A stretch of DNA of 37,499 nt, taken from Candidatus Omnitrophota bacterium. Lineage in GTDB: Bacteria; Omnitrophota; Gorgyraeia; 2-01-FULL-45-10. The position numbers were made by a program, and so were the translations under genes. The notes under the pieces are model-generated. The model did no database searches, was not told the origin of the DNA, and worked only from the letters and a program-made list of their open reading frames with translations. Shown here piece after piece: positions 1 through 37,499 of this stretch. The stretch lies in contig PLNN01000041.1 of the NCBI GenBank assembly GCA_003142795.1, positions 6,286 through 43,784 on the forward strand, in the 5' to 3' direction. Every line of letters begins with the position of its first letter. Within the stretch, counting starts at the first letter, position 1.

Positions 1-93
1 GGCAGCACATAGATACGCGCCTTGTTTAACCGCGATATTGTAAACCCGCTTCGGCCGAAAAAGCGCCGAAAGGCGACCGAGGACAGGACCCAT
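1..93 (-). CDS. Possible 5' end of a divergent gene, cut by window edge
   Basis: From an ATG at 93-91 a minus-strand frame stays open for 31 codons to the window edge, and it is also open upstream of that ATG through the pyr promoter region. There is no convincing ribosome site and I recognise no motif. It may be the start of a gene diverging from the pyr operon, or chance. I include it only because the left 130 bases hold nothing else I can name. Confidence 0.18.
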   Translation of the reverse strand, partial: MGPVLGRLSALFRPKRVYNIAVKQGAYLCAA

Positions 94-134
94 CCAGTTA
101 TAAAATGGGAACAGCAGGACCCGAAAAATTTCGA

Positions 135-162
135 TTGACAAAATTTCAAGATGTGGTATTAT
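135..162 (+). promoter_or_regulatory. Promoter of the pyr operon
   Basis: A perfect -35 hexamer TTGACA at 135-140 is followed after 16 bases by TATTAT at 157-162 (ATTATA at 158-163 gives 17). Transcription should start near 169-171, leaving a leader of about 120 bases before pyrR that contains the PyrR-binding hairpin. Confidence 0.8.
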
Positions 163-187
163 ATATCCAACATAGAACCTTTTAAAT

Positions 188-213
188 CCGGTCCAGAGAG
201 GCCGGCAAAGGAG
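188..213 (+). promoter_or_regulatory. PyrR-binding RNA hairpin and adjoining ribosome site
   Basis: CCGGTCCAGAGAGGCCGG at 188-205 forms a CCGG/CCGG stem around the loop core CCAGAGAGG, the signature of PyrR-binding RNA elements known from Bacillus pyr leaders. A ribosome site, AAAGGAG, follows at once (about 207-213). Stabilisation of the hairpin by PyrR bound to UMP would be expected to block that site or steer a downstream attenuator. The location just ahead of pyrR supports autoregulation of the whole operon. Confidence 0.8.
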
Positions 214-219
214 ACTAAA

Positions 220-297
220 ATGATGCGCAAAAGACCCACTTATCTGTATATTAAAGGTACGTGGGATTTTTTATGCCTATTTGAGGTGAAAATATGA
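220..297 (+). CDS. Leader peptide of the pyr operon (25 residues)
   Basis: An ATG at 220 (or the adjacent one at 223) lies 6-9 bases after AAAGGAG and opens a 25-residue frame rich in aromatic and basic residues. Its TGA at 295-297 overlaps the ATG of pyrR at 294. The good ribosome site and the ATGA overlap suggest that it is translated and that pyrR translation is coupled to it. Its own start is next to the PyrR-binding hairpin, so PyrR could control the operon through this small frame. No homologue is recognised. It could be non-functional as a peptide and matter only as a translated leader. Confidence 0.5.
   Translation: MMRKRPTYLYIKGTWDFLCLFEVKI
235..272 (+). terminator. Possible weak attenuator inside the pyr leader
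   Basis: CCCAC at 235-239 can pair with GTGGG at 261-265, directly followed by ATTTTTT at 266-272. The stem is short with a 21-base loop, so termination would be weak. Its place between the PyrR element and pyrR fits an attenuator. Translational control through the leader frame is the main alternative. Confidence 0.3.
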
Positions 298-848
298 CCC
301 TAAAAGAAAAAACAAAGATCCTTGACAAAGAGCTGATGAACAAGGCGCTTGAGAGAATGGCCCACGAGATCATCGAAAAGATAAAATCCGTGGATGAGAT
401 GGCGATAGTCGGCATAAAGAACCGCGGCGCCTATATCGGGGAACGGCTCGCGAATAAGATCGAGAAGATCGCGGGCTCACGGCCGCAGGTCGGCGCGCTC
501 GATATAACGCTCTACAGGGACGATCTTACCCAGGCCTTCGAGCAGCCGGTCGTCCACGCCACGGAAATAGATTTTGACATATCCGGGAAAAAGATAATTC
601 TGGTCGACGACGTACTCTATACGGGCAGGACGATAAGGTGCGCGCTCGATGCCCTGATAGATTTCGGCCGCCCTAGCCACATACAGCTTGCGGTTTTGGT
701 AGATCGCGGCCACAGAGAGCTGCCGATAAAAGCGGATTATGTGGGTAAGAACGTGCCGACATCGGCTAAAGAGACCGTTGAGGTGCGCCTGATGGAAGTC
801 GACGGTAAGGACGAGGCCGTTATCTCAGAAAAGATAGAGGAGCAATAA
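294..848 (+). CDS. pyrR: PyrR: pyr operon regulator / uracil phosphoribosyltransferase
   Basis: At 184 residues this has the usual PyrR length (about 180). The PRPP-binding motif is clear as IILVDDVLYTGRT near residues 101-113, and the N-terminal segment with VGIKNRGAYIGERLANKI is typical. PyrR binds a hairpin in pyr mRNA when loaded with UMP and represses the operon. Many members also convert uracil and PRPP to UMP. A matching RNA target lies at 188-205, 90 bases upstream. The gene opens the operon: its ATG overlaps the stop of the leader frame, and its stop overlaps the ATG of pyrB. A shorter basic-surface regulator without catalysis cannot be excluded, but the motif is intact. Confidence 0.95.
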   Translation: MTLKEKTKILDKELMNKALERMAHEIIEKIKSVDEMAIVGIKNRGAYIGERLANKIEKIAGSRPQVGALDITLYRDDLTQAFEQPVVHATEIDFDISGKKIILVDDVLYTGRTIRCALDALIDFGRPSHIQLAVLVDRGHRELPIKADYVGKNVPTSAKETVEVRLMEVDGKDEAVISEKIEEQ

Positions 849-1804
849 TGAAGACTAGCGCCGAGAAGAAGATCATATGGACCAAGAAGGACCTTCTCGG
901 GCTGGAATATCTTTCCAGGGAAGAGATAGAGTTCATCCTCTATACGGCAGAGGGCTTTAAAGAGGTCACAACGCGGCAGATCAAAAAAGTCCCGGCGCTT
1001 CGCGGCAAGACGGTGGTAAACCTCTTTTACGAACCTTCGACGAGGACGCGCACTTCGTTCGAGCTTGCGGCAAAAAGGCTGTCGGCAGATGTTATAAATA
1101 TAGGAATAGAATCTTCGAGCGTCAGAAAAGGTGAGACGCTGATAGATACGGGGAAAAATATCGAGGCGCTCAAGATAGACATCATCGTCGTCCGCCATAG
1201 CGCCAGCGGCGCGCCGAACATCCTGGCGCGGTCGGTAGGTTCGAGCGTTGTGAATGCAGGCGACGGGTGGCATGAACATCCCACGCAGGCTCTTCTGGAT
1301 ATGTTTACGCTTAAATCGAAACTCGGCCGCCTCGAAGGATTAAATGTCAGTATCATAGGCGACATAGCGCATTCGCGCGTGGCGCGTTCGAATATCTGGG
1401 GGCTGACAAAGCTCGGCGCGAACGTCACCGTGTGCGCGCCGCCGATGCTCATTCCCGACGGTGTCGAAAAGATGGGCGTGAAGGTGACCAGTGACATAGA
1501 TATTGCCTTGAAAGACGCGGACGCCATCAACGTCCTGCGCATGCAGTTCGAGCGCGACGGCGCGCTGGCGTTCCCTTCAAAGCTGGAATATTTCAAACAA
1601 TACGGCGTAACGAGCGAGCGCCTCAAGGATTGTAAAAAGAATATAGTGGTGATGCACCCAGGCCCGATAAACCGCGGCATAGAGATGTCGAGCGAAGTGG
1701 CCGACGGCGCGAATTCGGTCATACTGGAGCAGGTCACGAACGGTATTGCTGTGAGGATGGCGGTCCTTTATCTGGTATCGGGCGCCAGGAGAGATGTTTC
1801 ATGA
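848..1804 (+). CDS. pyrB: Aspartate carbamoyltransferase catalytic subunit
   Basis: This 318-residue protein carries the carbamoyl-phosphate loop FYEPSTRTRTSFELAAKRL near residues 60-78, the VVRHSASGAP and HEHPTQALLDMFTL segments, and the HPGPINRGIE motif near the C terminus, all diagnostic for PyrB. It makes N-carbamoyl-L-aspartate from carbamoyl phosphate and aspartate, the committed step of pyrimidine synthesis. The start overlaps the pyrR stop by one base and the stop overlaps pyrC by four, so translation is coupled. No pyrI regulatory subunit follows. With PyrR present, control is probably transcriptional rather than allosteric through PyrI. Confidence 0.97.
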   Translation: MKTSAEKKIIWTKKDLLGLEYLSREEIEFILYTAEGFKEVTTRQIKKVPALRGKTVVNLFYEPSTRTRTSFELAAKRLSADVINIGIESSSVRKGETLIDTGKNIEALKIDIIVVRHSASGAPNILARSVGSSVVNAGDGWHEHPTQALLDMFTLKSKLGRLEGLNVSIIGDIAHSRVARSNIWGLTKLGANVTVCAPPMLIPDGVEKMGVKVTSDIDIALKDADAINVLRMQFERDGALAFPSKLEYFKQYGVTSERLKDCKKNIVVMHPGPINRGIEMSSEVADGANSVILEQVTNGIAVRMAVLYLVSGARRDVS

Positions 1805-3075
1805 AGTATCTGATAAAGAACGGGCGCGTTATCGATCCCGCAAATAAGATAGACGGTATAATGGACGTGCTTATTTCGGACGGCAAGATAGCCGAGATCG
1901 GCAAAGAAGTGACCGGCAAAGCGGATGAGATCATCGATGCTACAAATTTGATCGTCGCACCGGGCTTCGTCGACATGCATACGCATTTACGGGAACCGGG
2001 CAGGGAAGACGAAGAGACTATACAAAGCGGAACGGCCGCTGCAGTAAAAGGCGGTTACACAAGTATCTGCTGTATGCCGAACACAGAGCCCGCGATAGAT
2101 AACATAGAGGCGATCAAGGCGATAAAAGAGATCATAAAAAAGGATGCCGCGTGCAATGTTTTTATCATAGGAGCCATTACAAAAGCGCGCTTAGGCAAAG
2201 CTCTTACCGATCTTGCGGCGATGAAAAAAGAAGGCGTTGTGGGAATTTCCGACGACGGCTCGTCGGTCGCGGATAAAAAAGTTTTGGAAGAGGCGCTCAA
2301 AGAGGCAAAAAAAGAAAACGTGCTTCTTATCGAGCACTGCGAAGACGCGACGCTGTCGGCAGGCGGTGTAATCAATAAAGGCTTTGTATCGACGAAGATG
2401 GGATTGCGGGGCATCCCGGCTCAATCCGAATATGAGGTTGTCAGGCGCGACATCGAACTTGCCAGGAAGACAGTAGCGCCTATCCACATCGCGCACGTCA
2501 GCTGTAAAGAGTCCGTAGAATTGATAAGAAAGGCAAAGCGCGACGGCGTTGCAATAAGCGCCGAAACGGCCCCGCATTATTTCGCTCTTACGGAAGAATG
2601 CTCTTCCACATACGATACCAATACGAAGATGAACCCGCCCCTGAGGACAAAGGAAGACGTCAGGGCCATCAAGGATGGCCTCAAAGACGGGACGATAGAC
2701 GCGATAGCGACGGATCATGCGCCGCATACCGACGCGGAAAAAGACGTCGAATTCGACTTCGCGCCGTTCGGAATAATAGGGCTCGAGACCGCGCTTTCGC
2801 TTGCGGCCATGGAGCTGGTCGATACAAAGATCCTTTCCTGGTCGGATCTTATAGGCAAGATGGCGTCTAACCCCGCCAGGCTATTGGGGCTCGATAAAGG
2901 AAACTTAAAAAAAGGAAGCCCTGCGGACCTGGTCATGATCGATCCCGCAAAAGAGTATGTTTACACTAAAAGTTCCATAGTCTCGAGATCGAAAAATTCA
3001 CCATTCATAGGCTGGAAATTGAAAGCTAAAGTGACCTGTGTGTTTGTCGGTGGGAACAAGGCATGCCTTTCATAG
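1801..3075 (+). CDS. pyrC: Dihydroorotase
   Basis: At 424 residues this is a class I (bacterial, about 45 kDa) dihydroorotase. The metal-binding signature DMHTHLREPGREDEET is at about residues 58-73, and ATDHAPHT near residues 303-310 supplies the C-terminal catalytic aspartate motif. It closes carbamoyl-aspartate to dihydroorotate in the cytoplasm. The ATG lies inside the end of pyrB (ATGA overlap). The C terminus overlaps the next gene, the EndoQ-like nuclease, by 13 bases, so the operon is continuous. Class I enzymes can form complexes with aspartate carbamoyltransferase, which adjacency would favour. Confidence 0.96.
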   Translation: MKYLIKNGRVIDPANKIDGIMDVLISDGKIAEIGKEVTGKADEIIDATNLIVAPGFVDMHTHLREPGREDEETIQSGTAAAVKGGYTSICCMPNTEPAIDNIEAIKAIKEIIKKDAACNVFIIGAITKARLGKALTDLAAMKKEGVVGISDDGSSVADKKVLEEALKEAKKENVLLIEHCEDATLSAGGVINKGFVSTKMGLRGIPAQSEYEVVRRDIELARKTVAPIHIAHVSCKESVELIRKAKRDGVAISAETAPHYFALTEECSSTYDTNTKMNPPLRTKEDVRAIKDGLKDGTIDAIATDHAPHTDAEKDVEFDFAPFGIIGLETALSLAAMELVDTKILSWSDLIGKMASNPARLLGLDKGNLKKGSPADLVMIDPAKEYVYTKSSIVSRSKNSPFIGWKLKAKVTCVFVGGNKACLS

Positions 3076-4295
3076 CGGATCTTCATATACATTCGAAATA
3101 TTCGCGCGCGACATCGAAAGATATGGACCTTGCCTCGCTCGTCAAATGGGCGAAGATCAAGGGCATCTCGATGCTGGGGACGGGCGACTTCACGCACCCG
3201 GCATGGTTTTCCGAACTGGAAAATAAGCTTGAAGAGGCCGGGCAGGGGCTTTACGTATACGACGGCATCTATTTTGTGCTAACCACCGAAGTGTCGAATA
3301 TATATTTTAAAGCCGGCAGGACGCGAAAAGTCCATAATATCGTCTTTGCGCCGCAATTGAAAATAGCCGAAGAAATAAATACAATCCTATCCGGGTACGG
3401 CGCTCTTGCAAGCGATGGCAGGCCCATCCTAAGCCTTGAATGCGACAAGATGGTTCGGGAACTTTCGAGGATCGATAAGAACATATTTTTTGTTCCGGCC
3501 CACGCCTGGACGCCGCATTTTTCCATATTCGGCTCGAATTTCGGGTTCGATTCGCCTGAAGAATGTTTCGAGGACCAGACGCCGAAGATATTTTCGATAG
3601 AAACCGGGCTTTCCAGCGATCCTAAAATGAACTGGCGGTGGTCGAAGCTTGACAGGTTCTGTCTCATTTCAAATTCGGACGCGCATTCCCCGTCTAAAAT
3701 AGGGCGGGAAGCCAACGTATTTAAAGAAAAAATAGACTACAGGGAGTTATTCGATATATTAAAAAAGAAAGACAAGGCCAGATTTTTATACACGGTGGAA
3801 TTCTTCCCGGAAGAGGGAAAGTACCACTGGGACGGGCACCGCAACTGTAAGGCGCGCCTTTCTCCGGGAGAGGCGATAAAGACAAATAATATTTGCCCGG
3901 TATGCGGTAAAAAGGTTACAATAGGCGTCATGCACAGGCTGGAAGGCCTGGCCGACAGGAAAGACGGATATGTCGATGACAAAAGCCCGTCTTTTAAGAA
4001 CATGGTGCCGCTTTCGGAGATAATAGGCGACTCGCTGGGCGTTGGGGCGGAGTCGCTGACGGTAGAGAAAGAATATTTTCGCCTGATAAATAATTTAGGC
4101 AGCGAATTTCACATACTTCTAGAGGCGCCGGAGGAAGAGCTTAAAGAGAAATGTCCGCCGAAGATCGCTAAAGGTATAATAAACGTCCGTAAAGGCAATG
4201 TCGGGATCCTGCCGGGCTTTGACGGGGAGTATGGCAGTATAGAGATATTAAAAGAGAATGAAAAGATCGCAGATAAACAACTCAATTTCTTTTAG
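3063..4295 (+). CDS. EndoQ-like endonuclease for deaminated bases (PHP domain)
   Basis: The N terminus has a PHP metal motif, DLHIHSKYS (H8, H10), with further PHP residues in PAHAWTP and NSDAHSP. A C-terminal zinc module follows: DGHRNC with C262, then CPVCGKK with C278 and C281, and GVMHRLEGLADR. This order is characteristic of endonuclease Q, known from archaea and some bacteria, which nicks DNA 5' of uracil, hypoxanthine or xanthine. Such proteins are often annotated only as PHP proteins. The gene overlaps pyrC by 13 bases and precedes pyrK by 13, so it is part of the pyr operon although it is not a pyrimidine enzyme. ATG 3063 is the only start that keeps the PHP histidines. Substrate specificity is family knowledge, not visible here. 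Confidence 0.85.
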   Translation: MPFIADLHIHSKYSRATSKDMDLASLVKWAKIKGISMLGTGDFTHPAWFSELENKLEEAGQGLYVYDGIYFVLTTEVSNIYFKAGRTRKVHNIVFAPQLKIAEEINTILSGYGALASDGRPILSLECDKMVRELSRIDKNIFFVPAHAWTPHFSIFGSNFGFDSPEECFEDQTPKIFSIETGLSSDPKMNWRWSKLDRFCLISNSDAHSPSKIGREANVFKEKIDYRELFDILKKKDKARFLYTVEFFPEEGKYHWDGHRNCKARLSPGEAIKTNNICPVCGKKVTIGVMHRLEGLADRKDGYVDDKSPSFKNMVPLSEIIGDSLGVGAESLTVEKEYFRLINNLGSEFHILLEAPEEELKEKCPPKIAKGIINVRKGNVGILPGFDGEYGSIEILKENEKIADKQLNFF

Positions 4296-4308
4296 GGGCC
4301 GGATATAG

Positions 4309-5094
4309 ATGAAGCAGCTGAATACAAAGATAATAAAAAATGAACAGGTGGCGCCCGGATTTTACAGGATGCGGATCGAGTCCGGGTATCTTTCCGGAAA
4401 ATCAAAGCCCGGACAATTTGTGGAAGTGCGATGCTCGGAAGGTTCAGATCCTCTCCTCAGGCGTCCGCTCGGCGTGCACAGGATCATAAATAACGGCATC
4501 GAGATTCTGTATGAAGTAGTCGGCAAAGGCACAAAGGTGCTGTCCGGAAAAAAGACGGGAGAGGGTTTAGATATTATAGGCCCTCTGGGCAATGGGTTTG
4601 ATATCGTCTCCGCCGATACAGCCATAATAGTAGCCGGGGGGATAGGCGTCGCGCCGCTCATGGCGCTTGCCGAAAAACTGGTCAGCCGGCGAGGCAGCGT
4701 GATCGTCCTGATAGGCGCCTGTAAAAAAGAGCATATTTTGTGCGAGAGGGATTTTAAAAATACCGGTGCGAAAGTCTTGACCGCGACCGAAGACGGTTCC
4801 TGCGGCAAAAAGGGACGCGTAACGGATATCCTGGAAGATATGTTGCGGCTTCCTGTCTTCGGTGCCCGGTCGCCTATATATGCGTGCGGCCCGTCGGGCA
4901 TGCTTGCAGCTGTCGCCCGGATCGCCGGATCGAACCGCATACCGTGCCAGGTCTCGCTCGAAGAGCGGATGGCATGCGGCGTCGGCGTCTGTCTCGGATG
5001 CCCGGTCAAGATCCGGAAGAGCTCAACGCAATACGAATACAAGATGGTTTGCAAAGATGGCCCCGTATTTAATGCGGAGGATATAGCGTGGTGA
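4309..5094 (+). CDS. pyrK: Dihydroorotate dehydrogenase B electron-transfer subunit
   Basis: This 261-residue protein has the ferredoxin-reductase fold pattern: an FAD-binding RRPLGVH segment near residue 48, a NAD-side VAGGIGVAPLMALAEKL stretch near residue 109, and YACGPSGML near residue 191. Cysteines C223, C228, C231 and C248 give the CX4CX2CX16C [2Fe-2S] cluster of PyrK. It passes electrons from PyrD to NAD+. The gene is 13 bases after the EndoQ gene and overlaps pyrD by 7 bases, as usual for the PyrK-PyrD pair. This makes the host's dihydroorotate oxidation NAD-dependent and workable without respiratory quinones. Confidence 0.95.
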   Translation: MKQLNTKIIKNEQVAPGFYRMRIESGYLSGKSKPGQFVEVRCSEGSDPLLRRPLGVHRIINNGIEILYEVVGKGTKVLSGKKTGEGLDIIGPLGNGFDIVSADTAIIVAGGIGVAPLMALAEKLVSRRGSVIVLIGACKKEHILCERDFKNTGAKVLTATEDGSCGKKGRVTDILEDMLRLPVFGARSPIYACGPSGMLAAVARIAGSNRIPCQVSLEERMACGVGVCLGCPVKIRKSSTQYEYKMVCKDGPVFNAEDIAW

Positions 5095-5999
5095 ATTTAT
5101 CGGTAAAGATAGGGAAGCTGAAATTAAAGAATCCGGTCATGGCCGCCTCCGGAACATTCGGGCCGGAGTACAGGCAGCTTATTGATGTGGGATCTATCGG
5201 CGCGGTCATAGCGAAGACGATAACATTAAAAGCCCGCGCAGGCAACAAGCCGCCGCGTATCGCGGAAGCCCCGTCCGGCATGCTCAATTCGATAGGGCTG
5301 GAGAACAAAGGGCTCGATGATTTTATAAATAACAAAATACAGCTCTTTCCCAAAGGCAAAACAGCTTTAATTGTGAGCATATCCGGCGACAGTGACGAAG
5401 AGTTTAAAGAACTGTTGAAGGCTTTAAACAAGATAGATAAAGTAAGCGCGATAGAATTGAACCTCTCGTGCCCGAACGTAAAGCATGGTTCGCGCCATGG
5501 ACTGACCGCGCAGGACAAGGGAGCCGTATCCGAAACCGTAGAGGCGGTGCGCCGTCTCACGAAGTTACCCTTGATAGCCAAGCTTTCGCCTTGCGTTACA
5601 GATATAGCCGGCATAGCGCGGGCTGCCGAAAAAGCCGGAGCAGATGCAGTGTCGCTTATAAATACGTTCCCGGCAATGGCCGTCGATATCGAAACGAGGA
5701 AGCCGTTGTTAGGCAATATGAGCGGGGGCCTGAGCGGGCCCGCGATAAAACCGATAGCGCTTAAAATGGTTTGGGATACGTATCAAAAAGTAAAGATACC
5801 TATCATAGGTATAGGCGGTATAATGGGCTATGAGGACGCCGTGGAGTTCATTCTCTGCGGCGCCACATGCGTTCAGATAGGAACGGCGAATTTTGTCGAT
5901 CCGCGGACGCCGGCGGAAACGCTTCGCGGCATAACTAGCTATCTGGCAAAGAATAAGATAGATGATATTAACGAACTTATCGGGAGGCTGGGAAAGTGA
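5088..5999 (+). CDS. pyrD: Dihydroorotate dehydrogenase B catalytic subunit
   Basis: At 303 residues this matches class 1B PyrD. Visible motifs are NPVMAASGTFG near residue 14, NSIGLENKGLDDF near residue 66, the active-site region ELNLSCPNVKHG with the class 1 catalytic cysteine, and IPIIGIGGIMGYEDAVEFI for FMN phosphate binding. It oxidises dihydroorotate to orotate using FMN and hands electrons to PyrK. The start is GTG at 5088, 8 bases after GGAGG; GTG at 5091 is an alternative. It overlaps pyrK by 7 bases and pyrF by 4. Confidence 0.96.
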   Translation: MVNLSVKIGKLKLKNPVMAASGTFGPEYRQLIDVGSIGAVIAKTITLKARAGNKPPRIAEAPSGMLNSIGLENKGLDDFINNKIQLFPKGKTALIVSISGDSDEEFKELLKALNKIDKVSAIELNLSCPNVKHGSRHGLTAQDKGAVSETVEAVRRLTKLPLIAKLSPCVTDIAGIARAAEKAGADAVSLINTFPAMAVDIETRKPLLGNMSGGLSGPAIKPIALKMVWDTYQKVKIPIIGIGGIMGYEDAVEFILCGATCVQIGTANFVDPRTPAETLRGITSYLAKNKIDDINELIGRLGK

Positions 6000-6706
6000 C
6001 GGCTAAAGACAGGCTTATAGTTGCGCTCGACTGCGACAGCGAGGCAAAAGCGCTTGAGATATTTGCAAAACTGAAGAATGATATCAGGTTCTTTAAGATA
6101 GGCCTGGAACTTTTTTCTTATTGCGGCCCTCGAATAGCCGAAAAGATCATGGACGCCGGCGCCGAAGTTTTTCTCGACCTGAAATTTCACGACATACCGA
6201 ACACAGTTTTAAAAACCGCCGTTGCTGCAACGCGCCTCGGGGTTTATATGTTCAACGTGCACGCGCTCGGCGGCTACGACATGATGAAGAGCGCTTTTGA
6301 AGCCGCCGCAACGGAAGCGGACACGCAGAATATAAGACGGCCGAAGGTCCTGGCCGTGACGATCCTGACGAGCATGGATGAATTTGCCTTGAAGAAGATA
6401 GGAGTAAATGCTAATATAAAAAAAGAAGTCCTGATACTTGCCGCGATGGCGAAAGAGGCCGGTCTCGACGGTGTAGTCGCATCGCCCCATGAGGCAAAAA
6501 CAATAAGAGAGGCGATGGGCGAAGATTTTTTGATAGTTACTCCCGGCGTCAGGCCGGGCGGGGCAAAAGCAAATGACCAGAAAAGGATCGCCACGCCCCT
6601 GGAAGCGGTAAAGAACGGCGCCAGTTTTATCGTGGTCGGCCGTCCGATAACGGACGCGCAGGACCCAGCCGGGGCCGCACGCCAAATATTGAGCGAGATA
6701 GTGTAA
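5996..6706 (+). CDS. pyrF: Orotidine-5'-phosphate decarboxylase
   Basis: This 236-residue TIM barrel has LIVALDCDS at residue 7, the catalytic FLDLKFHDIPNTV near residue 58, and the phosphate-binding TPGVRPGGAKANDQKR segment near residue 181 with the final VVGRPITDA. It decarboxylates OMP to UMP. The start is GTG at 5996, overlapping the pyrD stop (GTGA), and its stop overlaps the pyrE ATG, so the two last pathway genes are translationally coupled. Length and motifs are normal. Confidence 0.97.
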   Translation: MTAKDRLIVALDCDSEAKALEIFAKLKNDIRFFKIGLELFSYCGPRIAEKIMDAGAEVFLDLKFHDIPNTVLKTAVAATRLGVYMFNVHALGGYDMMKSAFEAAATEADTQNIRRPKVLAVTILTSMDEFALKKIGVNANIKKEVLILAAMAKEAGLDGVVASPHEAKTIREAMGEDFLIVTPGVRPGGAKANDQKRIATPLEAVKNGASFIVVGRPITDAQDPAGAARQILSEIV

Positions 6707-7275
6707 TGACAGAAAAAGACATACTCGACATATTCCACACCAATAATGCCCTTTTGACAGGCCACTTCAAATTATCGAGCGGCCTGCACAGCCAGAACTA
6801 TCTGCAATGCGCCCTTATATTGCAGCATCCGGATATTGCGGCAAAATTTGCCAAAGAGATAGCAAAAAGGTTCTCCAAAGAAAAAATAGACGTGGTGATA
6901 GGGCCTGCTCTGGGAGGCATAACGCTGGCTTACGAAATCGCGAGAGCCCTTAAAACAAGAGGGCTGTTTACCGAGAGGCAGGATGGGAAAATGGTCCTGC
7001 GGCGCGGGTTCAGCCTCAAAAGTGGAGAAATAGCTCTCGTGGTCGAAGACGTCATAACGACGGGCGGCTCGACAAAGGAAGTCATAGACGTCGTTAAGGA
7101 TCTCGGCGGCATAGTAGCGGGAGTGGCCAGTATCATGGACAGGAGTTCCGAGCAGGTCAATTTCGGGGTCCGCTTCGAACCGCTCGCCAGGATAAAAATA
7201 GAAACTTACAAAGAAGAAGATTGTCCTCTCTGCAAGCAGGGAATACCGATAACAAAACCGGGATCAAGAAAATAG
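6706..7275 (+). CDS. pyrE: Orotate phosphoribosyltransferase
   Basis: This 189-residue protein has the PRPP-binding motif VVEDVITTGGSTKEVID near residues 116-132 and the orotate-side KLSSGLHSQNYLQC near residue 22, typical of the shorter PyrE type also found in thermophiles. It makes OMP from orotate and PRPP. A late CPLCKQG segment near the C terminus is common in this subtype. The gene ends the pyr operon, and tRNA-Val starts 4 bases after its stop, which suggests read-through transcription into the tRNA. Confidence 0.95.
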   Translation: MTEKDILDIFHTNNALLTGHFKLSSGLHSQNYLQCALILQHPDIAAKFAKEIAKRFSKEKIDVVIGPALGGITLAYEIARALKTRGLFTERQDGKMVLRRGFSLKSGEIALVVEDVITTGGSTKEVIDVVKDLGGIVAGVASIMDRSSEQVNFGVRFEPLARIKIETYKEEDCPLCKQGIPITKPGSRK

Positions 7276-7279
7276 TCGC

Positions 7280-7354
7280 GGGCAGCTAGCTCAACGGTGG
7301 AGCAATCGGTTTACATCCGATAGGTTACAGGTTCGAGTCCTGTGCTGCCCACCA
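7280..7354 (+). tRNA. tRNA-Val (anticodon UAC)
   Basis: A complete cloverleaf can be drawn. The acceptor arms GGGCAGC and GCTGCCC pair, the D stem is GCTC/GAGC, the anticodon stem ATCGG/CCGAT encloses loop TTTACAT with anticodon TAC, and the T arm ACAGG/CCTGT encloses TTCGAGT. CCA is encoded at 7352-7354. It begins 4 bases after pyrE, with no promoter visible between them. Confidence 0.95.
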
Positions 7355-7636
7355 CTAAACGATTTTGCCTTCGGTGCCAAAAAGCGTGGAGTTGCTTTTT
7401 GCACCTTCGGCCGCCTCGGCTTAAACAGGGGGCGGGCTAATCGCCAAAATCGTTTTAAGGAGAAACCTTTTTAAAAAAAAGTTTTCTCCTTAATATTCCT
7501 CTTCCAAAAAGAAGAGGAAAAGGTAGCGGGGAAAGAGAAAACCTAAATCGGTTTTCCTTAATATTCTTTTCCCTTATGTTGAATGAGGTAAGGTGGCTGT
7601 TCGCCATTAAACGATTTTTCATTTGAATCGAAAACT
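7355..7636. repeat. Hairpin-rich intergenic tract, 282 bp
   Basis: There is no gene here, but inverted repeats stand in series. AAACGATTTTG (7357-7367) pairs with CAAAATCGTTT (7445-7455) and encloses CAAAAAGC/GCTTTTTG (7378-7401). AAGGAGAAA pairs with TTTCTCCTT at 7457-7491. CCTCTTC pairs with GAAGAGG at 7499-7518, and GAAAACC with GGTTTTC at about 7536-7556. CCTTAATATTC occurs twice, and TAAACGATTTT recurs at about 7607-7618 next to the kinase start. The tract may terminate the pyr-tRNA transcript and hold processing sites, or be a repeat-type insertion. Confidence 0.6.
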
Positions 7637-8809
7637 ATGATAAACTCCAGTCTATTTTTTATCCTTGCTTTGCTCATCTGTGTTTTTATCCTCATAGCCG
7701 CTTATTCCGCAAAATTAAAATCCGACGAACAATACCGCGAGCTTGTGCAATTTTCCAACAGCATCATATTGAGGATGGATGACAAAGGGCGCATTACCTT
7801 TCTTAACAGGTTTGCGCAGGATTTTTTTGGGTTCGCAGAATCGGAAATAATAGGCAAAAGCACCATCGGCACGATCGTTCCGAAAACAGAGACAACCGGC
7901 AAGGATCTTGAGGATATGATCAGGGATATAATCGATTCTTCCGAAAAATATAAAATAAATATTAACGAGAACATGAGGAAGAACGGCGAGCGCGTGTGGA
8001 TAATATGGACTAACAAGGCCTTCCAGGTCAGTAACAGGAAGCGCGAGATATTATGCATAGGTAACGATATGACTAAAATAAAAGAAGCCGAGGAGAAGCT
8101 CAAAGAGGCCATGGAAATAAAAAACCGGTTTGTTTCGATAGCGTCCCACGAGCTCAGGAGCCCTTTGGCGGCCATTAGAGGAAGCATCGACCTGATAGCC
8201 GACGGGCTCACCGGCCCGGTGACGGAAAAACAAAAGTATTGGCTGGATGTAACAAGAAGCTATATTGCCAGGCTCAACAGGGTCACCGACGACATCCTGA
8301 CAGTGCAGAAATTCGAAGCCGGCAAAATGTCGTTCGAGATGCGCAAAAACGATCTGAACGCGACCGTGTCAGAGATAACAGCTATTATGAAGAACTCGGT
8401 CTCCGAAAAGGGCCTGGGCCTCCTGACCGATCTTGATGGCAAGATTCCGGAGTTTATTTTTGATAAAGACAGGATAGTACAGGTGCTGGTCAATCTGATC
8501 AATAACGCCGTTAAATTCACCGATAAGGGATGTATACGTGTTTCGACAGCTCTCGACAAAGATCGCGTGAAAGTTTCTGTTACCGATACAGGATGCGGTA
8601 TGCCCGCCAAAGAGTTGCCGAAAGTTTTCGAAAAATTCGAACAGCTTAGCAATGCCCAAGAAAGAAAATCGGGAGGAACGGGACTGGGCCTGTCCATAGC
8701 CAAAGAGATCGTTGTGCATCACGGAGGCGATATCCGCGTAGAATCGGAATTGGGCCGCGGCACGTCGTTTTATTTCACATTACCGCTGACCCCGCCCGGC
8801 ACACCGTAA
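7637..8809 (+). CDS. Membrane-anchored PAS sensor histidine kinase
   Basis: One N-terminal membrane helix (about residues 4-24) is followed by a PAS domain (about 32-150, with ILRMDDKGRITFLNRFAQDFFG), a HisKA dimerisation domain with H171 in SIASHELRSPLAAIRG, and a HATPase domain with N box VNLINNAVKFTD, G1 DTGCGMP and G2 GGTGLGLSIAKEI. All phosphotransfer residues are present, so it should be an active kinase. No response regulator is adjacent, so it is an orphan kinase and its signal is unknown. There is almost no periplasmic loop, so sensing is probably cytoplasmic through PAS. The GIY-YIG gene begins 4 bases later. Confidence 0.92.
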   Translation: MINSSLFFILALLICVFILIAAYSAKLKSDEQYRELVQFSNSIILRMDDKGRITFLNRFAQDFFGFAESEIIGKSTIGTIVPKTETTGKDLEDMIRDIIDSSEKYKININENMRKNGERVWIIWTNKAFQVSNRKREILCIGNDMTKIKEAEEKLKEAMEIKNRFVSIASHELRSPLAAIRGSIDLIADGLTGPVTEKQKYWLDVTRSYIARLNRVTDDILTVQKFEAGKMSFEMRKNDLNATVSEITAIMKNSVSEKGLGLLTDLDGKIPEFIFDKDRIVQVLVNLINNAVKFTDKGCIRVSTALDKDRVKVSVTDTGCGMPAKELPKVFEKFEQLSNAQERKSGGTGLGLSIAKEIVVHHGGDIRVESELGRGTSFYFTLPLTPPGTP

Positions 8810-8813
8810 AAAT

Positions 8814-9059
8814 ATGGCTGACTGGCACTTATATATCCTTGAATGCGTCGACAACTCTTTATATACCGGCATTACGACAGATCTCGCAAAAAGAATAAAA
8901 TTGCATAATGAAGGAAAGGCCTCCAAATACACAAGGTCAAAAAGGCCGGTAAAGATGGTTTATAGCGAAACTTTTAAGAGCGGCAGGGCGGCCAGGAAAC
9001 GGGAAGCCGGGATAAAGAAATTATCCCGGTCGGATAAACTTATACTCATAGCCCGATAA
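8814..9059 (+). CDS. GIY-YIG domain protein (YhbQ/UPF0213-like)
   Basis: This 81-residue protein is essentially one GIY-YIG nuclease domain. YIL and YTG (residues 7-21) form the GIY...YIG equivalent, the catalytic-type arginine is in DLAKRIKLHN, and the glutamate is in KREAGIKKL. Stand-alone proteins of this size are usual in the YhbQ group, whose roles are poorly known, although nuclease activity is reported for some. It sits 4 bases after the kinase, probably for transcriptional reasons only. It differs clearly in sequence from the other GIY-YIG gene at 18722-18985 and has no flanking repeats. Confidence 0.85.
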   Translation: MADWHLYILECVDNSLYTGITTDLAKRIKLHNEGKASKYTRSKRPVKMVYSETFKSGRAARKREAGIKKLSRSDKLILIAR

Positions 9060-9079
9060 ACTATATTTTTAATATCATA

Positions 9080-11239
9080 ATGAAAGCTATCCCGATACGA
9101 TACATTAAATATGGCAGAGCGGCGCTGCCCTTCGTTGTGTTATTGGCAGCCGCTTATCTGGCGTATGGAGCGCTCATAGCGCGCGGCCCCTCCGGCAATT
9201 TCACGCACTTGGCATGGAACGACCTCTTCCATTTTATGTACCCGCGGCTGATTTTTAATTCAGATTCTCTAAGCTCCCTTACGTTCCCTTTGTGGAATCC
9301 GTATATTTATAGCGGGATGCCGTGGGCGTCGAATCCTCAGGCGTGCCTTTTTCATCCCATTTGCCTGATCGTAATTCTCTTCTTCGGCTACAGCCTCGCG
9401 GCTTTGCAGATCCAGCTTTTCATGACTTTTTTCCTCAGCGGCGTAAGCATGTACCTGTGCCTGAGAAGTTTTTCATGCTGCAGGACGGCTTCCCTTATCG
9501 GCGGCATAATTTTTTTAGGATGCGGATTTTTTACCGGGAATGCCCAGCACTTCCCGCAAATAAATACTCTGGCGTGCGTGCCTCTCATCTTTATGGCCGT
9601 TAATAAGATCCTGGCCAGACAGACTCTTTCCGCATCGGCATGGGGAGCATTCGCCATAGCGCTGCTCGTATTTTCCGGATATCCGACCATGATGGCAAAC
9701 AGCCTTGCCATTCTTTTTTTATTTGGCATCGCAAAGTCGGGCCGCTCTATAGCCTCGCTCAGGTATCTTTTGGCATTCTTCCTTTTAGGGCTGGCTCTCT
9801 CAAGCGTACTGCTTCTGCCGGCTTGCGAGAATGCGATGCTTTCGATGCGCACAACAGGCGCTTCCGTAACAGATCTTGCGATCACTTCTCTCGATCCTAA
9901 CTATCTGGCTACGATCTGGTTCCCGTATTTCGCGTCCTTCAATTTCCCGGGGCATCCCATGAACCCCTACCTTAGTAATTGCGGGATCGGCCTCGTCGGC
10001 CTCTTTCTGGCATTCTATTATCTGATAGCCCGCACAGGACGATTAAAATGGACGCTTGGCGCGCTGCTGGTTTTATCTGCCATCTTGATGCTTGGGACAC
10101 GAACCCCTGTGTATATGGCGCTCAGGAAATTCATCCCATTGATCAGATATGTAAGTCACCCGGCAATGGACTATCGCGCGTTATTTCTATTTTTTATGTG
10201 CCTTATCGCAGGCCTCGGCGCCCAGGAGCTCATTTCACGCCGGGCAAAGGATAGCGCAAGAGCCATGATCGTGTTCGCTGTGTTCCTTATAAGCGCGCTC
10301 GCCGTATTTGTCTACCTGCGCGCATCTTACGGAGAAGGTGTTTATAGGGTGACGGCCGGGCATATCTATTTTCTTGTCGCGCTCATGCTTGGGTTGGCGA
10401 TAGTTGCAGCTTCTGCAAGGCTGTCTCTTTCCCGGGCATCGTTCTGCATCCTGCTTATTTTGCTCAGCTGCCTCGAGATCCATTACTGGGTCAAGGCCGA
10501 TTTTAGTTTTAATAGTACCGTGACCCCGGTTGACGATACTATTTGGGCATCGATGAAGCAGCAGGAGGCGGCGCGGCCCCGCAATGTACGCAAAAATGCC
10601 GTCTTCCAGCGGAAGATGGAGCAATATCCGGTTGAATACGACCGCAACCGCGCAATGTTCTATAAATATTTTTCGGATAGCGGTTATGATCACGCGCTCA
10701 TTCTGAAATATTATGATGACATCATGAGGTCTCCCGCGAAAGCGCTTCTCACAGAAGACTGGAGGATCATGCCTATTTACGAAACGCGTATTGTCGACGG
10801 CGAACAAGATGTCCTGTCAGCGATACGAGAAGGCGCGGACCTGCATCGCGCGGCGCTCGTCAACAGGCGCGATATACATGACCGGCAGCTGCTCCAGGCG
10901 CTCATGAACTTTTCCACCCGGGAGCCGCGCTCATTCTCCGCGCGCGTAGTTTCCTATAGCCCGAATTCGATAGTATATGAAGTTAAGACCGATAACCCGG
11001 CCATCTTATTATTCAACGAGATATATTATCCCGGATGGCGGCTCTTTGAGGATGGACATCGGCGTGAACTTTTCAGGATCGATCACGCATTTCGCGGCGC
11101 TTATATAGAAGAGGGGACACATCGATTGCGTATGATATTTATGCCGCTATCTTTTATTATAGGCTTTTTTATAAGCGCTGTTTCTCTCGCATTGATATTT
11201 TTCTTAATAAGGAAAAACAAGAAACAACTTATCCGGTAG
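9080..11239 (+). CDS. YfhO-like multi-pass membrane protein
   Basis: This 719-residue protein has about a dozen hydrophobic helices in its first 460 residues, a soluble stretch (about 475-690), and a final helix before a KNKKQ tail. FPLWNPYIYSGMPWASNPQ near residue 72 is the hallmark of the YfhO family (GT-C-like), whose studied members act in glycosylation of cell-surface polymers such as lipoteichoic acid. The C-terminal soluble part with YYPGWRLFEDG is also family-typical. It lies 58 bases ahead of a large exported GH-like protein, which suggests a shared role in surface or extracellular polysaccharide. The donor and acceptor cannot be inferred. Confidence 0.8.
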   Translation: MKAIPIRYIKYGRAALPFVVLLAAAYLAYGALIARGPSGNFTHLAWNDLFHFMYPRLIFNSDSLSSLTFPLWNPYIYSGMPWASNPQACLFHPICLIVILFFGYSLAALQIQLFMTFFLSGVSMYLCLRSFSCCRTASLIGGIIFLGCGFFTGNAQHFPQINTLACVPLIFMAVNKILARQTLSASAWGAFAIALLVFSGYPTMMANSLAILFLFGIAKSGRSIASLRYLLAFFLLGLALSSVLLLPACENAMLSMRTTGASVTDLAITSLDPNYLATIWFPYFASFNFPGHPMNPYLSNCGIGLVGLFLAFYYLIARTGRLKWTLGALLVLSAILMLGTRTPVYMALRKFIPLIRYVSHPAMDYRALFLFFMCLIAGLGAQELISRRAKDSARAMIVFAVFLISALAVFVYLRASYGEGVYRVTAGHIYFLVALMLGLAIVAASARLSLSRASFCILLILLSCLEIHYWVKADFSFNSTVTPVDDTIWASMKQQEAARPRNVRKNAVFQRKMEQYPVEYDRNRAMFYKYFSDSGYDHALILKYYDDIMRSPAKALLTEDWRIMPIYETRIVDGEQDVLSAIREGADLHRAALVNRRDIHDRQLLQALMNFSTREPRSFSARVVSYSPNSIVYEVKTDNPAILLFNEIYYPGWRLFEDGHRRELFRIDHAFRGAYIEEGTHRLRMIFMPLSFIIGFFISAVSLALIFFLIRKNKKQLIR

Positions 11240-11297
11240 CCTCGGGCCACTCCACAATTTACTTGAATCCGCCGTCAATCTATGTTATCAAGACTAT

Positions 11298-14200
11298 ATG
11301 AAGAAAATACATATAGCATTACTATTCTTTCTATTTGTCGTCCCGGCATTCACCCTGCCTATCTCTTACTGTTCGACTGATACAGATGATGTGGTGCTCG
11401 AGGGTGAGTGGATAATAGATAGAGCCAGCGTAGAGCGGTATATCAATAATTCGAATCATTGCACCCTTCCTATTGTCAGCCAAAATAGTTCGCCCACATA
11501 TATCGTCCACGTCAATCCGTTACCTGTGACGTCTAAACATTTAAGCTACGGTGCCGCGCTTAATTTAAAGTATTTTTCCGGCCTCTCTTACGATTACCTG
11601 AGGAAACGGCTTGCGGGTAAGACGATCTCCCTGGACGTGTTCATTCCCAAAGAATCTATAAGTTTTAACGAAGCCGCTCCGAATAAACTGCGCATCTCTA
11701 TAAAATCAGAGTCGAACGGCCGATGGGTCGAATATTACGGCGATCATGAGTTTACGAGCATACGGAATGATGGGCACTATAAACTTACGCTGAAGATACC
11801 GGGAAAGCCCATAGAGACCAAAGATAAAAATATCTTCAACCCCGAAGATACGGTCCTTTTTCTAGTAGAATATTACGTGATCGAGGGGTCAACGGACCAG
11901 CCGAGCATCTCTTTCTATTTTTCGGATTTCAGGATAGAGGGCCTTGATCTAAATCCCGAAGATGCCAGATGGCAGTTTACGGAGAAGGGGAATGCGTCCC
12001 AAGATGTTTTCGTTCCGGCCTTTGTAAAAGGGTCTACCTTCATAAGCTCCCTTGGGAAGGGAGCGGACTTTAAATTCAGGAGTGCCGACGTATCGGACAG
12101 GGCTATTCATAAGTTTTCCGGGAACTTAAAGAATAAATTCCTTATATTTTCGGTCTTTGTTCCGAAGGAACTCTGCTTTCAACCCGGGACCTTATCTCTT
12201 GCGATAACCGGCGATCACGACACCGCATATACTACGATAAACGACTTCCATTCGTGTAATCTGGACGGTAAAGTCTTTTTAACGCTGCCCCTAGACTCGC
12301 TATCAGTCAGTAATAATATAGAAGAGATAGGCAATAAATTCAAGATCCAGCTTTTTTTAAACACCCAAAACCCCCACATATCCGATATGATGCCGCTTAT
12401 CATAGAACCCATGGCTGTGCGGACCGGACGCCTCATTCCGTTCGACAATAAGTGGAAATTGAGGAATATGCAGAATCTGACCGGCTCGAAAGACCTCACC
12501 GTCCGCGAGGACAGCGCTATAGGCGACAGTCCTCTGACCGTAAAAAAACTTGCGCAAGATCTGTATCAGTTGGATGCCACAATGAGGCTGCAGGGTGGTA
12601 TAAATTGGGACAATCCCTTATACAGAATCGAATTGATGCGAAACCTTGAAAACGAACCCGTGGACCTGGGTAATCAGCGCGTGGAAGTGCTTATCAATCC
12701 GTTAACAGATACAACCAATGTCTGGCAGAAGCCTTACAGGGCGAGGATAGGGCTATTGGATGTAAACGGCAACGTAATGTTTGGGCCAAACGTTTCGCTC
12801 TCGGAAGGCATGAATAGCGTAGCGTACCTCGACGTCTCTACAACGAACCCTATCCCGAAGGGCTTCGTCATGCCGAAGTTCGATCCCAGAAATATCAGGG
12901 CCGTCCTGGTCAATTTCGAGGCCTCGCATGCCCTCCTCGATCCTGTCGACATAAAGGTATCGTTGGTCGATCTCATGATAAGCCCAAGGGAATATGCGAG
13001 AATAAGCCCTTTCGAGGTAATAGATTTTGCGGGGTTTAAACGGGACCCTGCATCCTGGCAGCTTGGCCGCACCATTAGTGATGCCGGCGGCTTTATCGTC
13101 GGCATGAATTACCCGTTCCCGACCATTAAGATCCCCAAAGATATCATGGAGGTTCCCCAGATCTACCCCGGGATAGGGGTCAAGATAAACGATGCTCGCC
13201 ACTTAGGTTATTCAAGCGAACTCACAAAGGAGACGATGATCAGGGATTTCAAATACCTGGTCTCTAATAATATCGGCCTGGTAAGGATATTTGTGCTCGG
13301 CTATCTCGACGGCGTCTTCAGGTGGGATGAGAGAGGCGTAGATATAGCGGAGTTCGGGACCGGCCGTAAAGAGCTCATGCAGAAATTATCCAAAATGGAC
13401 GTCAAGTCTCTGGCCAGGTTCCTTAACGATAATGAGAATACCGTATTTACCCAAAATGCATCCGGAACTTTTTTTGGTTTTAACTATTACACCATGAAAG
13501 ACCTCATCGCGCTTCTCGACATACTCGAACAGGTGGAAAAAGATACGGGGCGGCGGCTCACGGCAGCGATATCGCTTCACGACTTTCTTGTGGCGGATGG
13601 CATAAGGCACGAAGGCCCCTGGCGGAAGTACGCGGTCGGCGAACACACGGAAATAATCACCGATCCGGTCATAAGGGTCGAGGCCGAGGCCCTCCTTTGG
13701 AAGATGATGAAGATGATGAGCCGCGACGAAAGATTTTATAAGTACATCGCGCTTGTGGAAGCTATGAATGAGCCAGAAAATGCAACCGCGGTGGTGACGA
13801 GAAAAAATTTCGTGGATCTCGTGAACTTCGTCGACGAAAACATTTATCTTATCAAGGACGCTATCGGGCCTGCGGTGCCGGTTACGATCGGCACGAGAAG
13901 CTGGCCGCCGGACCTGCAGTACTGGGCGGTTGCGGGGAAAGGCATCGATGCCCTTGTCCCGCACTATTGGCGCAGTTTTGAATCGTATAATATCGATTCT
14001 CCGGGATTATGGCCGCTCGATACGCCGGTCGGCGAATTATGGAAGCGCCTCGGGTCTCCCAAGGGAAAACGCCTGACCGGCATGGGCGAGATAAGCCCAG
14101 TCGGAGATTTACAGTCAGATTTATTCCGCATGGAAAAGGCCGGTTATGATTTTGTCCTTGTGTGGTCCTACTCGGGCCACGACGGACATGACGCTAAGCC

Positions 14201-14492
14201 CGCGATGGGTAAGATATCACAATATCAGAGCGGAAACCTCGAATTTGGCCGGATAAAGCGCCTGCCCCGGGCAATCGTGGAAAAAGCGTTTACTTTGCTA
14301 GCCAGCACATTTAGATCTATCAAAGAGGGGGGTACAGAACCTTCCACCCAAGAGATATTGGCAAGATTGGTTAAGAGCCCTGATGTTGATGTGAGAAAAG
14401 CGGCCGAAGAGATACTGGAAGTAATAAGGCTGAAGAATATTCCGATAAGCGAAGAAAACCTATCCTTCCTTCGCAACCGTGCCTTATCCTAA
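11298..14492 (+). CDS. Large exported protein with glycoside hydrolase (clan GH-A-like) barrel
   Basis: The protein has 1064 residues with a signal peptide (about 1-25, hydrophobic core ALLFFLFVVPAF). Residues 30-590 look like successive beta-sandwich, carbohydrate-binding-like segments. From about residue 620 a barrel begins (GIGVKINDARHLGYSS, then LVRIFVLGYLDGVFRW). ALVEAMNEPE places E825 after the beta-4 strand as a likely acid/base, and GMGEIS places E931 as a likely nucleophile, 106 residues apart, as in GH5-type enzymes. The last 60 residues are helical with HEAT-like character. It follows the YfhO-like gene by 58 bases and overlaps the convergent methyltransferase by 4. Substrate is unknown, and a non-catalytic barrel is possible. 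Confidence 0.7.
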   Translation: MKKIHIALLFFLFVVPAFTLPISYCSTDTDDVVLEGEWIIDRASVERYINNSNHCTLPIVSQNSSPTYIVHVNPLPVTSKHLSYGAALNLKYFSGLSYDYLRKRLAGKTISLDVFIPKESISFNEAAPNKLRISIKSESNGRWVEYYGDHEFTSIRNDGHYKLTLKIPGKPIETKDKNIFNPEDTVLFLVEYYVIEGSTDQPSISFYFSDFRIEGLDLNPEDARWQFTEKGNASQDVFVPAFVKGSTFISSLGKGADFKFRSADVSDRAIHKFSGNLKNKFLIFSVFVPKELCFQPGTLSLAITGDHDTAYTTINDFHSCNLDGKVFLTLPLDSLSVSNNIEEIGNKFKIQLFLNTQNPHISDMMPLIIEPMAVRTGRLIPFDNKWKLRNMQNLTGSKDLTVREDSAIGDSPLTVKKLAQDLYQLDATMRLQGGINWDNPLYRIELMRNLENEPVDLGNQRVEVLINPLTDTTNVWQKPYRARIGLLDVNGNVMFGPNVSLSEGMNSVAYLDVSTTNPIPKGFVMPKFDPRNIRAVLVNFEASHALLDPVDIKVSLVDLMISPREYARISPFEVIDFAGFKRDPASWQLGRTISDAGGFIVGMNYPFPTIKIPKDIMEVPQIYPGIGVKINDARHLGYSSELTKETMIRDFKYLVSNNIGLVRIFVLGYLDGVFRWDERGVDIAEFGTGRKELMQKLSKMDVKSLARFLNDNENTVFTQNASGTFFGFNYYTMKDLIALLDILEQVEKDTGRRLTAAISLHDFLVADGIRHEGPWRKYAVGEHTEIITDPVIRVEAEALLWKMMKMMSRDERFYKYIALVEAMNEPENATAVVTRKNFVDLVNFVDENIYLIKDAIGPAVPVTIGTRSWPPDLQYWAVAGKGIDALVPHYWRSFESYNIDSPGLWPLDTPVGELWKRLGSPKGKRLTGMGEISPVGDLQSDLFRMEKAGYDFVLVWSYSGHDGHDAKPAMGKISQYQSGNLEFGRIKRLPRAIVEKAFTLLASTFRSIKEGGTEPSTQEILARLVKSPDVDVRKAAEEILEVIRLKNIPISEENLSFLRNRALS

Positions 14493-15286
14493 TGGGTATG
14501 TTTGCGGCAAACAAATATAAGATTTGCAGGTTTACATTTATTATAATCTTCAATGAATGCAAAGACCTCATATGCGTAGACATTTTCATATAACAAAATA
14601 CGAAAGAACGGCTTTAAATCTTTTAGATGGCCCCTTCTCTGAAGTTGATTTTTAGCACTTTTTGTTGCTGCTGAAATGATTGCCCGGGGCAGGTGTTTCA
14701 GAAATTGAGCAAGTTTCTTGTATGCCCTGTTAAAATATCTCATCCCCTGGCAATATAAGTCTATTGACCTGAAATGCTTATTAAGAGCATCCCTGATCTC
14801 TCCGTATGAATACTCATATACATGATAAGGGTTTTGAGTATAGCCGCGTGGGTATGTTTCTCTATTCGGGCACGACATGATCAGCGTCCCATCGTCTTTT
14901 AGAAGATAATAAAGATTTTCGATTAATCTGGCTGCCTTGCTTCGCTCAAGATGCTCTATGGTCTCGAATGAGACAATTACATCGAAAGAGTTTTTTGGAA
15001 AACCGGTTTCCGCAGCGTCATGTTTTACAAACTCCAGTCCTTTATCGCTAAAATGTTGTTTCGCATAGACGATAGCTTCTTCGGAAATATCCACTCCTGT
15101 CATCTTCTTTGCCCGTGTGTCGGCCAAGAGCATGCTTGTCCCATATCCGGTTCCACATGCTATGTCCAAGCCTATATCATCTTTTTTTATAAATTTCTTA
15201 GCGAAGGTATAGCGCGCCAAATGCTCCTGGTATTCGATCATGTTAGATGCGCCTACCCTGTCTGGCGTAATTCTTTCTTCCGCCAT
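14489..15286 (-). CDS. SAM-dependent class I methyltransferase
   Basis: This 265-residue protein has motif I GLDIACGTGYGTS near residue 38, the acidic SAM-ribose residue in MTGVDISEEAI, motif IV FDVIVSFETIEHL near residue 107, and DDGTLIMSCPNRE. These fit the Methyltransf_11/UbiE-like group. The C-terminal third resembles methyltransferases found near polysaccharide or lipopolysaccharide genes, but the substrate is not visible. The start is supported by GAGAGGG about 7 bases upstream. It is convergent with, and overlaps by 4 bases, the exported GH-like gene. It may be the third gene of a minus-strand unit after the outer-membrane pair, separated by 78 bases. Confidence 0.88.
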   Translation of the reverse strand: MAEERITPDRVGASNMIEYQEHLARYTFAKKFIKKDDIGLDIACGTGYGTSMLLADTRAKKMTGVDISEEAIVYAKQHFSDKGLEFVKHDAAETGFPKNSFDVIVSFETIEHLERSKAARLIENLYYLLKDDGTLIMSCPNRETYPRGYTQNPYHVYEYSYGEIRDALNKHFRSIDLYCQGMRYFNRAYKKLAQFLKHLPRAIISAATKSAKNQLQRRGHLKDLKPFFRILLYENVYAYEVFAFIEDYNKCKPANLIFVCRKHTH

Positions 15287-15364
15287 CTTTATTTCCCTCT
15301 CTTTTTAAATATGATTTTTCCTGCGTAAAGGGGCTAAGAGAGCAACGCTGCCTGGAACGCCGCG

Positions 15365-16108
15365 TTAGAAAACTTTACTACCGAGTGCAGGCTTATCGAT
15401 CTTCGTCTTATCATCGTTATATAAAGAATAGCTTATATTCGTTAATACGGTCCCCTTATTCTGCTCATTTGAATAGTAAGAAATTTCCGACGATTGTTTT
15501 AATGGTAAATAATTATTTTTATTTATCCAAATTTCGCATGTTCCATTTATTGTGCTATCTCTTAATTCCGGAGGCAAAGATTCAGTATTGATCGATCCTT
15601 TGCCGACCAGATATTTGATCACAAAATATTCTATCCCGTCTTTAGTAGCAGAGCTTATGGAGTCTCTCTTGTATTCCTTTTCGATGCTTTCTAATTGTTT
15701 TATAATACCTTCGGGGGAATTGTTTTTACATGTTGCTTTACGATTAGCGTCATCTTCCTTTGCCCAGCCGAAAGCCGGATTAAGAACATAATAATCATTG
15801 CCTATAACTATCCAGCCGTCCCACATGCCCTCATTCGAGCCCTCACTTAAAACTTGCGCCACCTTAAATCTGTCCGGGCTTATAAAAGCTATATTTAATT
15901 CTGCGGAATTACTTTTATTTTCCTGTGAGTTAATCGTAAAGGAGTCTTTATACTCCATTTTAACATTGTACGATATTGCTTGTTTAATTGCCTCGCCGCA
16001 TTTAGCCATTAGTTGTTTATAATCAATTGTGGATTCCTGGGCATAGATGTTATGTACAACTAAAAATGTCGAAACTAATATACTGCTCAAGATCAGACCC
16101 TTCTTCAT
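15365..16108 (-). CDS. LolA-like periplasmic protein
   Basis: I place the start at the ATG at 16108-16106, preceded by GGAGAAAGT, rather than at an upstream in-frame ATG that would run into the neighbouring gene. The 247-residue protein then begins with a clean signal peptide (MKKGLILSSILVSTFLVV, cleavage after IYAQ). The rest alternates strands with a SPDRFKVAQVL segment near residue 80, an EIWINKNNYLPLKQ segment and a final ISYSLYNDD, the pattern of LolA/LolB-like lipoprotein-carrier folds (outer-membrane lipoprotein sorting or DUF2092-type). It lies 19 bases after the outer-membrane barrel gene and is probably co-transcribed with it. Confidence 0.65.
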   Translation of the reverse strand: MKKGLILSSILVSTFLVVHNIYAQESTIDYKQLMAKCGEAIKQAISYNVKMEYKDSFTINSQENKSNSAELNIAFISPDRFKVAQVLSEGSNEGMWDGWIVIGNDYYVLNPAFGWAKEDDANRKATCKNNSPEGIIKQLESIEKEYKRDSISSATKDGIEYFVIKYLVGKGSINTESLPPELRDSTINGTCEIWINKNNYLPLKQSSEISYYSNEQNKGTVLTNISYSLYNDDKTKIDKPALGSKVF

Positions 16109-16127
16109 ACTTTCTCCTTTTTGAAAA

Positions 16128-17231
16128 CTAAAATGCATAAGATACATGCGCTTTTAAGCTCGTCTGATCGGACCAGGCCTTGACGCCGTAATCATTCCAC
16201 TGATCGATGTTCTGCGACCTGCTTACATCGTGCATTGAACCAAAAGTCCTTATATTGAGATAATCCATTGAAATGCCGGCTGTGATGGTTTTCGCAAAGA
16301 CCATGTCCAGGCCGGTTGAAAAGTAGAAAGAATTACCGGATGAGTTGATATAGCCGAAGAGACCGCGCAGGAGGTGATCGTCTTTGTCATATCCGAGAAC
16401 AGGCCCCCAGTCCGCTTCTCCCGTCACTTTAATGTCTATGTACTTGCCGATCTTAATACCATCGTATGCGGCTCTCAATCCGATCTGATACATATAATAA
16501 TCCTGCCGGAAATGTATCGAGTTGCCGGCGAGTGCCTGAGCACTTATATATCCATCAAGACTTCTTGCGGTATCTCCAGGGTTATATGATCCGACTTCCC
16601 ACTGCACGCCATCGTGCGCCATGAGATTAAATCTCTGAAACTCGAACGCGAAAAGAGGCCGTATCTCAAGTCCCGGGGGTAGTCTGAGCCAATCAGAAAC
16701 ATTCACGTCTACATCTCCGCGAAAGATAGAGCTGTTCTCCAGCCGCATTGCGCTTTCTGAATATGTGGTTAGCATGTCGGGACTGGCCGGGTTCAGCCAG
16801 TCCGAATCCTTGAACCGGCGGTCTATATTGCTGGCAACGCTTGTGCCTGCGCGGAATCCGGCCGACCACCTCGGGCATGTACGGCGCAGCTCAAACTCAA
16901 GCCACCACGTATCTAACGGGAATTGAAGGCGGCTCAGGGGTACTTGAAATGGCGGCGCGTTATTGCCTATTTCAAATGAAGTATGGCTCATAATGAAGCG
17001 CCGAACGCCGAAATCGAATACCCAGTTCTTCGGGATATTCAGTTTGCCTCTCTCTGCCGGAGAGGTATTGGTCTGGTCAATGTTCAGCGGATAATGTCCT
17101 ACGACATCCGAAAAGATGTCTTTCCACGTAGTCGTTTTTATATCCGTTTCTTTTTCGCCGGCCCACAACATAGCCGGTGAAGCAGACAATATAAAAATTA
17201 ATGCTAAAAACAGGCCACAAGATCTGCGCAT
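16128..17231 (-). CDS. Outer-membrane beta-barrel protein
   Basis: This 367-residue protein has a signal peptide (MRRSCGLFLALIFILSASPA, cleavage near AWAGE). The mature part is rich in alternating strands with many W, Y and F residues and ends in KAHVSYAF, the terminal aromatic signature read by the BAM complex. It is clearly not a 400-600 residue TonB receptor: no plug or TonB box is visible. It has its own promoter (17256-17284, minus strand) and leads a unit with the LolA-like gene. Porin or unspecified surface barrel is as far as the sequence allows. Confidence 0.75.
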   Translation of the reverse strand: MRRSCGLFLALIFILSASPAMLWAGEKETDIKTTTWKDIFSDVVGHYPLNIDQTNTSPAERGKLNIPKNWVFDFGVRRFIMSHTSFEIGNNAPPFQVPLSRLQFPLDTWWLEFELRRTCPRWSAGFRAGTSVASNIDRRFKDSDWLNPASPDMLTTYSESAMRLENSSIFRGDVDVNVSDWLRLPPGLEIRPLFAFEFQRFNLMAHDGVQWEVGSYNPGDTARSLDGYISAQALAGNSIHFRQDYYMYQIGLRAAYDGIKIGKYIDIKVTGEADWGPVLGYDKDDHLLRGLFGYINSSGNSFYFSTGLDMVFAKTITAGISMDYLNIRTFGSMHDVSRSQNIDQWNDYGVKAWSDQTSLKAHVSYAF

Positions 17232-17255
17232 ATAACTGGTCTCCTTTTTGATGAA

Positions 17256-17284
17256 AGTATACTTTAAGAATAAGATTTTTGCAA
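17256..17284 (-). promoter_or_regulatory. Promoter of the outer-membrane barrel gene
   Basis: On the minus strand TTGCAA (17284-17279) is followed after 17 bases by TATACT (17261-17256), about 25 bases ahead of the ATG at 17231. AAGGAGACC serves as ribosome site. It is back to back with the promoter at 17318-17346. Confidence 0.7.
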
Positions 17285-17317
17285 ATAAATATGATAGAAA
17301 TGGAAAATCTTCCCCTC

Positions 17318-17346
17318 TTGAATTTTTGCGCTATTTGTGCTAAAAT
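17318..17346 (+). promoter_or_regulatory. Promoter of the acyltransferase gene
   Basis: TTGAAT at 17318-17323, a 17-base spacer, then TAAAAT at 17341-17346. The ribosome site GAGG at 17353-17356 and ATG at 17365 leave a leader of only about a dozen bases. Confidence 0.7.
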
Positions 17347-17364
17347 TTTTTTGAGGTAAACGAT

Positions 17365-18588
17365 ATGAAATCTAGCGGGCCCCCCGCAAAGCCGATAATA
17401 AGTTTTCGCCCTGCGAAGCACTGCGGTTGGATCATACGGGTAGTCCAATTTTGGAACGCCCTTGATCTTGCCTGGCATAATCGTCTACGTATTGATCCAC
17501 GCGATCTTGAGATACTCAAAACAATCCCAAAAGATTCAGGCTTGATATTGGTAGCTAACCATTCTGACGACATGGATCCCAGGGTCTGCATGGAACTTTC
17601 CCGCCGTTCAAGACGTCGATTCACCTACATGACTAATGCCGAAGCTTTTGAGGGATGGCACGGCATCGCAGGGTGGTGGCTGCAGCGCTTAGGAGGTTTT
17701 TCGGTAGAGAGAGGCGGCAATGACCAAACGGCAAGTCGTTATACGGTTGACGTTGTCAAAAAAGGGCATGATACCCTGGTCATGTTCCCGGAGGGGGAGA
17801 TCTCTCATTTAAATGACCTGGTGCAATCTTTTAGAACCGGGGTTGTCCATATGGGTTTACAGGCCATAACCGAAACCCGGGAAACGGATTCTACCTGGAC
17901 GGCTTATCTGCTGCCGGTCGCCATCAAATATCGTTACCGCAAATCGATCGGGTCGATCTTAAACAAAAAGATCCGCGCAATCGAAAAACGCCTCTTGATA
18001 CGAAAGAACCTTTTAACCTTTCAGGAAAAAATTATCCGTATTATGGCAAAAATTTTAAAGCATCAAAACCTTATCAATAGCACTCAAAGGGTTTCCGAAC
18101 AACTGGCACGGCTCAAAGAACAAATATTGGAAGCCCAGACCACGATCCTTTCGAAGATCGAGACGAAATATCCGCAGCTTCAGATCGATCCCAAGGCGCA
18201 GCTCGTTGACCAGGCGCGGAAAATTATTTTTTTCTTGCGGGAACAGTTGGGCCAGAAAAAACTTTTCAGTACCGAGACCCGAATGCGTCTTAAGAAGGAT
18301 ATTAAAGATCTCAAGGAAACCATCCAGATGGCAGGATGGCAGCCGCAATATATTAACTTCACTCCTTCAGAAGAGCGGTTAGCCGAAACCGTTATGAAGC
18401 TTGAGCGCGAAGTCCTCGGGATCAGAAAACCCCGCCCCCTCGGCAACCGCTATGTCTTTTTGCGTATCGGGCATCCCCTTGACCTGGGCCGTTATGTTGA
18501 GTCATACCAGAGAGATCCCTCCGCCATATCTCACCAGATAGCCGAAGAATTACGCGATAACATTCAGTCACTGATCGAGAAGATGTAA
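17365..18588 (+). CDS. PlsC-type acyltransferase with long coiled-coil C-terminal part
   Basis: The N-terminal half has the acyltransferase HX4D motif as NHSDDMD near residues 67-73 and the MFPEGEIS motif near residue 139, as in 1-acylglycerol-3-phosphate acyltransferases. At 407 residues it is far longer than a classic PlsC (about 240). Residues about 205-345 are charged and helical, probably coiled coil, before a conserved-looking tail. It should act at the inner membrane on a lysophospholipid or other acyl acceptor, which is not determinable here. It has its own promoter and is followed by a bidirectional terminator. Confidence 0.85.
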   Translation: MKSSGPPAKPIISFRPAKHCGWIIRVVQFWNALDLAWHNRLRIDPRDLEILKTIPKDSGLILVANHSDDMDPRVCMELSRRSRRRFTYMTNAEAFEGWHGIAGWWLQRLGGFSVERGGNDQTASRYTVDVVKKGHDTLVMFPEGEISHLNDLVQSFRTGVVHMGLQAITETRETDSTWTAYLLPVAIKYRYRKSIGSILNKKIRAIEKRLLIRKNLLTFQEKIIRIMAKILKHQNLINSTQRVSEQLARLKEQILEAQTTILSKIETKYPQLQIDPKAQLVDQARKIIFFLREQLGQKKLFSTETRMRLKKDIKDLKETIQMAGWQPQYINFTPSEERLAETVMKLEREVLGIRKPRPLGNRYVFLRIGHPLDLGRYVESYQRDPSAISHQIAEELRDNIQSLIEKM

Positions 18589-18614
18589 CCTGTATAAAGG
18601 GGGTTAAGATAAAT

Positions 18615-18643
18615 AAAAAACCCGGCGAAGACACCGGGTTTTA
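18615..18643. terminator. Bidirectional intrinsic terminator
   Basis: AACCCGG (18619-18625) and CCGGGTT (18634-18640) form a stem with loop CGAAGACA, flanked by A residues on the left and TTTTATT on the right. It ends the acyltransferase transcript on the plus strand and could stop minus-strand transcription from the GIY-YIG gene. Confidence 0.8.
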
Positions 18644-18645
18644 TT

Positions 18646-18663
18646 AATGGCGTGGACGACGGG
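18646..18663 (+). repeat. Degenerate third copy of the tRNA-Asp att core
   Basis: AATGGCGTGGACGACGGG differs by one base from the att core at 19065-19083 and 33351-33369. It corresponds to the 3' end of tRNA-Asp and suggests an older integration or a duplicated end. The GIY-YIG cassette lies exactly between this copy and attL. Confidence 0.75.
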
Positions 18664-18706
18664 TCTACTTCGCTACTGTGCTTAAACTGGATGGAGCTTC
18701 GTAGCA
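18664..18706 (+). repeat. Left inverted repeat of the GIY-YIG cassette
   Basis: The segment starts TCTACTTCGCT, contains TTAAAC and ends AGCTTCGTAGCA. It matches the reverse complement of 19022-19065 over most of its length. A second inverted pair, GCGAAGTAGAATGGC, occurs at 18716-18730 (reverse) and 19056-19070 (forward). Confidence 0.75.
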
Positions 18707-18721
18707 CCTGCTAGGGCCATT

Positions 18722-18985
18722 CTACTTCGCCTGAGAACGCGGTGGCAGTAATCGCTTGACTAGGAACGATTGCCCTGATCCTTCTTTCAGATATCGTTCA
18801 AACGCCTCAGCCGCATTTTTATTCCGGAAAACAATGTATGTCTCTATATTCCACGGGGCATATCTCTTTGTATAATACGAAAGCGCGCTATTATGCTCTT
18901 TTAAGCGTTTGTCAAGATCTTGAGTAATTCCAACGTAATGCTTTGCGGGATCCCTAAGGCTTGTGAGGATATAAACGATATGCAT
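18722..18985 (-). CDS. GIY-YIG endonuclease-like protein inside an inverted-repeat cassette
   Basis: This 87-residue single-domain protein has HIVYILTSLRDPAKHYVGITQ as the GIY-YIG strand pair (YIL, YVG), DLDKRLKEHN for the catalytic arginine helix, and EAFERYLKEGSG for the glutamate helix, so the key residues are intact. It lies between a degenerate att copy and attL and is framed by 43-44 bp inverted repeats. The inner inverted pair overlaps its 3' end. The arrangement recalls REP-associated transposases paired with their palindromes, but with a GIY-YIG nuclease. Domestication as an ordinary repair or restriction-like nuclease is the alternative. Confidence 0.85.
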   Translation of the reverse strand: MHIVYILTSLRDPAKHYVGITQDLDKRLKEHNSALSYYTKRYAPWNIETYIVFRNKNAAEAFERYLKEGSGQSFLVKRLLPPRSQAK

Positions 18986-19021
18986 GAAAGCATTATACCG
19001 TAAAATCGATACGTCGGCAAT

Positions 19022-19065
19022 TGCTACGAAGCTTCATTACGGTTTAACTGCTGCAGCGAAGTAGA
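19022..19065 (-). repeat. Right inverted repeat of the GIY-YIG cassette
   Basis: This is the reverse-complement partner of 18664-18706: it begins TGCTACGAAGCT and ends GCGAAGTAGA, touching the first base of attL. Its central part contains CTGCAG, so each repeat can also fold partly on itself. Confidence 0.75.
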
Positions 19066-19083
19066 ATGGCGGGGACGACGGGG
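19065..19083 (+). repeat. attL core (19-bp direct repeat)
   Basis: AATGGCGGGGACGACGGGG is identical to 33351-33369, where it forms the 3' end of tRNA-Asp. Here it is an isolated fragment of the tRNA 3' end displaced by integration, so it marks the left boundary of the element. Confidence 0.9.
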
Positions 19084-19180
19084 GTTTACCCATCACAAGC
19101 ACAAAATCCCCACTCTCGACGATAAAGCATAGCACAGATTTTCTAAATATTCTAATAAATCCCCTTAAAATAGCCCCATC

Positions 19181-19199
19181 TGTTACGTTCTGCTACGTT
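19181..19199 (+). promoter_or_regulatory. Left arm-type integrase sites
   Basis: TGTTACGTT (19181-19189) and TGCTACGTT (19191-19199) are tandem copies one helical turn apart, about 100 bp inside attL. The same pair recurs at 33281-33300 just inside attR in the same orientation, the expected arrangement for arm sites bound by a tyrosine integrase N-terminal domain. The rest of the 146-bp spacer between attL and the first gene shows nothing else I can name. Confidence 0.65.
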
Positions 19200-19228
19200 T
19201 ACCTTTTTAAATTCCTAATGGTGGCTCT

Positions 19229-19768
19229 ATGAGTTGGAATCATACCGACATAATGCACTATGTCTTTGATTCGGGAGCTTGGGAACGCCTTACAAAGAAT
19301 GAACTCCGAGTATATCTGCAAATCTGTAAGCACTATAACCTCAAAGAACATCGCTCCTATCCGAGTATAAACACACTGGCCGAAGAAGTATCAGTCTCAA
19401 GACTTGCCGTGATCCGAGCAATAAAGAAGCTAAAGGACGAGGGGCTTGTTGTAGTCAAGCAAGAGAGGCTAGGGAAGAGTTTCAAATGTAACATATATCA
19501 AATCCCCGACTACCTACTGAGGGAAATAGATAACAAAAAGGACGTGGTATCAAAAGAGATACTAGGTAGTATCATAAAATCGCTAGGTGGTATCAATTCC
19601 GATCAGGACAAGCACATAACCTACATAACGAATATATATAACTCTGTTATTAGTAATAATAAAAGAACTAGTTTAGTATCGAACGAGCCTTTAAGAAGAC
19701 CTAAAGACGTCTTTATGGGAATCTCTAAAGACGAAAGAACAGAGCTACAAGCGAAGGGGTTACTATGA
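19229..19768 (+). CDS. Winged-helix DNA-binding protein
   Basis: This 179-residue protein has an N-terminal winged helix-turn-helix (about residues 15-90: LTKNELRVYLQICKHYN, then YPSINTLAEEVSVSRLAVIR as the recognition part). This is the pattern of the HTH_36/replication-initiator-like group common in phages and plasmids. The C-terminal half is polar and unrecognised. It is the first gene after attL and overlaps the next gene by 4 bases (ATGA). The ribosome site GGTGG precedes the ATG. A role as early regulator or initiator accessory factor is plausible but unproven. Confidence 0.6.
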   Translation: MSWNHTDIMHYVFDSGAWERLTKNELRVYLQICKHYNLKEHRSYPSINTLAEEVSVSRLAVIRAIKKLKDEGLVVVKQERLGKSFKCNIYQIPDYLLREIDNKKDVVSKEILGSIIKSLGGINSDQDKHITYITNIYNSVISNNKRTSLVSNEPLRRPKDVFMGISKDERTELQAKGLL

Positions 19769-20436
19769 AGTCTAAGCACTCAGAGCTAATTCCCCTTAAT
19801 CCTAAAACTCTATCGCCTATAAAACAGGCTCTCAAGGGCGTTACCTTAACGAACTGCACGATCAATATTTATGTATCTCCTCAAGGATCATCAGCCGAGA
19901 TCAAGTCGAACATACCTGATAAATCTCTCCTCGAATATAAAGAGCCTCAATTCATCACGCCTAGAGACGCCTCAGAAATTCACGGATTAAGCGCACCTTT
20001 TTTCCTGTCTTTAGCTCATAAGATAGGAGAACACGACGGCATACGTTGGGTATTAGAAGAAGGAAAACTTGCGGAGTATTTGAGGGAACACCCCGAACAC
20101 CGAGAGAGAAGCCTCGCCTCTAAGAAATTAATTAATCCGCAACTACTTGCAGAAAGAGGGTATCAAATTTTAAAGGACGAGAGTAAGCAAGTCTATCCCG
20201 ACACGGCAAGAGTGCCTTCGGCTAATCGAAGCCGTTATATGTCTTATTCGGAGCTTGCTCGAAGGCTCGGCATTAGTTATTCGCTCTACTATGGCAAAGT
20301 GAGGCAAATTCTATATAAATTAATAAAGCAAAAGCCAGAGGAGGTAACTAAGAAGAAACAGGAAGACGAGGAATGGAATAGGACAGTTTCAAAATGGAAT
20401 CGAACATTGAAAAGAGACAAGGAATTAGGAAGGTAA
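19765..20436 (+). CDS. Unknown protein with helix-turn-helix-like C terminus
   Basis: This 223-residue protein is not recognised as a whole. Residues about 65-115 (RDASEIHGLSAPFFLSLAHK) resemble an excisionase or MerR-type helix-turn-helix, and residues about 150-190 (SYSELARRLGISYSLYYGKV) look like a second one. The last 35 residues are strongly charged. It starts inside the stop of the preceding DNA-binding gene, so the two are translationally coupled and probably work together in regulation or replication. Confidence 0.5.
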   Translation: MKSKHSELIPLNPKTLSPIKQALKGVTLTNCTINIYVSPQGSSAEIKSNIPDKSLLEYKEPQFITPRDASEIHGLSAPFFLSLAHKIGEHDGIRWVLEEGKLAEYLREHPEHRERSLASKKLINPQLLAERGYQILKDESKQVYPDTARVPSANRSRYMSYSELARRLGISYSLYYGKVRQILYKLIKQKPEEVTKKKQEDEEWNRTVSKWNRTLKRDKELGR

Positions 20437-20454
20437 ACGAAAGGAGATAGTGAG

Positions 20455-21324
20455 ATGAGTTGGAATAATGCAATAAAAGCAAATAAGGCAGAGATAGATC
20501 GTTGCGTGCGTGAGAAGTGCGAGACTATTATAAATGTTGGCAAGTATCTAAAGTCAGCCGGAATGTTGGGTAATCAAAAAACTACCTTCGAAGAATGTCT
20601 CGAAGGAAATAAGGAAGCCCTCGCAAGGATAAGGACAATGCTATATAAAGACCTCGAAAATACAGCATATCACCATAGGGGCAATGTAGATTGGGAGTTA
20701 CTGCAAAGGACAAGAGACGAAAGGTCTATGCGAACTTGGAACGCTTCGGATTCTCGCAAGTCGGGCAAGCCTAAACTTATTCATTATGGCAATGACGCTA
20801 CTCTTAATTGGCTTGTATATGGCTCTGACGAGGGCTTAGACAATAAAGACGACCCATTGCTTAACGCCTTTATGGTTGGCTTTCAGTTGGGGAAAGATGG
20901 ACTTGCTCTATTAAAACAAGGGAAGCAAATAGGAGACATTAAACTTACAAAGCACGAACATAAGGTTGAGAAGTATCTAAGGGAAAAAGACATAATAATT
21001 ACTCCTCGACAGATCGGAAAGGCAGAGCCGAGAAAGCCAATAGAGATTGCCCTCGATTTGTATAAATGCGTGAACGATATATTTGATAACATCTTTACCG
21101 ACAAAGAGCGAGAGGGCTTCGTCAGTTGGTTTGCTTGTGATAGGTCTCTAAGGAAAGCAGGGAAACAGCTTAAGATTGACCCTAAGAGCCTCCACGCTAG
21201 GTTATTTGGGGATAGCAGGGGCGGTGGGGCTATTCGAAAGGTAAGGAATAACCCCCGCCTAAGGGAATTGGCTTGGGAAGCAGGTATTTTAAAAAATCTT
21301 CCTAAAACTCCCCCCACAAAATAG
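20455..21324 (+). CDS. Unknown 289-residue element protein
   Basis: I do not recognise this protein. It is soluble and mainly helical, with no membrane segment. Near the C terminus, VSWFACDRSLRKAGKQLKID followed by PKSLHARLFG could be a helix-turn-helix, suggesting nucleic-acid binding. The ribosome site AAAGGAG at about 20439-20445 is good. It ends the first gene group of the element, and a 246-bp spacer with a possible terminator follows. Confidence 0.5.
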   Translation: MSWNNAIKANKAEIDRCVREKCETIINVGKYLKSAGMLGNQKTTFEECLEGNKEALARIRTMLYKDLENTAYHHRGNVDWELLQRTRDERSMRTWNASDSRKSGKPKLIHYGNDATLNWLVYGSDEGLDNKDDPLLNAFMVGFQLGKDGLALLKQGKQIGDIKLTKHEHKVEKYLREKDIIITPRQIGKAEPRKPIEIALDLYKCVNDIFDNIFTDKEREGFVSWFACDRSLRKAGKQLKIDPKSLHARLFGDSRGGGAIRKVRNNPRLRELAWEAGILKNLPKTPPTK

Positions 21325-21570
21325 GGTATTGTAGCCTATATATGGAAGGTAACTTGAAAATCGCACATATGATATAGAGGGGTATTTCGGACACCTAAAA
21401 GCACTATTTATGATGCAATCAAGGCAAATGTTCGGACAAAATTGAGTAAGTGAAGGGATAAGAAGACAAACCCGCAGTAAAGCCCGATCTGTTTCAAATT
21501 CGTTGGGGGAATCAAAAACCCCTCTTTTTTAAAAACTTCTGTTTTACCGCAGTAAATAGGAGACCCCATA
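21325..21570 (+). terminator. Spacer with possible intrinsic terminator
   Basis: There is no gene in this 246-bp spacer. GGGG at 21505-21509 pairs with CCCC at 21519-21522 and is followed by TCTTTTTT, a short-stem terminator that would end the first gene group. CCGCAGTAAA occurs twice (about 21470 and 21546), flanking the hairpin, which may be a regulatory repeat. Confidence 0.45.
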
Positions 21571-21795
21571 ATGAAGCAATATCTGATAAAAGACCTCGCA
21601 GATATTCTCAAATGTAGCAAGCAAGCAATATTGTGGCACGTCCACAAGAAGCATATTAAGGCCGAAGCAAGGCTAATGGGTAGTCAGCCTGTATGGGTAA
21701 TAAAAGAAGATCAGGCAGTAAAATTGGTATGGATATTGTTTTTAAATTCAGGAAAGGGGAGAAAAAAATGTGGTGGAAAAAAGCAGATAGACTAA
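21571..21795 (+). CDS. Small helix-turn-helix protein
   Basis: The protein has 74 residues. The N terminus, YLIKDLADILKCSKQAILWH, followed by HIKAEARLMGSQPVWVIKE, has the shape of a MerR/excisionase-type helix-turn-helix with a wing. AGGAGACC provides the ribosome site. It overlaps the next gene by 28 bases. It may be a second directionality factor or a transcriptional regulator of the replication genes that follow. Partner and site are unknown. Confidence 0.6.
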   Translation: MKQYLIKDLADILKCSKQAILWHVHKKHIKAEARLMGSQPVWVIKEDQAVKLVWILFLNSGKGRKKCGGKKQID

Positions 21796-22004
21796 ATGAC
21801 CTAACAAAGGCAATTGCAGACGAAGTGGTAAGTCTCAGATTTCTTGTGGCAAGGAATGAATTGTATCAGCTCAGACTACTTGCAAAGGTGGCTCTCGGGA
21901 CTGTCCTGACGCCCGAAGACTTGCTCAAGACAATGGCTGAGGCGAAATTGGAAATGTCTTTTGAAGACGTTAAGGCAAATGTAATGGCAGAGATTCAAAG
22001 ATAA
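21768..22004 (+). CDS. Unknown small protein, 78 residues
   Basis: The start is taken at ATG 21768, which follows AGGGGAG. The longer in-frame version begins inside the upstream gene and has no ribosome site. The product is helical and charged (begins MWWKKADRLNDL), with a segment LTPEDLLKTMAEAKLEMSFE that looks like a coiled-coil or small adaptor. I do not recognise it. It is part of the tightly packed second gene group leading to the primase. Confidence 0.55.
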   Translation: MWWKKADRLNDLTKAIADEVVSLRFLVARNELYQLRLLAKVALGTVLTPEDLLKTMAEAKLEMSFEDVKANVMAEIQR

Positions 22005-22032
22005 AATTCAAAGATAAAAGGAGAATATAAGA

Positions 22033-22200
22033 ATGAAAGAGCAGAAAATAAATGAGAGATTATCAAAATACATAGATAAAACCTATGAGAAATTTGGTTG
22101 GAATCCTAGACAGACAGAAATAAACTCTGAGGGCGATCTGCCTTTAAAAGAGGCGAGCGTCAAAGGTGCTGACTACGAAAAGGCCGTCGGTAGATCGTGA
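22033..22200 (+). CDS. Unknown small protein, 55 residues
   Basis: ATG at 22033 follows AAAGGAG at about 22017-22023. The frame runs 55 codons to a TGA that overlaps the GTG of the next gene (GTGA), which supports translation. The product is polar and not recognised. Confidence 0.5.
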   Translation: MKEQKINERLSKYIDKTYEKFGWNPRQTEINSEGDLPLKEASVKGADYEKAVGRS

Positions 22201-22436
22201 AGCCTTACGGAATCGGTTGGGTGCAAAAGAGTGAACGCCGTTATCTTGGGCGATTAAAGTTTTGTGTTTATGGACTTGATTCTTATTGCGTAATCGAGGG
22301 AGGTAATCACAGACGCTATACCACAAATATGACGGGCTTCCCTAAATATTGTTACGAGGGGATTCTACTAAGTTTTAACCTGATATATAAATATGGCTTT
22401 AAACCCGAAGCAATTAACGTAAGAAAGGAAGAATAG
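22197..22436 (+). CDS. Unknown small protein, 79 residues
   Basis: It starts at GTG 22197, overlapping the previous stop by 4 bases. The sequence suggests a small mixed strand/helix domain rich in tyrosine and glycine (IGWVQKSERRYLGRLKFCVY, CYEGILLSFNLIYKYGF). No motif is recognised. Compact spacing on both sides, 4 bases to the cold-shock gene, makes it part of the same operon. Confidence 0.5.
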   Translation: MKPYGIGWVQKSERRYLGRLKFCVYGLDSYCVIEGGNHRRYTTNMTGFPKYCYEGILLSFNLIYKYGFKPEAINVRKEE

Positions 22437-22440
22437 AAGA

Positions 22441-22686
22441 ATGAAAGGCACAGTCAACTTTTTCTCAACGCAGGGGTGGGGTTTTATAAAGGGCGATGAT
22501 AAGCAGGATTATTACGTCCATCATACAGGCATTGCTACCGACGAGACTTTTAAAATGCTAATGAAGAATGAGGTTGTCGAGTTTGACATTCAGCCGACAG
22601 ATAAGCCCCGTCCAATGGCGGTAAATGTCAAAGTTACCAGAGTATATAAGAATGAGGAGAAGGCAAATGCAGACAGAAGTATATAA
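22441..22686 (+). CDS. Cold-shock domain protein carried by the element
   Basis: This 81-residue protein begins GTVNFFSTQGWGFIKGDD, the first strand and RNP1-like region of the CspA fold (usual KGFGFI replaced by QGWGFI), then DYYVHHTGI as the RNP2-like HxH region, and EVVEFDIQ. CspA-type proteins bind single-stranded nucleic acid. The gene directly precedes and overlaps the primase-helicase by 20 bases, suggesting a single-strand binding role in element replication or mRNA handling. It is slightly longer and more divergent than host CspA. Confidence 0.8.
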   Translation: MKGTVNFFSTQGWGFIKGDDKQDYYVHHTGIATDETFKMLMKNEVVEFDIQPTDKPRPMAVNVKVTRVYKNEEKANADRSI

Positions 22687-23947
22687 AGATACGGAGACGA
22701 ACACAAGCTCCGAGAATGAAGTTACCTTTAATCATAACAAGGTAGCAAGTAGTATTTTAAATCGCAATCAAATTATATATATCGAAGAGCAGGACGCCTT
22801 TTATATTTACAAGGATAACTATTATCAGAAATTTCGAGTGGGGCAAATAGGCAAGGAAATCAAAAGAGTTGTTGGGAATAAGTTTTCAAAACACACGCAG
22901 GCAGAGGTTATTAACTCGCTCAAGGCTGACGCCATTATTAAATTCGAGGACTTAAACAGCTCTTCGCTTTTGAACTTAAAGAATGGCTTATTTGACATAG
23001 CGTCCGAGACCCTGATTCCCCATTCGCCTCAAGTCAAAAGCACGATTCGCCTCAATGTTTCTTATAACAAAGATGCTAAATGCCCGAAGTGGCGGAAAGC
23101 AATCTCTGAGATATTGGAGGACGAAGGGAAAATATCGGTCTTTCAGGAATATTGCGGTCTATGCCTAACAAAAGAAACTCGCTATGCAAAGGCTTTGTTT
23201 CTGATCGGCGAGGGGGCTAACGGCAAATCAACGCTCCTTGCTCTCTTGGAGCATATCTTAACCTCGCTCAACGTCTCCTCAATACCGCTTGAAATGCTCA
23301 AGAATAATAACTACGTCGCAAATCTCTTCAATAAGCTAGTCAACATAAGCTTTGAAACGAACAGCAAAAGCGAGGTTTATGACGCAACATTCAAGTCAAT
23401 CGTTACGGGCGATTTAATGACAGCCGACGCAAAGTATGGACACCCTTTTGACTTTCGTCCGTATTGTAAACTGATTTATGCCCTCAACAATATGCCGAGA
23501 GTAAGCGACAAAACCCTTTCCTTTTACAGACGGCTTTTAATATTAAGGTTTAATAAGACGTTTGAAGGGGCAAGCGATAACAAAGGTCTCAAAGAGGAAC
23601 TCTTGACCGAGCTAGATGGCATTTTCCTTTGGTGCTTGGAGGGGCTTCGAAATCTAAGACAGAGAGGCGATTTTAAGCCGACAGAGGAAATGGAGCGAGA
23701 AGTTAAAGACTATCAGAGGGAGAATAACGCCGTCCTAGTCTTTGCGGAAGAGAAGTGCAATATAGATCCTAAGGCAAGCACTACAAAACAGATTCTATAT
23801 GACACCTTCAAAATCTGGTGCGAGGAGAACGGCCATAAGCCTGCGAGCCAAAGACACTTCACTAACGACCTGAAGAAAGCCTATCCGTCTTTAAAGGACG
23901 GACGAACGGAAGAGGCAAGGTTTTTAGAAGGTATCTGCCTAAAATAA
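22667..23947 (+). CDS. SF3 primase-helicase / replication initiator (D5/P4 type)
   Basis: I start at ATG 22667, after GAGGAGAAGG, giving 426 residues. An upstream in-frame start lies inside the cold-shock gene and lacks a ribosome site. Walker A is GEGANGKST at residues 181-189. The D5 N-terminal-like region precedes it (LLNLKNGLFDIASETLIPHS), and LIYALNNMPRVSDKTLSFYR RLLIL-type residues follow as the SF3 core with sensor and arginine-finger positions. The C-terminal part resembles the DNA-binding domain of P4 alpha-like proteins. No catalytic primase domain is visible, so it is mainly helicase and initiator. Iterons lie directly downstream, as in satellite Rep-ori modules. Confidence 0.9.
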   Translation: MQTEVYKDTETNTSSENEVTFNHNKVASSILNRNQIIYIEEQDAFYIYKDNYYQKFRVGQIGKEIKRVVGNKFSKHTQAEVINSLKADAIIKFEDLNSSSLLNLKNGLFDIASETLIPHSPQVKSTIRLNVSYNKDAKCPKWRKAISEILEDEGKISVFQEYCGLCLTKETRYAKALFLIGEGANGKSTLLALLEHILTSLNVSSIPLEMLKNNNYVANLFNKLVNISFETNSKSEVYDATFKSIVTGDLMTADAKYGHPFDFRPYCKLIYALNNMPRVSDKTLSFYRRLLILRFNKTFEGASDNKGLKEELLTELDGIFLWCLEGLRNLRQRGDFKPTEEMEREVKDYQRENNAVLVFAEEKCNIDPKASTTKQILYDTFKIWCEENGHKPASQRHFTNDLKKAYPSLKDGRTEEARFLEGICLK

Positions 23948-23964
23948 AACTCATTTAAGAGCCT

Positions 23965-24091
23965 AAATGACGCAAATGACGCAAATGACGCTTCTTCCCT
24001 ATGTTATTACAGAAATCAAAATATATATATACAATAAGAAGATGTGTCATTTCTGTCATTTCTGTCATTTTAAGCACAAACTAAATGACGC
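23965..24091. other. Iteron replication origin with AT-rich core
   Basis: Three perfect tandem copies of AAATGACGC (23965-23991) face three tandem copies of TGTCATTTC/T (24045-24071), whose complement is (G/A)AAATGACA. A seventh copy, AAATGACGC, is at 24083-24091. Between the opposed sets lies an AT-rich core containing ATATATATATACA. Opposed iterons around an AT-rich melting region next to an SF3 initiator is the structure of satellite and phage origins such as those of SaPIs. A frame through it encodes CHFCHFCHF, an artefact of the 9-base period. Confidence 0.85.
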
Positions 24092-24115
24092 AACGAGGGG
24101 AAAAGAGGGAAAAAC

Positions 24116-24703
24116 GTGTCAAAACGACTTACAGAGAAAGAAAAGGAATTCCTCCGGCTCTATACCGACACGGGGAGCGAGACATTCGGAAATGGAACAA
24201 GAAGTTACGCAAGGGTATATAAACCTAAGAACAATAATGTGGCAGGCGTTATGGCTTTAAGACTATTAAGAAAGGTAAAGGTGAAAAAGTATATGGCAGA
24301 ACAAACGAAGGAATGGGAGCTGGATATAGGCAAGCACGTGCAAGCACTCGACGAAATGGTAAACTCACTCATTGACAAGGCAAAAGCAAAGGGAGGGCTG
24401 ACTATCGCCGAGTTGGAGAAGCTTGTTAAGCCGATTCGATTCTTTGCGGAGTATGCGGGGAAGGTTGGCTCAGGCAATCAAGTCAACATCGCAATATTAC
24501 AGCAGGAATGGAAGAACGGCTCTACTCGTCAATGTCCGACTTGTGGGTATTCGCCGATGGGAATGTTACGCCTTGAAGAAATAATGAAAGACCTTCCTCC
24601 GCTTAAGCCCATCATAAACACACAGGCACAAGTTGAGTATGAGAAGACGCTCGAGCCTCAGGCAAATTTAGATCGGGCAATGGTTACGGCGAAGGACAGC
24701 TAA
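24116..24703 (+). CDS. Probable terminase small subunit (TerS)
   Basis: This 195-residue protein starts at GTG after GAGGG. The N-terminal region LTEKEKEFLRLYTDTGSETF, then GTRSYARVYK, then VMALRLLRKVKVKKYMAEQ is the pattern of small terminase DNA-binding domains, where a helix-turn-helix is followed by a stretch ending in VKKYM. A helical oligomerisation-like part follows, with QCPTCGYSPMG near residue 140 as a single CxxC. TerS selects the DNA to be packaged. No large terminase gene is present in the element, so it would need a helper phage's TerL. A DNA-binding protein of another kind is the alternative. Confidence 0.7.
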   Translation: MSKRLTEKEKEFLRLYTDTGSETFGNGTRSYARVYKPKNNNVAGVMALRLLRKVKVKKYMAEQTKEWELDIGKHVQALDEMVNSLIDKAKAKGGLTIAELEKLVKPIRFFAEYAGKVGSGNQVNIAILQQEWKNGSTRQCPTCGYSPMGMLRLEEIMKDLPPLKPIINTQAQVEYEKTLEPQANLDRAMVTAKDS

Positions 24704-25411
24704 AATCGGTGCTTTATTATGTCGGGGTGGTAAGCACAGAATAAACAATGAAAAGGGCAGGGGGATTATTTACTATCTCTGGCTCGGCTCAAACATTGGC
24801 AGATTTTAGGAAGCCCGCAAAATCCCTCACAAAATAACAGGGCATTATCGCTAGGATTAGTTATACGGGGCGATAGGTCTTGGATAAGGATAACTTACGG
24901 ACAGGCTTTTCGGTAGGAGATCGTCTATCTGAGGGGCAATTAGAGGGTATTGGCAAGTAGGGTAAAGCAGGGGGCAGTAAGGAGTAGGCAGACAGGGCGA
25001 TAGGTGCTACAAGCAGGGCTGTAATAGCATTGGCGGGCAAGGACAGGCACTATATCGTATGTATGCTATGGATAGACTAGCCTCTACACACGCAAGGATT
25101 GACGTTCGGTCTTAATGTGAGCATATATATAGAAACAAGCCTTCAGCAGAAGACCCTTCACCCGCCCCAGACCCCTTGCTCTCTATGGTATAGTCAAAGA
25201 CATAATCGCCACCTATTCCCAAATCTCAGTTAGGAATAAATAGTCAGCTATTTACTCAGGGCAGGCTCAAGACACCTTAAACCGCCCGCCTCCGGCGGCA
25301 AACAGTTTGCTTCATTTAATTTATTCAAACAAGAGGGTGGCCTCATTCAAATCTTGAAGTTGAAATAATTTTTTGCGGGAAAATTTGAAATCTCAAAAAG
25401 AAAGGTGAAGT
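24704..25411. other. Long non-coding tract, 708 bp, between TerS and virion-like genes
   Basis: There is no frame of useful length with a start on either strand. The first half (about 24720-25100) is purine-rich on the plus strand with many TAG triplets. GGGCGATAGGT-like phrases occur at about 24870 and 24996. The second half has a perfect hairpin TAAATAGTCAGCTATTTA at 25237-25254, then CCGCC/GGCGG at 25286-25298 and GCAAACAGTTTGC at 25298-25310. Candidates are a packaging site (pac or cos), a structured RNA, a late promoter region, or the scar of lost packaging genes. Confidence 0.5.
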
Positions 25412-25576
25412 ATGGCAAGTCTTGGACTTAATGCTCTGACGGGCAAATTAGATTTAAAAACTTCTAATCTAGACAAAATGCCAATTTCTGATTCTGATAC
25501 ATACTTTAAATGGGTAGCCCCGAACACAATAGAACTATATGTTAATGGGGTTAAGGCTCAATCTTGGACAATATAA
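25412..25576 (+). CDS. Small virion-like protein, 54 residues
   Basis: ATG 25412 follows AAAGGTGAAG and opens 54 codons. The end, TIELYVNGVKAQSWTI, resembles the strand pattern at the end of phage fibre or decoration proteins. It stands alone ahead of the late-type genes and uses the same kind of ribosome site (AAAGGTGA) as the next gene. I cannot identify it further. Confidence 0.5.
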   Translation: MASLGLNALTGKLDLKTSNLDKMPISDSDTYFKWVAPNTIELYVNGVKAQSWTI

Positions 25577-25597
25577 CAAAAAAAGAAAGGTGATTTT

Positions 25598-26488
25598 ATG
25601 GCAAATAAGAATTGGGGCGAATCCTTCGCCGAGAGTTTTTCAGAAGGTTTGAATAACGGTATGCGTATGGCTTTTCAAGGAACTCAAATGGCTCAACAGG
25701 AACGGCAAAATCAGATGATGATGGACGCCCGAATGTTTGAACATGGCTACGAGAGGATTGATCCTAAAGACAACGAGGAGGAATTGAAGCAGGCCATATG
25801 GGAGAAGAAAGCCGAAGGTTATCCCGTTGCCGGAGGTGGGGCGGTTGGTATTCCCATTGGTGGGAAAGCGAAAGACGGCATTATCTATGACGCTCAGGGA
25901 AATGAGAAGGGCAGTTACACAGGAGAAGCTCCTAAGCCCGTAAGCAATCTTGTTTCAGGCTACGGAAAGAACATCGTCCGTATAGGCAATCTTTGGTATA
26001 AAGCCCCCGATCCTTCTAATGCTGATGATATTAACTCCGTCGTGGAGAAATTGAACAAGTCTTATCAGGGCGGTGGCTCTTTTATTCCTTCAACAAAAAG
26101 CGTTGGTGAAGTTACTTATCACTATCAGCCTAGTATTGAAGAACAATATGGAGGTTGGAGACAGCAGAACGGTTTTCAAAACGCTCCTATACAACAAATG
26201 CCAATAGAGACGCCAATGCAAGCTCCCATTCAATCTCCCGTTAGCACAATACAGCCTCCTAAGGCAGTAATACAAATGCGTAATATGGTTAGTAACGCAG
26301 TTGCGGAAGGGGCTTCTCTCGAAGAAATTTTACAAGGGATTAAAGATGAGGGAATGAATCCGATGGACTACGCCGACTTACTCAAGCCTCTCATTTCAAA
26401 GAGACAGACTGCTCCCGTTAAGCCTCAATCTCCCTATAACTTAATCAACACTAAAGCGAGAAGCAATAACAAGAGGAATCTAATCTAA
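25598..26488 (+). CDS. Virion-associated-like protein with glutamine/proline-rich middle
   Basis: The protein has 296 residues. The N terminus is helical and methionine/glutamine-rich (MRMAFQGTQMAQQERQNQMM), like small internal or head-completion proteins of podophages. Residues about 185-225 are rich in P, Q, I and M in near-repeat form (PIQQMP, PMQAPIQ, PVSTIQPP), and the C terminus is helical. No enzymatic motif is seen. Its stop overlaps the ATG of the 872-residue gene by one base, so both are expressed together. Function is unknown, and structural or ejection-complex partner is an inference. Confidence 0.5.
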   Translation: MANKNWGESFAESFSEGLNNGMRMAFQGTQMAQQERQNQMMMDARMFEHGYERIDPKDNEEELKQAIWEKKAEGYPVAGGGAVGIPIGGKAKDGIIYDAQGNEKGSYTGEAPKPVSNLVSGYGKNIVRIGNLWYKAPDPSNADDINSVVEKLNKSYQGGGSFIPSTKSVGEVTYHYQPSIEEQYGGWRQQNGFQNAPIQQMPIETPMQAPIQSPVSTIQPPKAVIQMRNMVSNAVAEGASLEEILQGIKDEGMNPMDYADLLKPLISKRQTAPVKPQSPYNLINTKARSNNKRNLI

Positions 26489-29106
26489 TGTCTTGGTTTA
26501 AAGATAAATATGGAACTACCGAAACACAGGCGACGCCTGATCCTAACGTGCAGAGTGCGGTTGAAGAATATCACGCTGCACACGAAGACCCCTCGCTGAC
26601 AGAAGCTCTCCTCAATACCTTTAAGAGCGTTGCGAGCGAATCTATTCCCTCGCTAGTGGCAAAAGCAGGAACAGGCTTACTTGCCCCCGATGTTTTAATG
26701 AAGCTTTCTAACGCAGCAGCAGAAGAAAGCAAAAAGCCTCTAAGGAAACTTACTCAAGGCGTGGTAGATAAATTCTCCGATGAGACCGTATCTCCTGACA
26801 CAGCCTCAGCATTACTCAATAGCCCTCTTCCGGCAATGGGGGCAGGCCTAGCTGTCGGAAGTCAAATCTCTCCTCAAGCAGCCGTCAATGCTGCCCGTGA
26901 GGTCGCCATCGATCCGAGAACTTATTTATATGGTGGAATGAGTGCGGAGGGTAAGACTGCTAAAACCGCCGAAGAAGCTCTCGCCTTACAGACAGAGCCT
27001 CCGGCGATACTCCGTCAGGGACAGGCACTCCCTAAATATGCCGAAAATATAAACCTTAAGACAATGCCTGCCGATGTAAGACAGAAACTCTATGAGGTTG
27101 TCTCAAGCAATCCCTCAATCGGAATCACTCCTAAAATCTCAAACGCTGAACTTGTGCAAAAGGCGAGCGAACTTAAGGACACGCCTATAATAAATTACCT
27201 GACTAATCTCAAAGACGGCTCGCTAGAGGCAGAAGCTCTTAAACTCCGAATGGGAAACACTCAGCTTCTTAGAGACGCTCTTAAGTCAGACTTAACGGAT
27301 ATGAAAGGCTCTCTCGACGCAATTATTGAATCAGATGTTGCGAAGCAGAGAAAGGTTGCCTCTATCTTTGGGCGAGGACTTCAACAGCAGACTATCTCTC
27401 CCGAGGCACAGCAGGAATTGGCTTTTGCCATTGAGGATAAGATAAAAGCGATTAAGAGAGACCCTGCTTTTGGTAATGATAAAGAGCTAATTGGAACTTT
27501 GGAGAATCTTAGAAAGACAGTCATTAACCCTGCCTTTGAGCCGACAGCCTTTAATAAGGTCTATTACGTTTGGCTTAATTCTATTCTATCTTCGCCAATG
27601 ACGCATATAGTAAATACGACGAGCAATACGTTATTCGCCTTGAGTAAGATACCTGAGAAATTTGCCTCAAGTGTTATGGACTTGCCGATCTCTTTATTTA
27701 CGGGCAAGAGGACGCAATTCTTCGGCGAAATACCCGCAATGATTAAGGGGGCATTTAGTCGAGAAGCACTTCCGGCAGAACTAACACAGGCAGGCTCTAA
27801 GCTCGATGTTTATGCTCAGCCGATAAAAGGACTAGCCGGAAAGATAATCGGAACTCCGACAAACCTCTTACAGCTAGAAGATAACTTGGCAAAGAACGTC
27901 GTCGGGAAAATGGAACTCTACGCTCAGAGATACGCAGGGAAGACGGGCGATGAGTTGATTCAGGCCGTAAAGGGAGAACAGCTCTATCGAACCTTTCAGA
28001 ATGAGCCGACAGCACTTGCAAAAGGTTTAATGACGTTACGAAGTAAAGTGCCTTTCGTCCGTTATGTTGTGCCATTTCTTCGCACTCCATCGAACATAAT
28101 CGAAAGAGGGTTAGAGAGGACGCCTTTAATCTTAGGCAAGATGGCCTATAAGGGCGTGAAGGGAACTTACACTCAAGCAGAACTCGCAAAGGATATGGGG
28201 CTTCTCTCTATGTCTTCAATGCTTACAGGCTATATTGCTTGGCAGGTTGGTAAGGGAAATCTCAATGGCGACGCCCCAGAAGGAAAAGCTGAGAGAGACG
28301 CTTTCTTTAGACAGGGCAAGAAACCGAATAGCATTAAGGTGGGCGATTCTTGGATTCCGCTAGATCGCCTAGAGCCGTTTGGAACTTCATTCTCCACAAT
28401 AGCAAACTTAATAACAAAGTATCAATCTTCCGACAAGGACATACCCGCCGAGAAAGCAATGGACGCAGTTGCCTCTTTGGGTAAGACCCTAACGACGAAG
28501 AGTTATTTGTCGGGAATGACAGGGCTTCTTAAGGGCTTGAGTGATCCCGAACTCTACGGAGCAGGCTTCTTCCGCAGAACGGCGTCGGGAGCTGTCCCTA
28601 ACGCTCTTTCATTCTTTGCTAATCTCAAAGACCCTTATTACAGGGAAGCAAATTCTGTCTTGGATTATATGAAAATGAAAGTGCCTTTCTTAAGCGAGAC
28701 ACTCCCTCCGAAGTTAAACGCTTTGGGCGAGCCTGTAAAGAGAGACGTCCTTAATATTGGCAAAGCGAATGAAGACCCGTTGAATCAATTAGCGATAGGT
28801 TTTCCGTCAAAGAAGATAGGAGACGTTAAGCTATCGCCTGAGCAATATAATCAGGTCTTGCAGGAACGGGGAGCGATAATCAAGCCCCTCTTGGAAAAGA
28901 TAACCTCGAATCCCGATTGGTGGAATAGTTTATCGCCTGAGGCGAGAGATAAAATTATCGAGAACGTAACCTCGAAAGGTGGGATGATCGCAAAGAAGAA
29001 AACAAGAATGCAGATGGAAATGGAAGGTCGCAGGGGTTTTAACGAGTGGAAACAGTTTAAGAATTTCGGAAAGTCAAAATTTGCTTTGAAGTATGGCAAA
29101 AAATAA
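26488..29106 (+). CDS. Large internal-virion / DNA-ejection-like protein, 872 residues
   Basis: It has features recurrent in very large phage internal or polyvalent proteins: the segment WLNSILSSPMTHIVNTTSNT near residue 370, the segment RYVVPFLRTPSNIIERGLER near residue 524, alanine/glycine-rich amphipathic stretches (about residues 60-160), and a hydrophobic SMLTGYIAWQVG segment near residue 578. These resemble proteins that travel with the genome and enter the cell at infection. No catalytic motif is recognised, such as transglycosylase, protease or RNA polymerase. It is by far the longest gene of the element, and no head or tail gene accompanies it. Confidence 0.55.
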   Translation: MSWFKDKYGTTETQATPDPNVQSAVEEYHAAHEDPSLTEALLNTFKSVASESIPSLVAKAGTGLLAPDVLMKLSNAAAEESKKPLRKLTQGVVDKFSDETVSPDTASALLNSPLPAMGAGLAVGSQISPQAAVNAAREVAIDPRTYLYGGMSAEGKTAKTAEEALALQTEPPAILRQGQALPKYAENINLKTMPADVRQKLYEVVSSNPSIGITPKISNAELVQKASELKDTPIINYLTNLKDGSLEAEALKLRMGNTQLLRDALKSDLTDMKGSLDAIIESDVAKQRKVASIFGRGLQQQTISPEAQQELAFAIEDKIKAIKRDPAFGNDKELIGTLENLRKTVINPAFEPTAFNKVYYVWLNSILSSPMTHIVNTTSNTLFALSKIPEKFASSVMDLPISLFTGKRTQFFGEIPAMIKGAFSREALPAELTQAGSKLDVYAQPIKGLAGKIIGTPTNLLQLEDNLAKNVVGKMELYAQRYAGKTGDELIQAVKGEQLYRTFQNEPTALAKGLMTLRSKVPFVRYVVPFLRTPSNIIERGLERTPLILGKMAYKGVKGTYTQAELAKDMGLLSMSSMLTGYIAWQVGKGNLNGDAPEGKAERDAFFRQGKKPNSIKVGDSWIPLDRLEPFGTSFSTIANLITKYQSSDKDIPAEKAMDAVASLGKTLTTKSYLSGMTGLLKGLSDPELYGAGFFRRTASGAVPNALSFFANLKDPYYREANSVLDYMKMKVPFLSETLPPKLNALGEPVKRDVLNIGKANEDPLNQLAIGFPSKKIGDVKLSPEQYNQVLQERGAIIKPLLEKITSNPDWWNSLSPEARDKIIENVTSKGGMIAKKKTRMQMEMEGRRGFNEWKQFKNFGKSKFALKYGKK

Positions 29107-29115
29107 GGGGGAACT

Positions 29116-29859
29116 ATGCCACAATACACGCCGGAGGAAATGGCACAGAGGGCTGATTTCTATCTTAATAAGAAAGGTCTTAAGGATAGGGCTCAGGTAG
29201 TAAAGGATAAGCAAGAAGCCTTTGAAAAGGCTGCAAAGAAATATGGCGTTACACAGGAGCAATTTCAGCGAGGGATATTTCCCGATGAAGTAAAGGAGCT
29301 ATACGAGGACTACGCTAAGCACGATATTTTCTTAAGGCGAGCTGTCCAATGGAACATTGAGAATGACGCTAAAGAGGCAGGCGGTTACGATAAGTCGGGC
29401 GAGGCACTAGAGAACGAGTTTAATGGCTACGTCGCCACGAAAGAAACTACGGCAGAGCAGTTGAAGAAGATTAAAGAGGTAGAAGACAATTATAATAAAT
29501 ATCAGGACAGGGACAGTCTAACAAATTATGTAAAAACTACGATAGAGGCTAAAGGTGCAACGCCTGAGGAAAGAATCGAGAATGAAGTGCAGGAACGCCA
29601 CGATCAGGTGCAGGGGGCTATGGATCGCCTAAGGGATATTACAAAAGAAAACGAAGCCCGCACGAAAGCTGATAAGATTATGAAGGTGAACGACTACAAG
29701 GAATCGAGAGAAGCAATCGAGAAAGAGGCACTAGCCGATAAAAGGTTAATGCACTCAAACATTCCTCCTACTCGCAAAGATAACTTCACGATTGAAGTTG
29801 AGCAGAGGACAAATCAAATCCTAAAAGAAAGGGGCTACAATGTCATTCAAGAAGACTAA
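29116..29859 (+). CDS. Coiled-coil protein of the virion-like block
   Basis: This 247-residue protein is highly charged and helical from about residue 75 on (many E, K, D, R and Q), with an N-terminal EEMAQRADFYLNKKGLKDRA and no hydrophobic core segment. It reads as a coiled coil or scaffold-like protein. It starts 9 bases after the 872-residue gene with GGGG as ribosome site, and overlaps the next small gene by 20 bases. It is probably a partner of the large protein, and no family is recognised. Confidence 0.5.
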   Translation: MPQYTPEEMAQRADFYLNKKGLKDRAQVVKDKQEAFEKAAKKYGVTQEQFQRGIFPDEVKELYEDYAKHDIFLRRAVQWNIENDAKEAGGYDKSGEALENEFNGYVATKETTAEQLKKIKEVEDNYNKYQDRDSLTNYVKTTIEAKGATPEERIENEVQERHDQVQGAMDRLRDITKENEARTKADKIMKVNDYKESREAIEKEALADKRLMHSNIPPTRKDNFTIEVEQRTNQILKERGYNVIQED

Positions 29860-29992
29860 CCCGCAAGCTGAACGTGCAAAGAGAGAAGCAGAGGCGATGA
29901 AAGACTTAGCATTTAGGAAGAGTGCGGGAACGAGAATTACCGCTCCGAGACTTCCGCCTGAAAGAGTAAGCTACAACGGCAAGTTGATTTAA
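29840..29992 (+). CDS. Small basic protein, 50 residues
   Basis: ATG 29840 follows AAAGGGG and overlaps the end of the preceding gene by 20 bases. The 50-residue product is rich in K, R and A in its first half and ends with RLPPERVSYNGKLI. It is the last gene of the virion-like group, and a strong hairpin follows 30 bases later. It is not recognised. Confidence 0.5.
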   Translation: MSFKKTNPQAERAKREAEAMKDLAFRKSAGTRITAPRLPPERVSYNGKLI

Positions 29993-30022
29993 CCGACTAA
30001 TCTCTAAGCCTAGATTTTAAAT

Positions 30023-30052
30023 GAGGGGGTGCTTCGGCATAAGCACTTCCTC
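30023..30052 (+). terminator. Strong hairpin after the virion-like block
   Basis: GAGGGGGTGCTT (30023-30034) pairs with AAGCACTTCCTC (30041-30052), giving 12 pairs including two G-U around loop CGGCAT. The following T tract is poor, so efficiency as an intrinsic terminator is uncertain. The rest of the 253-bp spacer up to 30245 holds a repeated CGTGGAACAT (30123-30132 and 30168-30177) and no gene. Confidence 0.5.
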
Positions 30053-30245
30053 AGGTCGGCTTTGTCTTAAAGACCGTGCCGAGCGAAGCGAGGCCTCAAG
30101 ACCGTATAAAATACAGTAACGGCGTGGAACATAATATTTATTTTTAGGGGGTTTTTAGCTTTGATTTCGTGGAACATTGGTAAAAATCGTGCCAAATAGG
30201 TGGTCTAAATAGTGTTATAGTGAGAGGACTTTTTTAGGGTGGGGC

Positions 30246-30632
30246 TTAGTGTTCTTCAAAATCCTTGATCGTTTTAAGTCCTTTGATATAAACCTTTTTT
30301 AGAGTTAATGTTTTGTCGTGTTTTTTTAGCTCTGTGAATCTTTTCATATCTTCTTCTGTTAATTCGAGTTTAACGTCGAGGGTAGTATCGTGAAGCGACT
30401 TTTTAACAGATTGCTCTAATTTGTATTTCTTCTCTAAGATATAGGCGTGAGAAATATTATTATCACCGAGAATATAAACTATACTTCTGATAACGGCAGG
30501 GGAGGGAAGCTTGTTATGTTTTTCTATTTGTGTGATATAGACAGGGTTGACGCTGATCCTCTCGGCTAATTCGTAAACCTTCAAACCCTTTGCCTGACGA
30601 GCTTCTCTTATAATCTGACCGAATCGTTTCAT
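30246..30632 (-). CDS. Xre/CI-like repressor
   Basis: This 128-residue protein has an N-terminal helix-turn-helix of the Xre family (IREARQAKGLKVYELAERIS, then VNPVYITQIEKHNKLPSP) and a charged C-terminal region without the S24 self-cleavage domain. It is the only minus-strand gene of the element and is divergent from a Cro-like gene, as in lysogeny switches. Its promoter ends 7 bases before the ATG, so the message is likely leaderless, as for lambda cI from PRM. Without a LexA-like domain, induction must come from something other than RecA-driven self-cleavage, for example a helper-encoded antirepressor. Confidence 0.85.
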   Translation of the reverse strand: MKRFGQIIREARQAKGLKVYELAERISVNPVYITQIEKHNKLPSPAVIRSIVYILGDNNISHAYILEKKYKLEQSVKKSLHDTTLDVKLELTEEDMKRFTELKKHDKTLTLKKVYIKGLKTIKDFEEH

Positions 30633-30639
30633 AGTAAAA

Positions 30640-30668
30640 AGTATATCCCAAAACTAACTAACAGGCAA
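30640..30668 (-). promoter_or_regulatory. Repressor promoter, predicted leaderless
   Basis: On the minus strand TTGCCT (30668-30663) and TATACT (30645-30640) are 17 bases apart. The start codon lies 7 bases after the -10, at the expected transcription start. The operator copy at 30651-30664 fills the spacer, so bound repressor would act on its own promoter. Confidence 0.75.
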
Positions 30669-30727
30669 ATGTTATTTTTTATTTGACAAAGACCGATTCA
30701 TAGTGTAAACTAACTAACAGAAGTTAG
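30651..30727. promoter_or_regulatory. Operator repeats of the switch
   Basis: AAACTAACTAACAG occurs at 30651-30664 and again, identical, at 30707-30720. The second copy overlaps the palindrome CTAACAGAAGTTAG at 30714-30727. One copy sits in the repressor promoter and the other overlaps the -10 of the rightward promoter, so binding can shut either direction. Confidence 0.75.
30683..30711 (+). promoter_or_regulatory. Rightward (Cro-side) promoter
   Basis: A perfect TTGACA at 30683-30688 and TAAACT at 30706-30711 are 17 bases apart. Start would be near 30718, giving a leader of about 79 bases before the Cro-like ATG at 30797. The second operator overlaps the -10. Confidence 0.8.
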
Positions 30728-30796
30728 GCAGTATCAAGTAGGGCAAAGTTTTTTTTGGTTTGTAGCTCAAATAATAAATAAATGGAGGTGGTAAAT

Positions 30797-30988
30797 ATGG
30801 CAACGGCATTAAAATTGGAGCGGACGAGGCAGAACATTAAGCAGTATAGACTTGCCTCTCTAGTTGGTATCTCGCCCTCAGAGCTTAGTCTCTATGAGAG
30901 CGGAAGACAACGCTGTCCGGCAGATATGAGGCATAGGATAGCGGACGTGTTGAAGGTTAAGGTAGAGCAGTTATTCGAGGAAAACTAA
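30797..30988 (+). CDS. Cro-like helix-turn-helix protein
   Basis: I use ATG 30797 because GGAGGTGG at 30784-30791 fits it. The in-frame ATG at 30782 precedes that site. The 63-residue product is a single Xre helix-turn-helix (LERTRQNIKQYRLASLVGIS, then PSELSLYESGRQRCPAD, then ending VEQLFEEN). It diverges from the repressor and heads the integrase operon, so it is the expected Cro-type partner. It might instead be an activator of recombination genes. Confidence 0.85.
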   Translation: MATALKLERTRQNIKQYRLASLVGISPSELSLYESGRQRCPADMRHRIADVLKVKVEQLFEEN

Positions 30989-31006
30989 AAGGGGAGGGTT
31001 GGGAGA

Positions 31007-31231
31007 ATGAAAAAGATTAAATTATATAATAAAGTAGAAATTAAAAAGAATGTCAAAGAGTTGGAAAATTTTACTTTTGAAGATGAAGAACTTGTGAGGC
31101 TTGGTTTCAAGTGCGATGGACACGCCACAGAATACGGAGAGAGAGCTTGGCGTTGGATAAGAGGAGAGGAATCAATAATCGCTTGGGACGTAGGAAATGG
31201 ATTCTGTTGTGTAATGGGAAGGCAGGCGTGA
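31007..31231 (+). CDS. Unknown small protein, 74 residues
   Basis: GGAGGG and GGGAG precede the ATG. The product has an N-terminal charged region and a compact, tryptophan-rich C-terminal part (GERAWRWIRGEESIIAWD then GNGFCCVMG). No family is recognised. It is 19 bases after the Cro-like gene and 1 base before the zinc-ribbon gene, so it belongs to the same early operon. Confidence 0.5.
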   Translation: MKKIKLYNKVEIKKNVKELENFTFEDEELVRLGFKCDGHATEYGERAWRWIRGEESIIAWDVGNGFCCVMGRQA

Positions 31232-31232
31232 A

Positions 31233-31358
31233 ATGAAATGCTCAAAATGCGGTAGCGGTTACATCGAGATAAAGAAGTCGAATTGCTTGAGAGCGATTGC
31301 AGTTTGTAAGTGCTGCCTCTTCGCTTGGGTGGTTAATCTCTTCAAGGGTGCGATATGA
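31233..31358 (+). CDS. Small zinc-ribbon protein, 41 residues
   Basis: ATG 31233 opens 41 codons encoding a CSKCGSG knuckle and a second CKCC knuckle about 22 residues later, a minimal zinc ribbon, with a hydrophobic tail (LFAWVVNLFKG). The stop overlaps the ATG of the serine recombinase (ATGA), supporting translation. Its role is unknown. Confidence 0.6.
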   Translation: MKCSKCGSGYIEIKKSNCLRAIAVCKCCLFAWVVNLFKGAI

Positions 31359-31897
31359 AGATTGCCCTCTATGCCCGAGTAAGTAAGGACGATGGAAGTC
31401 AGACAACGGACAATCAGTTAGAGCCTCTGCGTAAGTATGCCTCTGCTATGGGTTGGGAAGTAGTCAAAGAATATGTGGAAATGGTGTCGGGTGGTGGAAA
31501 ATATCGGGAAGAATTTAATAATATGCTAAGTGATTCTGATAAACACCTTTTTGACACTATCCTTATTTGGTCGCTTGATAGATTTTCAAGAGAAGGAACA
31601 TCTACAATGTTGGGATATGTGGATAGGCTTAAAAGAAATAAGGTTGGGCTTTGCTCCCTTCAGGAAAGGTGGCTTGATATTTCAGATTCAGGCATTGCAA
31701 CGGACGTTATTCTGCCTATTCTTGCTTGGGTTGCAAAAATGGAAAGACAACGCATAAGCGAAAGAACAAAGGCGGGTTTAGCAAGGGCAAAAGCTCAGGG
31801 CGTAAAACTTGGTCGCAAGAAAGGCTCTAAAGACAAGGTGCGTCGAGTTAGATCAGGCTACGTCAAAAGATGGAGAGGAGAAAAGAAGAATGGATAG
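31355..31897 (+). CDS. Small serine recombinase (resolvase/invertase)
   Basis: The protein has 180 residues. The catalytic serine is S10 in ALYARVSKDDGSQTTDNQLE, and the catalytic arginines are in LDRFSREG near residue 76 and MERQRISERTKAGL near residue 128, with the E helix and a short basic DNA-binding tail (GVKLGRKKGSKDK). Lengths near 180-200 are typical of resolvases and invertases, not of large integrases. With a tyrosine integrase present it is a second recombinase, perhaps resolving multimers formed by iteron replication. The tail lacks an obvious full helix-turn-helix, so site binding may be unusual. Confidence 0.9.
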   Translation: MKIALYARVSKDDGSQTTDNQLEPLRKYASAMGWEVVKEYVEMVSGGGKYREEFNNMLSDSDKHLFDTILIWSLDRFSREGTSTMLGYVDRLKRNKVGLCSLQERWLDISDSGIATDVILPILAWVAKMERQRISERTKAGLARAKAQGVKLGRKKGSKDKVRRVRSGYVKRWRGEKKNG

Positions 31898-32033
31898 AGA
31901 GGAGCTTGCTCAGGAATTGGCAGAAGAATTTATCAATGACGGCAGGCCTATTGAGGAAGTAAAAGACCTTATGCGGGATTTAACGGTTGAGACAATACTA
32001 AAATTTAAGGAACTATCGAAGGAGGCAGAATAA
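31890..32033 (+). CDS. Unknown small acidic protein, 47 residues
   Basis: The start is taken at ATG 31890 after GGAGAGGAG; the longer frame has no ribosome site. The 47-residue product is acidic and helical (EELAQELAEEFINDGRPIEE). It overlaps the recombinase end by 8 bases and its TAA overlaps the next ATG. It may be a small accessory factor of one of the recombinases, which is inference from position only. Confidence 0.5.
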   Translation: MDREELAQELAEEFINDGRPIEEVKDLMRDLTVETILKFKELSKEAE

Positions 32034-32221
32034 TGACTTGGGGAACAGCTAAACAAGTTTCAGAAAAGTTTGCGATACCATTATCAACAGTATATTACTA
32101 TGCGAAGACGGGGGATTTACCTTCAAAGCATATCGCAGGAAGAACAAAATATCCGTTAGACGTTATTGATAAGGACTTTAACAAGAGCGTAAAGGACAAT
32201 GCGAATACAAAAGTTTGGTGA
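32033..32221 (+). CDS. Excisionase-like helix-turn-helix protein
   Basis: This 62-residue protein has a MerR/HTH_17-type motif (GTAKQVSEKFAIPLSTVYYY, then AKTGDLPSKHIAGRTKYPLD), the form common to excisionases and recombination directionality factors. It overlaps the integrase by 23 bases, the classic xis-int arrangement. It should bend DNA at the attachment arms and favour excision. Confidence 0.75.
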   Translation: MTWGTAKQVSEKFAIPLSTVYYYAKTGDLPSKHIAGRTKYPLDVIDKDFNKSVKDNANTKVW

Positions 32222-33269
32222 GCCTTATAGGCGTAAAGATAGCCCCTATTGGTGGATATGGTATTACGACGCCATAGGTAAGCGTAGGCAAGAAAGCACG
32301 CAGACACAGGATAGGGGCTTGGCTATGAAGATTCTCCGCAGCCGGATAATGGAGTATTCACAGCTTAAGGGTGGGGTTAAAGAGACAAGCGATATGCCTT
32401 ATGCAGCATTTGGGGAAGATTATTTAAAATATGTAAAGGCACGTTACACCGCAGAAACTTATAAATCCTATAAAACCGCCGTAAGAGTTTTTAGTGATTA
32501 TCTATTGGGGCAGGGATTATCGAGATTATCAGATATAGACTACGGGCTGATACAGAGATTCATTACAGATCGCCGGAGCAAAGGCAACAAAGCGAATACT
32601 TGTAATAATTATATGAAGAATCTTCACGCTCAATTTGAATATGCGATAACTCAGAAACTTATGCCTCAAAACATAATGCCCATTAAATATTCAAAAATCC
32701 CCGTTACAGATTCAAAAGAGCCGAAAGCCTTAACAGAGGTTGAGTATAAAAGGATTATGACAAGGATTAAGACGGACTACCCGTATTTCTACCCGATATT
32801 CTATGTCTATTTCCACACAGGGTTAAGATTCACAGAACTAATAACTCAAGAATGGAAAGACGTCTTTCTTGATAAGGCATATTTAAGAGTTACAAGACCG
32901 AAAGGGAAAAGGAAAGGAATAGACACAGTTGATCTAAGCAATTCACTAATAAAGATATTTGAGAGTTTTAAGGGTAAGCATAAAACTTATGTATTTGTAG
33001 ATGAAAATAGAGAGCCTTTCAGTATGAGGACAAGAAAGTTTATAAGGCGTATTCAGGCGATAGCGAATGATCTAGGCATTGAAGGGGTAAACCTTCACAC
33101 TACAAGACACACCTTCGGCAGTCATTATATTGACGCCGGAGCGAGCCTTGAGGAGACGCAGCGAGCTTTAAGGCACAGGGAGATCAGAACTACGCAGAGC
33201 TACGTCCATAAGGTAAATCCGTCTCATTCACGTCTTACGGGCATATTGGAGAAGAAATTAAGGATATGA
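32199..33269 (+). CDS. int: Tyrosine integrase of the element
   Basis: This 356-residue phage-type integrase has a basic N-terminal arm-binding region (KFGEPYRRKDSPYWWIWYYD), a SAM-like core-binding domain (about 70-165) and a catalytic domain with R210 in HTGLRFTEL, H300 and R303 in HTTRHTFG, H326 in LRHREI, and nucleophile Y335 in QSYVH. All catalytic residues are intact. The gene ends 80 bases from attR in tRNA-Asp. The overlap with the excisionase gene and the arm-site pair at 33281-33300 complete a working recombination module. Confidence 0.95.
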   Translation: MRIQKFGEPYRRKDSPYWWIWYYDAIGKRRQESTQTQDRGLAMKILRSRIMEYSQLKGGVKETSDMPYAAFGEDYLKYVKARYTAETYKSYKTAVRVFSDYLLGQGLSRLSDIDYGLIQRFITDRRSKGNKANTCNNYMKNLHAQFEYAITQKLMPQNIMPIKYSKIPVTDSKEPKALTEVEYKRIMTRIKTDYPYFYPIFYVYFHTGLRFTELITQEWKDVFLDKAYLRVTRPKGKRKGIDTVDLSNSLIKIFESFKGKHKTYVFVDENREPFSMRTRKFIRRIQAIANDLGIEGVNLHTTRHTFGSHYIDAGASLEETQRALRHREIRTTQSYVHKVNPSHSRLTGILEKKLRI

Positions 33270-33280
33270 AAAAAATGAGC

Positions 33281-33300
33281 TGTTACGTTTCTGCTACGTT
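33281..33300 (+). promoter_or_regulatory. Right arm-type integrase sites
   Basis: TGTTACGTT (33281-33289) and TGCTACGTT (33292-33300) repeat, in the same orientation, the pair at 19181-19199. They lie about 50 bp inside attR. Spacing between the two copies is 11 here versus 10 at the left. Confidence 0.65.
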
Positions 33301-33350
33301 ACTTTAGGGGGTTTTTAATGTATCGACGGAGAAATGAATTGATTTTAAGA

Positions 33351-33369
33351 AATGGCGGGGACGACGGGG
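33351..33369 (+). repeat. attR core within tRNA-Asp
   Basis: This copy of the 19-bp repeat covers the CCA end, the acceptor strand and part of the T arm of tRNA-Asp. The element supplies this 3' end, so the tRNA remains intact after integration. Confidence 0.9.
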
Positions 33370-33429
33370 ATCGAACCCGCGACCTTCAGATCGACAATCT
33401 GACGTTCTAACCAGCTGAACTACGTCCCC
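33353..33429 (-). tRNA. tRNA-Asp (anticodon GUC), integration target
   Basis: On the minus strand the acceptor arms GGGGACG and CGTCCCC pair, the anticodon stem TCAGA/TCTGA encloses TTGTCGA with anticodon GTC, and the T loop is GTTCGATC-type. CCA is encoded, ending at 33353. The gene is complete, with its last bases contributed by the element. Confidence 0.95.
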
Positions 33430-33539
33430 GGCTTACTGAAGTAACAGGTATTATATAATCATTAAACCCGTAAGGCAAGATTTTTCTATGCGATTTTACT
33501 CATAGTGGAAAAATGTCAAAAAATAGTGTATTTGGCACA

Positions 33540-33567
33540 TTGCCTGCGGCGCCATTATGACTATACT
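33540..33567 (+). promoter_or_regulatory. Promoter of the zinc-ribbon gene
   Basis: TTGCCT (33540-33545), a 16-base spacer and TATACT (33562-33567). The ribosome site AAGGACGGG precedes the ATG at 33610. Confidence 0.6.
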
Positions 33568-33609
33568 TAATGATAGAGATATAAAGAATTTTACATAAGG
33601 ACGGGTAAT

Positions 33610-33798
33610 ATGCCGCAGAGAACGAAGGCCAGAACATCAGCGGATATAAAAGAAGCGAACGTTATTCAGCAGTCCAATGGGCGCAGAGAGATAGAGTGCC
33701 CTTATTGCGGGTTTAGACAGCAAACAGAGCTGCGGTATACCTGTCTGGTGCATTGCGAAAATCCGTCCTGCAACAGGCTGATGAGAACCTGTAAATAA
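33610..33798 (+). CDS. Small zinc-ribbon protein, 62 residues
   Basis: After a polar N terminus the protein has CPYCGFRQQTELRYTC, then CENPSCNRLMRTCK: cysteine pairs that can bind one or two zinc ions in a ribbon. It is a single gene with its own promoter and a strong terminator, immediately outside the integrated element. It could be a small regulator or RNA-binding host protein. No family name can be given with confidence. Confidence 0.65.
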   Translation: MPQRTKARTSADIKEANVIQQSNGRREIECPYCGFRQQTELRYTCLVHCENPSCNRLMRTCK

Positions 33799-33824
33799 AA
33801 ATTCACGTATTTTAGCATAGCGAT

Positions 33825-33858
33825 AAAAGACGCGCGAGGATCCTCGGGTGTCTTTTTT
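33825..33858 (+). terminator. Intrinsic terminator
   Basis: AAAAGAC (33825-33831) pairs with GTCTTTT (33850-33856), enclosing the palindrome CGAGGATCCTCG, and runs into a T tract. It ends the zinc-ribbon gene. Confidence 0.85.
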
Positions 33859-33877
33859 TATTTTGAGCGGCATTTCC

Positions 33878-33905
33878 TTGACTTTCCGGAAGTTAATAGT
33901 AAAAT
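33878..33905 (+). promoter_or_regulatory. Promoter of the DedA gene
   Basis: TTGACT (33878-33883), a 16-base spacer and TAAAAT (33900-33905), with AGGAGGGG ahead of the TTG start at 33937. Confidence 0.7.
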
Positions 33906-33936
33906 GAATGCGACGGTACGATAAACAGGAGGGGTT

Positions 33937-34581
33937 TTGGAATTCATTAAAGGCATCATCGATTTTATAATACATATCGATAAACATCTTGCTTACATCG
34001 TCCAGAGCTTCGGTGCCTGGACCTACCTGATGCTATTTGGGATCATTTTCGCGGAGACAGGGCTTGTTGTAACGCCGTTCCTCCCCGGCGATTCGCTCCT
34101 TTTTGCGGTCGGCGCGTTTGCGGCTGCCGATGCTTTGAACATTTACTGGGCCTTTCTTATTCTGGTGCTGGCAGCCGTTATAGGCGACAGCGCAAACTAC
34201 ACCGTCGGGAAATTTTTCGGTGAGGCATTATTGCAGAAAGCCGGCAGCCGGTTTTTAAAGAAAGAATATATTGATCGGACGCACCGGTTTTTCGAAAAAT
34301 ACGGCGGCAAGACGATCGTTCTGGCCAGGTTCGTTCCGATAGTCAGGACGTTCGCGCCGTTCGTGGCGGGCTTAGGGAAGATGAGGTATGTGTATTTTTT
34401 TACCTATAACGTGATGGGCGGGATCCTGTGGGTCGCCATATTCGTTTTCGGGGGGTTCTTCTTCGGTAACCTTCCGTTCGTCAGAAAAAATTTCACTCTT
34501 GTCATATTTGCCATCGTTGTAATTTCAATACTTCCCGGAGTAATAGAATTTATGAGGCACAGGCGGGGAAAAGCTAAATAA
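33937..34581 (+). CDS. DedA family membrane protein
   Basis: This 214-residue protein has the DedA/SNARE-associated pattern: ETGLVVTPFLPGDSLLFAVG near residue 41 with its GDS motif, IGDSANYTVGKFFG near residue 87 with a second acidic site, and the RFVPIVRTFAPFVAGLGKM segment near residue 129. About five membrane helices are visible. Studied DedA proteins act as undecaprenyl-phosphate or phospholipid flippases, or in membrane homeostasis. The start is TTG with a strong AGGAGGGG site. It is convergent with, and overlaps by 8 bases, the cstA-like gene. Confidence 0.9.
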   Translation: MEFIKGIIDFIIHIDKHLAYIVQSFGAWTYLMLFGIIFAETGLVVTPFLPGDSLLFAVGAFAAADALNIYWAFLILVLAAVIGDSANYTVGKFFGEALLQKAGSRFLKKEYIDRTHRFFEKYGGKTIVLARFVPIVRTFAPFVAGLGKMRYVYFFTYNVMGGILWVAIFVFGGFFFGNLPFVRKNFTLVIFAIVVISILPGVIEFMRHRRGKAK

Positions 34582-36361
34582 CCGATTGCACGAAAAGCTG
34601 CTGCCGCATCAGGTATATCTTCCACAAAGAATCCACAAATACTATAACCACAAGCAGGATCATTATTATAGAAAGACTTGCATTCAGGTTTCCCTGGAAC
34701 GTATGTTTCGGCAGGTAATTATCCGTGATGTTCAAAATCCCGGCCGCCACGGTCGTTATGAACATAAAGATGGCCGGAACGAACGTTATGAGGCCGTAAC
34801 GCCATTTCCGCGTATGCCTGAGGATGTAGAGAGTGCCGATGGAGAGCGCAAGCGTGGCCAAAAGCTGGTTTGCCACTCCGAACATGGGCCATATAGTGGA
34901 TATGTCGCCGTTATAGACAAGATACCCCCAGAGGAGGCTTATAATGCCGCCCGTTACGAGCATATTGAATAAACTTTTGGAGCGGCCCCACCGCGGATTA
35001 CCCAACTTTACGAGTTCCTGCAGGATGTAGCGCCCGACCCGAGTTCCCGCATCAACGGTCGTGAGTATAAAGAGCGCCTCGAACATTATGGCAAAGTGGT
35101 ACCAGTAGCCCATCAAAGACTTGAGCCCCGGGATGGATGACAAAATAAGGGACATGCCGGCCGCAAGTGATACTGCTCCGCCCGCCCTGCCGGAGAGCGT
35201 TTCGCCGGTCATCCTTTCTATTGTATGGAGCTGCGATATGTGGAAGCCGAGTTTGTGGAAGACGCTGACCGGGACATTGATCGCGAAATAGTCGCCCGGC
35301 AGAAGCACTGTGGCCGCTATGAGCGCCATGATAGAGACGAATGATTCCGTGAGCATCGCGCCGAACCCGATCATGCGTATATCCGATTCTTTGTCTATCA
35401 TCTTAGGCGTCGTGCCCGAGGCAATGAGCGCGTGGAAACCGCTGATGGCGCCGCAGGCCACGGTTATGCATACGAACGGCCAGACCTTGCCCGGTATTAT
35501 AGGGCCGCCTCCGTGGATATATTTAGTCATTGCCGGCATTCGCAGGTGAGGATTGACGACGAATATGCCGATCGCCAGGAGAAATATCGTGCCGAGTTTC
35601 ATGTAAGAGCTCAGATAATCGCGCGGCGCGAGCAATAGCCACACAGGAAGGACAGACGCTGCAAAACCGTATATAGGCAGGATGATCGAGAGGGATGGTT
35701 TCGAAAGCAGGAAAAAATGGCCGAAGCCCGATCTTGCCAAAGGCTCGCCCAGGACGACTCCGGCAATTACCATGGCTACGCCTATAAGTGTCGCTTCTCC
35801 TATTTTACCGGGCCGAAGTTTATACATATATAGGCCGACAAATAAAGCGGCCGGGATGGTAACGGCAATGGTAAACGTGGCCCAGGCGCTTTCATTCAAG
35901 GCGTTTACTACGACCAGGGCAAGGCCGGCCAGGGCGGTGATTATAATAAACAGTATCGCGAATCCCGTTATAAACCCGGCAGGCTTACCGATGTTCTTCC
36001 TGGCAAGGCGCGTCAATGAAAGCCCTTTGGTCCTTACAGACGCGAAAAGTATTACGGTGTCATGCACAGCTCCACCCAGAACGGCGCCTATCAGTATCCA
36101 TAAAAATCCGGGGAGGAACCCGAATTGCGCGGCAAGGACCGGCCCTACGAGCGGCCCTGCGCCGGATATGGCGGCGAAGTGATGGCCGAAGAGGACGTAT
36201 TTATTGGTCGGGTGGTAGTCGCGACCGTCCTTGAACGTGTGCGCGGGGGTCGGATTTTTATCATCGAGAATAAGTATTTTCGTTATGATGAATTTCGAAT
36301 AGAAGCGGTAGGCAAGCGCGAAGACAAGAAGAGCGGTAATTATCAATGTTAAAGCGTGCAT
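34574..36361 (-). CDS. cstA: CstA family carbon-starvation / peptide or pyruvate transporter
   Basis: This 595-residue protein has about 16 membrane helices and typical CstA blocks: [20 protein letters not shown] near residue 36, [20 protein letters not shown] near residue 58, then [15 protein letters not shown] and a [14 protein letters not shown] segment. Members import peptides on starvation, and relatives (BtsT/YjiY) import pyruvate. It is shorter than E. coli CstA (about 700), matching the shorter CstA-like subgroup. The promoter at 36369-36397 places transcription start almost on the ATG, so it may be leaderless, and only a weak AAGG lies next to the start. The true substrate is unknown. 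Confidence 0.9.
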
Positions 36362-36368
36362 GCCTTAA

Positions 36369-36397
36369 AGTATATTGTAAGGATAATTATAAGTCAA
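36369..36397 (-). promoter_or_regulatory. Promoter of the cstA-like gene
   Basis: On the minus strand TTGACT (36397-36392) and TATACT (36374-36369) are exactly 17 bases apart. The ATG at 36361 comes 7 bases after the -10, so the message is probably leaderless. Confidence 0.75.
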
Positions 36398-36415
36398 ACG
36401 ATTTTAGGTTTTTTC

Positions 36416-36443
36416 TTGATATTTTCGCCTTTCAGGGTATACT
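36416..36443 (+). promoter_or_regulatory. Promoter of the small membrane protein gene
   Basis: TTGATA (36416-36421), a 16-base spacer and TATACT (36438-36443). The next ATG, at 36452, lies 8 bases after the -10, again suggesting a leaderless message. It is back to back with the cstA promoter. Confidence 0.65.
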
Positions 36444-36451
36444 ACTACAAC

Positions 36452-36730
36452 ATGACCATAAGAAAACCCTGCTTTTTTGCTTTGATCGCCATAGCAATTT
36501 TTGTCTTTTCCGCGTCTATCGTACGTATCGTCTGCGAAGCCCCGGAATCCACGGATCATTTCATAATGCAGCGAAACAGCACTGCCGGATACGATGAATT
36601 GCCCGCAAACGATACACGATCCGGCAAAGTATTTCCATGCGAGCTTATCGACAGGATCATTCCCGATCCCATTATCTTATATTTGGAAAAACAGACAAAC
36701 TCTCCTCCGCCGCAGCTCCTTTTTTGTTGA
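36452..36730 (+). CDS. Small single-span membrane or exported protein, 92 residues
   Basis: I place the start at ATG 36452. A longer in-frame version (from 36356) would have to begin upstream of the promoter. The product has one hydrophobic segment (FFALIAIAIFVFSASIVRIV, about residues 8-27) and a polar tail ending in PPPQLLFC. No ribosome site precedes it, which agrees with leaderless translation. Neither family nor function is recognised. A cleaved signal peptide is possible. Confidence 0.5.
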   Translation: MTIRKPCFFALIAIAIFVFSASIVRIVCEAPESTDHFIMQRNSTAGYDELPANDTRSGKVFPCELIDRIIPDPIILYLEKQTNSPPPQLLFC

Positions 36731-36792
36731 TAGGACATAATAATAACGAACCTTTTTAAGAAAATTAACTTATTATACCAGGGAGCTATAAA

Positions 36793-37017
36793 ATGAAAAA
36801 AATATTTCTCGCGTTATTTGTCGTTGGATGCTTCACCACGCTGTGTTTTGCCGAAGCGCCGGCCGCTACCGCGCCGGTTAAAGACACAACTTCCGTAGTT
36901 GAGAAGAAGGCCGAAGCAACAAAAACCGAAGCAAAAGCGGCAAAAAAAGCAAAGAAAAAAGGCAAGAGGGCAGAGAAGAAAGCGGCAATGAAGGCCAAAA
37001 AAGAGGCACAGGAGTAA
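36793..37017 (+). CDS. Small exported lysine/alanine-rich protein, 74 residues
   Basis: A signal peptide (MKKIFLALFVVGCFTTLCFA) is followed by a 54-residue mature part made almost only of A, K, E, T and V (for example EAKAAKKAKKKGKRAEKKAA). The product would be strongly basic and unstructured or helical, in the periplasm or on the surface. GGGAGC is the ribosome site, and a strong terminator follows. Low-complexity proteins like this often bind nucleic acid, anionic polymer or outer membrane. That is inference from composition. Confidence 0.65.
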   Translation: MKKIFLALFVVGCFTTLCFAEAPAATAPVKDTTSVVEKKAEATKTEAKAAKKAKKKGKRAEKKAAMKAKKEAQE

Positions 37018-37037
37018 AGCATCAAGAGAACGGGTCA

Positions 37038-37079
37038 AAAAAACGGCAGCAGCTGCATTGCGGCAGCTGCCGTTTTTTT
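37038..37079 (+). terminator. Intrinsic terminator
   Basis: AAACGGCAGC (37041-37050) pairs with GCTGCCGTTT (37066-37075), and T residues follow. It ends the lysine/alanine-rich gene. Confidence 0.9.
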
Positions 37080-37095
37080 GTCAGGAGCTTTAGCC

Positions 37096-37124
37096 TTGTC
37101 TATTACCTTCCGGCGTGTTATCAT
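37096..37124 (+). promoter_or_regulatory. Promoter of the tRNA-binding protein gene
   Basis: TTGTCT (37096-37101), a 17-base spacer and TATCAT (37119-37124), then AAGGGGG ahead of the ATG at 37151. Confidence 0.6.
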
Positions 37125-37150
37125 ATTTGAGAAAAACTAAGGGGGTTTAG

Positions 37151-37471
37151 ATGGCTACTTACGAAGAATTCAAAAAAATAGAGTTGAAGGTCGGCAGGAT
37201 AAAGGAAGTCAATGATCACCCGAACGCGGACAGGCTTTACGTGATCGTCGTGGAAATGGGCGACAAAACAAAACAGGTCGTCGCCGGGATCAAGAATTTT
37301 TATCAAAAAGAAGAACTGATAGGTAAACAGGTCGTCATAGTCGATAATCTGGACACCGCAATGCTTCGCGGCGTCGAGAGCCAGGGCATGCTCCTGGCCG
37401 CGTCCGATGACGAAGGCCTGTCGATAGTAACCCTGGATAGGCCCAGAAAATTAGGCAGTGTAGTGAAATAA
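37151..37471 (+). CDS. Stand-alone tRNA-binding domain protein (Trbp111-like)
   Basis: This 106-residue protein is one OB-fold tRNA-binding domain: FKKIELKVGRIKEVNDHPNA at the start, ADRLYVIVVEMGD, then VAGIKNFYQKEELIGKQVVI and a LRGVESQGMLLAA segment. It matches the C-terminal domain of methionyl-tRNA synthetase, Trbp111 and CsaA-like proteins. It probably serves as a dimer that binds tRNA structure, either aiding MetRS or as a chaperone. A tRNA gene begins 7 bases after its stop. Confidence 0.9.
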   Translation: MATYEEFKKIELKVGRIKEVNDHPNADRLYVIVVEMGDKTKQVVAGIKNFYQKEELIGKQVVIVDNLDTAMLRGVESQGMLLAASDDEGLSIVTLDRPRKLGSVVK

Positions 37472-37478
37472 ATATTGC

Positions 37479-37499
37479 GCGCCTGTAGCTCAGTTGGAT
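37479..37499 (+). tRNA. tRNA gene, 5' part only (possibly tRNA-Arg)
   Basis: GCGCCTG followed by TAGCTCAGTTGGAT is the 5' acceptor strand and D arm of a tRNA. The window ends before the anticodon. The acceptor sequence is common among tRNA-Arg genes, but the identity is not determinable here. Confidence 0.8.

Follow-up and report, generated by a model that had tools for sequence, protein, structure and literature searches.

The window, a stretch of 37,499 nucleotides from the genome of an uncultivated Omnitrophota bacterium, carries a mobile element of 14.3 kb that is integrated in a tRNA-Asp gene (Table 1). The element is bordered by a 19-bp repeat, AATGGCGGGGACGACGGGG, of which just two exact copies are present in the window. 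Since ARAGORN places the tRNA-Asp gene on the minus strand at the right border, the right repeat is the 3' end of the tRNA, and the left repeat consists of the displaced 17-nt 3' end of tRNA-Asp plus 2 nt. It was estimated that an exact 19-mer pair is expected about 4e-4 times by chance in 14 kb, before the requirement for a tRNA 3' end and an integrase is taken into account. The G+C content is 42.5% in the element and 48.1% in both flanks, and the tRNA was the only Rfam match. An unoccupied tRNA-Asp site flanked by the same genes was not found among 27 relatives; one ortholog of the left-flank gene is present in them, 12.4 kb away from a tRNA-Asp-like match.

Table 1 Features of the element in the tRNA-Asp gene, with positions in the window (a dot in the strand column: no strand assigned)
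Feature	Position	Strand	Basis
attL, displaced tRNA-Asp 3' end	19065..19083	.	19-mer identical to attR
Replication-initiation/helicase-loader-like protein, HTH_36, 179 aa	19229..19768	+	PF13730 8.9e-13; phrog_678 'replication initiation O-like' 1.1e-10
ORF without assignment, C-terminal HTH-like, 223 aa	19765..20436	+	31% over 80 aa to a protein of the C70 element (own genome)
Early-region protein without assignment, 289 aa	20455..21324	+	neither a family nor a phage matched
Three to four small ORFs	21571..22436	+	ORF list; no families matched
Cold-shock-domain protein	22441..22686	+	PF00313 1.7e-12
SF3 (D5/Pox_D5-type) helicase, 440 aa	22625..23947	+	phrog_864 8e-97, PF08706, PF03288
Putative replication origin	23965..24072	.	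3 direct AAATGACGC iterons, AT-rich core, 3 inverted TGTCATTTC iterons
Terminase small subunit (TerS)	24116..24703	+	PF03592 2.2e-7, phrog_51 2e-10
0.7-kb stretch with no recognisable gene, TerS to ejection module	24704..25411	.	no Rfam match
54-aa ORF, good ribosome-binding site	25412..25576	+	ORF list
ORF296, conserved partner immediately 5' of gp16	25598..26488	+	27% over 268 aa, 2e-20, to G248 homologue, same position
gp16-type internal virion (DNA-ejection) protein (putative), 872 aa	26488..29106	+	phrog_6651 1.6e-28
ORF247, partner 3' of gp16	29116..29859	+	29% over 150 aa, 4e-5, to G248 protein, same position
50-aa ORF	29840..29992	+	ORF list
CI-like repressor (HTH_3), 128 aa	30246..30632	-	PF01381 3.3e-7; phrog_3 4.3e-8
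Cro-like HTH protein, divergent to repressor	30782..30988	+	phrog_2439 8.3e-9
Serine resolvase/invertase, 180 aa	31355..31897	+	PF00239 4.7e-34
Excisionase-like HTH_17 protein	32033..32221	+	PF12728 5.2e-5, just under its cut-off
Tyrosine integrase	32199..33269	+	PF00589 1.2e-23, phrog_1 7.6e-50
attR, 3' end of intact tRNA-Asp gene	33351..33369	.	ARAGORN, repeat search
tRNA-Asp (GTC), integration target	33353..33429	-	ARAGORN; Rfam concurs

The left end of the element is occupied by a replication region. Its first protein, resembling replication initiators, is 23% identical to a homologue in a second Omnitrophota element (G248, described below). The 223-aa ORF that follows matched no family above the cut-off, and the 289-aa protein gave neither a family nor a phage match. 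The cold-shock protein is 34% identical to a homologue in the G248 element, and a similar protein is also found 5' of the SF3 gene in C40 and C70. The SF3 protein shares 43-56% identity with SF3 proteins in other Omnitrophota elements. An earlier note on this DNA had called it a primase-helicase; the helicase part of that assignment holds and the primase part does not, as the protein has no primase domain, its own-genome paralogues being 710 and 820 aa long. The iteron array begins about 18 nt past the SF3 stop codon, and none of 301 shuffled elements contained such a 3+3 array. Other Omnitrophota elements have an equivalent array behind SF3, made up of iterons that differ in sequence.

The switch and recombination genes are located at the right end. 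The repressor is 31% identical to that of the G105 element and the serine resolvase/invertase is 56% and 32% identical to those of the G105 and G248 elements, respectively. G105 has a similar plan, with tRNA-Ser, SF3, iterons and TerS followed by repressor, Cro, resolvase, xis and int, and capsid genes were not recognised in it. The excisionase-like protein gave weak matches, including one to phrog_66 (0.017); the integrase gene is complete and adjoins tRNA-Asp.

The TerS match exceeds the Pfam cut-off, and the protein is 33% identical over 159 aa (5e-20) to TerS of the G248 element. The gene-free stretch behind it may be a cargo slot, a packaging site or a deletion scar; at the corresponding place, the G248 element carries minus-strand cargo genes (ORFs 51317-52747). 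In Pfam and PHROGs profile searches, none of the ORFs of the element matched a TerL, portal, capsid or tail family, and since just five of these exceed 250 aa (872, 440, 356, 296 and 289 aa), genes for TerL, portal and major capsid protein cannot be hidden. No anti-phage defence families were found among the unassigned ORFs. The observation of an element integrated in tRNA-Asp, with its own integrase and att sites and without the genes for a complete particle, is hence confirmed. The identical repeats, one at tRNA-Asp and the other 14.3 kb to its left, the opposed iterons with their AT-rich core, the TerS-like gene, the divergent repressor/Cro pair, the excisionase-like gene, the integrase and the absence of TerL, portal, capsid and tail genes were all recovered as the earlier note had described them; one virion gene had been overlooked.

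That gene (26488-29106), the largest of the element, encodes a homologue of the T7 gp16 family. By tblastn, its product was linked to the temperate podophage ctQWt234 (4e-27) and also to proteins of Syn5 and P-SSP7 that are annotated as internal virion proteins. It is 58% identical to its G248 homologue, 38% to that of podophage L041 and 27% over 505 aa to gp16 of ctQWt234; judged by this homology, the protein may be carried inside the virion and ejected with the DNA. Among 384 Omnitrophota genomes, the gp16 family was found only in the tRNA-Asp element and in G248, and a tree built with FastTree joined these two proteins in one clade (0.999), sister to L041. No near relatives were found in IMG/VR or among GenBank phages, the IMG/VR queries with gp16 and ORF296 giving only podophage-type contigs with 23-38% identity in gp16. 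A Protein Data Bank profile search with the gp16 alignment gave nothing meaningful, and AlphaFold2 modelling of the protein with six relatives reached a pLDDT of 45 and a pTM of 0.29. For ORF296, no phage homologue was found, IMG/VR included. The phage ORFs just upstream of gp16 in L041, L042, L043 and ctQWt234 were considered as homologues and showed no homology, so the likeness is one of position only. As neither ORF296 nor ORF247 matched a phage protein, a role of these two in ejection is suggested by their position and conservation. In the own-genome element C70, TerL is followed by a 653-aa protein that resembled gp16 on visual inspection; this resemblance was not supported by BLASTP, by profile comparison or by tblastn searches of phages. 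Two phage fragments, C3 and C31, are present in the same bin and may be unrelated to the element or mis-binned.

The second element was found in DeMMO3_19 (G248), a member of another Omnitrophota family, at about 47.3-63.1 kb within a 107-kb contig, and is thus not truncated. It is inserted in comM, has a serine integrase, is devoid of an SF3 helicase and carries TerS, ORF296, gp16 and ORF247 in the identical order; no ORF in it is able to encode TerL, portal or capsid. Only these two capsid-less elements with the module are known.

In ctQWt234 (MW202801.1), as in the tRNA-Asp element, the gene order starts with a replisome organiser, and a late gp16-type gene precedes minus-strand genes, an excisionase and an integrase. 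Unlike the element, this phage has a size of 40 kb, genes for TerL, portal, major capsid, tail and lysin, and a gp16 of 1121 aa. The broadly similar order, together with the presence of TerL, portal and capsid genes, indicates that the element probably arose by gene loss from a podophage of this kind. The earlier note had named plain deletion of a complete phage as the case against a satellite, and ctQWt234 partly provides it: the element could be a decaying podoprophage, immobile since the deletion of everything from TerL to tail, in which the remaining genes are leftovers, and the gene-free 0.7 kb indeed occupies the place expected for TerL, portal and capsid. We nevertheless consider such decay improbable. 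The recognised genes are all open, most of them with plausible ribosome-binding sites, and the element has kept a replicon whose iteron array is intact. The gp16 genes of the two elements are under purifying selection (pS 0.80, pN 0.30) despite saturated synonymous divergence, with third codon positions 63% different versus 26-35% at the others. Finally, the reduced gene set recurs in G248 with a different integrase, integration site and replication module, which argues against a one-off deletion; sharing the packaging and ejection genes, the two resemble a phage parasite of a stable type and not a broken virus.

The element is thus likely to be an Omnitrophota phage satellite derived from a temperate T7-like podophage through the loss of TerL, portal, capsid, tail and lysis genes, and from its gene content we infer that it would depend on a helper. 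In the presence of an active helper podophage, the element would excise and replicate from the iteron origin, and its TerS would steer the helper terminase to satellite DNA. The gp16-type protein, with ORF296 and ORF247, would enter the helper-built head, where it would replace or join the ejection proteins of the helper, and the satellite DNA would be delivered by satellite-encoded ejection proteins. It is conceivable, with chances not far from balanced, that these elements represent a new satellite family, which pairs TerS with a gp16-type module of its own and uses the head and tail of a helper podophage, in a phylum without described satellites.

The gp16-type protein might also act against the helper, by poisoning the internal core or by blocking superinfection. 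The conserved AENIN motif is preceded by 157-184 residues in the element proteins versus 301-972 in the five phage proteins having the motif, and both element proteins are short of at least 117 N-terminal residues of the phage homologues; interference with the helper has been reported for some satellites (PMC10803314). Sabotage of this type appears rather unlikely, since the C-terminal 690 residues of gp16 are conserved almost throughout and two partner genes have been kept with it, which suggests an assembled complex over a simple inhibitor. Other SF3-containing elements of Omnitrophota, G083 and G149 among them, have serine recombinases and lack clear packaging genes, and the tRNA-Asp element could be a non-phage integrative element with phage genes as cargo. 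This is highly improbable, in that TerS, the ejection module and the repressor/Cro switch form a phage-type set and no relaxase or conjugation family was found in the scanned ORFs.

Described satellites alter the choice of packaged DNA or the size of the head. If the satellite reading is true, satellite-borne ejection proteins would represent a different control point and might change which cells are able to receive satellite DNA. Within the reach of the searches, the element would also be the first type of satellite known from Omnitrophota, a phylum for which the literature searched described none; to our knowledge, very few of its members have been cultured and few of its phages are known. 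No literature joining phage satellites with internal virion proteins was found, the search on ejection proteins giving work on gene transfer in Staphylococcus. Across the two elements, the genes for packaging specificity and ejection stay together, whereas the integrase and replication genes and the integration site are exchanged, and the pair would provide a concrete case for the origin of satellites from podophages.

The gp16-type protein is homologous to internal virion protein D of the T7 type (Syn5, P-SSP7) over the C-terminal half; it differs in a shorter N-terminal part, in having no hydrolase domain (Pfam) and in standing without any particle gene. SaPIs and other PICIs combine an integrase, a divergent repressor pair, a helicase-type replication protein, an iteron/AT-rich origin and a Terminase_2-type TerS, and have no TerL, portal or capsid. 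The element has genes of comparable kinds, among them a divergent HTH pair, SF3 with iterons and TerS, and likewise no TerL, portal or capsid; it differs in its phylum, in the lack of a recognised capsid-remodelling gene and in the absence of a separate primase gene. Its order is also different: in PICIs, int lies by stl/str, followed by rep, with terS near the other end, whereas here rep, ori and TerS occupy one end and repressor/Cro, xis and int the other, with int at the tRNA. With P4-type satellites, the element shares an SF3 helicase, integration in a tRNA gene and a similar size; P4 has a primase-helicase fusion, unlike the helicase alone with TerS and an ejection gene seen here, and neither the alpha primase-helicase nor the Sid/Psu/delta/epsilon set appeared among the PHROGs and Pfam matches. 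We know of no PICI/SaPI or P4 satellite with a gp16-type podophage ejection gene. Membership in PICI/SaPI or P4, where the earlier note had placed the element, is accordingly not supported; what stands of its satellite reading is a capsid-less element with integrase, TerS and its own replicon, in a phylum without a described satellite in the literature. The Streptomyces satellites of PMC10690885 bring their own encapsidation genes, and together with cf-PICIs they resemble the element in being satellites with some virion genes of their own. The own capsid, portal and head genes of cf-PICIs are absent here; the genes carried by those satellites serve encapsidation, whereas in the element they would comprise only TerS and internal ejection proteins.

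The window holds two copies of the 19-mer AATGGCGGGGACGACGGGG, one forming the 3' end of tRNA-Asp and the other lying 14.3 kb to the left, which confirms the identical repeats described in the earlier note. The tRNA gene is directly adjoined by the integrase gene, and the G+C content is 42.5% in the element versus 48.1% in each flank. From the left, the element encodes a replication-initiator-like protein, unknown early proteins, a cold-shock protein and an SF3 helicase, followed by the iteron array and TerS; a gene-free 0.7 kb leads to ORF54, ORF296, an 872-aa protein and ORF247. The right part consists of a repressor (minus strand), Cro, small ORFs, a serine resolvase, an excisionase-like protein and the integrase. 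The integrase, excisionase-like gene, repressor/Cro pair, iterons and TerS previously named are all present. A GIY-YIG endonuclease gene with inverted arms and an imperfect att copy (18640-19070) may be what an earlier integration left behind, or else a small mobile gene next to the tRNA; at an element on contig C70 of the same genome, a comparable GIY-YIG ORF overlaps the tRNA-Glu.

Coordinates of the window element, its neighborhood and other elements
Feature	Location	Position	Strand	Remark
Window element	window	19065-33369		bounded by two 19-mer copies
tRNA-Asp	window	33353-33429	minus	
ORF296	window	25598-26488		
872-aa protein	window	26488-29106	plus	
ORF247	window	29116-29859		
GIY-YIG endonuclease	window	18722-18985	minus	just left of element
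Inverted arms	window	18664-18730 / 19017-19070		flank GIY-YIG gene
Third att 19-mer copy	window	18646-18664		89%
186-aa ORF	L028 (G248:C55)	10317-10877 (51317-51877)	minus	between TerS and ORF296
C40 element	L011+L012 (G000:C40)	25.6-36.6 kb		second in same genome; adjoins comM fragment
C70 element	L013 (G000:C70)	2.3-13.8 kb		third in same genome; at tRNA-Glu
G105 element	L031+L032 (G105:C42)	22.1-35.1 kb		starts at tRNA-Ser

For the 872-aa protein, the PHROG match is the family 'internal virion protein' (1.6e-28), and tblastn leads to proteins annotated as internal virion proteins in Syn5, P-SSP7 and podophages of Pelagibacter and Roseobacter. The corresponding protein of T7, gp16, is located inside the head and ejected together with the DNA. 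The earlier note, which had recognized no TerL, portal, capsid, tail or lysis gene, overlooked this gene. The element is without particle-building genes, yet it encodes a protein of a type that accompanies the DNA in phages. No Pfam domain was found in it.

A close relative of the gene is present in 'Candidatus Omnitrophota bacterium isolate DeMMO3_19' (G248), within an element of ~15.7 kb that lies between two parts of comM (Mg-chelatase family), well inside a 106,999-base contig. G248 and the genome of the window belong to one class, so the host here is Omnitrophota as well. The two elements share, in conserved order, TerS (33%, 5e-20), ORF296 (27%, 2e-20), the gp16-type protein (58%) and ORF247 (29%, 4e-5), as well as a cold-shock protein, a replication-initiator-like protein and a resolvase. 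The G248 element differs in having a serine integrase (491 aa) and in being inserted in comM, and it has no SF3 helicase. Because it carries minus-strand genes between TerS and ORF296, where the window element has its gene-free stretch, this interval suggests a cargo slot. A 186-aa ORF located there resembles an ADP-ribosyltransferase by eye, with no Pfam or PADLOC match. In the G248 element only gp16 and the integrase exceed 300 aa, so it lacks TerL, portal and major capsid just as the window element does.

On comparing the two gp16 genes, pS was saturated (0.80) while pN was 0.30, which indicates long-lasting purifying selection as read from this pair. When placed in a tree alongside seven phage proteins, the element proteins group as a clade (support 0.999), whose sister is the protein of an 18.5-kb podophage-type contig, L041 (joint support 1.000). 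Ahead of the conserved AENIN motif there are 157-184 residues in both element proteins versus 301-972 in five motif-bearing phage proteins, one of which has an NlpC/P60 domain in the extra N-terminal part. By profile search, the family is confined to these two elements among 384 Omnitrophota genomes; no relatives of ORF296 and ORF247 are known outside the two elements. The genes of the temperate podophage ctQWt234 are similarly arranged and include all particle genes. From selection, tree, restriction to two elements and this gene order, the simplest history would be that a podophage lost its particle genes and then survived for long in this reduced form; it is possible instead that the ejection module arrived by recombination. 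That the element is just a decaying prophage is less likely, because a second such element exists.

An integration apparatus, a switch, a helicase with iterons, TerS and the conserved ejection-type module are present in the sequence. The element would excise and replicate when a helper phage is active, its TerS would redirect the helper's terminase, and gp16, ORF296 and ORF247 would become part of the helper's head, to be ejected along with the satellite DNA; alternatively, gp16 may serve to disturb the helper. Two contigs of the same bin are possible helper sources. The larger (L053, G000:C3), of 15.5 kb, carries phage DNA polymerase, DnaB-like helicase, SbcCD-like proteins and TerL; the smaller (L052, G000:C31), of 3.3 kb, has a portal gene. 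They derive from one or two further phages and so show that this host or sample has other phages as well; no link to the window element was found.

The SF3 primase-helicase of the earlier note proved to be an SF3 helicase lacking a primase: it has 440 aa, whereas two own-genome paralogues, extended at the N-terminus, have 710 and 820 aa. Several Omnitrophota genomes encode SF3 helicases 43-56% identical to it, and in most of these elements direct iterons, an AT-rich core and inverted iterons lie directly 3' of the SF3 stop, the iteron sequence varying by element. The window array was matched by 0 of 301 shuffles; the others were judged by eye. Such opposed arrays, each with its own iteron sequence, occur on contigs C40 and C70 and in genomes G423, G105, G083, G141 and G149, a possible set for SF3 initiator-iteron co-evolution. 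On C40 and C70, SF3 is followed by TerS-like and TerL genes. The C40 element also encodes a MORN-like 443-aa protein and a phospholipase-D-like nuclease, among others (its TerL matching phrog_38), and the contig stops before any capsid gene. The C70 element carries an integrase, a cold-shock protein and SF3 with an N-terminal extension; downstream of its iterons and terminase genes lie an unknown 653-aa protein and a retropepsin-like aspartyl protease (PF13975, 1.7e-7). In G105, SF3 and iterons precede TerS (PF03592, 1.9e-13). Next comes a 487-aa protein whose PHROG match has no known function and which resembles TerL by eye; genes without recognized capsid functions follow, and a PIN-domain protein is among the element's genes. 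Its right part comprises repressor, Cro, resolvase (56% to the window's), excisionase-like gene and integrase, the latter cut by the contig end. Given these related SF3/iteron/TerS elements, the window element may belong to a larger group of Omnitrophota satellites.

The satellite groups given in a review (PMC11389934) are P4-like, PICI, cf-PICI, PLE, PICMI, VEIMEs and tycheposons. No literature joining satellites with internal virion proteins, or on Omnitrophota satellites, was found in a coverage without most subscription papers and bioRxiv preprints, so that this absence is weak evidence. That the gene set places the element in PICI/SaPI or P4 is not supported: the gene order of PICI is not found; lacking a primase fusion and any Sid/Psu/delta/epsilon-like gene, the element is not a P4 member; and lacking capsid genes, it is not a cf-PICI member. 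The claim of a satellite fared better, as the element, known from the genes of two examples, is satellite-like in anatomy and probably also in way of life.

Follow-up and report, generated by a model that had tools for sequence, protein, structure and literature searches.

Opposed 9 bp repeats behind a D5/P4-type helicase gene: a probable replication origin of an element integrated at tRNA-Asp in Omnitrophota

INTRODUCTION

The DNA analysed here is a 37.5 kb stretch (the window) from Candidatus Omnitrophota bacterium, in which a gene for a D5/P4-family helicase is followed at once by a short array of 9 bp repeats, and the array in turn by a gene for a small terminase subunit. The question raised by this locus is whether the repeats belong to replication, to packaging, to the control or structure of a transcript, or to a small protein encoded across them.

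RESULTS

Anatomy of the repeat array

23965–23991, + strand: left iteron arm, three copies of AAATGACGC at period 9, starting at 23965, 23974 and 23983
23992–24044, unstranded: AT-rich core holding ATATATATATACA (24021–24033), the presumed melting site
24045–24071, − strand: right iteron arm, three inverted copies at period 9, TGTCATTTC at 24045 and 24054 and TGTCATTTT at 24063
24083–24091, + strand: seventh copy, identified by sequence match to AAATGACGC, outside the inverted repeat

The original prediction had three copies facing three across an AT core with a seventh beyond, an exact 9-base period, and a position directly after an initiator helicase. All of this holds on re-examination: every copy lies where it was placed, base for base, the spacing inside each arm is 9, and the first iteron begins 18 bp past the stop codon of a D5/P4-family gene, which is where PICI-type origins lie, immediately 3′ of the initiator gene. 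The unit differs between the arms, the left being built of AAATGACGC and the right, when reverse-complemented, of (G/A)AAATGACA, and the two bases that follow TGAC are uniform inside each arm and unlike between arms. The core between the scored arms is 72 % AT, as against 56 % for the helicase gene. Matches to AAATGACNNAAATGACNNAAATGAC with at most one mismatch occur in the window as the two triples only, and none was found in 100 dinucleotide shuffles; it is the array that is rare and not the lone AAATGAC motif, which was seen 10 times in the window with 5.3 expected. The 18-mer AAATGACGCAAATGACGC is confined to the array site in the 1.94 Mb host assembly, where it gives two overlapping matches.

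The upstream helicase

22625–23947, + strand: D5/P4-family superfamily 3 initiator helicase, 440 aa, without an N-terminal primase domain (Pfam, PHROG, TIGR01613 and AlphaFold2 model)
23753–23944, + strand: C-terminal winged-helix domain, residues about 377–440, presumed to bind the iterons (from the secondary structure of the model; recognition helix about 409–419)

The helicase matches DUF5906 (1.7e-19), D5_N (2.8e-11) and Pox_D5 (3.1e-8) in Pfam, phrog_864 (DNA primase, 8e-97) among the PHROGs and, above the curated cut-off, the P4-family primase_Cterm model TIGR01613 (2.7e-68), and its Walker A motif GEGANGKS occupies residues 195–202, in keeping with a D5/P4 superfamily 3 domain. The AlphaFold2 model (pLDDT 91.1) has a winged helix at its C-terminal end, where Pfam places Pox_D5 (residues 365–420) and RFX_DNA_binding (370–427). 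By structure the model matches SaPI5 Rep (7om0) with Z 33.9 over residues 8–433 (410 residues, rmsd 4.7), and PriRep1 with dsDNA (7pds) scores Z 14.1. SaPI5 Rep (7ola) is also the closest solved structure by sequence (E 3.5e-23), and a match to 7ola at E 9.3e-25 supports a SaPI5-Rep-like fold with a C-terminal winged helix. By analogy with SaPI Rep, and with Cch2 as presented in the available text of PMC7581432, this winged helix would be the part of the protein that binds the iterons.

Among named genomes, those encoding the closest relatives of the helicase belong to Omnitrophota. Several Omnitrophota-like D5 helicases (those of the window, L015, L025, L106 and L150) are only about 420–450 aa long and lack the N-terminal part found in relatives of 710–820 aa. 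We note also that a cold-shock domain protein is encoded at 22441–22686, just upstream of the helicase gene and overlapping it.

The element at tRNA-Asp

19065–19083, unstranded: putative att repeat AATGGCGGGGACGACGGGG, left element end, a 19 bp exact repeat of 33351–33369
24116–24703, + strand: terminase small subunit (TerS), the next gene after the array (Terminase_2, 2.2e-7; phrog_51, 2e-10)
30246–30632, − strand: HTH_3 regulator (domain match)
30782–30988, + strand: HTH_3 regulator (domain match)
32199–33269, + strand: tyrosine integrase (Phage_integrase, 1.2e-23)
33351–33369, unstranded: putative att repeat, right element end, at the 3′ end of tRNA-Asp (33353–33429, − strand)

The array lies in an integrated element of 14.3 kb bounded by the 19 bp repeat. 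The element also encodes a small HTH_17/MerR-like protein, a resolvase and, at its other end, a DnaD/O-like HTH protein. A protein of 872 aa (26488–29106) matches a podovirus-type internal virion protein (PHROG, 1.6e-28), and a scan of viral_contigs gave no relatives of it; the proteins of the element that were scanned included no recognisable TerL or capsid protein. Two readings fit the element, a satellite and a reduced prophage.

About 700 bp after terS (24704–25400) have little coding potential and may be a decayed region; in the two other elements of the host genome described below, the TerL gene is located there. A second copy of the att-like repeat, 94 % identical, is present at 18646–18663, about 420 bp to the left of the left element end, and may be an older insertion scar.

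Arrays downstream of other D5/P4-type helicase genes

A first helicase scan with a single sequence gave one relative only. The survey sample comprises 174 loci with a D5 hit, grouped into 94 clusters at 70 % identity; before the count we removed two overlapping copies of the window's own locus (L001 and L002) as well as any cluster with less than 263 bp past the stop codon. Arrays were scored blind to their sequence, as two opposed units per side at period 9, weighted by composition and compared with 99 dinucleotide shuffles of each stretch. An earlier score with fixed G+C weighting was replaced because G+C-rich controls scored high too (a score of at least 38 in 80/165 downstream stretches and in 30/172, 33/158 and 32/148 controls).

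The original prediction had proposed a search for the opposed layout behind D5/P4-type helicases elsewhere, and the result is strongly positive. Just downstream of the helicase gene, 33 of the 94 clusters have an opposed 9 bp array at z of at least 4 (61/94 fall below), compared with 1/94 control stretches inside the gene, 0/92 at +500 to +800 and 1/87 at +1000 to +1300. When 300 bp windows were slid over 6 kb, z was at least 5 in 11, 25 and 13 clusters (n 93–94) in three windows around the stop codon and in 0 to 3 (n 65–94) in every other, the peak being restricted to −190 to +410 around the stop.

With 40 shuffles over the 94 clusters, arrays numbered 3 at period 7, 13 at period 8, 35 at period 9, 9 at period 10 and 0–2 at periods 11–15; the counts at 8 and 10 indicate that some lineages use those periods, and the best period of opposed repeats is indeed 10 or 8 rather than 9 in L144, L149, L151 and L033, and in L079, L035 and L114. 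Same-direction arrays at period 9 were fewer (18) than opposed ones. Arms selected by complementarity alone reach z of at least 3 in 31/94 loci (1 in the control stretch), and their self-identity is 0.449 at lag 9 and 0.225–0.275 at lags 4–8 and 10–15. Of 32 loci with cores of at least 15 bp, 31 have a higher A+T content between the arms than in the helicase gene (mean 0.67 vs 0.52), which we regard as supporting evidence only, since intergenic DNA tends to be AT-rich anyway.

Among the 50 loci listed, inspection by eye showed two with longer symmetric arrays, arranged +++ - ++ on one side and -- + --- on the other: L039 has this pattern in full and L164 nearly in full. Such arrays, with six sites per side, occur in some deltaproteobacterial and viral loci. 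Six sites per side would fit one hexamer on each side.

Covariation between helicase and iterons was measured at 56 loci, where the winged helix gave a partial rank correlation of 0.086 (permutation p 0.02) and the ATPase part a stronger one of 0.158 (p 0.002); being weak and no better than that of the ATPase part, the winged-helix signal was discarded as support. A match of individual iteron bases to residues of the recognition helix, viewed by eye in the Omnitrophota group, is confounded by kinship and was likewise set aside.

Close relatives keep the layout and change the repeat

Two further D5 helicases are encoded in the host genome, by L022 (56 % identity) and L024 (52 %), and in both of these co-resident elements the helicase gene is followed by a small ORF without a PHROG match and then by a clear terminase large subunit gene. 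L024 has repeats of TTTGACCAA type facing each other downstream of the helicase gene. The units of L022 (G000:C40) are unlike one another, of AAATGCGAC type on the left and TTTGACAGA on the right, and this origin is perhaps a hybrid or decaying one.

In other Omnitrophota-like loci the units are TACTGACGA (L015), TAATGACAGC/TATGACGAT (L016), GAATGACAA (L017), AATGACAAG (L025) and TTCTGACCAT (L106). Directly behind the helicase gene they flank an AT-rich stretch, and in several loci they overlap the stop codon of the gene. The repeat sequence thus differs between lineages while the layout persists. The expectation that close relatives retaining the helicase would also retain repeats is borne out for 10 of the 14 testable Omnitrophota-like loci, the window's own counted, which reach z of at least 4 at period 9 (L014, L015, L016, L017, L022, L024, L025, L026, L027 and L106), and not for the other four, which stay below it (L031, L107, L108 and L150). 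In L150 TGACGT repeats are visible by eye, and its score at period 8 is 4.6.

Annotated phage origins and a scan with the bare repeat

Two phages carry an annotated origin at the corresponding place. In Lactobacillus phage A2 (AJ251789) the rep_origin feature (32208–32717) overlaps the end of the primase gene, and in Streptococcus phage Sfi21 (NC_000872) the origin (34487–34784) overlaps the end of orf382; both have opposed repeats about an AT core, with a best period of 8 and z of 4.2 (A2) and 6.9 (Sfi21). Staphylococcus epidermidis phage PI-Sepi-HH2 is positive at period 9 (z 6.2). These three are the positives among ten named phage and prophage loci tested; Paenibacillus LincolnB scores low and has repeats visible by eye, and arrays are absent from the other six (Oceanotoga, 9NA, Listeria P35, Mycoplasmopsis, Proteus and Vibrio).

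A blind scan of IMG/VR with the 18-mer alone as query found it at 10 loci. In two of them (L006 and L012) it stands directly downstream of further DUF5906 helicase genes, whose products are too distant for the survey profile to detect; the 9-mer AAATGACGC is common to these loci and the window, the units pointing away from the core in the former and toward it in the latter. In L004, L007 and L008 repeats of AAATGACGC type lie upstream of the start of a primase ORF, of 774 aa in L004 and L007 and cut in L008; the L007 protein, the one scanned for domains, has BT4734-like_N and PriCT_1. In L010 and L011 the 18-mer lies within a coding frame, a 174 aa ORF, and the remaining loci are L005, L009 and L013.

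DISCUSSION

Alternative explanations

Repeated sites for the small terminase subunit are usual near terS in phages, and terS is here the next gene, starting 25 bp past the seventh copy, which speaks for a cosB- or pac-like site bound by TerS. We nevertheless consider such a site unlikely, since the arrays follow the helicase stop codon and not terS: of the 32 array-positive loci scanned, no more than two encode Terminase_2 next, the other next genes being those for integrases, resolvases, Mob_Pre, NikA-like and Fic proteins and unknowns. (The scan covered 32 of the 33 such loci; for L022 the ORF picked was antisense, and its real next ORFs were read separately.) In Sfi21, moreover, the cos site is about 6 kb from the annotated origin, with terS at the opposite end of that sequence. 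The same lack of relationship among the next genes weighs against an operator, in which the iterons would be sites for a regulator of terS and the genes that follow, perhaps the helicase itself, without any origin function. Symmetric arms about an AT-rich core and the likeness to annotated origins also favour an origin, and we rate the operator slightly below the terminase site, although the array does lie between two co-directional genes and contains two weak sigma-70-like core matches, at chance level (2 found, 1.2 expected). The readings are not exclusive, and an iteron origin may act as an operator too.

The inverted arms could also form a structure in the transcript, be it a terminator, an attenuator or a processing signal, and the predicted fold is strong (−37.8 kcal/mol, z −3.9), but any inverted repeat folds. 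Pairing does not require the lone lag-9 periodicity found in complementarity-selected arms, nor does it account for a seventh copy outside the repeat pair, or for arms that are uniform within themselves and mismatched to each other after TGAC. A terminator scan gave no match in the array, and the only RNA models hit were two plant/animal miRNA models, far below their gathering scores and taken as chance; an RNA hairpin is in our estimate less probable again than the operator. Least probable of all is a coding repeat. An open frame (23967–24260, 97 aa) with CHFCHFCHF does cross the array, and coding repeats of this kind exist, as in the 174 aa ORF of L010 and L011, but this frame runs into terS in another phase, and close relatives have no conserved frame. 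It had been flagged as spurious from the outset, and we agree that the frame is most unlikely to be a real gene, because it is without a match in 50,697 phage records and the repeat sequence is replaced in relatives.

A model for the origin

The window matches PICIs in anatomy and in protein fold, and we therefore conclude that the 14.3 kb element very probably has its replication origin in these repeats, to which the upstream helicase would bind. Taken with the association of such arrays with the helicase gene in many lineages, the 9 bp period and the AT-rich core, all directly observed, the best reading is a self-loading-helicase Rep–ori module of the PICI/Sfi21 type in an Omnitrophota element at tRNA-Asp. 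The helicase encoded just upstream would bind the 9 bp iterons of both arms through its C-terminal winged helix and assemble on them, probably in the form of two hexamers with one on each arm; it would then melt the AT core between the arms, and replication would start there, probably in both directions. Binding, hexamer number, melting and direction are all inferred. Several results weigh against this reading: 61 of the 94 clusters fall below the threshold, six of the ten named phage and prophage loci lack arrays, the covariation signal of the winged helix was weak, the L022 units are unlike one another, and the shared 9-mer has reversed polarity in L006 and L012.

The likeness to satellite Rep–ori modules in the original prediction stands as regards anatomy, which is that of the annotated A2 and Sfi21 origins; what does not stand is any restriction to satellites, since the layout goes with the helicase and is also found in phages and other elements. 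The kind of origin is thus already known, and it is its breadth beyond satellites that is of interest. We found no survey of the opposed-repeat layout across D5 helicases outside PICIs in the openly readable literature, although we do not claim the layout outside PICIs as a discovery, because the Sfi21 and A2 annotations had already made it visible.

It is possible, and we put it forward tentatively, that the 9-mer is replaced rapidly, whereas the pitch of 9 bp and the geometry are set by the helicase, with 3+1+2 sites per side in some lineages and so one site for each subunit of a hexamer; the three elements of the host genome would hence have three different repeats, avoiding cross-initiation. 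If so, sequence alone would be enough to recognise an origin and its specificity. For the present locus the analysis predicts where replication of an element from an uncultured phylum begins. Searching the DNA directly behind D5-type helicase genes for opposed 9 bp repeats is a simple rule, and it yields candidate origins in elements of very different kinds. Should the winged helix set the 9-mer, these loci would form a natural set of many helicase–iteron pairs, of use for recognition rules, plasmid compatibility and minimal replicons.

Comparison with known systems

The alpha protein of phage P4 shares with the window helicase a family name and iteron recognition, although the layout of P4 ori and crr differs from that of the window array. 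The Sfi21 and A2 origins start at the end of a P4-type primase/helicase gene and have opposed short repeats about an AT-rich core; they differ in repeat period (8) and sequence, and in belonging to full phages. In SCCmec, Cch2 is likewise a D5_N/Primase_Cterm helicase with repeats downstream of its own gene, to which its C-terminal domain binds, but according to the accessible part of that study (PMC7581432) there are three iterons only, and direct repeats are needed for binding while inverted repeats are dispensable.

There is a likeness in anatomy and fold to the PICIs and SaPIs. The available text of PMC6092414 places PICI origins just 3′ of rep, with an AT-rich region between two sets of iterons; for a plasmid to be maintained efficiently, both rep and ori are required. 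The window element differs in its repeat sequence, in its 440 aa helicase without an N-terminal primase domain, in its Omnitrophota host and in its one podovirus-type internal virion protein, PICIs being said in the sources available to be without phage structural or lytic genes. It resembles them, as far as those sources describe them, in its size of about 15 kb, its integrase and specific att site at a tRNA, its HTH repressors and its terS (present in some PICIs) and, at the origin itself, in a D5-type helicase with a C-terminal winged helix and two iteron sets about an AT-rich region 3′ of rep.

Follow-up and report, generated by a model that had tools for sequence, protein, structure and literature searches.

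The window analyzed here, a 37,499-nucleotide stretch of DNA from a Candidatus Omnitrophota bacterium, carries a 14.3-kb integrative element that is probably a maintained phage satellite of Omnitrophota, and that encodes both a homolog of the terminase small subunit (TerS) and a homolog of the ejection proteins of podoviruses. It can be proposed more tentatively that the element represents a new class of satellite, in which the satellite's own TerS would redirect packaging and its own ejection protein(s) would put the satellite in charge of entry.

The element lies between a left attachment repeat (AATGGCGGGGACGACGGGG, positions 19065-19083, + strand) and a right attachment repeat (33351-33369, + strand), which are exact 19-bp direct repeats 14,286 bp apart; the right repeat overlaps the 3' end of tRNA-Asp (33353-33429, - strand), the only match of the Rfam search. 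The GC content between the repeats is 42.5%, versus 48% in the neighborhood. The gene adjoining the right repeat and tRNA-Asp encodes a tyrosine integrase (32199-33269, + strand; phrog_1, E=3.6e-47, with XerC/D-type NCBIfam matches below their cut-offs), and the integrase and both att repeats are intact. An imperfect (89%) third copy of the repeat is found at 18646-18664, 419 bp beyond the left end and separated from it by a GIY-YIG-like ORF (18722-18985, - strand); this copy is possibly a remnant of a previous integration event at that tRNA-Asp gene. No empty insertion site was found among relatives in the same family, where the flanking genes are not syntenic.

The element is equipped as an integrative element should be, with att sites, an integrase and genes of its own for regulation and replication. 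The genes begin with one for a replication-initiator O-like winged-helix protein (19229-19768, + strand; Pfam HTH_36, E=8.9e-13; phrog_678, E=1.1e-10), followed by helix-turn-helix (HTH) and unknown ORFs, a cold-shock-domain protein (22441-22686, + strand; Pfam CSD, E=1.7e-12; 34% identical to its counterpart in a second element described below, element 2) and the C-terminal part of a D5_N/P4-family primase-helicase (22625-23947, + strand; TIGR01613, E=2.7e-68, above cut-off; phrog_864, E=8e-97). The families of the primase and the initiator occur in ordinary phages too. Next come the TerS gene, a gap of about 0.7 kb, and three genes encoding proteins of 296, 872 and 247 amino acids, and then two divergent Cro/cI-type HTH regulators, one on the - strand (30246-30632; Pfam HTH_3, E=3.3e-7; a PHROG transcriptional repressor) and one on the + strand (30782-30988; a PHROG transcriptional regulator in the six-frame scan, with a weak match to element 2). 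The last genes before the integrase are a small serine recombinase/resolvase (31355-31897, + strand; Pfam Resolvase, E=4.7e-34; 32% identical to that of element 2) and a small HTH protein that is excisionase-like by position and size (32033-32221, + strand), with a weak match to an HTH ORF of element 2.

The ORF at 24116-24703 (+ strand), for which the original prediction gave the correct coordinates, has a GTG start and encodes 195 amino acids, in the N-terminal part of which the original prediction had noticed, from the letters alone, a pattern resembling small terminases. The profile comparison that it called for agrees: residues 5-74 match Pfam Terminase_2 with E=2.2e-7 and 32.1 bits, above the cut-off of 26.1, and the protein matches phrog_51, annotated as terminase small subunit, with E=2e-10. 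Thus, as judged from sequence, the product is a TerS homolog, matching better than chance, in which the N-terminal helix-turn-helix of Terminase_2 and PHROG 51 is present. No relatives were obtained among phage records by tblastn or in IMG/VR by a single-sequence query, but an alignment query of IMG/VR returned one, on contig L020, with 38% identity over 106 amino acids. The gene of this relative (6031-6516) lies 1.2 kb upstream of a gene for the terminase large subunit (TerL). The 14-kb L020 contig also encodes a serine resolvase (10001-10564) that is 37% identical to the one at 31355-31897 of the window.

The AlphaFold model of TerS has a mean pLDDT of 56, rising to 72-91 for the N-terminal helices (residues 1-60). 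In a Foldseek search with this low-confidence model no PDB entry matched significantly; named hits from a viral fold library were often terminase small subunits, none with E<0.001. The profile match to TerS is mainly to the N-terminal 65-75 residues, and the C-terminal part is poorly conserved as well as poorly modelled, as would be expected of a DNA-binding regulator that has a terminase-like HTH and no packaging role. Such a regulator is highly improbable, given that the protein is conserved beside a virion gene in two elements, that its L020 relative is encoded upstream of TerL, and that the protein of element 2 (33% identical to the TerS of this element) matches phrog_51 as far as residue 135. 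The usual phage context, terL beside terS, is present for the relative in L020 but absent here; since absence of terL is what a TerS-bearing satellite predicts, the missing neighbor is compatible with identification of the gene as terS.

All six frames of the element (19065-33369), with stops read as X, were compared to 38,880 PHROGs, with the best 25 of 34 families taken into account in one of the frames, where the remainder were weaker. Among the matches listed, the only head-and-packaging families were phrog_51 (TerS) and phrog_6651 (internal virion protein); there was no TerL, portal or capsid family, nor any for tail or lysis, and the others pertained to integration, regulation, replication or cold shock. 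The original prediction held that no TerL follows TerS, and pointed to an overlooked frame as the place where one might yet be found; the six-frame matches listed bear it out, as does a search of all six frames of the whole assembly with PF03237 and phrog_2, which matched contig C3 only and nothing in the window. Genes for a complete virion are lacking both from this element (among the six-frame matches listed) and from the forward frames of element 2. Contig C3 (L014, 1-15529), part of a phage that was binned together with the host, carries the assembly's one clear TerL; its genes include an ATPase/nuclease, a helicase, a DNA polymerase I-like protein and TerL. The phage on this contig was rejected as the helper when blastp detected no gene in common with the element, and so the TerL-compatible helper phage that the original prediction anticipated was not found, the one clear TerL of the assembly being on an unrelated contig.

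The 872-amino acid protein (26488-29106, + strand) is an internal virion (ejection) protein of the internal-virion-protein-D type (phrog_6651, E=1.6e-28). By tblastn it is 20-26% identical to the internal virion proteins of podoviruses of Pelagibacter, Synechococcus and Roseobacter; a single-sequence query of IMG/VR found no relatives, an alignment query found five (24-38% identity), and a wider alignment added none. The motif AENIN (residues 185-189) is common to all seven of the aligned proteins. In podovirus MW202801 the genes for TerL, head-to-tail joining, capsid and stabilization lie upstream of that for the relative; contig L008 likewise has upstream genes for a major head protein and for a structural protein of the virion; and contig L009 has TerL and a head-tail adaptor as well. 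Because these relatives are located in phage morphogenesis modules, the 872-amino acid protein gene is taken to be a podovirus structural gene, which in this element stands without the rest of its module. The N-terminal extensions of the ejection-protein relatives vary greatly around the shared AENIN motif, and the longest, of 1767 amino acids (contig L011, 431-5734), begins with a region that, on visual inspection, looks like an NlpC/P60-type hydrolase domain. The AlphaFold model of the 872-amino acid protein (mean pLDDT 45) is unusable.

The genes on either side of the ejection protein gene are also conserved in element 2. The 296-amino acid protein (25598-26488, + strand) is 27% identical to the product of 9367-10221 on contig L004 of that element (E=2e-23); it has no family match, no relatives in IMG/VR and no similarity to the genes upstream of phage ejection genes, and from its position it is possibly a small partner of the ejection protein. 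The 247-amino acid helical protein (29116-29859, + strand) has a counterpart in the same position in element 2 (29% identity over 150 amino acids, E=4e-5). In podoviruses three ejection genes stand together in a small cluster, and the large gene comes last (PMC8954989); the cluster here is small-large-small (296, 872 and 247 amino acids), and no homology was detected between its smaller members and the genes that precede ejection genes in phages. The original prediction of a satellite with a stand-alone TerS is supported insofar as a TerS without a TerL is encoded by a bounded, integrase-bearing element of 14.3 kb, but it overlooked the podovirus ejection gene downstream; standard satellites of that sort have no structural genes, and an element with a conserved ejection protein gene is not one of them.

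Among about 384 genomes sampled from the phylum and 384 from the class, two such elements were found in total, a strong match to the ejection protein being present in one other of the 384 phylum genomes. Element 2 belongs to Candidatus Omnitrophota bacterium DeMMO3_19 (G243), which is assigned to another family of the same class. Its gene order is the same as here: TerS (L004, 6607-7113), a gap, and proteins of 284, 847 and 222 amino acids, the 847-amino acid ejection protein being 58% identical to the one in this element. In the three forward frames of L004, phrog_51 and phrog_6651 are again the only head-and-packaging families matched. A large serine recombinase is found at the end of element 2, versus a tyrosine integrase in this element, and the insertion site is inside comM, the gene of a YifB-type ATPase (from about 3735 of L004 to about 2127 of L006): the N-terminal half of ComM runs into the element, ending ...NLAPANVKK, and the other half resumes with KKEGSAFDLAIALG, the common stretch being AAAAAAG. 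The module of TerS and ejection protein is thus associated with two integrases that are unrelated to each other and inserted at different sites. All reading frames shared by the two elements are intact, and their four shared proteins have pN of 0.31-0.48 at a pS of about 0.8 (0.31/0.81 for the ejection protein and 0.41/0.79 for TerS), with synonymous sites saturated; these values are in keeping with purifying selection on the shared genes.

The gap after terS (24704-25411), a candidate packaging or regulatory region, is about 700 bp of non-coding sequence in which no frame had a family match among the matches listed. It contains a single weak 26-bp direct repeat (81%). No k-mer in it occurs above the level of shuffled sequences, as an iterated packaging-site motif would, and k-mer and repeat analysis recognized no repeat-rich packaging site. 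Element 2 also has a gap after terS, with three reverse-strand ORFs (L004, 7818-9248, - strand) that include one for a membrane protein and one for a lipoprotein, part of which is BamE-like; these are possibly superinfection-exclusion genes or accessory cargo.

The same region bears on the suggestion that the element is a defective podovirus prophage, from which a single deletion removed everything from terL to the tail genes, leaving the gap as its scar and the remaining genes as relics. Since phages carry their ejection genes after those for TerL, portal and capsid, one deletion would bring terS next to them, and a non-coding stretch of about 0.7 kb occurs at that junction. A decaying prophage is nevertheless unlikely: the att repeats and integrase are undamaged, and element 2, with proteins from 33% (TerS) to 58% (ejection protein) identical, has kept the same selection of genes in intact frames with another integrase at another site. 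Relics would not be expected to retain the same selection and open frames in elements with TerS proteins only a third identical, and conservation of the frames despite different integrases and sites argues against random decay. A satellite of phage descent would, however, itself look like the outcome of an old deletion whose product was then kept in long use, so that the two readings grade into one another. The second, distant element with the same arrangement strengthens the interpretation as a satellite, and the selection of TerS and ejection protein that the two share looks like that of a new sort of phage parasite with its own entry protein.

As a satellite, the element is predicted to excise when a helper phage, probably short-tailed, grows in the cell, and to replicate via its own initiator and primase. 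Its TerS would then pair with the TerL of the helper and steer packaging to the satellite's own site, a prediction modelled on SaPIs, for which direction of packaging by TerS is established (PMC6092414), while the capsid, portal and tail would come from the helper. The 872-amino acid ejection protein, perhaps with its 296- and 247-amino acid partners, would be loaded into the particle and aid passage of satellite DNA across the envelope of the next cell, replacing or competing with the ejection proteins of the helper; this step is extrapolated from podoviruses, in which ejection proteins are packed inside the capsid and needed for infectivity and DNA entry (PMC8954989). The same residence in the capsid and requirement for infectivity (PMC8954989) would also suit a TerS-directed satellite that uses its ejection protein as interference, loading it into helper virions to spoil delivery of helper DNA. 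Satellites commonly encode helper interference (PMC6092414), and such a role becomes conceivable from the ejection protein gp44 of 80alpha, which is required for growth of the phage yet dispensable for transduction of SaPIs (PMC7290940) and thus matters differently to the two; but the satellite's own particles would contain the ejection protein too, and interference is quite improbable as its function.

What known satellites take from their helpers is packaging, capsid size or tails. If the prediction that the ejection protein serves the satellite's own entry is correct, satellites can seize control of delivery too, and this would go some way to explaining how they reach hosts outside the helper's range or poison helper virions. 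The element would, in addition, be a phage satellite in the uncultured phylum Omnitrophota. The literature searched, which omits many subscription journals, contained no satellite with ejection or internal virion proteins, and no phage satellite in Omnitrophota was met with there.

The element can be compared with several known systems. Its 872-amino acid protein is a clear PHROG 6651 homolog, like the ejection proteins of podoviruses (T7 gp16, internal virion protein D), but has a shorter N-terminal part (872 amino acids in total versus 1088-1767 for the IMG/VR relatives) and is encoded outside a complete phage. In carrying part of a virion gene set the element resembles capsid-forming PICIs and the Streptomyces satellites MulchRoom and MiniFlayer, but those have genes for portal and capsid as well as for terminase subunits (PMC10690885), whereas TerL, portal and capsid are absent here and only TerS and the ejection protein are present. 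It shares with P4-like satellites the P4-family primase C-terminal domain and, by inference, the use of another phage's particle, but differs in encoding TerS; that primase domain is also the only trace, among the six-frame matches listed, of the P4 core genes sid, delta, psu and alpha. The features in common with terS-bearing PICIs of the SaPI type are an integrase with att repeats, divergent regulators, a replication module, terS without terL, and a size of 14.3 kb, within the range of about 12-15 kb of PICIs with integrase, regulator and replication module. The element differs from PICIs in its Omnitrophota host, in its gene order, where the virion genes are followed by the regulators, xis and int, and in its virion ejection protein gene. 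The definition of PICIs includes absence of phage structural genes (PMC6092414), and the element is therefore not assigned to them, although its packaging step would work like that of a terS-bearing PICI.

Follow-up and report, generated by a model that had tools for sequence, protein, structure and literature searches.

Phage satellites described so far include kinds without structural genes (PICI, PICMI), kinds with shells (cfPICI, Mulch/Flayer) and a kind with tail parts (PLE), and they are known to steal shells, to resize them or, as in the PLEs (2026), to swap tail parts. PICIs have been characterized as islands devoid of phage structural genes, and in TerS-carrying SaPIs the satellite TerS hands the DNA to the helper TerL (PMC6092414). 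Both cfPICIs and Mulch/Flayer encode their own shell, portal and TerL, the former borrowing the tail and the latter replication (PMC10690885). The PLEs of Vibrio cholerae (2026) assemble chimeric tails that contain a PLE-encoded tape measure and baseplate hub; the tape measure, tail chaperone and baseplate hub of the PLEs are 20%, 20% and 41% identical to those of the helper, and predicted tmp genes are also present in other satellites (PMC12987554). SaPI transduction does not depend on gp44, the ejection protein of 80alpha (PMC7290940). In the part of the literature that was covered, we found no description of satellites with internal virion or ejection proteins.

The integrated element at tRNA-Asp

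The window, the whole stretch of 37,499 nt of contig PLNN01000041.1 that was analysed and to which all coordinates without other label refer, contains an integrated element of 14,286 bp between exact 19-bp att repeats at a tRNA-Asp site, with a G+C content of 42% compared to 48% outside. A preliminary description had singled out the interval 25412-29992 as a virion-like block led by an 872-residue ejection-type protein and without a capsid gene. This interval is real, but it is one part of the larger element at 19065-33369, which had been left undelimited. The features are listed below, together with counterparts in a sister element of the Candidatus Omnitrophota MAG DeMMO3_19 (G288), a genome of the same class and a different family; IVP stands for internal virion protein.

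19065-19083: attL, exact 19-bp copy of the tRNA-Asp 3' end
19229-19768, plus strand: replication initiation protein, phage O-like/DnaD-like, 179 aa (Pfam HTH_36, 9e-13; phrog_678, 1e-10)
19765-20436, plus strand: putative DNA-binding protein, 223 aa (HTH matches, all weak)
20455-21324, plus strand: basic protein, 289 aa (no family matched)
22441-22686, plus strand: cold-shock-domain protein, 81 aa (Pfam CSD, 1.7e-12; present in the G288 element too)
22625-23947, plus strand: D5-like replicative helicase, 440 aa (phrog_864, 8e-97; DUF5906/D5_N/Pox_D5)
24116-24703, plus strand: TerS of the Terminase_2 type, 195 aa (Pfam Terminase_2, 2.2e-7, above cut-off; phrog_51, 2e-10)
24704-25411: 708-bp gap that lacks long ORFs and separates TerS from the virion-protein block
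25412-25576, plus strand: 54-aa ORF, with the ribosome-binding-site region AAAAAGAAAGGTGA upstream, the same as before p296
25598-26488, plus strand: p296, 296 aa, directly upstream of IVP (33% identity to the G288 counterpart)
26488-29106, plus strand: IVP, 872 aa, homologue of internal virion (ejection) proteins (phrog_6651, E=1.6e-28)
29116-29859, plus strand: p247, 247 aa, after IVP, acidic (pI 5.3) and highly charged (32% identity to the G288 counterpart)
29840-29992, plus strand: 50-aa ORF, fifth and final product of the block
30246-30632, minus strand: HTH repressor-like regulator (Pfam HTH_31/HTH_3), divergent from the next gene
30782-30988, plus strand: Cro/CI-like HTH regulator (Pfam HTH_31/HTH_3)
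31355-31897, plus strand: small serine resolvase/invertase, 180 aa (Pfam Resolvase, 4.7e-34; counterparts in the G288 element and in phage contig L024)
32033-32221, plus strand: HTH_17/MerR-like protein, 62 aa, which might act as an excisionase
32199-33269, plus strand: tyrosine integrase, 356 aa (Pfam Phage_integrase, 1.2e-23)
33351-33369: attR, 19-bp repeat at the tRNA-Asp gene (33353-33429, minus strand), whose 3' end it overlaps

Pfam and PHROG scans of the element identified no TerL, portal, major capsid, tail or lysis gene, and when it was searched by tblastn with 26 phage proteins covering packaging, head, tail, ejection and lysis, those of the closest phage included, IVP alone was matched; both approaches thus bear out the claimed absence of a capsid gene. 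No defence families were found. By its gene content, the element qualifies as a packaging parasite on account of TerS, which had not been mentioned in the preliminary description. The 708-bp gap behind TerS contains no TerL remnant and might serve as a pac or regulatory region.

A third, imperfect copy of the att repeat (89%) is located at 18646-18664, 419 bp to the left of attL, and a small GIY-YIG gene (18722-18985) lies between the two; this arrangement might be left over from a previous insertion at this tRNA. Elsewhere in the window (16128-17231, minus strand), the Omnitrophota chromosome encodes a homologue of Omptin-family outer-membrane proteases (Pfam, 1.5e-9).

The internal virion protein and the sister element

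ORF calling in the interval 25412-29992 yielded five ORFs with products of 54, 296, 872, 247 and 50 aa at the positions listed above, where the gene of the 872-aa IVP is the third and not the first of the block. Residues 502-750 of IVP align to positions 933-1208 of the PHROG 6651 'internal virion protein' profile (E=1.6e-28), and tblastn with IVP matched 46 phage records, mostly podophages such as Synechococcus phage Syn5, Pelagibacter phage HTVC025P, Desulfovibrio phage ProddE and S-CBP42, at identities of 20-30% and a best E of 4e-27. Podophage internal virion proteins reside in the head, are ejected together with the DNA and form a channel across the envelope (T7 gp14-16, P22 gp7/16/20). 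The similarity is far above chance, and the two segments that had been quoted in the preliminary description, LSSPMTHIVNTTSNT and FLRTPSNIIERGLER, are both located in the 872-aa product within blocks that are conserved with phage internal virion proteins. Searches of IVP against Pfam and NCBIfam returned no family match and those against the PDB by sequence no credible one, and structure prediction was unusable, with a mean pLDDT of 46 for the whole protein (7 rows) and 47 for its core (8 rows). As judged from its sequence, IVP is homologous to podophage internal virion protein D in the C-terminal core of the latter.

The proposed virion-like character is recognizable by homology in this one product of the five. 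Relatives of p296 and p247 were found in the G288 element only, and none were found for the 54-aa and 50-aa ORFs. Neither p296 nor p247 has detectable similarity to the phage neighbours of IVP, including, for p296, the phage proteins just upstream, and p296, p247 and TerS had no match in the phage collection. We place p296 and p247 in a putative virion block by virtue of position and conservation only.

Among 384 phylum genomes, G288 is the sole other carrier of IVP. Its element of approximately 15.9 kb is located inside comM and encodes a 491-aa serine integrase; when its flanks are joined at a common A-run, the ComM reading frame is obtained (..NLAPANVKKEGSAFDL..). The genes follow the order cold shock protein, O-like initiator, TerS, opposite-strand cargo, p296, IVP, p247, HTH protein, resolvase and integrase, so that the order TerS-p296-IVP-p247 is identical in both elements, at identities of 34% for TerS, 33% for p296, 57% over the aligned length for IVP (847 aa in G288) and 32% for p247. 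The O-like initiator of the tRNA-Asp element also has a counterpart in G288 (tblastn, 1e-8), whereas one was looked for and not found for the D5-like helicase. As in the tRNA-Asp element, TerL, portal, capsid and lysis genes were not detected. A profile of the two TerS proteins matched in exactly the same two of the 384 phylum genomes as IVP, indicating that TerS and IVP travel together. The IVP genes of the two elements differ by 0.35, 0.26 and 0.63 at the three codon positions, which means that the protein is under purifying selection. A separate observation concerns contig C26 of G288 (L026, 14144-17688), which carries TerS-like and TerL genes beside a ParB/methylase-like gene with a serine recombinase upstream; this TerL is an orphan near the contig end, with no recognized head genes.

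In total, searches of 146 relatives, 384 phylum genomes, 384 and 383 class genomes (the samples overlap) and eight viral-collection scans revealed this one sister and otherwise phage-like contigs, so that the satellite set is known from two elements. IMG/VR was scanned by short patterns only, and more satellites may exist. A 16.7-bit match in G458 was taken as chance. The host bin of 1.94 Mb, which is 92% complete, includes a phage contig of 15529 bp (C3, L022 of G000) with RecA-like, SbcC/D-like, DNA polymerase I-like, primase-helicase-like, transglycosylase-like and TerL genes. It was rejected as the helper: its TerL is weakly similar to those of T5-like and Rhizobium phages, and it shares no sequence with the element.

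Phage relatives and the possible function of the shortened protein

In phages, the relatives of IVP are situated near portal, TerL and capsid genes; the preliminary description had proposed to look for them next to portal genes. On one viral contig (L011), the order is ejection protein-like (535 aa, phrog_4287), 409 aa, IVP, 122 aa, TerL and portal, and on another (L012) a DNA ejection protein (phrog_4287) and a 230-aa protein precede IVP. In podophage MW202801, genes for TerL, a head-to-tail joining protein, the major capsid protein and a stabilization protein are located upstream of IVP, and ProddE encodes the internal virion proteins B-C-D. Such a setting within a head-tail operon is true of the phage relatives and untrue of the two satellites. 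The sole plasmid match, a 39-kb 'plasmid' of Bordetella bronchiseptica (NZ_CP132331.1, L028), carries terminase, portal, capsid, holin, lysozyme and integrase genes and is thus a podophage-like genome; its IVP core resides in a 382-aa gene adjoining a separate gene of approximately 610 aa. Accordingly, the homologues are podophage virion proteins and not the cytoplasmic enzymes or plasmid proteins that had been considered as an alternative.

The closest phage protein is encoded on G467 (IMGVR_UViG_3300044712_001016), a podophage-like viral contig of 39.5 kb, taken here as a contig with no claim to completeness, which has genes for TerL, a portal-type connector (phrog_332), the major head protein (phrog_1357), a phrog_3287 virion protein and an endolysin. 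The phrog_3287 protein is followed by proteins of 260 aa and 281 aa and an IVP of 1465 aa, residues 802-1438 of which are 53% identical to IVP of the tRNA-Asp element and 57% identical to that of G288; over this shared core, the satellite proteins are 66% identical to each other. In a tree, both satellite proteins form one group with those of G467 and L010 at 100/100 support, the grouping being claimed at that level only. Of a podophage ejection protein, the conserved core, which is the C-terminal ~640 aa, has thus been retained in the satellites, and the variable N-terminal half of ~800 residues has not. Within that N-terminal part in G467 (L043, 6371-8770), a sequence is repeated (WPSNAGAVLNPAGAMIDLVKMARNSKNLAEFRKSVAEN / WPSEAGASLLPVEAARLIIKLAREAKSYAEFRESVSKN), a feature also seen in modular polyvalent proteins. 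A further viral contig, L024 (IMGVR_UViG_3300035660_001176), carries TerL together with relatives of the satellite TerS (38%) and of the small resolvase (37%), and a phage of this type is a possible source of both satellite genes.

Taken together, we consider it somewhat probable that the tRNA-Asp element is a PICI-like satellite of Omnitrophota in which TerS redirects packaging and an ejection protein of its own is placed in the particles of a helper. We infer helper dependence, packaging through TerS, incorporation of IVP, p296 and p247 into particles and a role of these in DNA entry. The element would integrate at tRNA-Asp by its own tyrosine integrase and would replicate by its own initiator and D5 helicase. 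Upon infection by a podophage helper, the satellite TerS would recruit the helper TerL, directing satellite DNA into helper heads, and during head assembly the satellite IVP, probably together with p296 and p247, would replace or join the helper ejection proteins. Satellite particles would then leave with a satellite-encoded ejection component to be used for DNA entry into the next cell, and the ejection protein might thereby affect host range. The broader notion of a class of Omnitrophota satellites that supply their own DNA-ejection proteins inside podophage-built particles, and so control DNA entry and possibly the target cells, appears to us evenly balanced.

At 872 and 847 aa compared to 1465 aa, the satellite proteins are without the N-terminal ~800 aa and may fulfil the function of the phage protein only in part. 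According to the main rival explanation, the shortened IVP is a weapon against the helper that enters helper heads and spoils the ejection apparatus or its assembly, while satellite particles use the full-length protein of the helper. The restriction of both satellite proteins to the core would fit such a role, as would the interference with the reproduction and virion assembly of helpers that is common among satellites (PMC6092414, PMC12987554). However, the lengths of phage IVPs vary widely (1088-1767 aa for complete ORFs among the contigs, 382 aa in Bordetella), so that a short N-terminus need not indicate a defect, and two conserved partner genes in a fixed order would be superfluous if the protein were no more than a poison. 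We consider this explanation unlikely. Still less probable is a redirection of capsid assembly, in which IVP, p296 and p247 would act on head size or as scaffold in the manner of Sid or CpmB and not in DNA entry: p247 resembles scaffolding proteins in its small size, acidity and high charge, and an element of 14-16 kb would benefit from heads smaller than those of a ~40-kb phage, but IVP is homologous to ejection and internal proteins and not to scaffolds, and p247 has no scaffold match.

That the element is a decaying prophage in which a deletion between TerS and IVP has removed the genes for head and tail would account for a gene-free stretch exactly where the missing late genes would be, but this reading, to which we give very little credence, is largely refuted by the intact state of the recognizable genes, the lack of a TerL remnant in the gap, the purifying selection on IVP and the recurrence of the shell-less set in the G288 element, which differs in the type of integrase, the insertion site and the replication genes. 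One shared virion and packaging set in the midst of differing integrases, sites and helicases argues against chance deletion; head and tail genes have hence not been removed only here, and an independently inserted second element of the same design in another family looks like a strategy and not like a wreck.

Comparison with known satellites

With the PICIs (SaPI-like, Gram-negative), the tRNA-Asp element has in common a size of about 15 kb, a specific att site, an integrase, divergent regulators and a replication initiator with primase/helicase; it also matches the optional PICI feature of a TerS without TerL, and portal, capsid and lysis genes are absent in both. In contrast to PICIs, it encodes an internal virion protein of podophage type together with two conserved partner proteins, and as it carries a phrog_6651 homologue we refer to it as 'PICI-like' and do not file it as a PICI. 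The 872-aa protein itself is homologous in its core region to the podophage internal virion protein D (gp16-like) of PHROG 6651, the phage versions of which are mostly longer, with variable N-terminal parts, and are encoded within a full head-tail operon. By description, it may also be likened to gp44 of 80alpha, a virion ejection protein of a satellite-helper pair, which is, however, helper-encoded.

Like cfPICI and Mulch/Flayer, the Omnitrophota satellites carry part of a virion gene set, but it is the complementary part: none of the cfPICI hallmarks (major capsid protein, portal, protease, TerL) were identified in the tRNA-Asp element by family scans and tblastn. By analogy, the closest precedent would be the Vibrio cholerae PLE, in which an own interior virion component is assembled with helper parts, as shown for PLE and proposed here for the tRNA-Asp element. 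The PLE components belong to a contractile tail, whereas here the component is an internal ejection protein of podophage type with 53-57% identity to a phage protein; family scans of the tRNA-Asp element gave no above-chance match to tape-measure or tail families, and the hosts and genes of the PLEs are unrelated to those of the Omnitrophota element. Thus, the 'new satellite strategy' of the preliminary description is partly supported, in that an ejection protein and TerS occur without shell genes in two elements, but given the PLEs (PMC12987554) its kind is not wholly new.

If our reading is true, the element would also be a phage satellite in Omnitrophota, none of which was found described in the literature covered. 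A podophage internal ejection protein kept on its own beside a satellite's own TerS would show that it is worthwhile for a satellite to carry genes for the control of DNA entry alone. The satellite set would offer a minimal system from nature in which to study what podophage internal virion proteins require, and the ~640-aa core common to satellites and phages points to the most constrained part of the 1465-aa phage protein. Such satellites would then form the complement of the capsid-forming satellites and the short-tailed counterpart of the chimeric tails of the PLEs.
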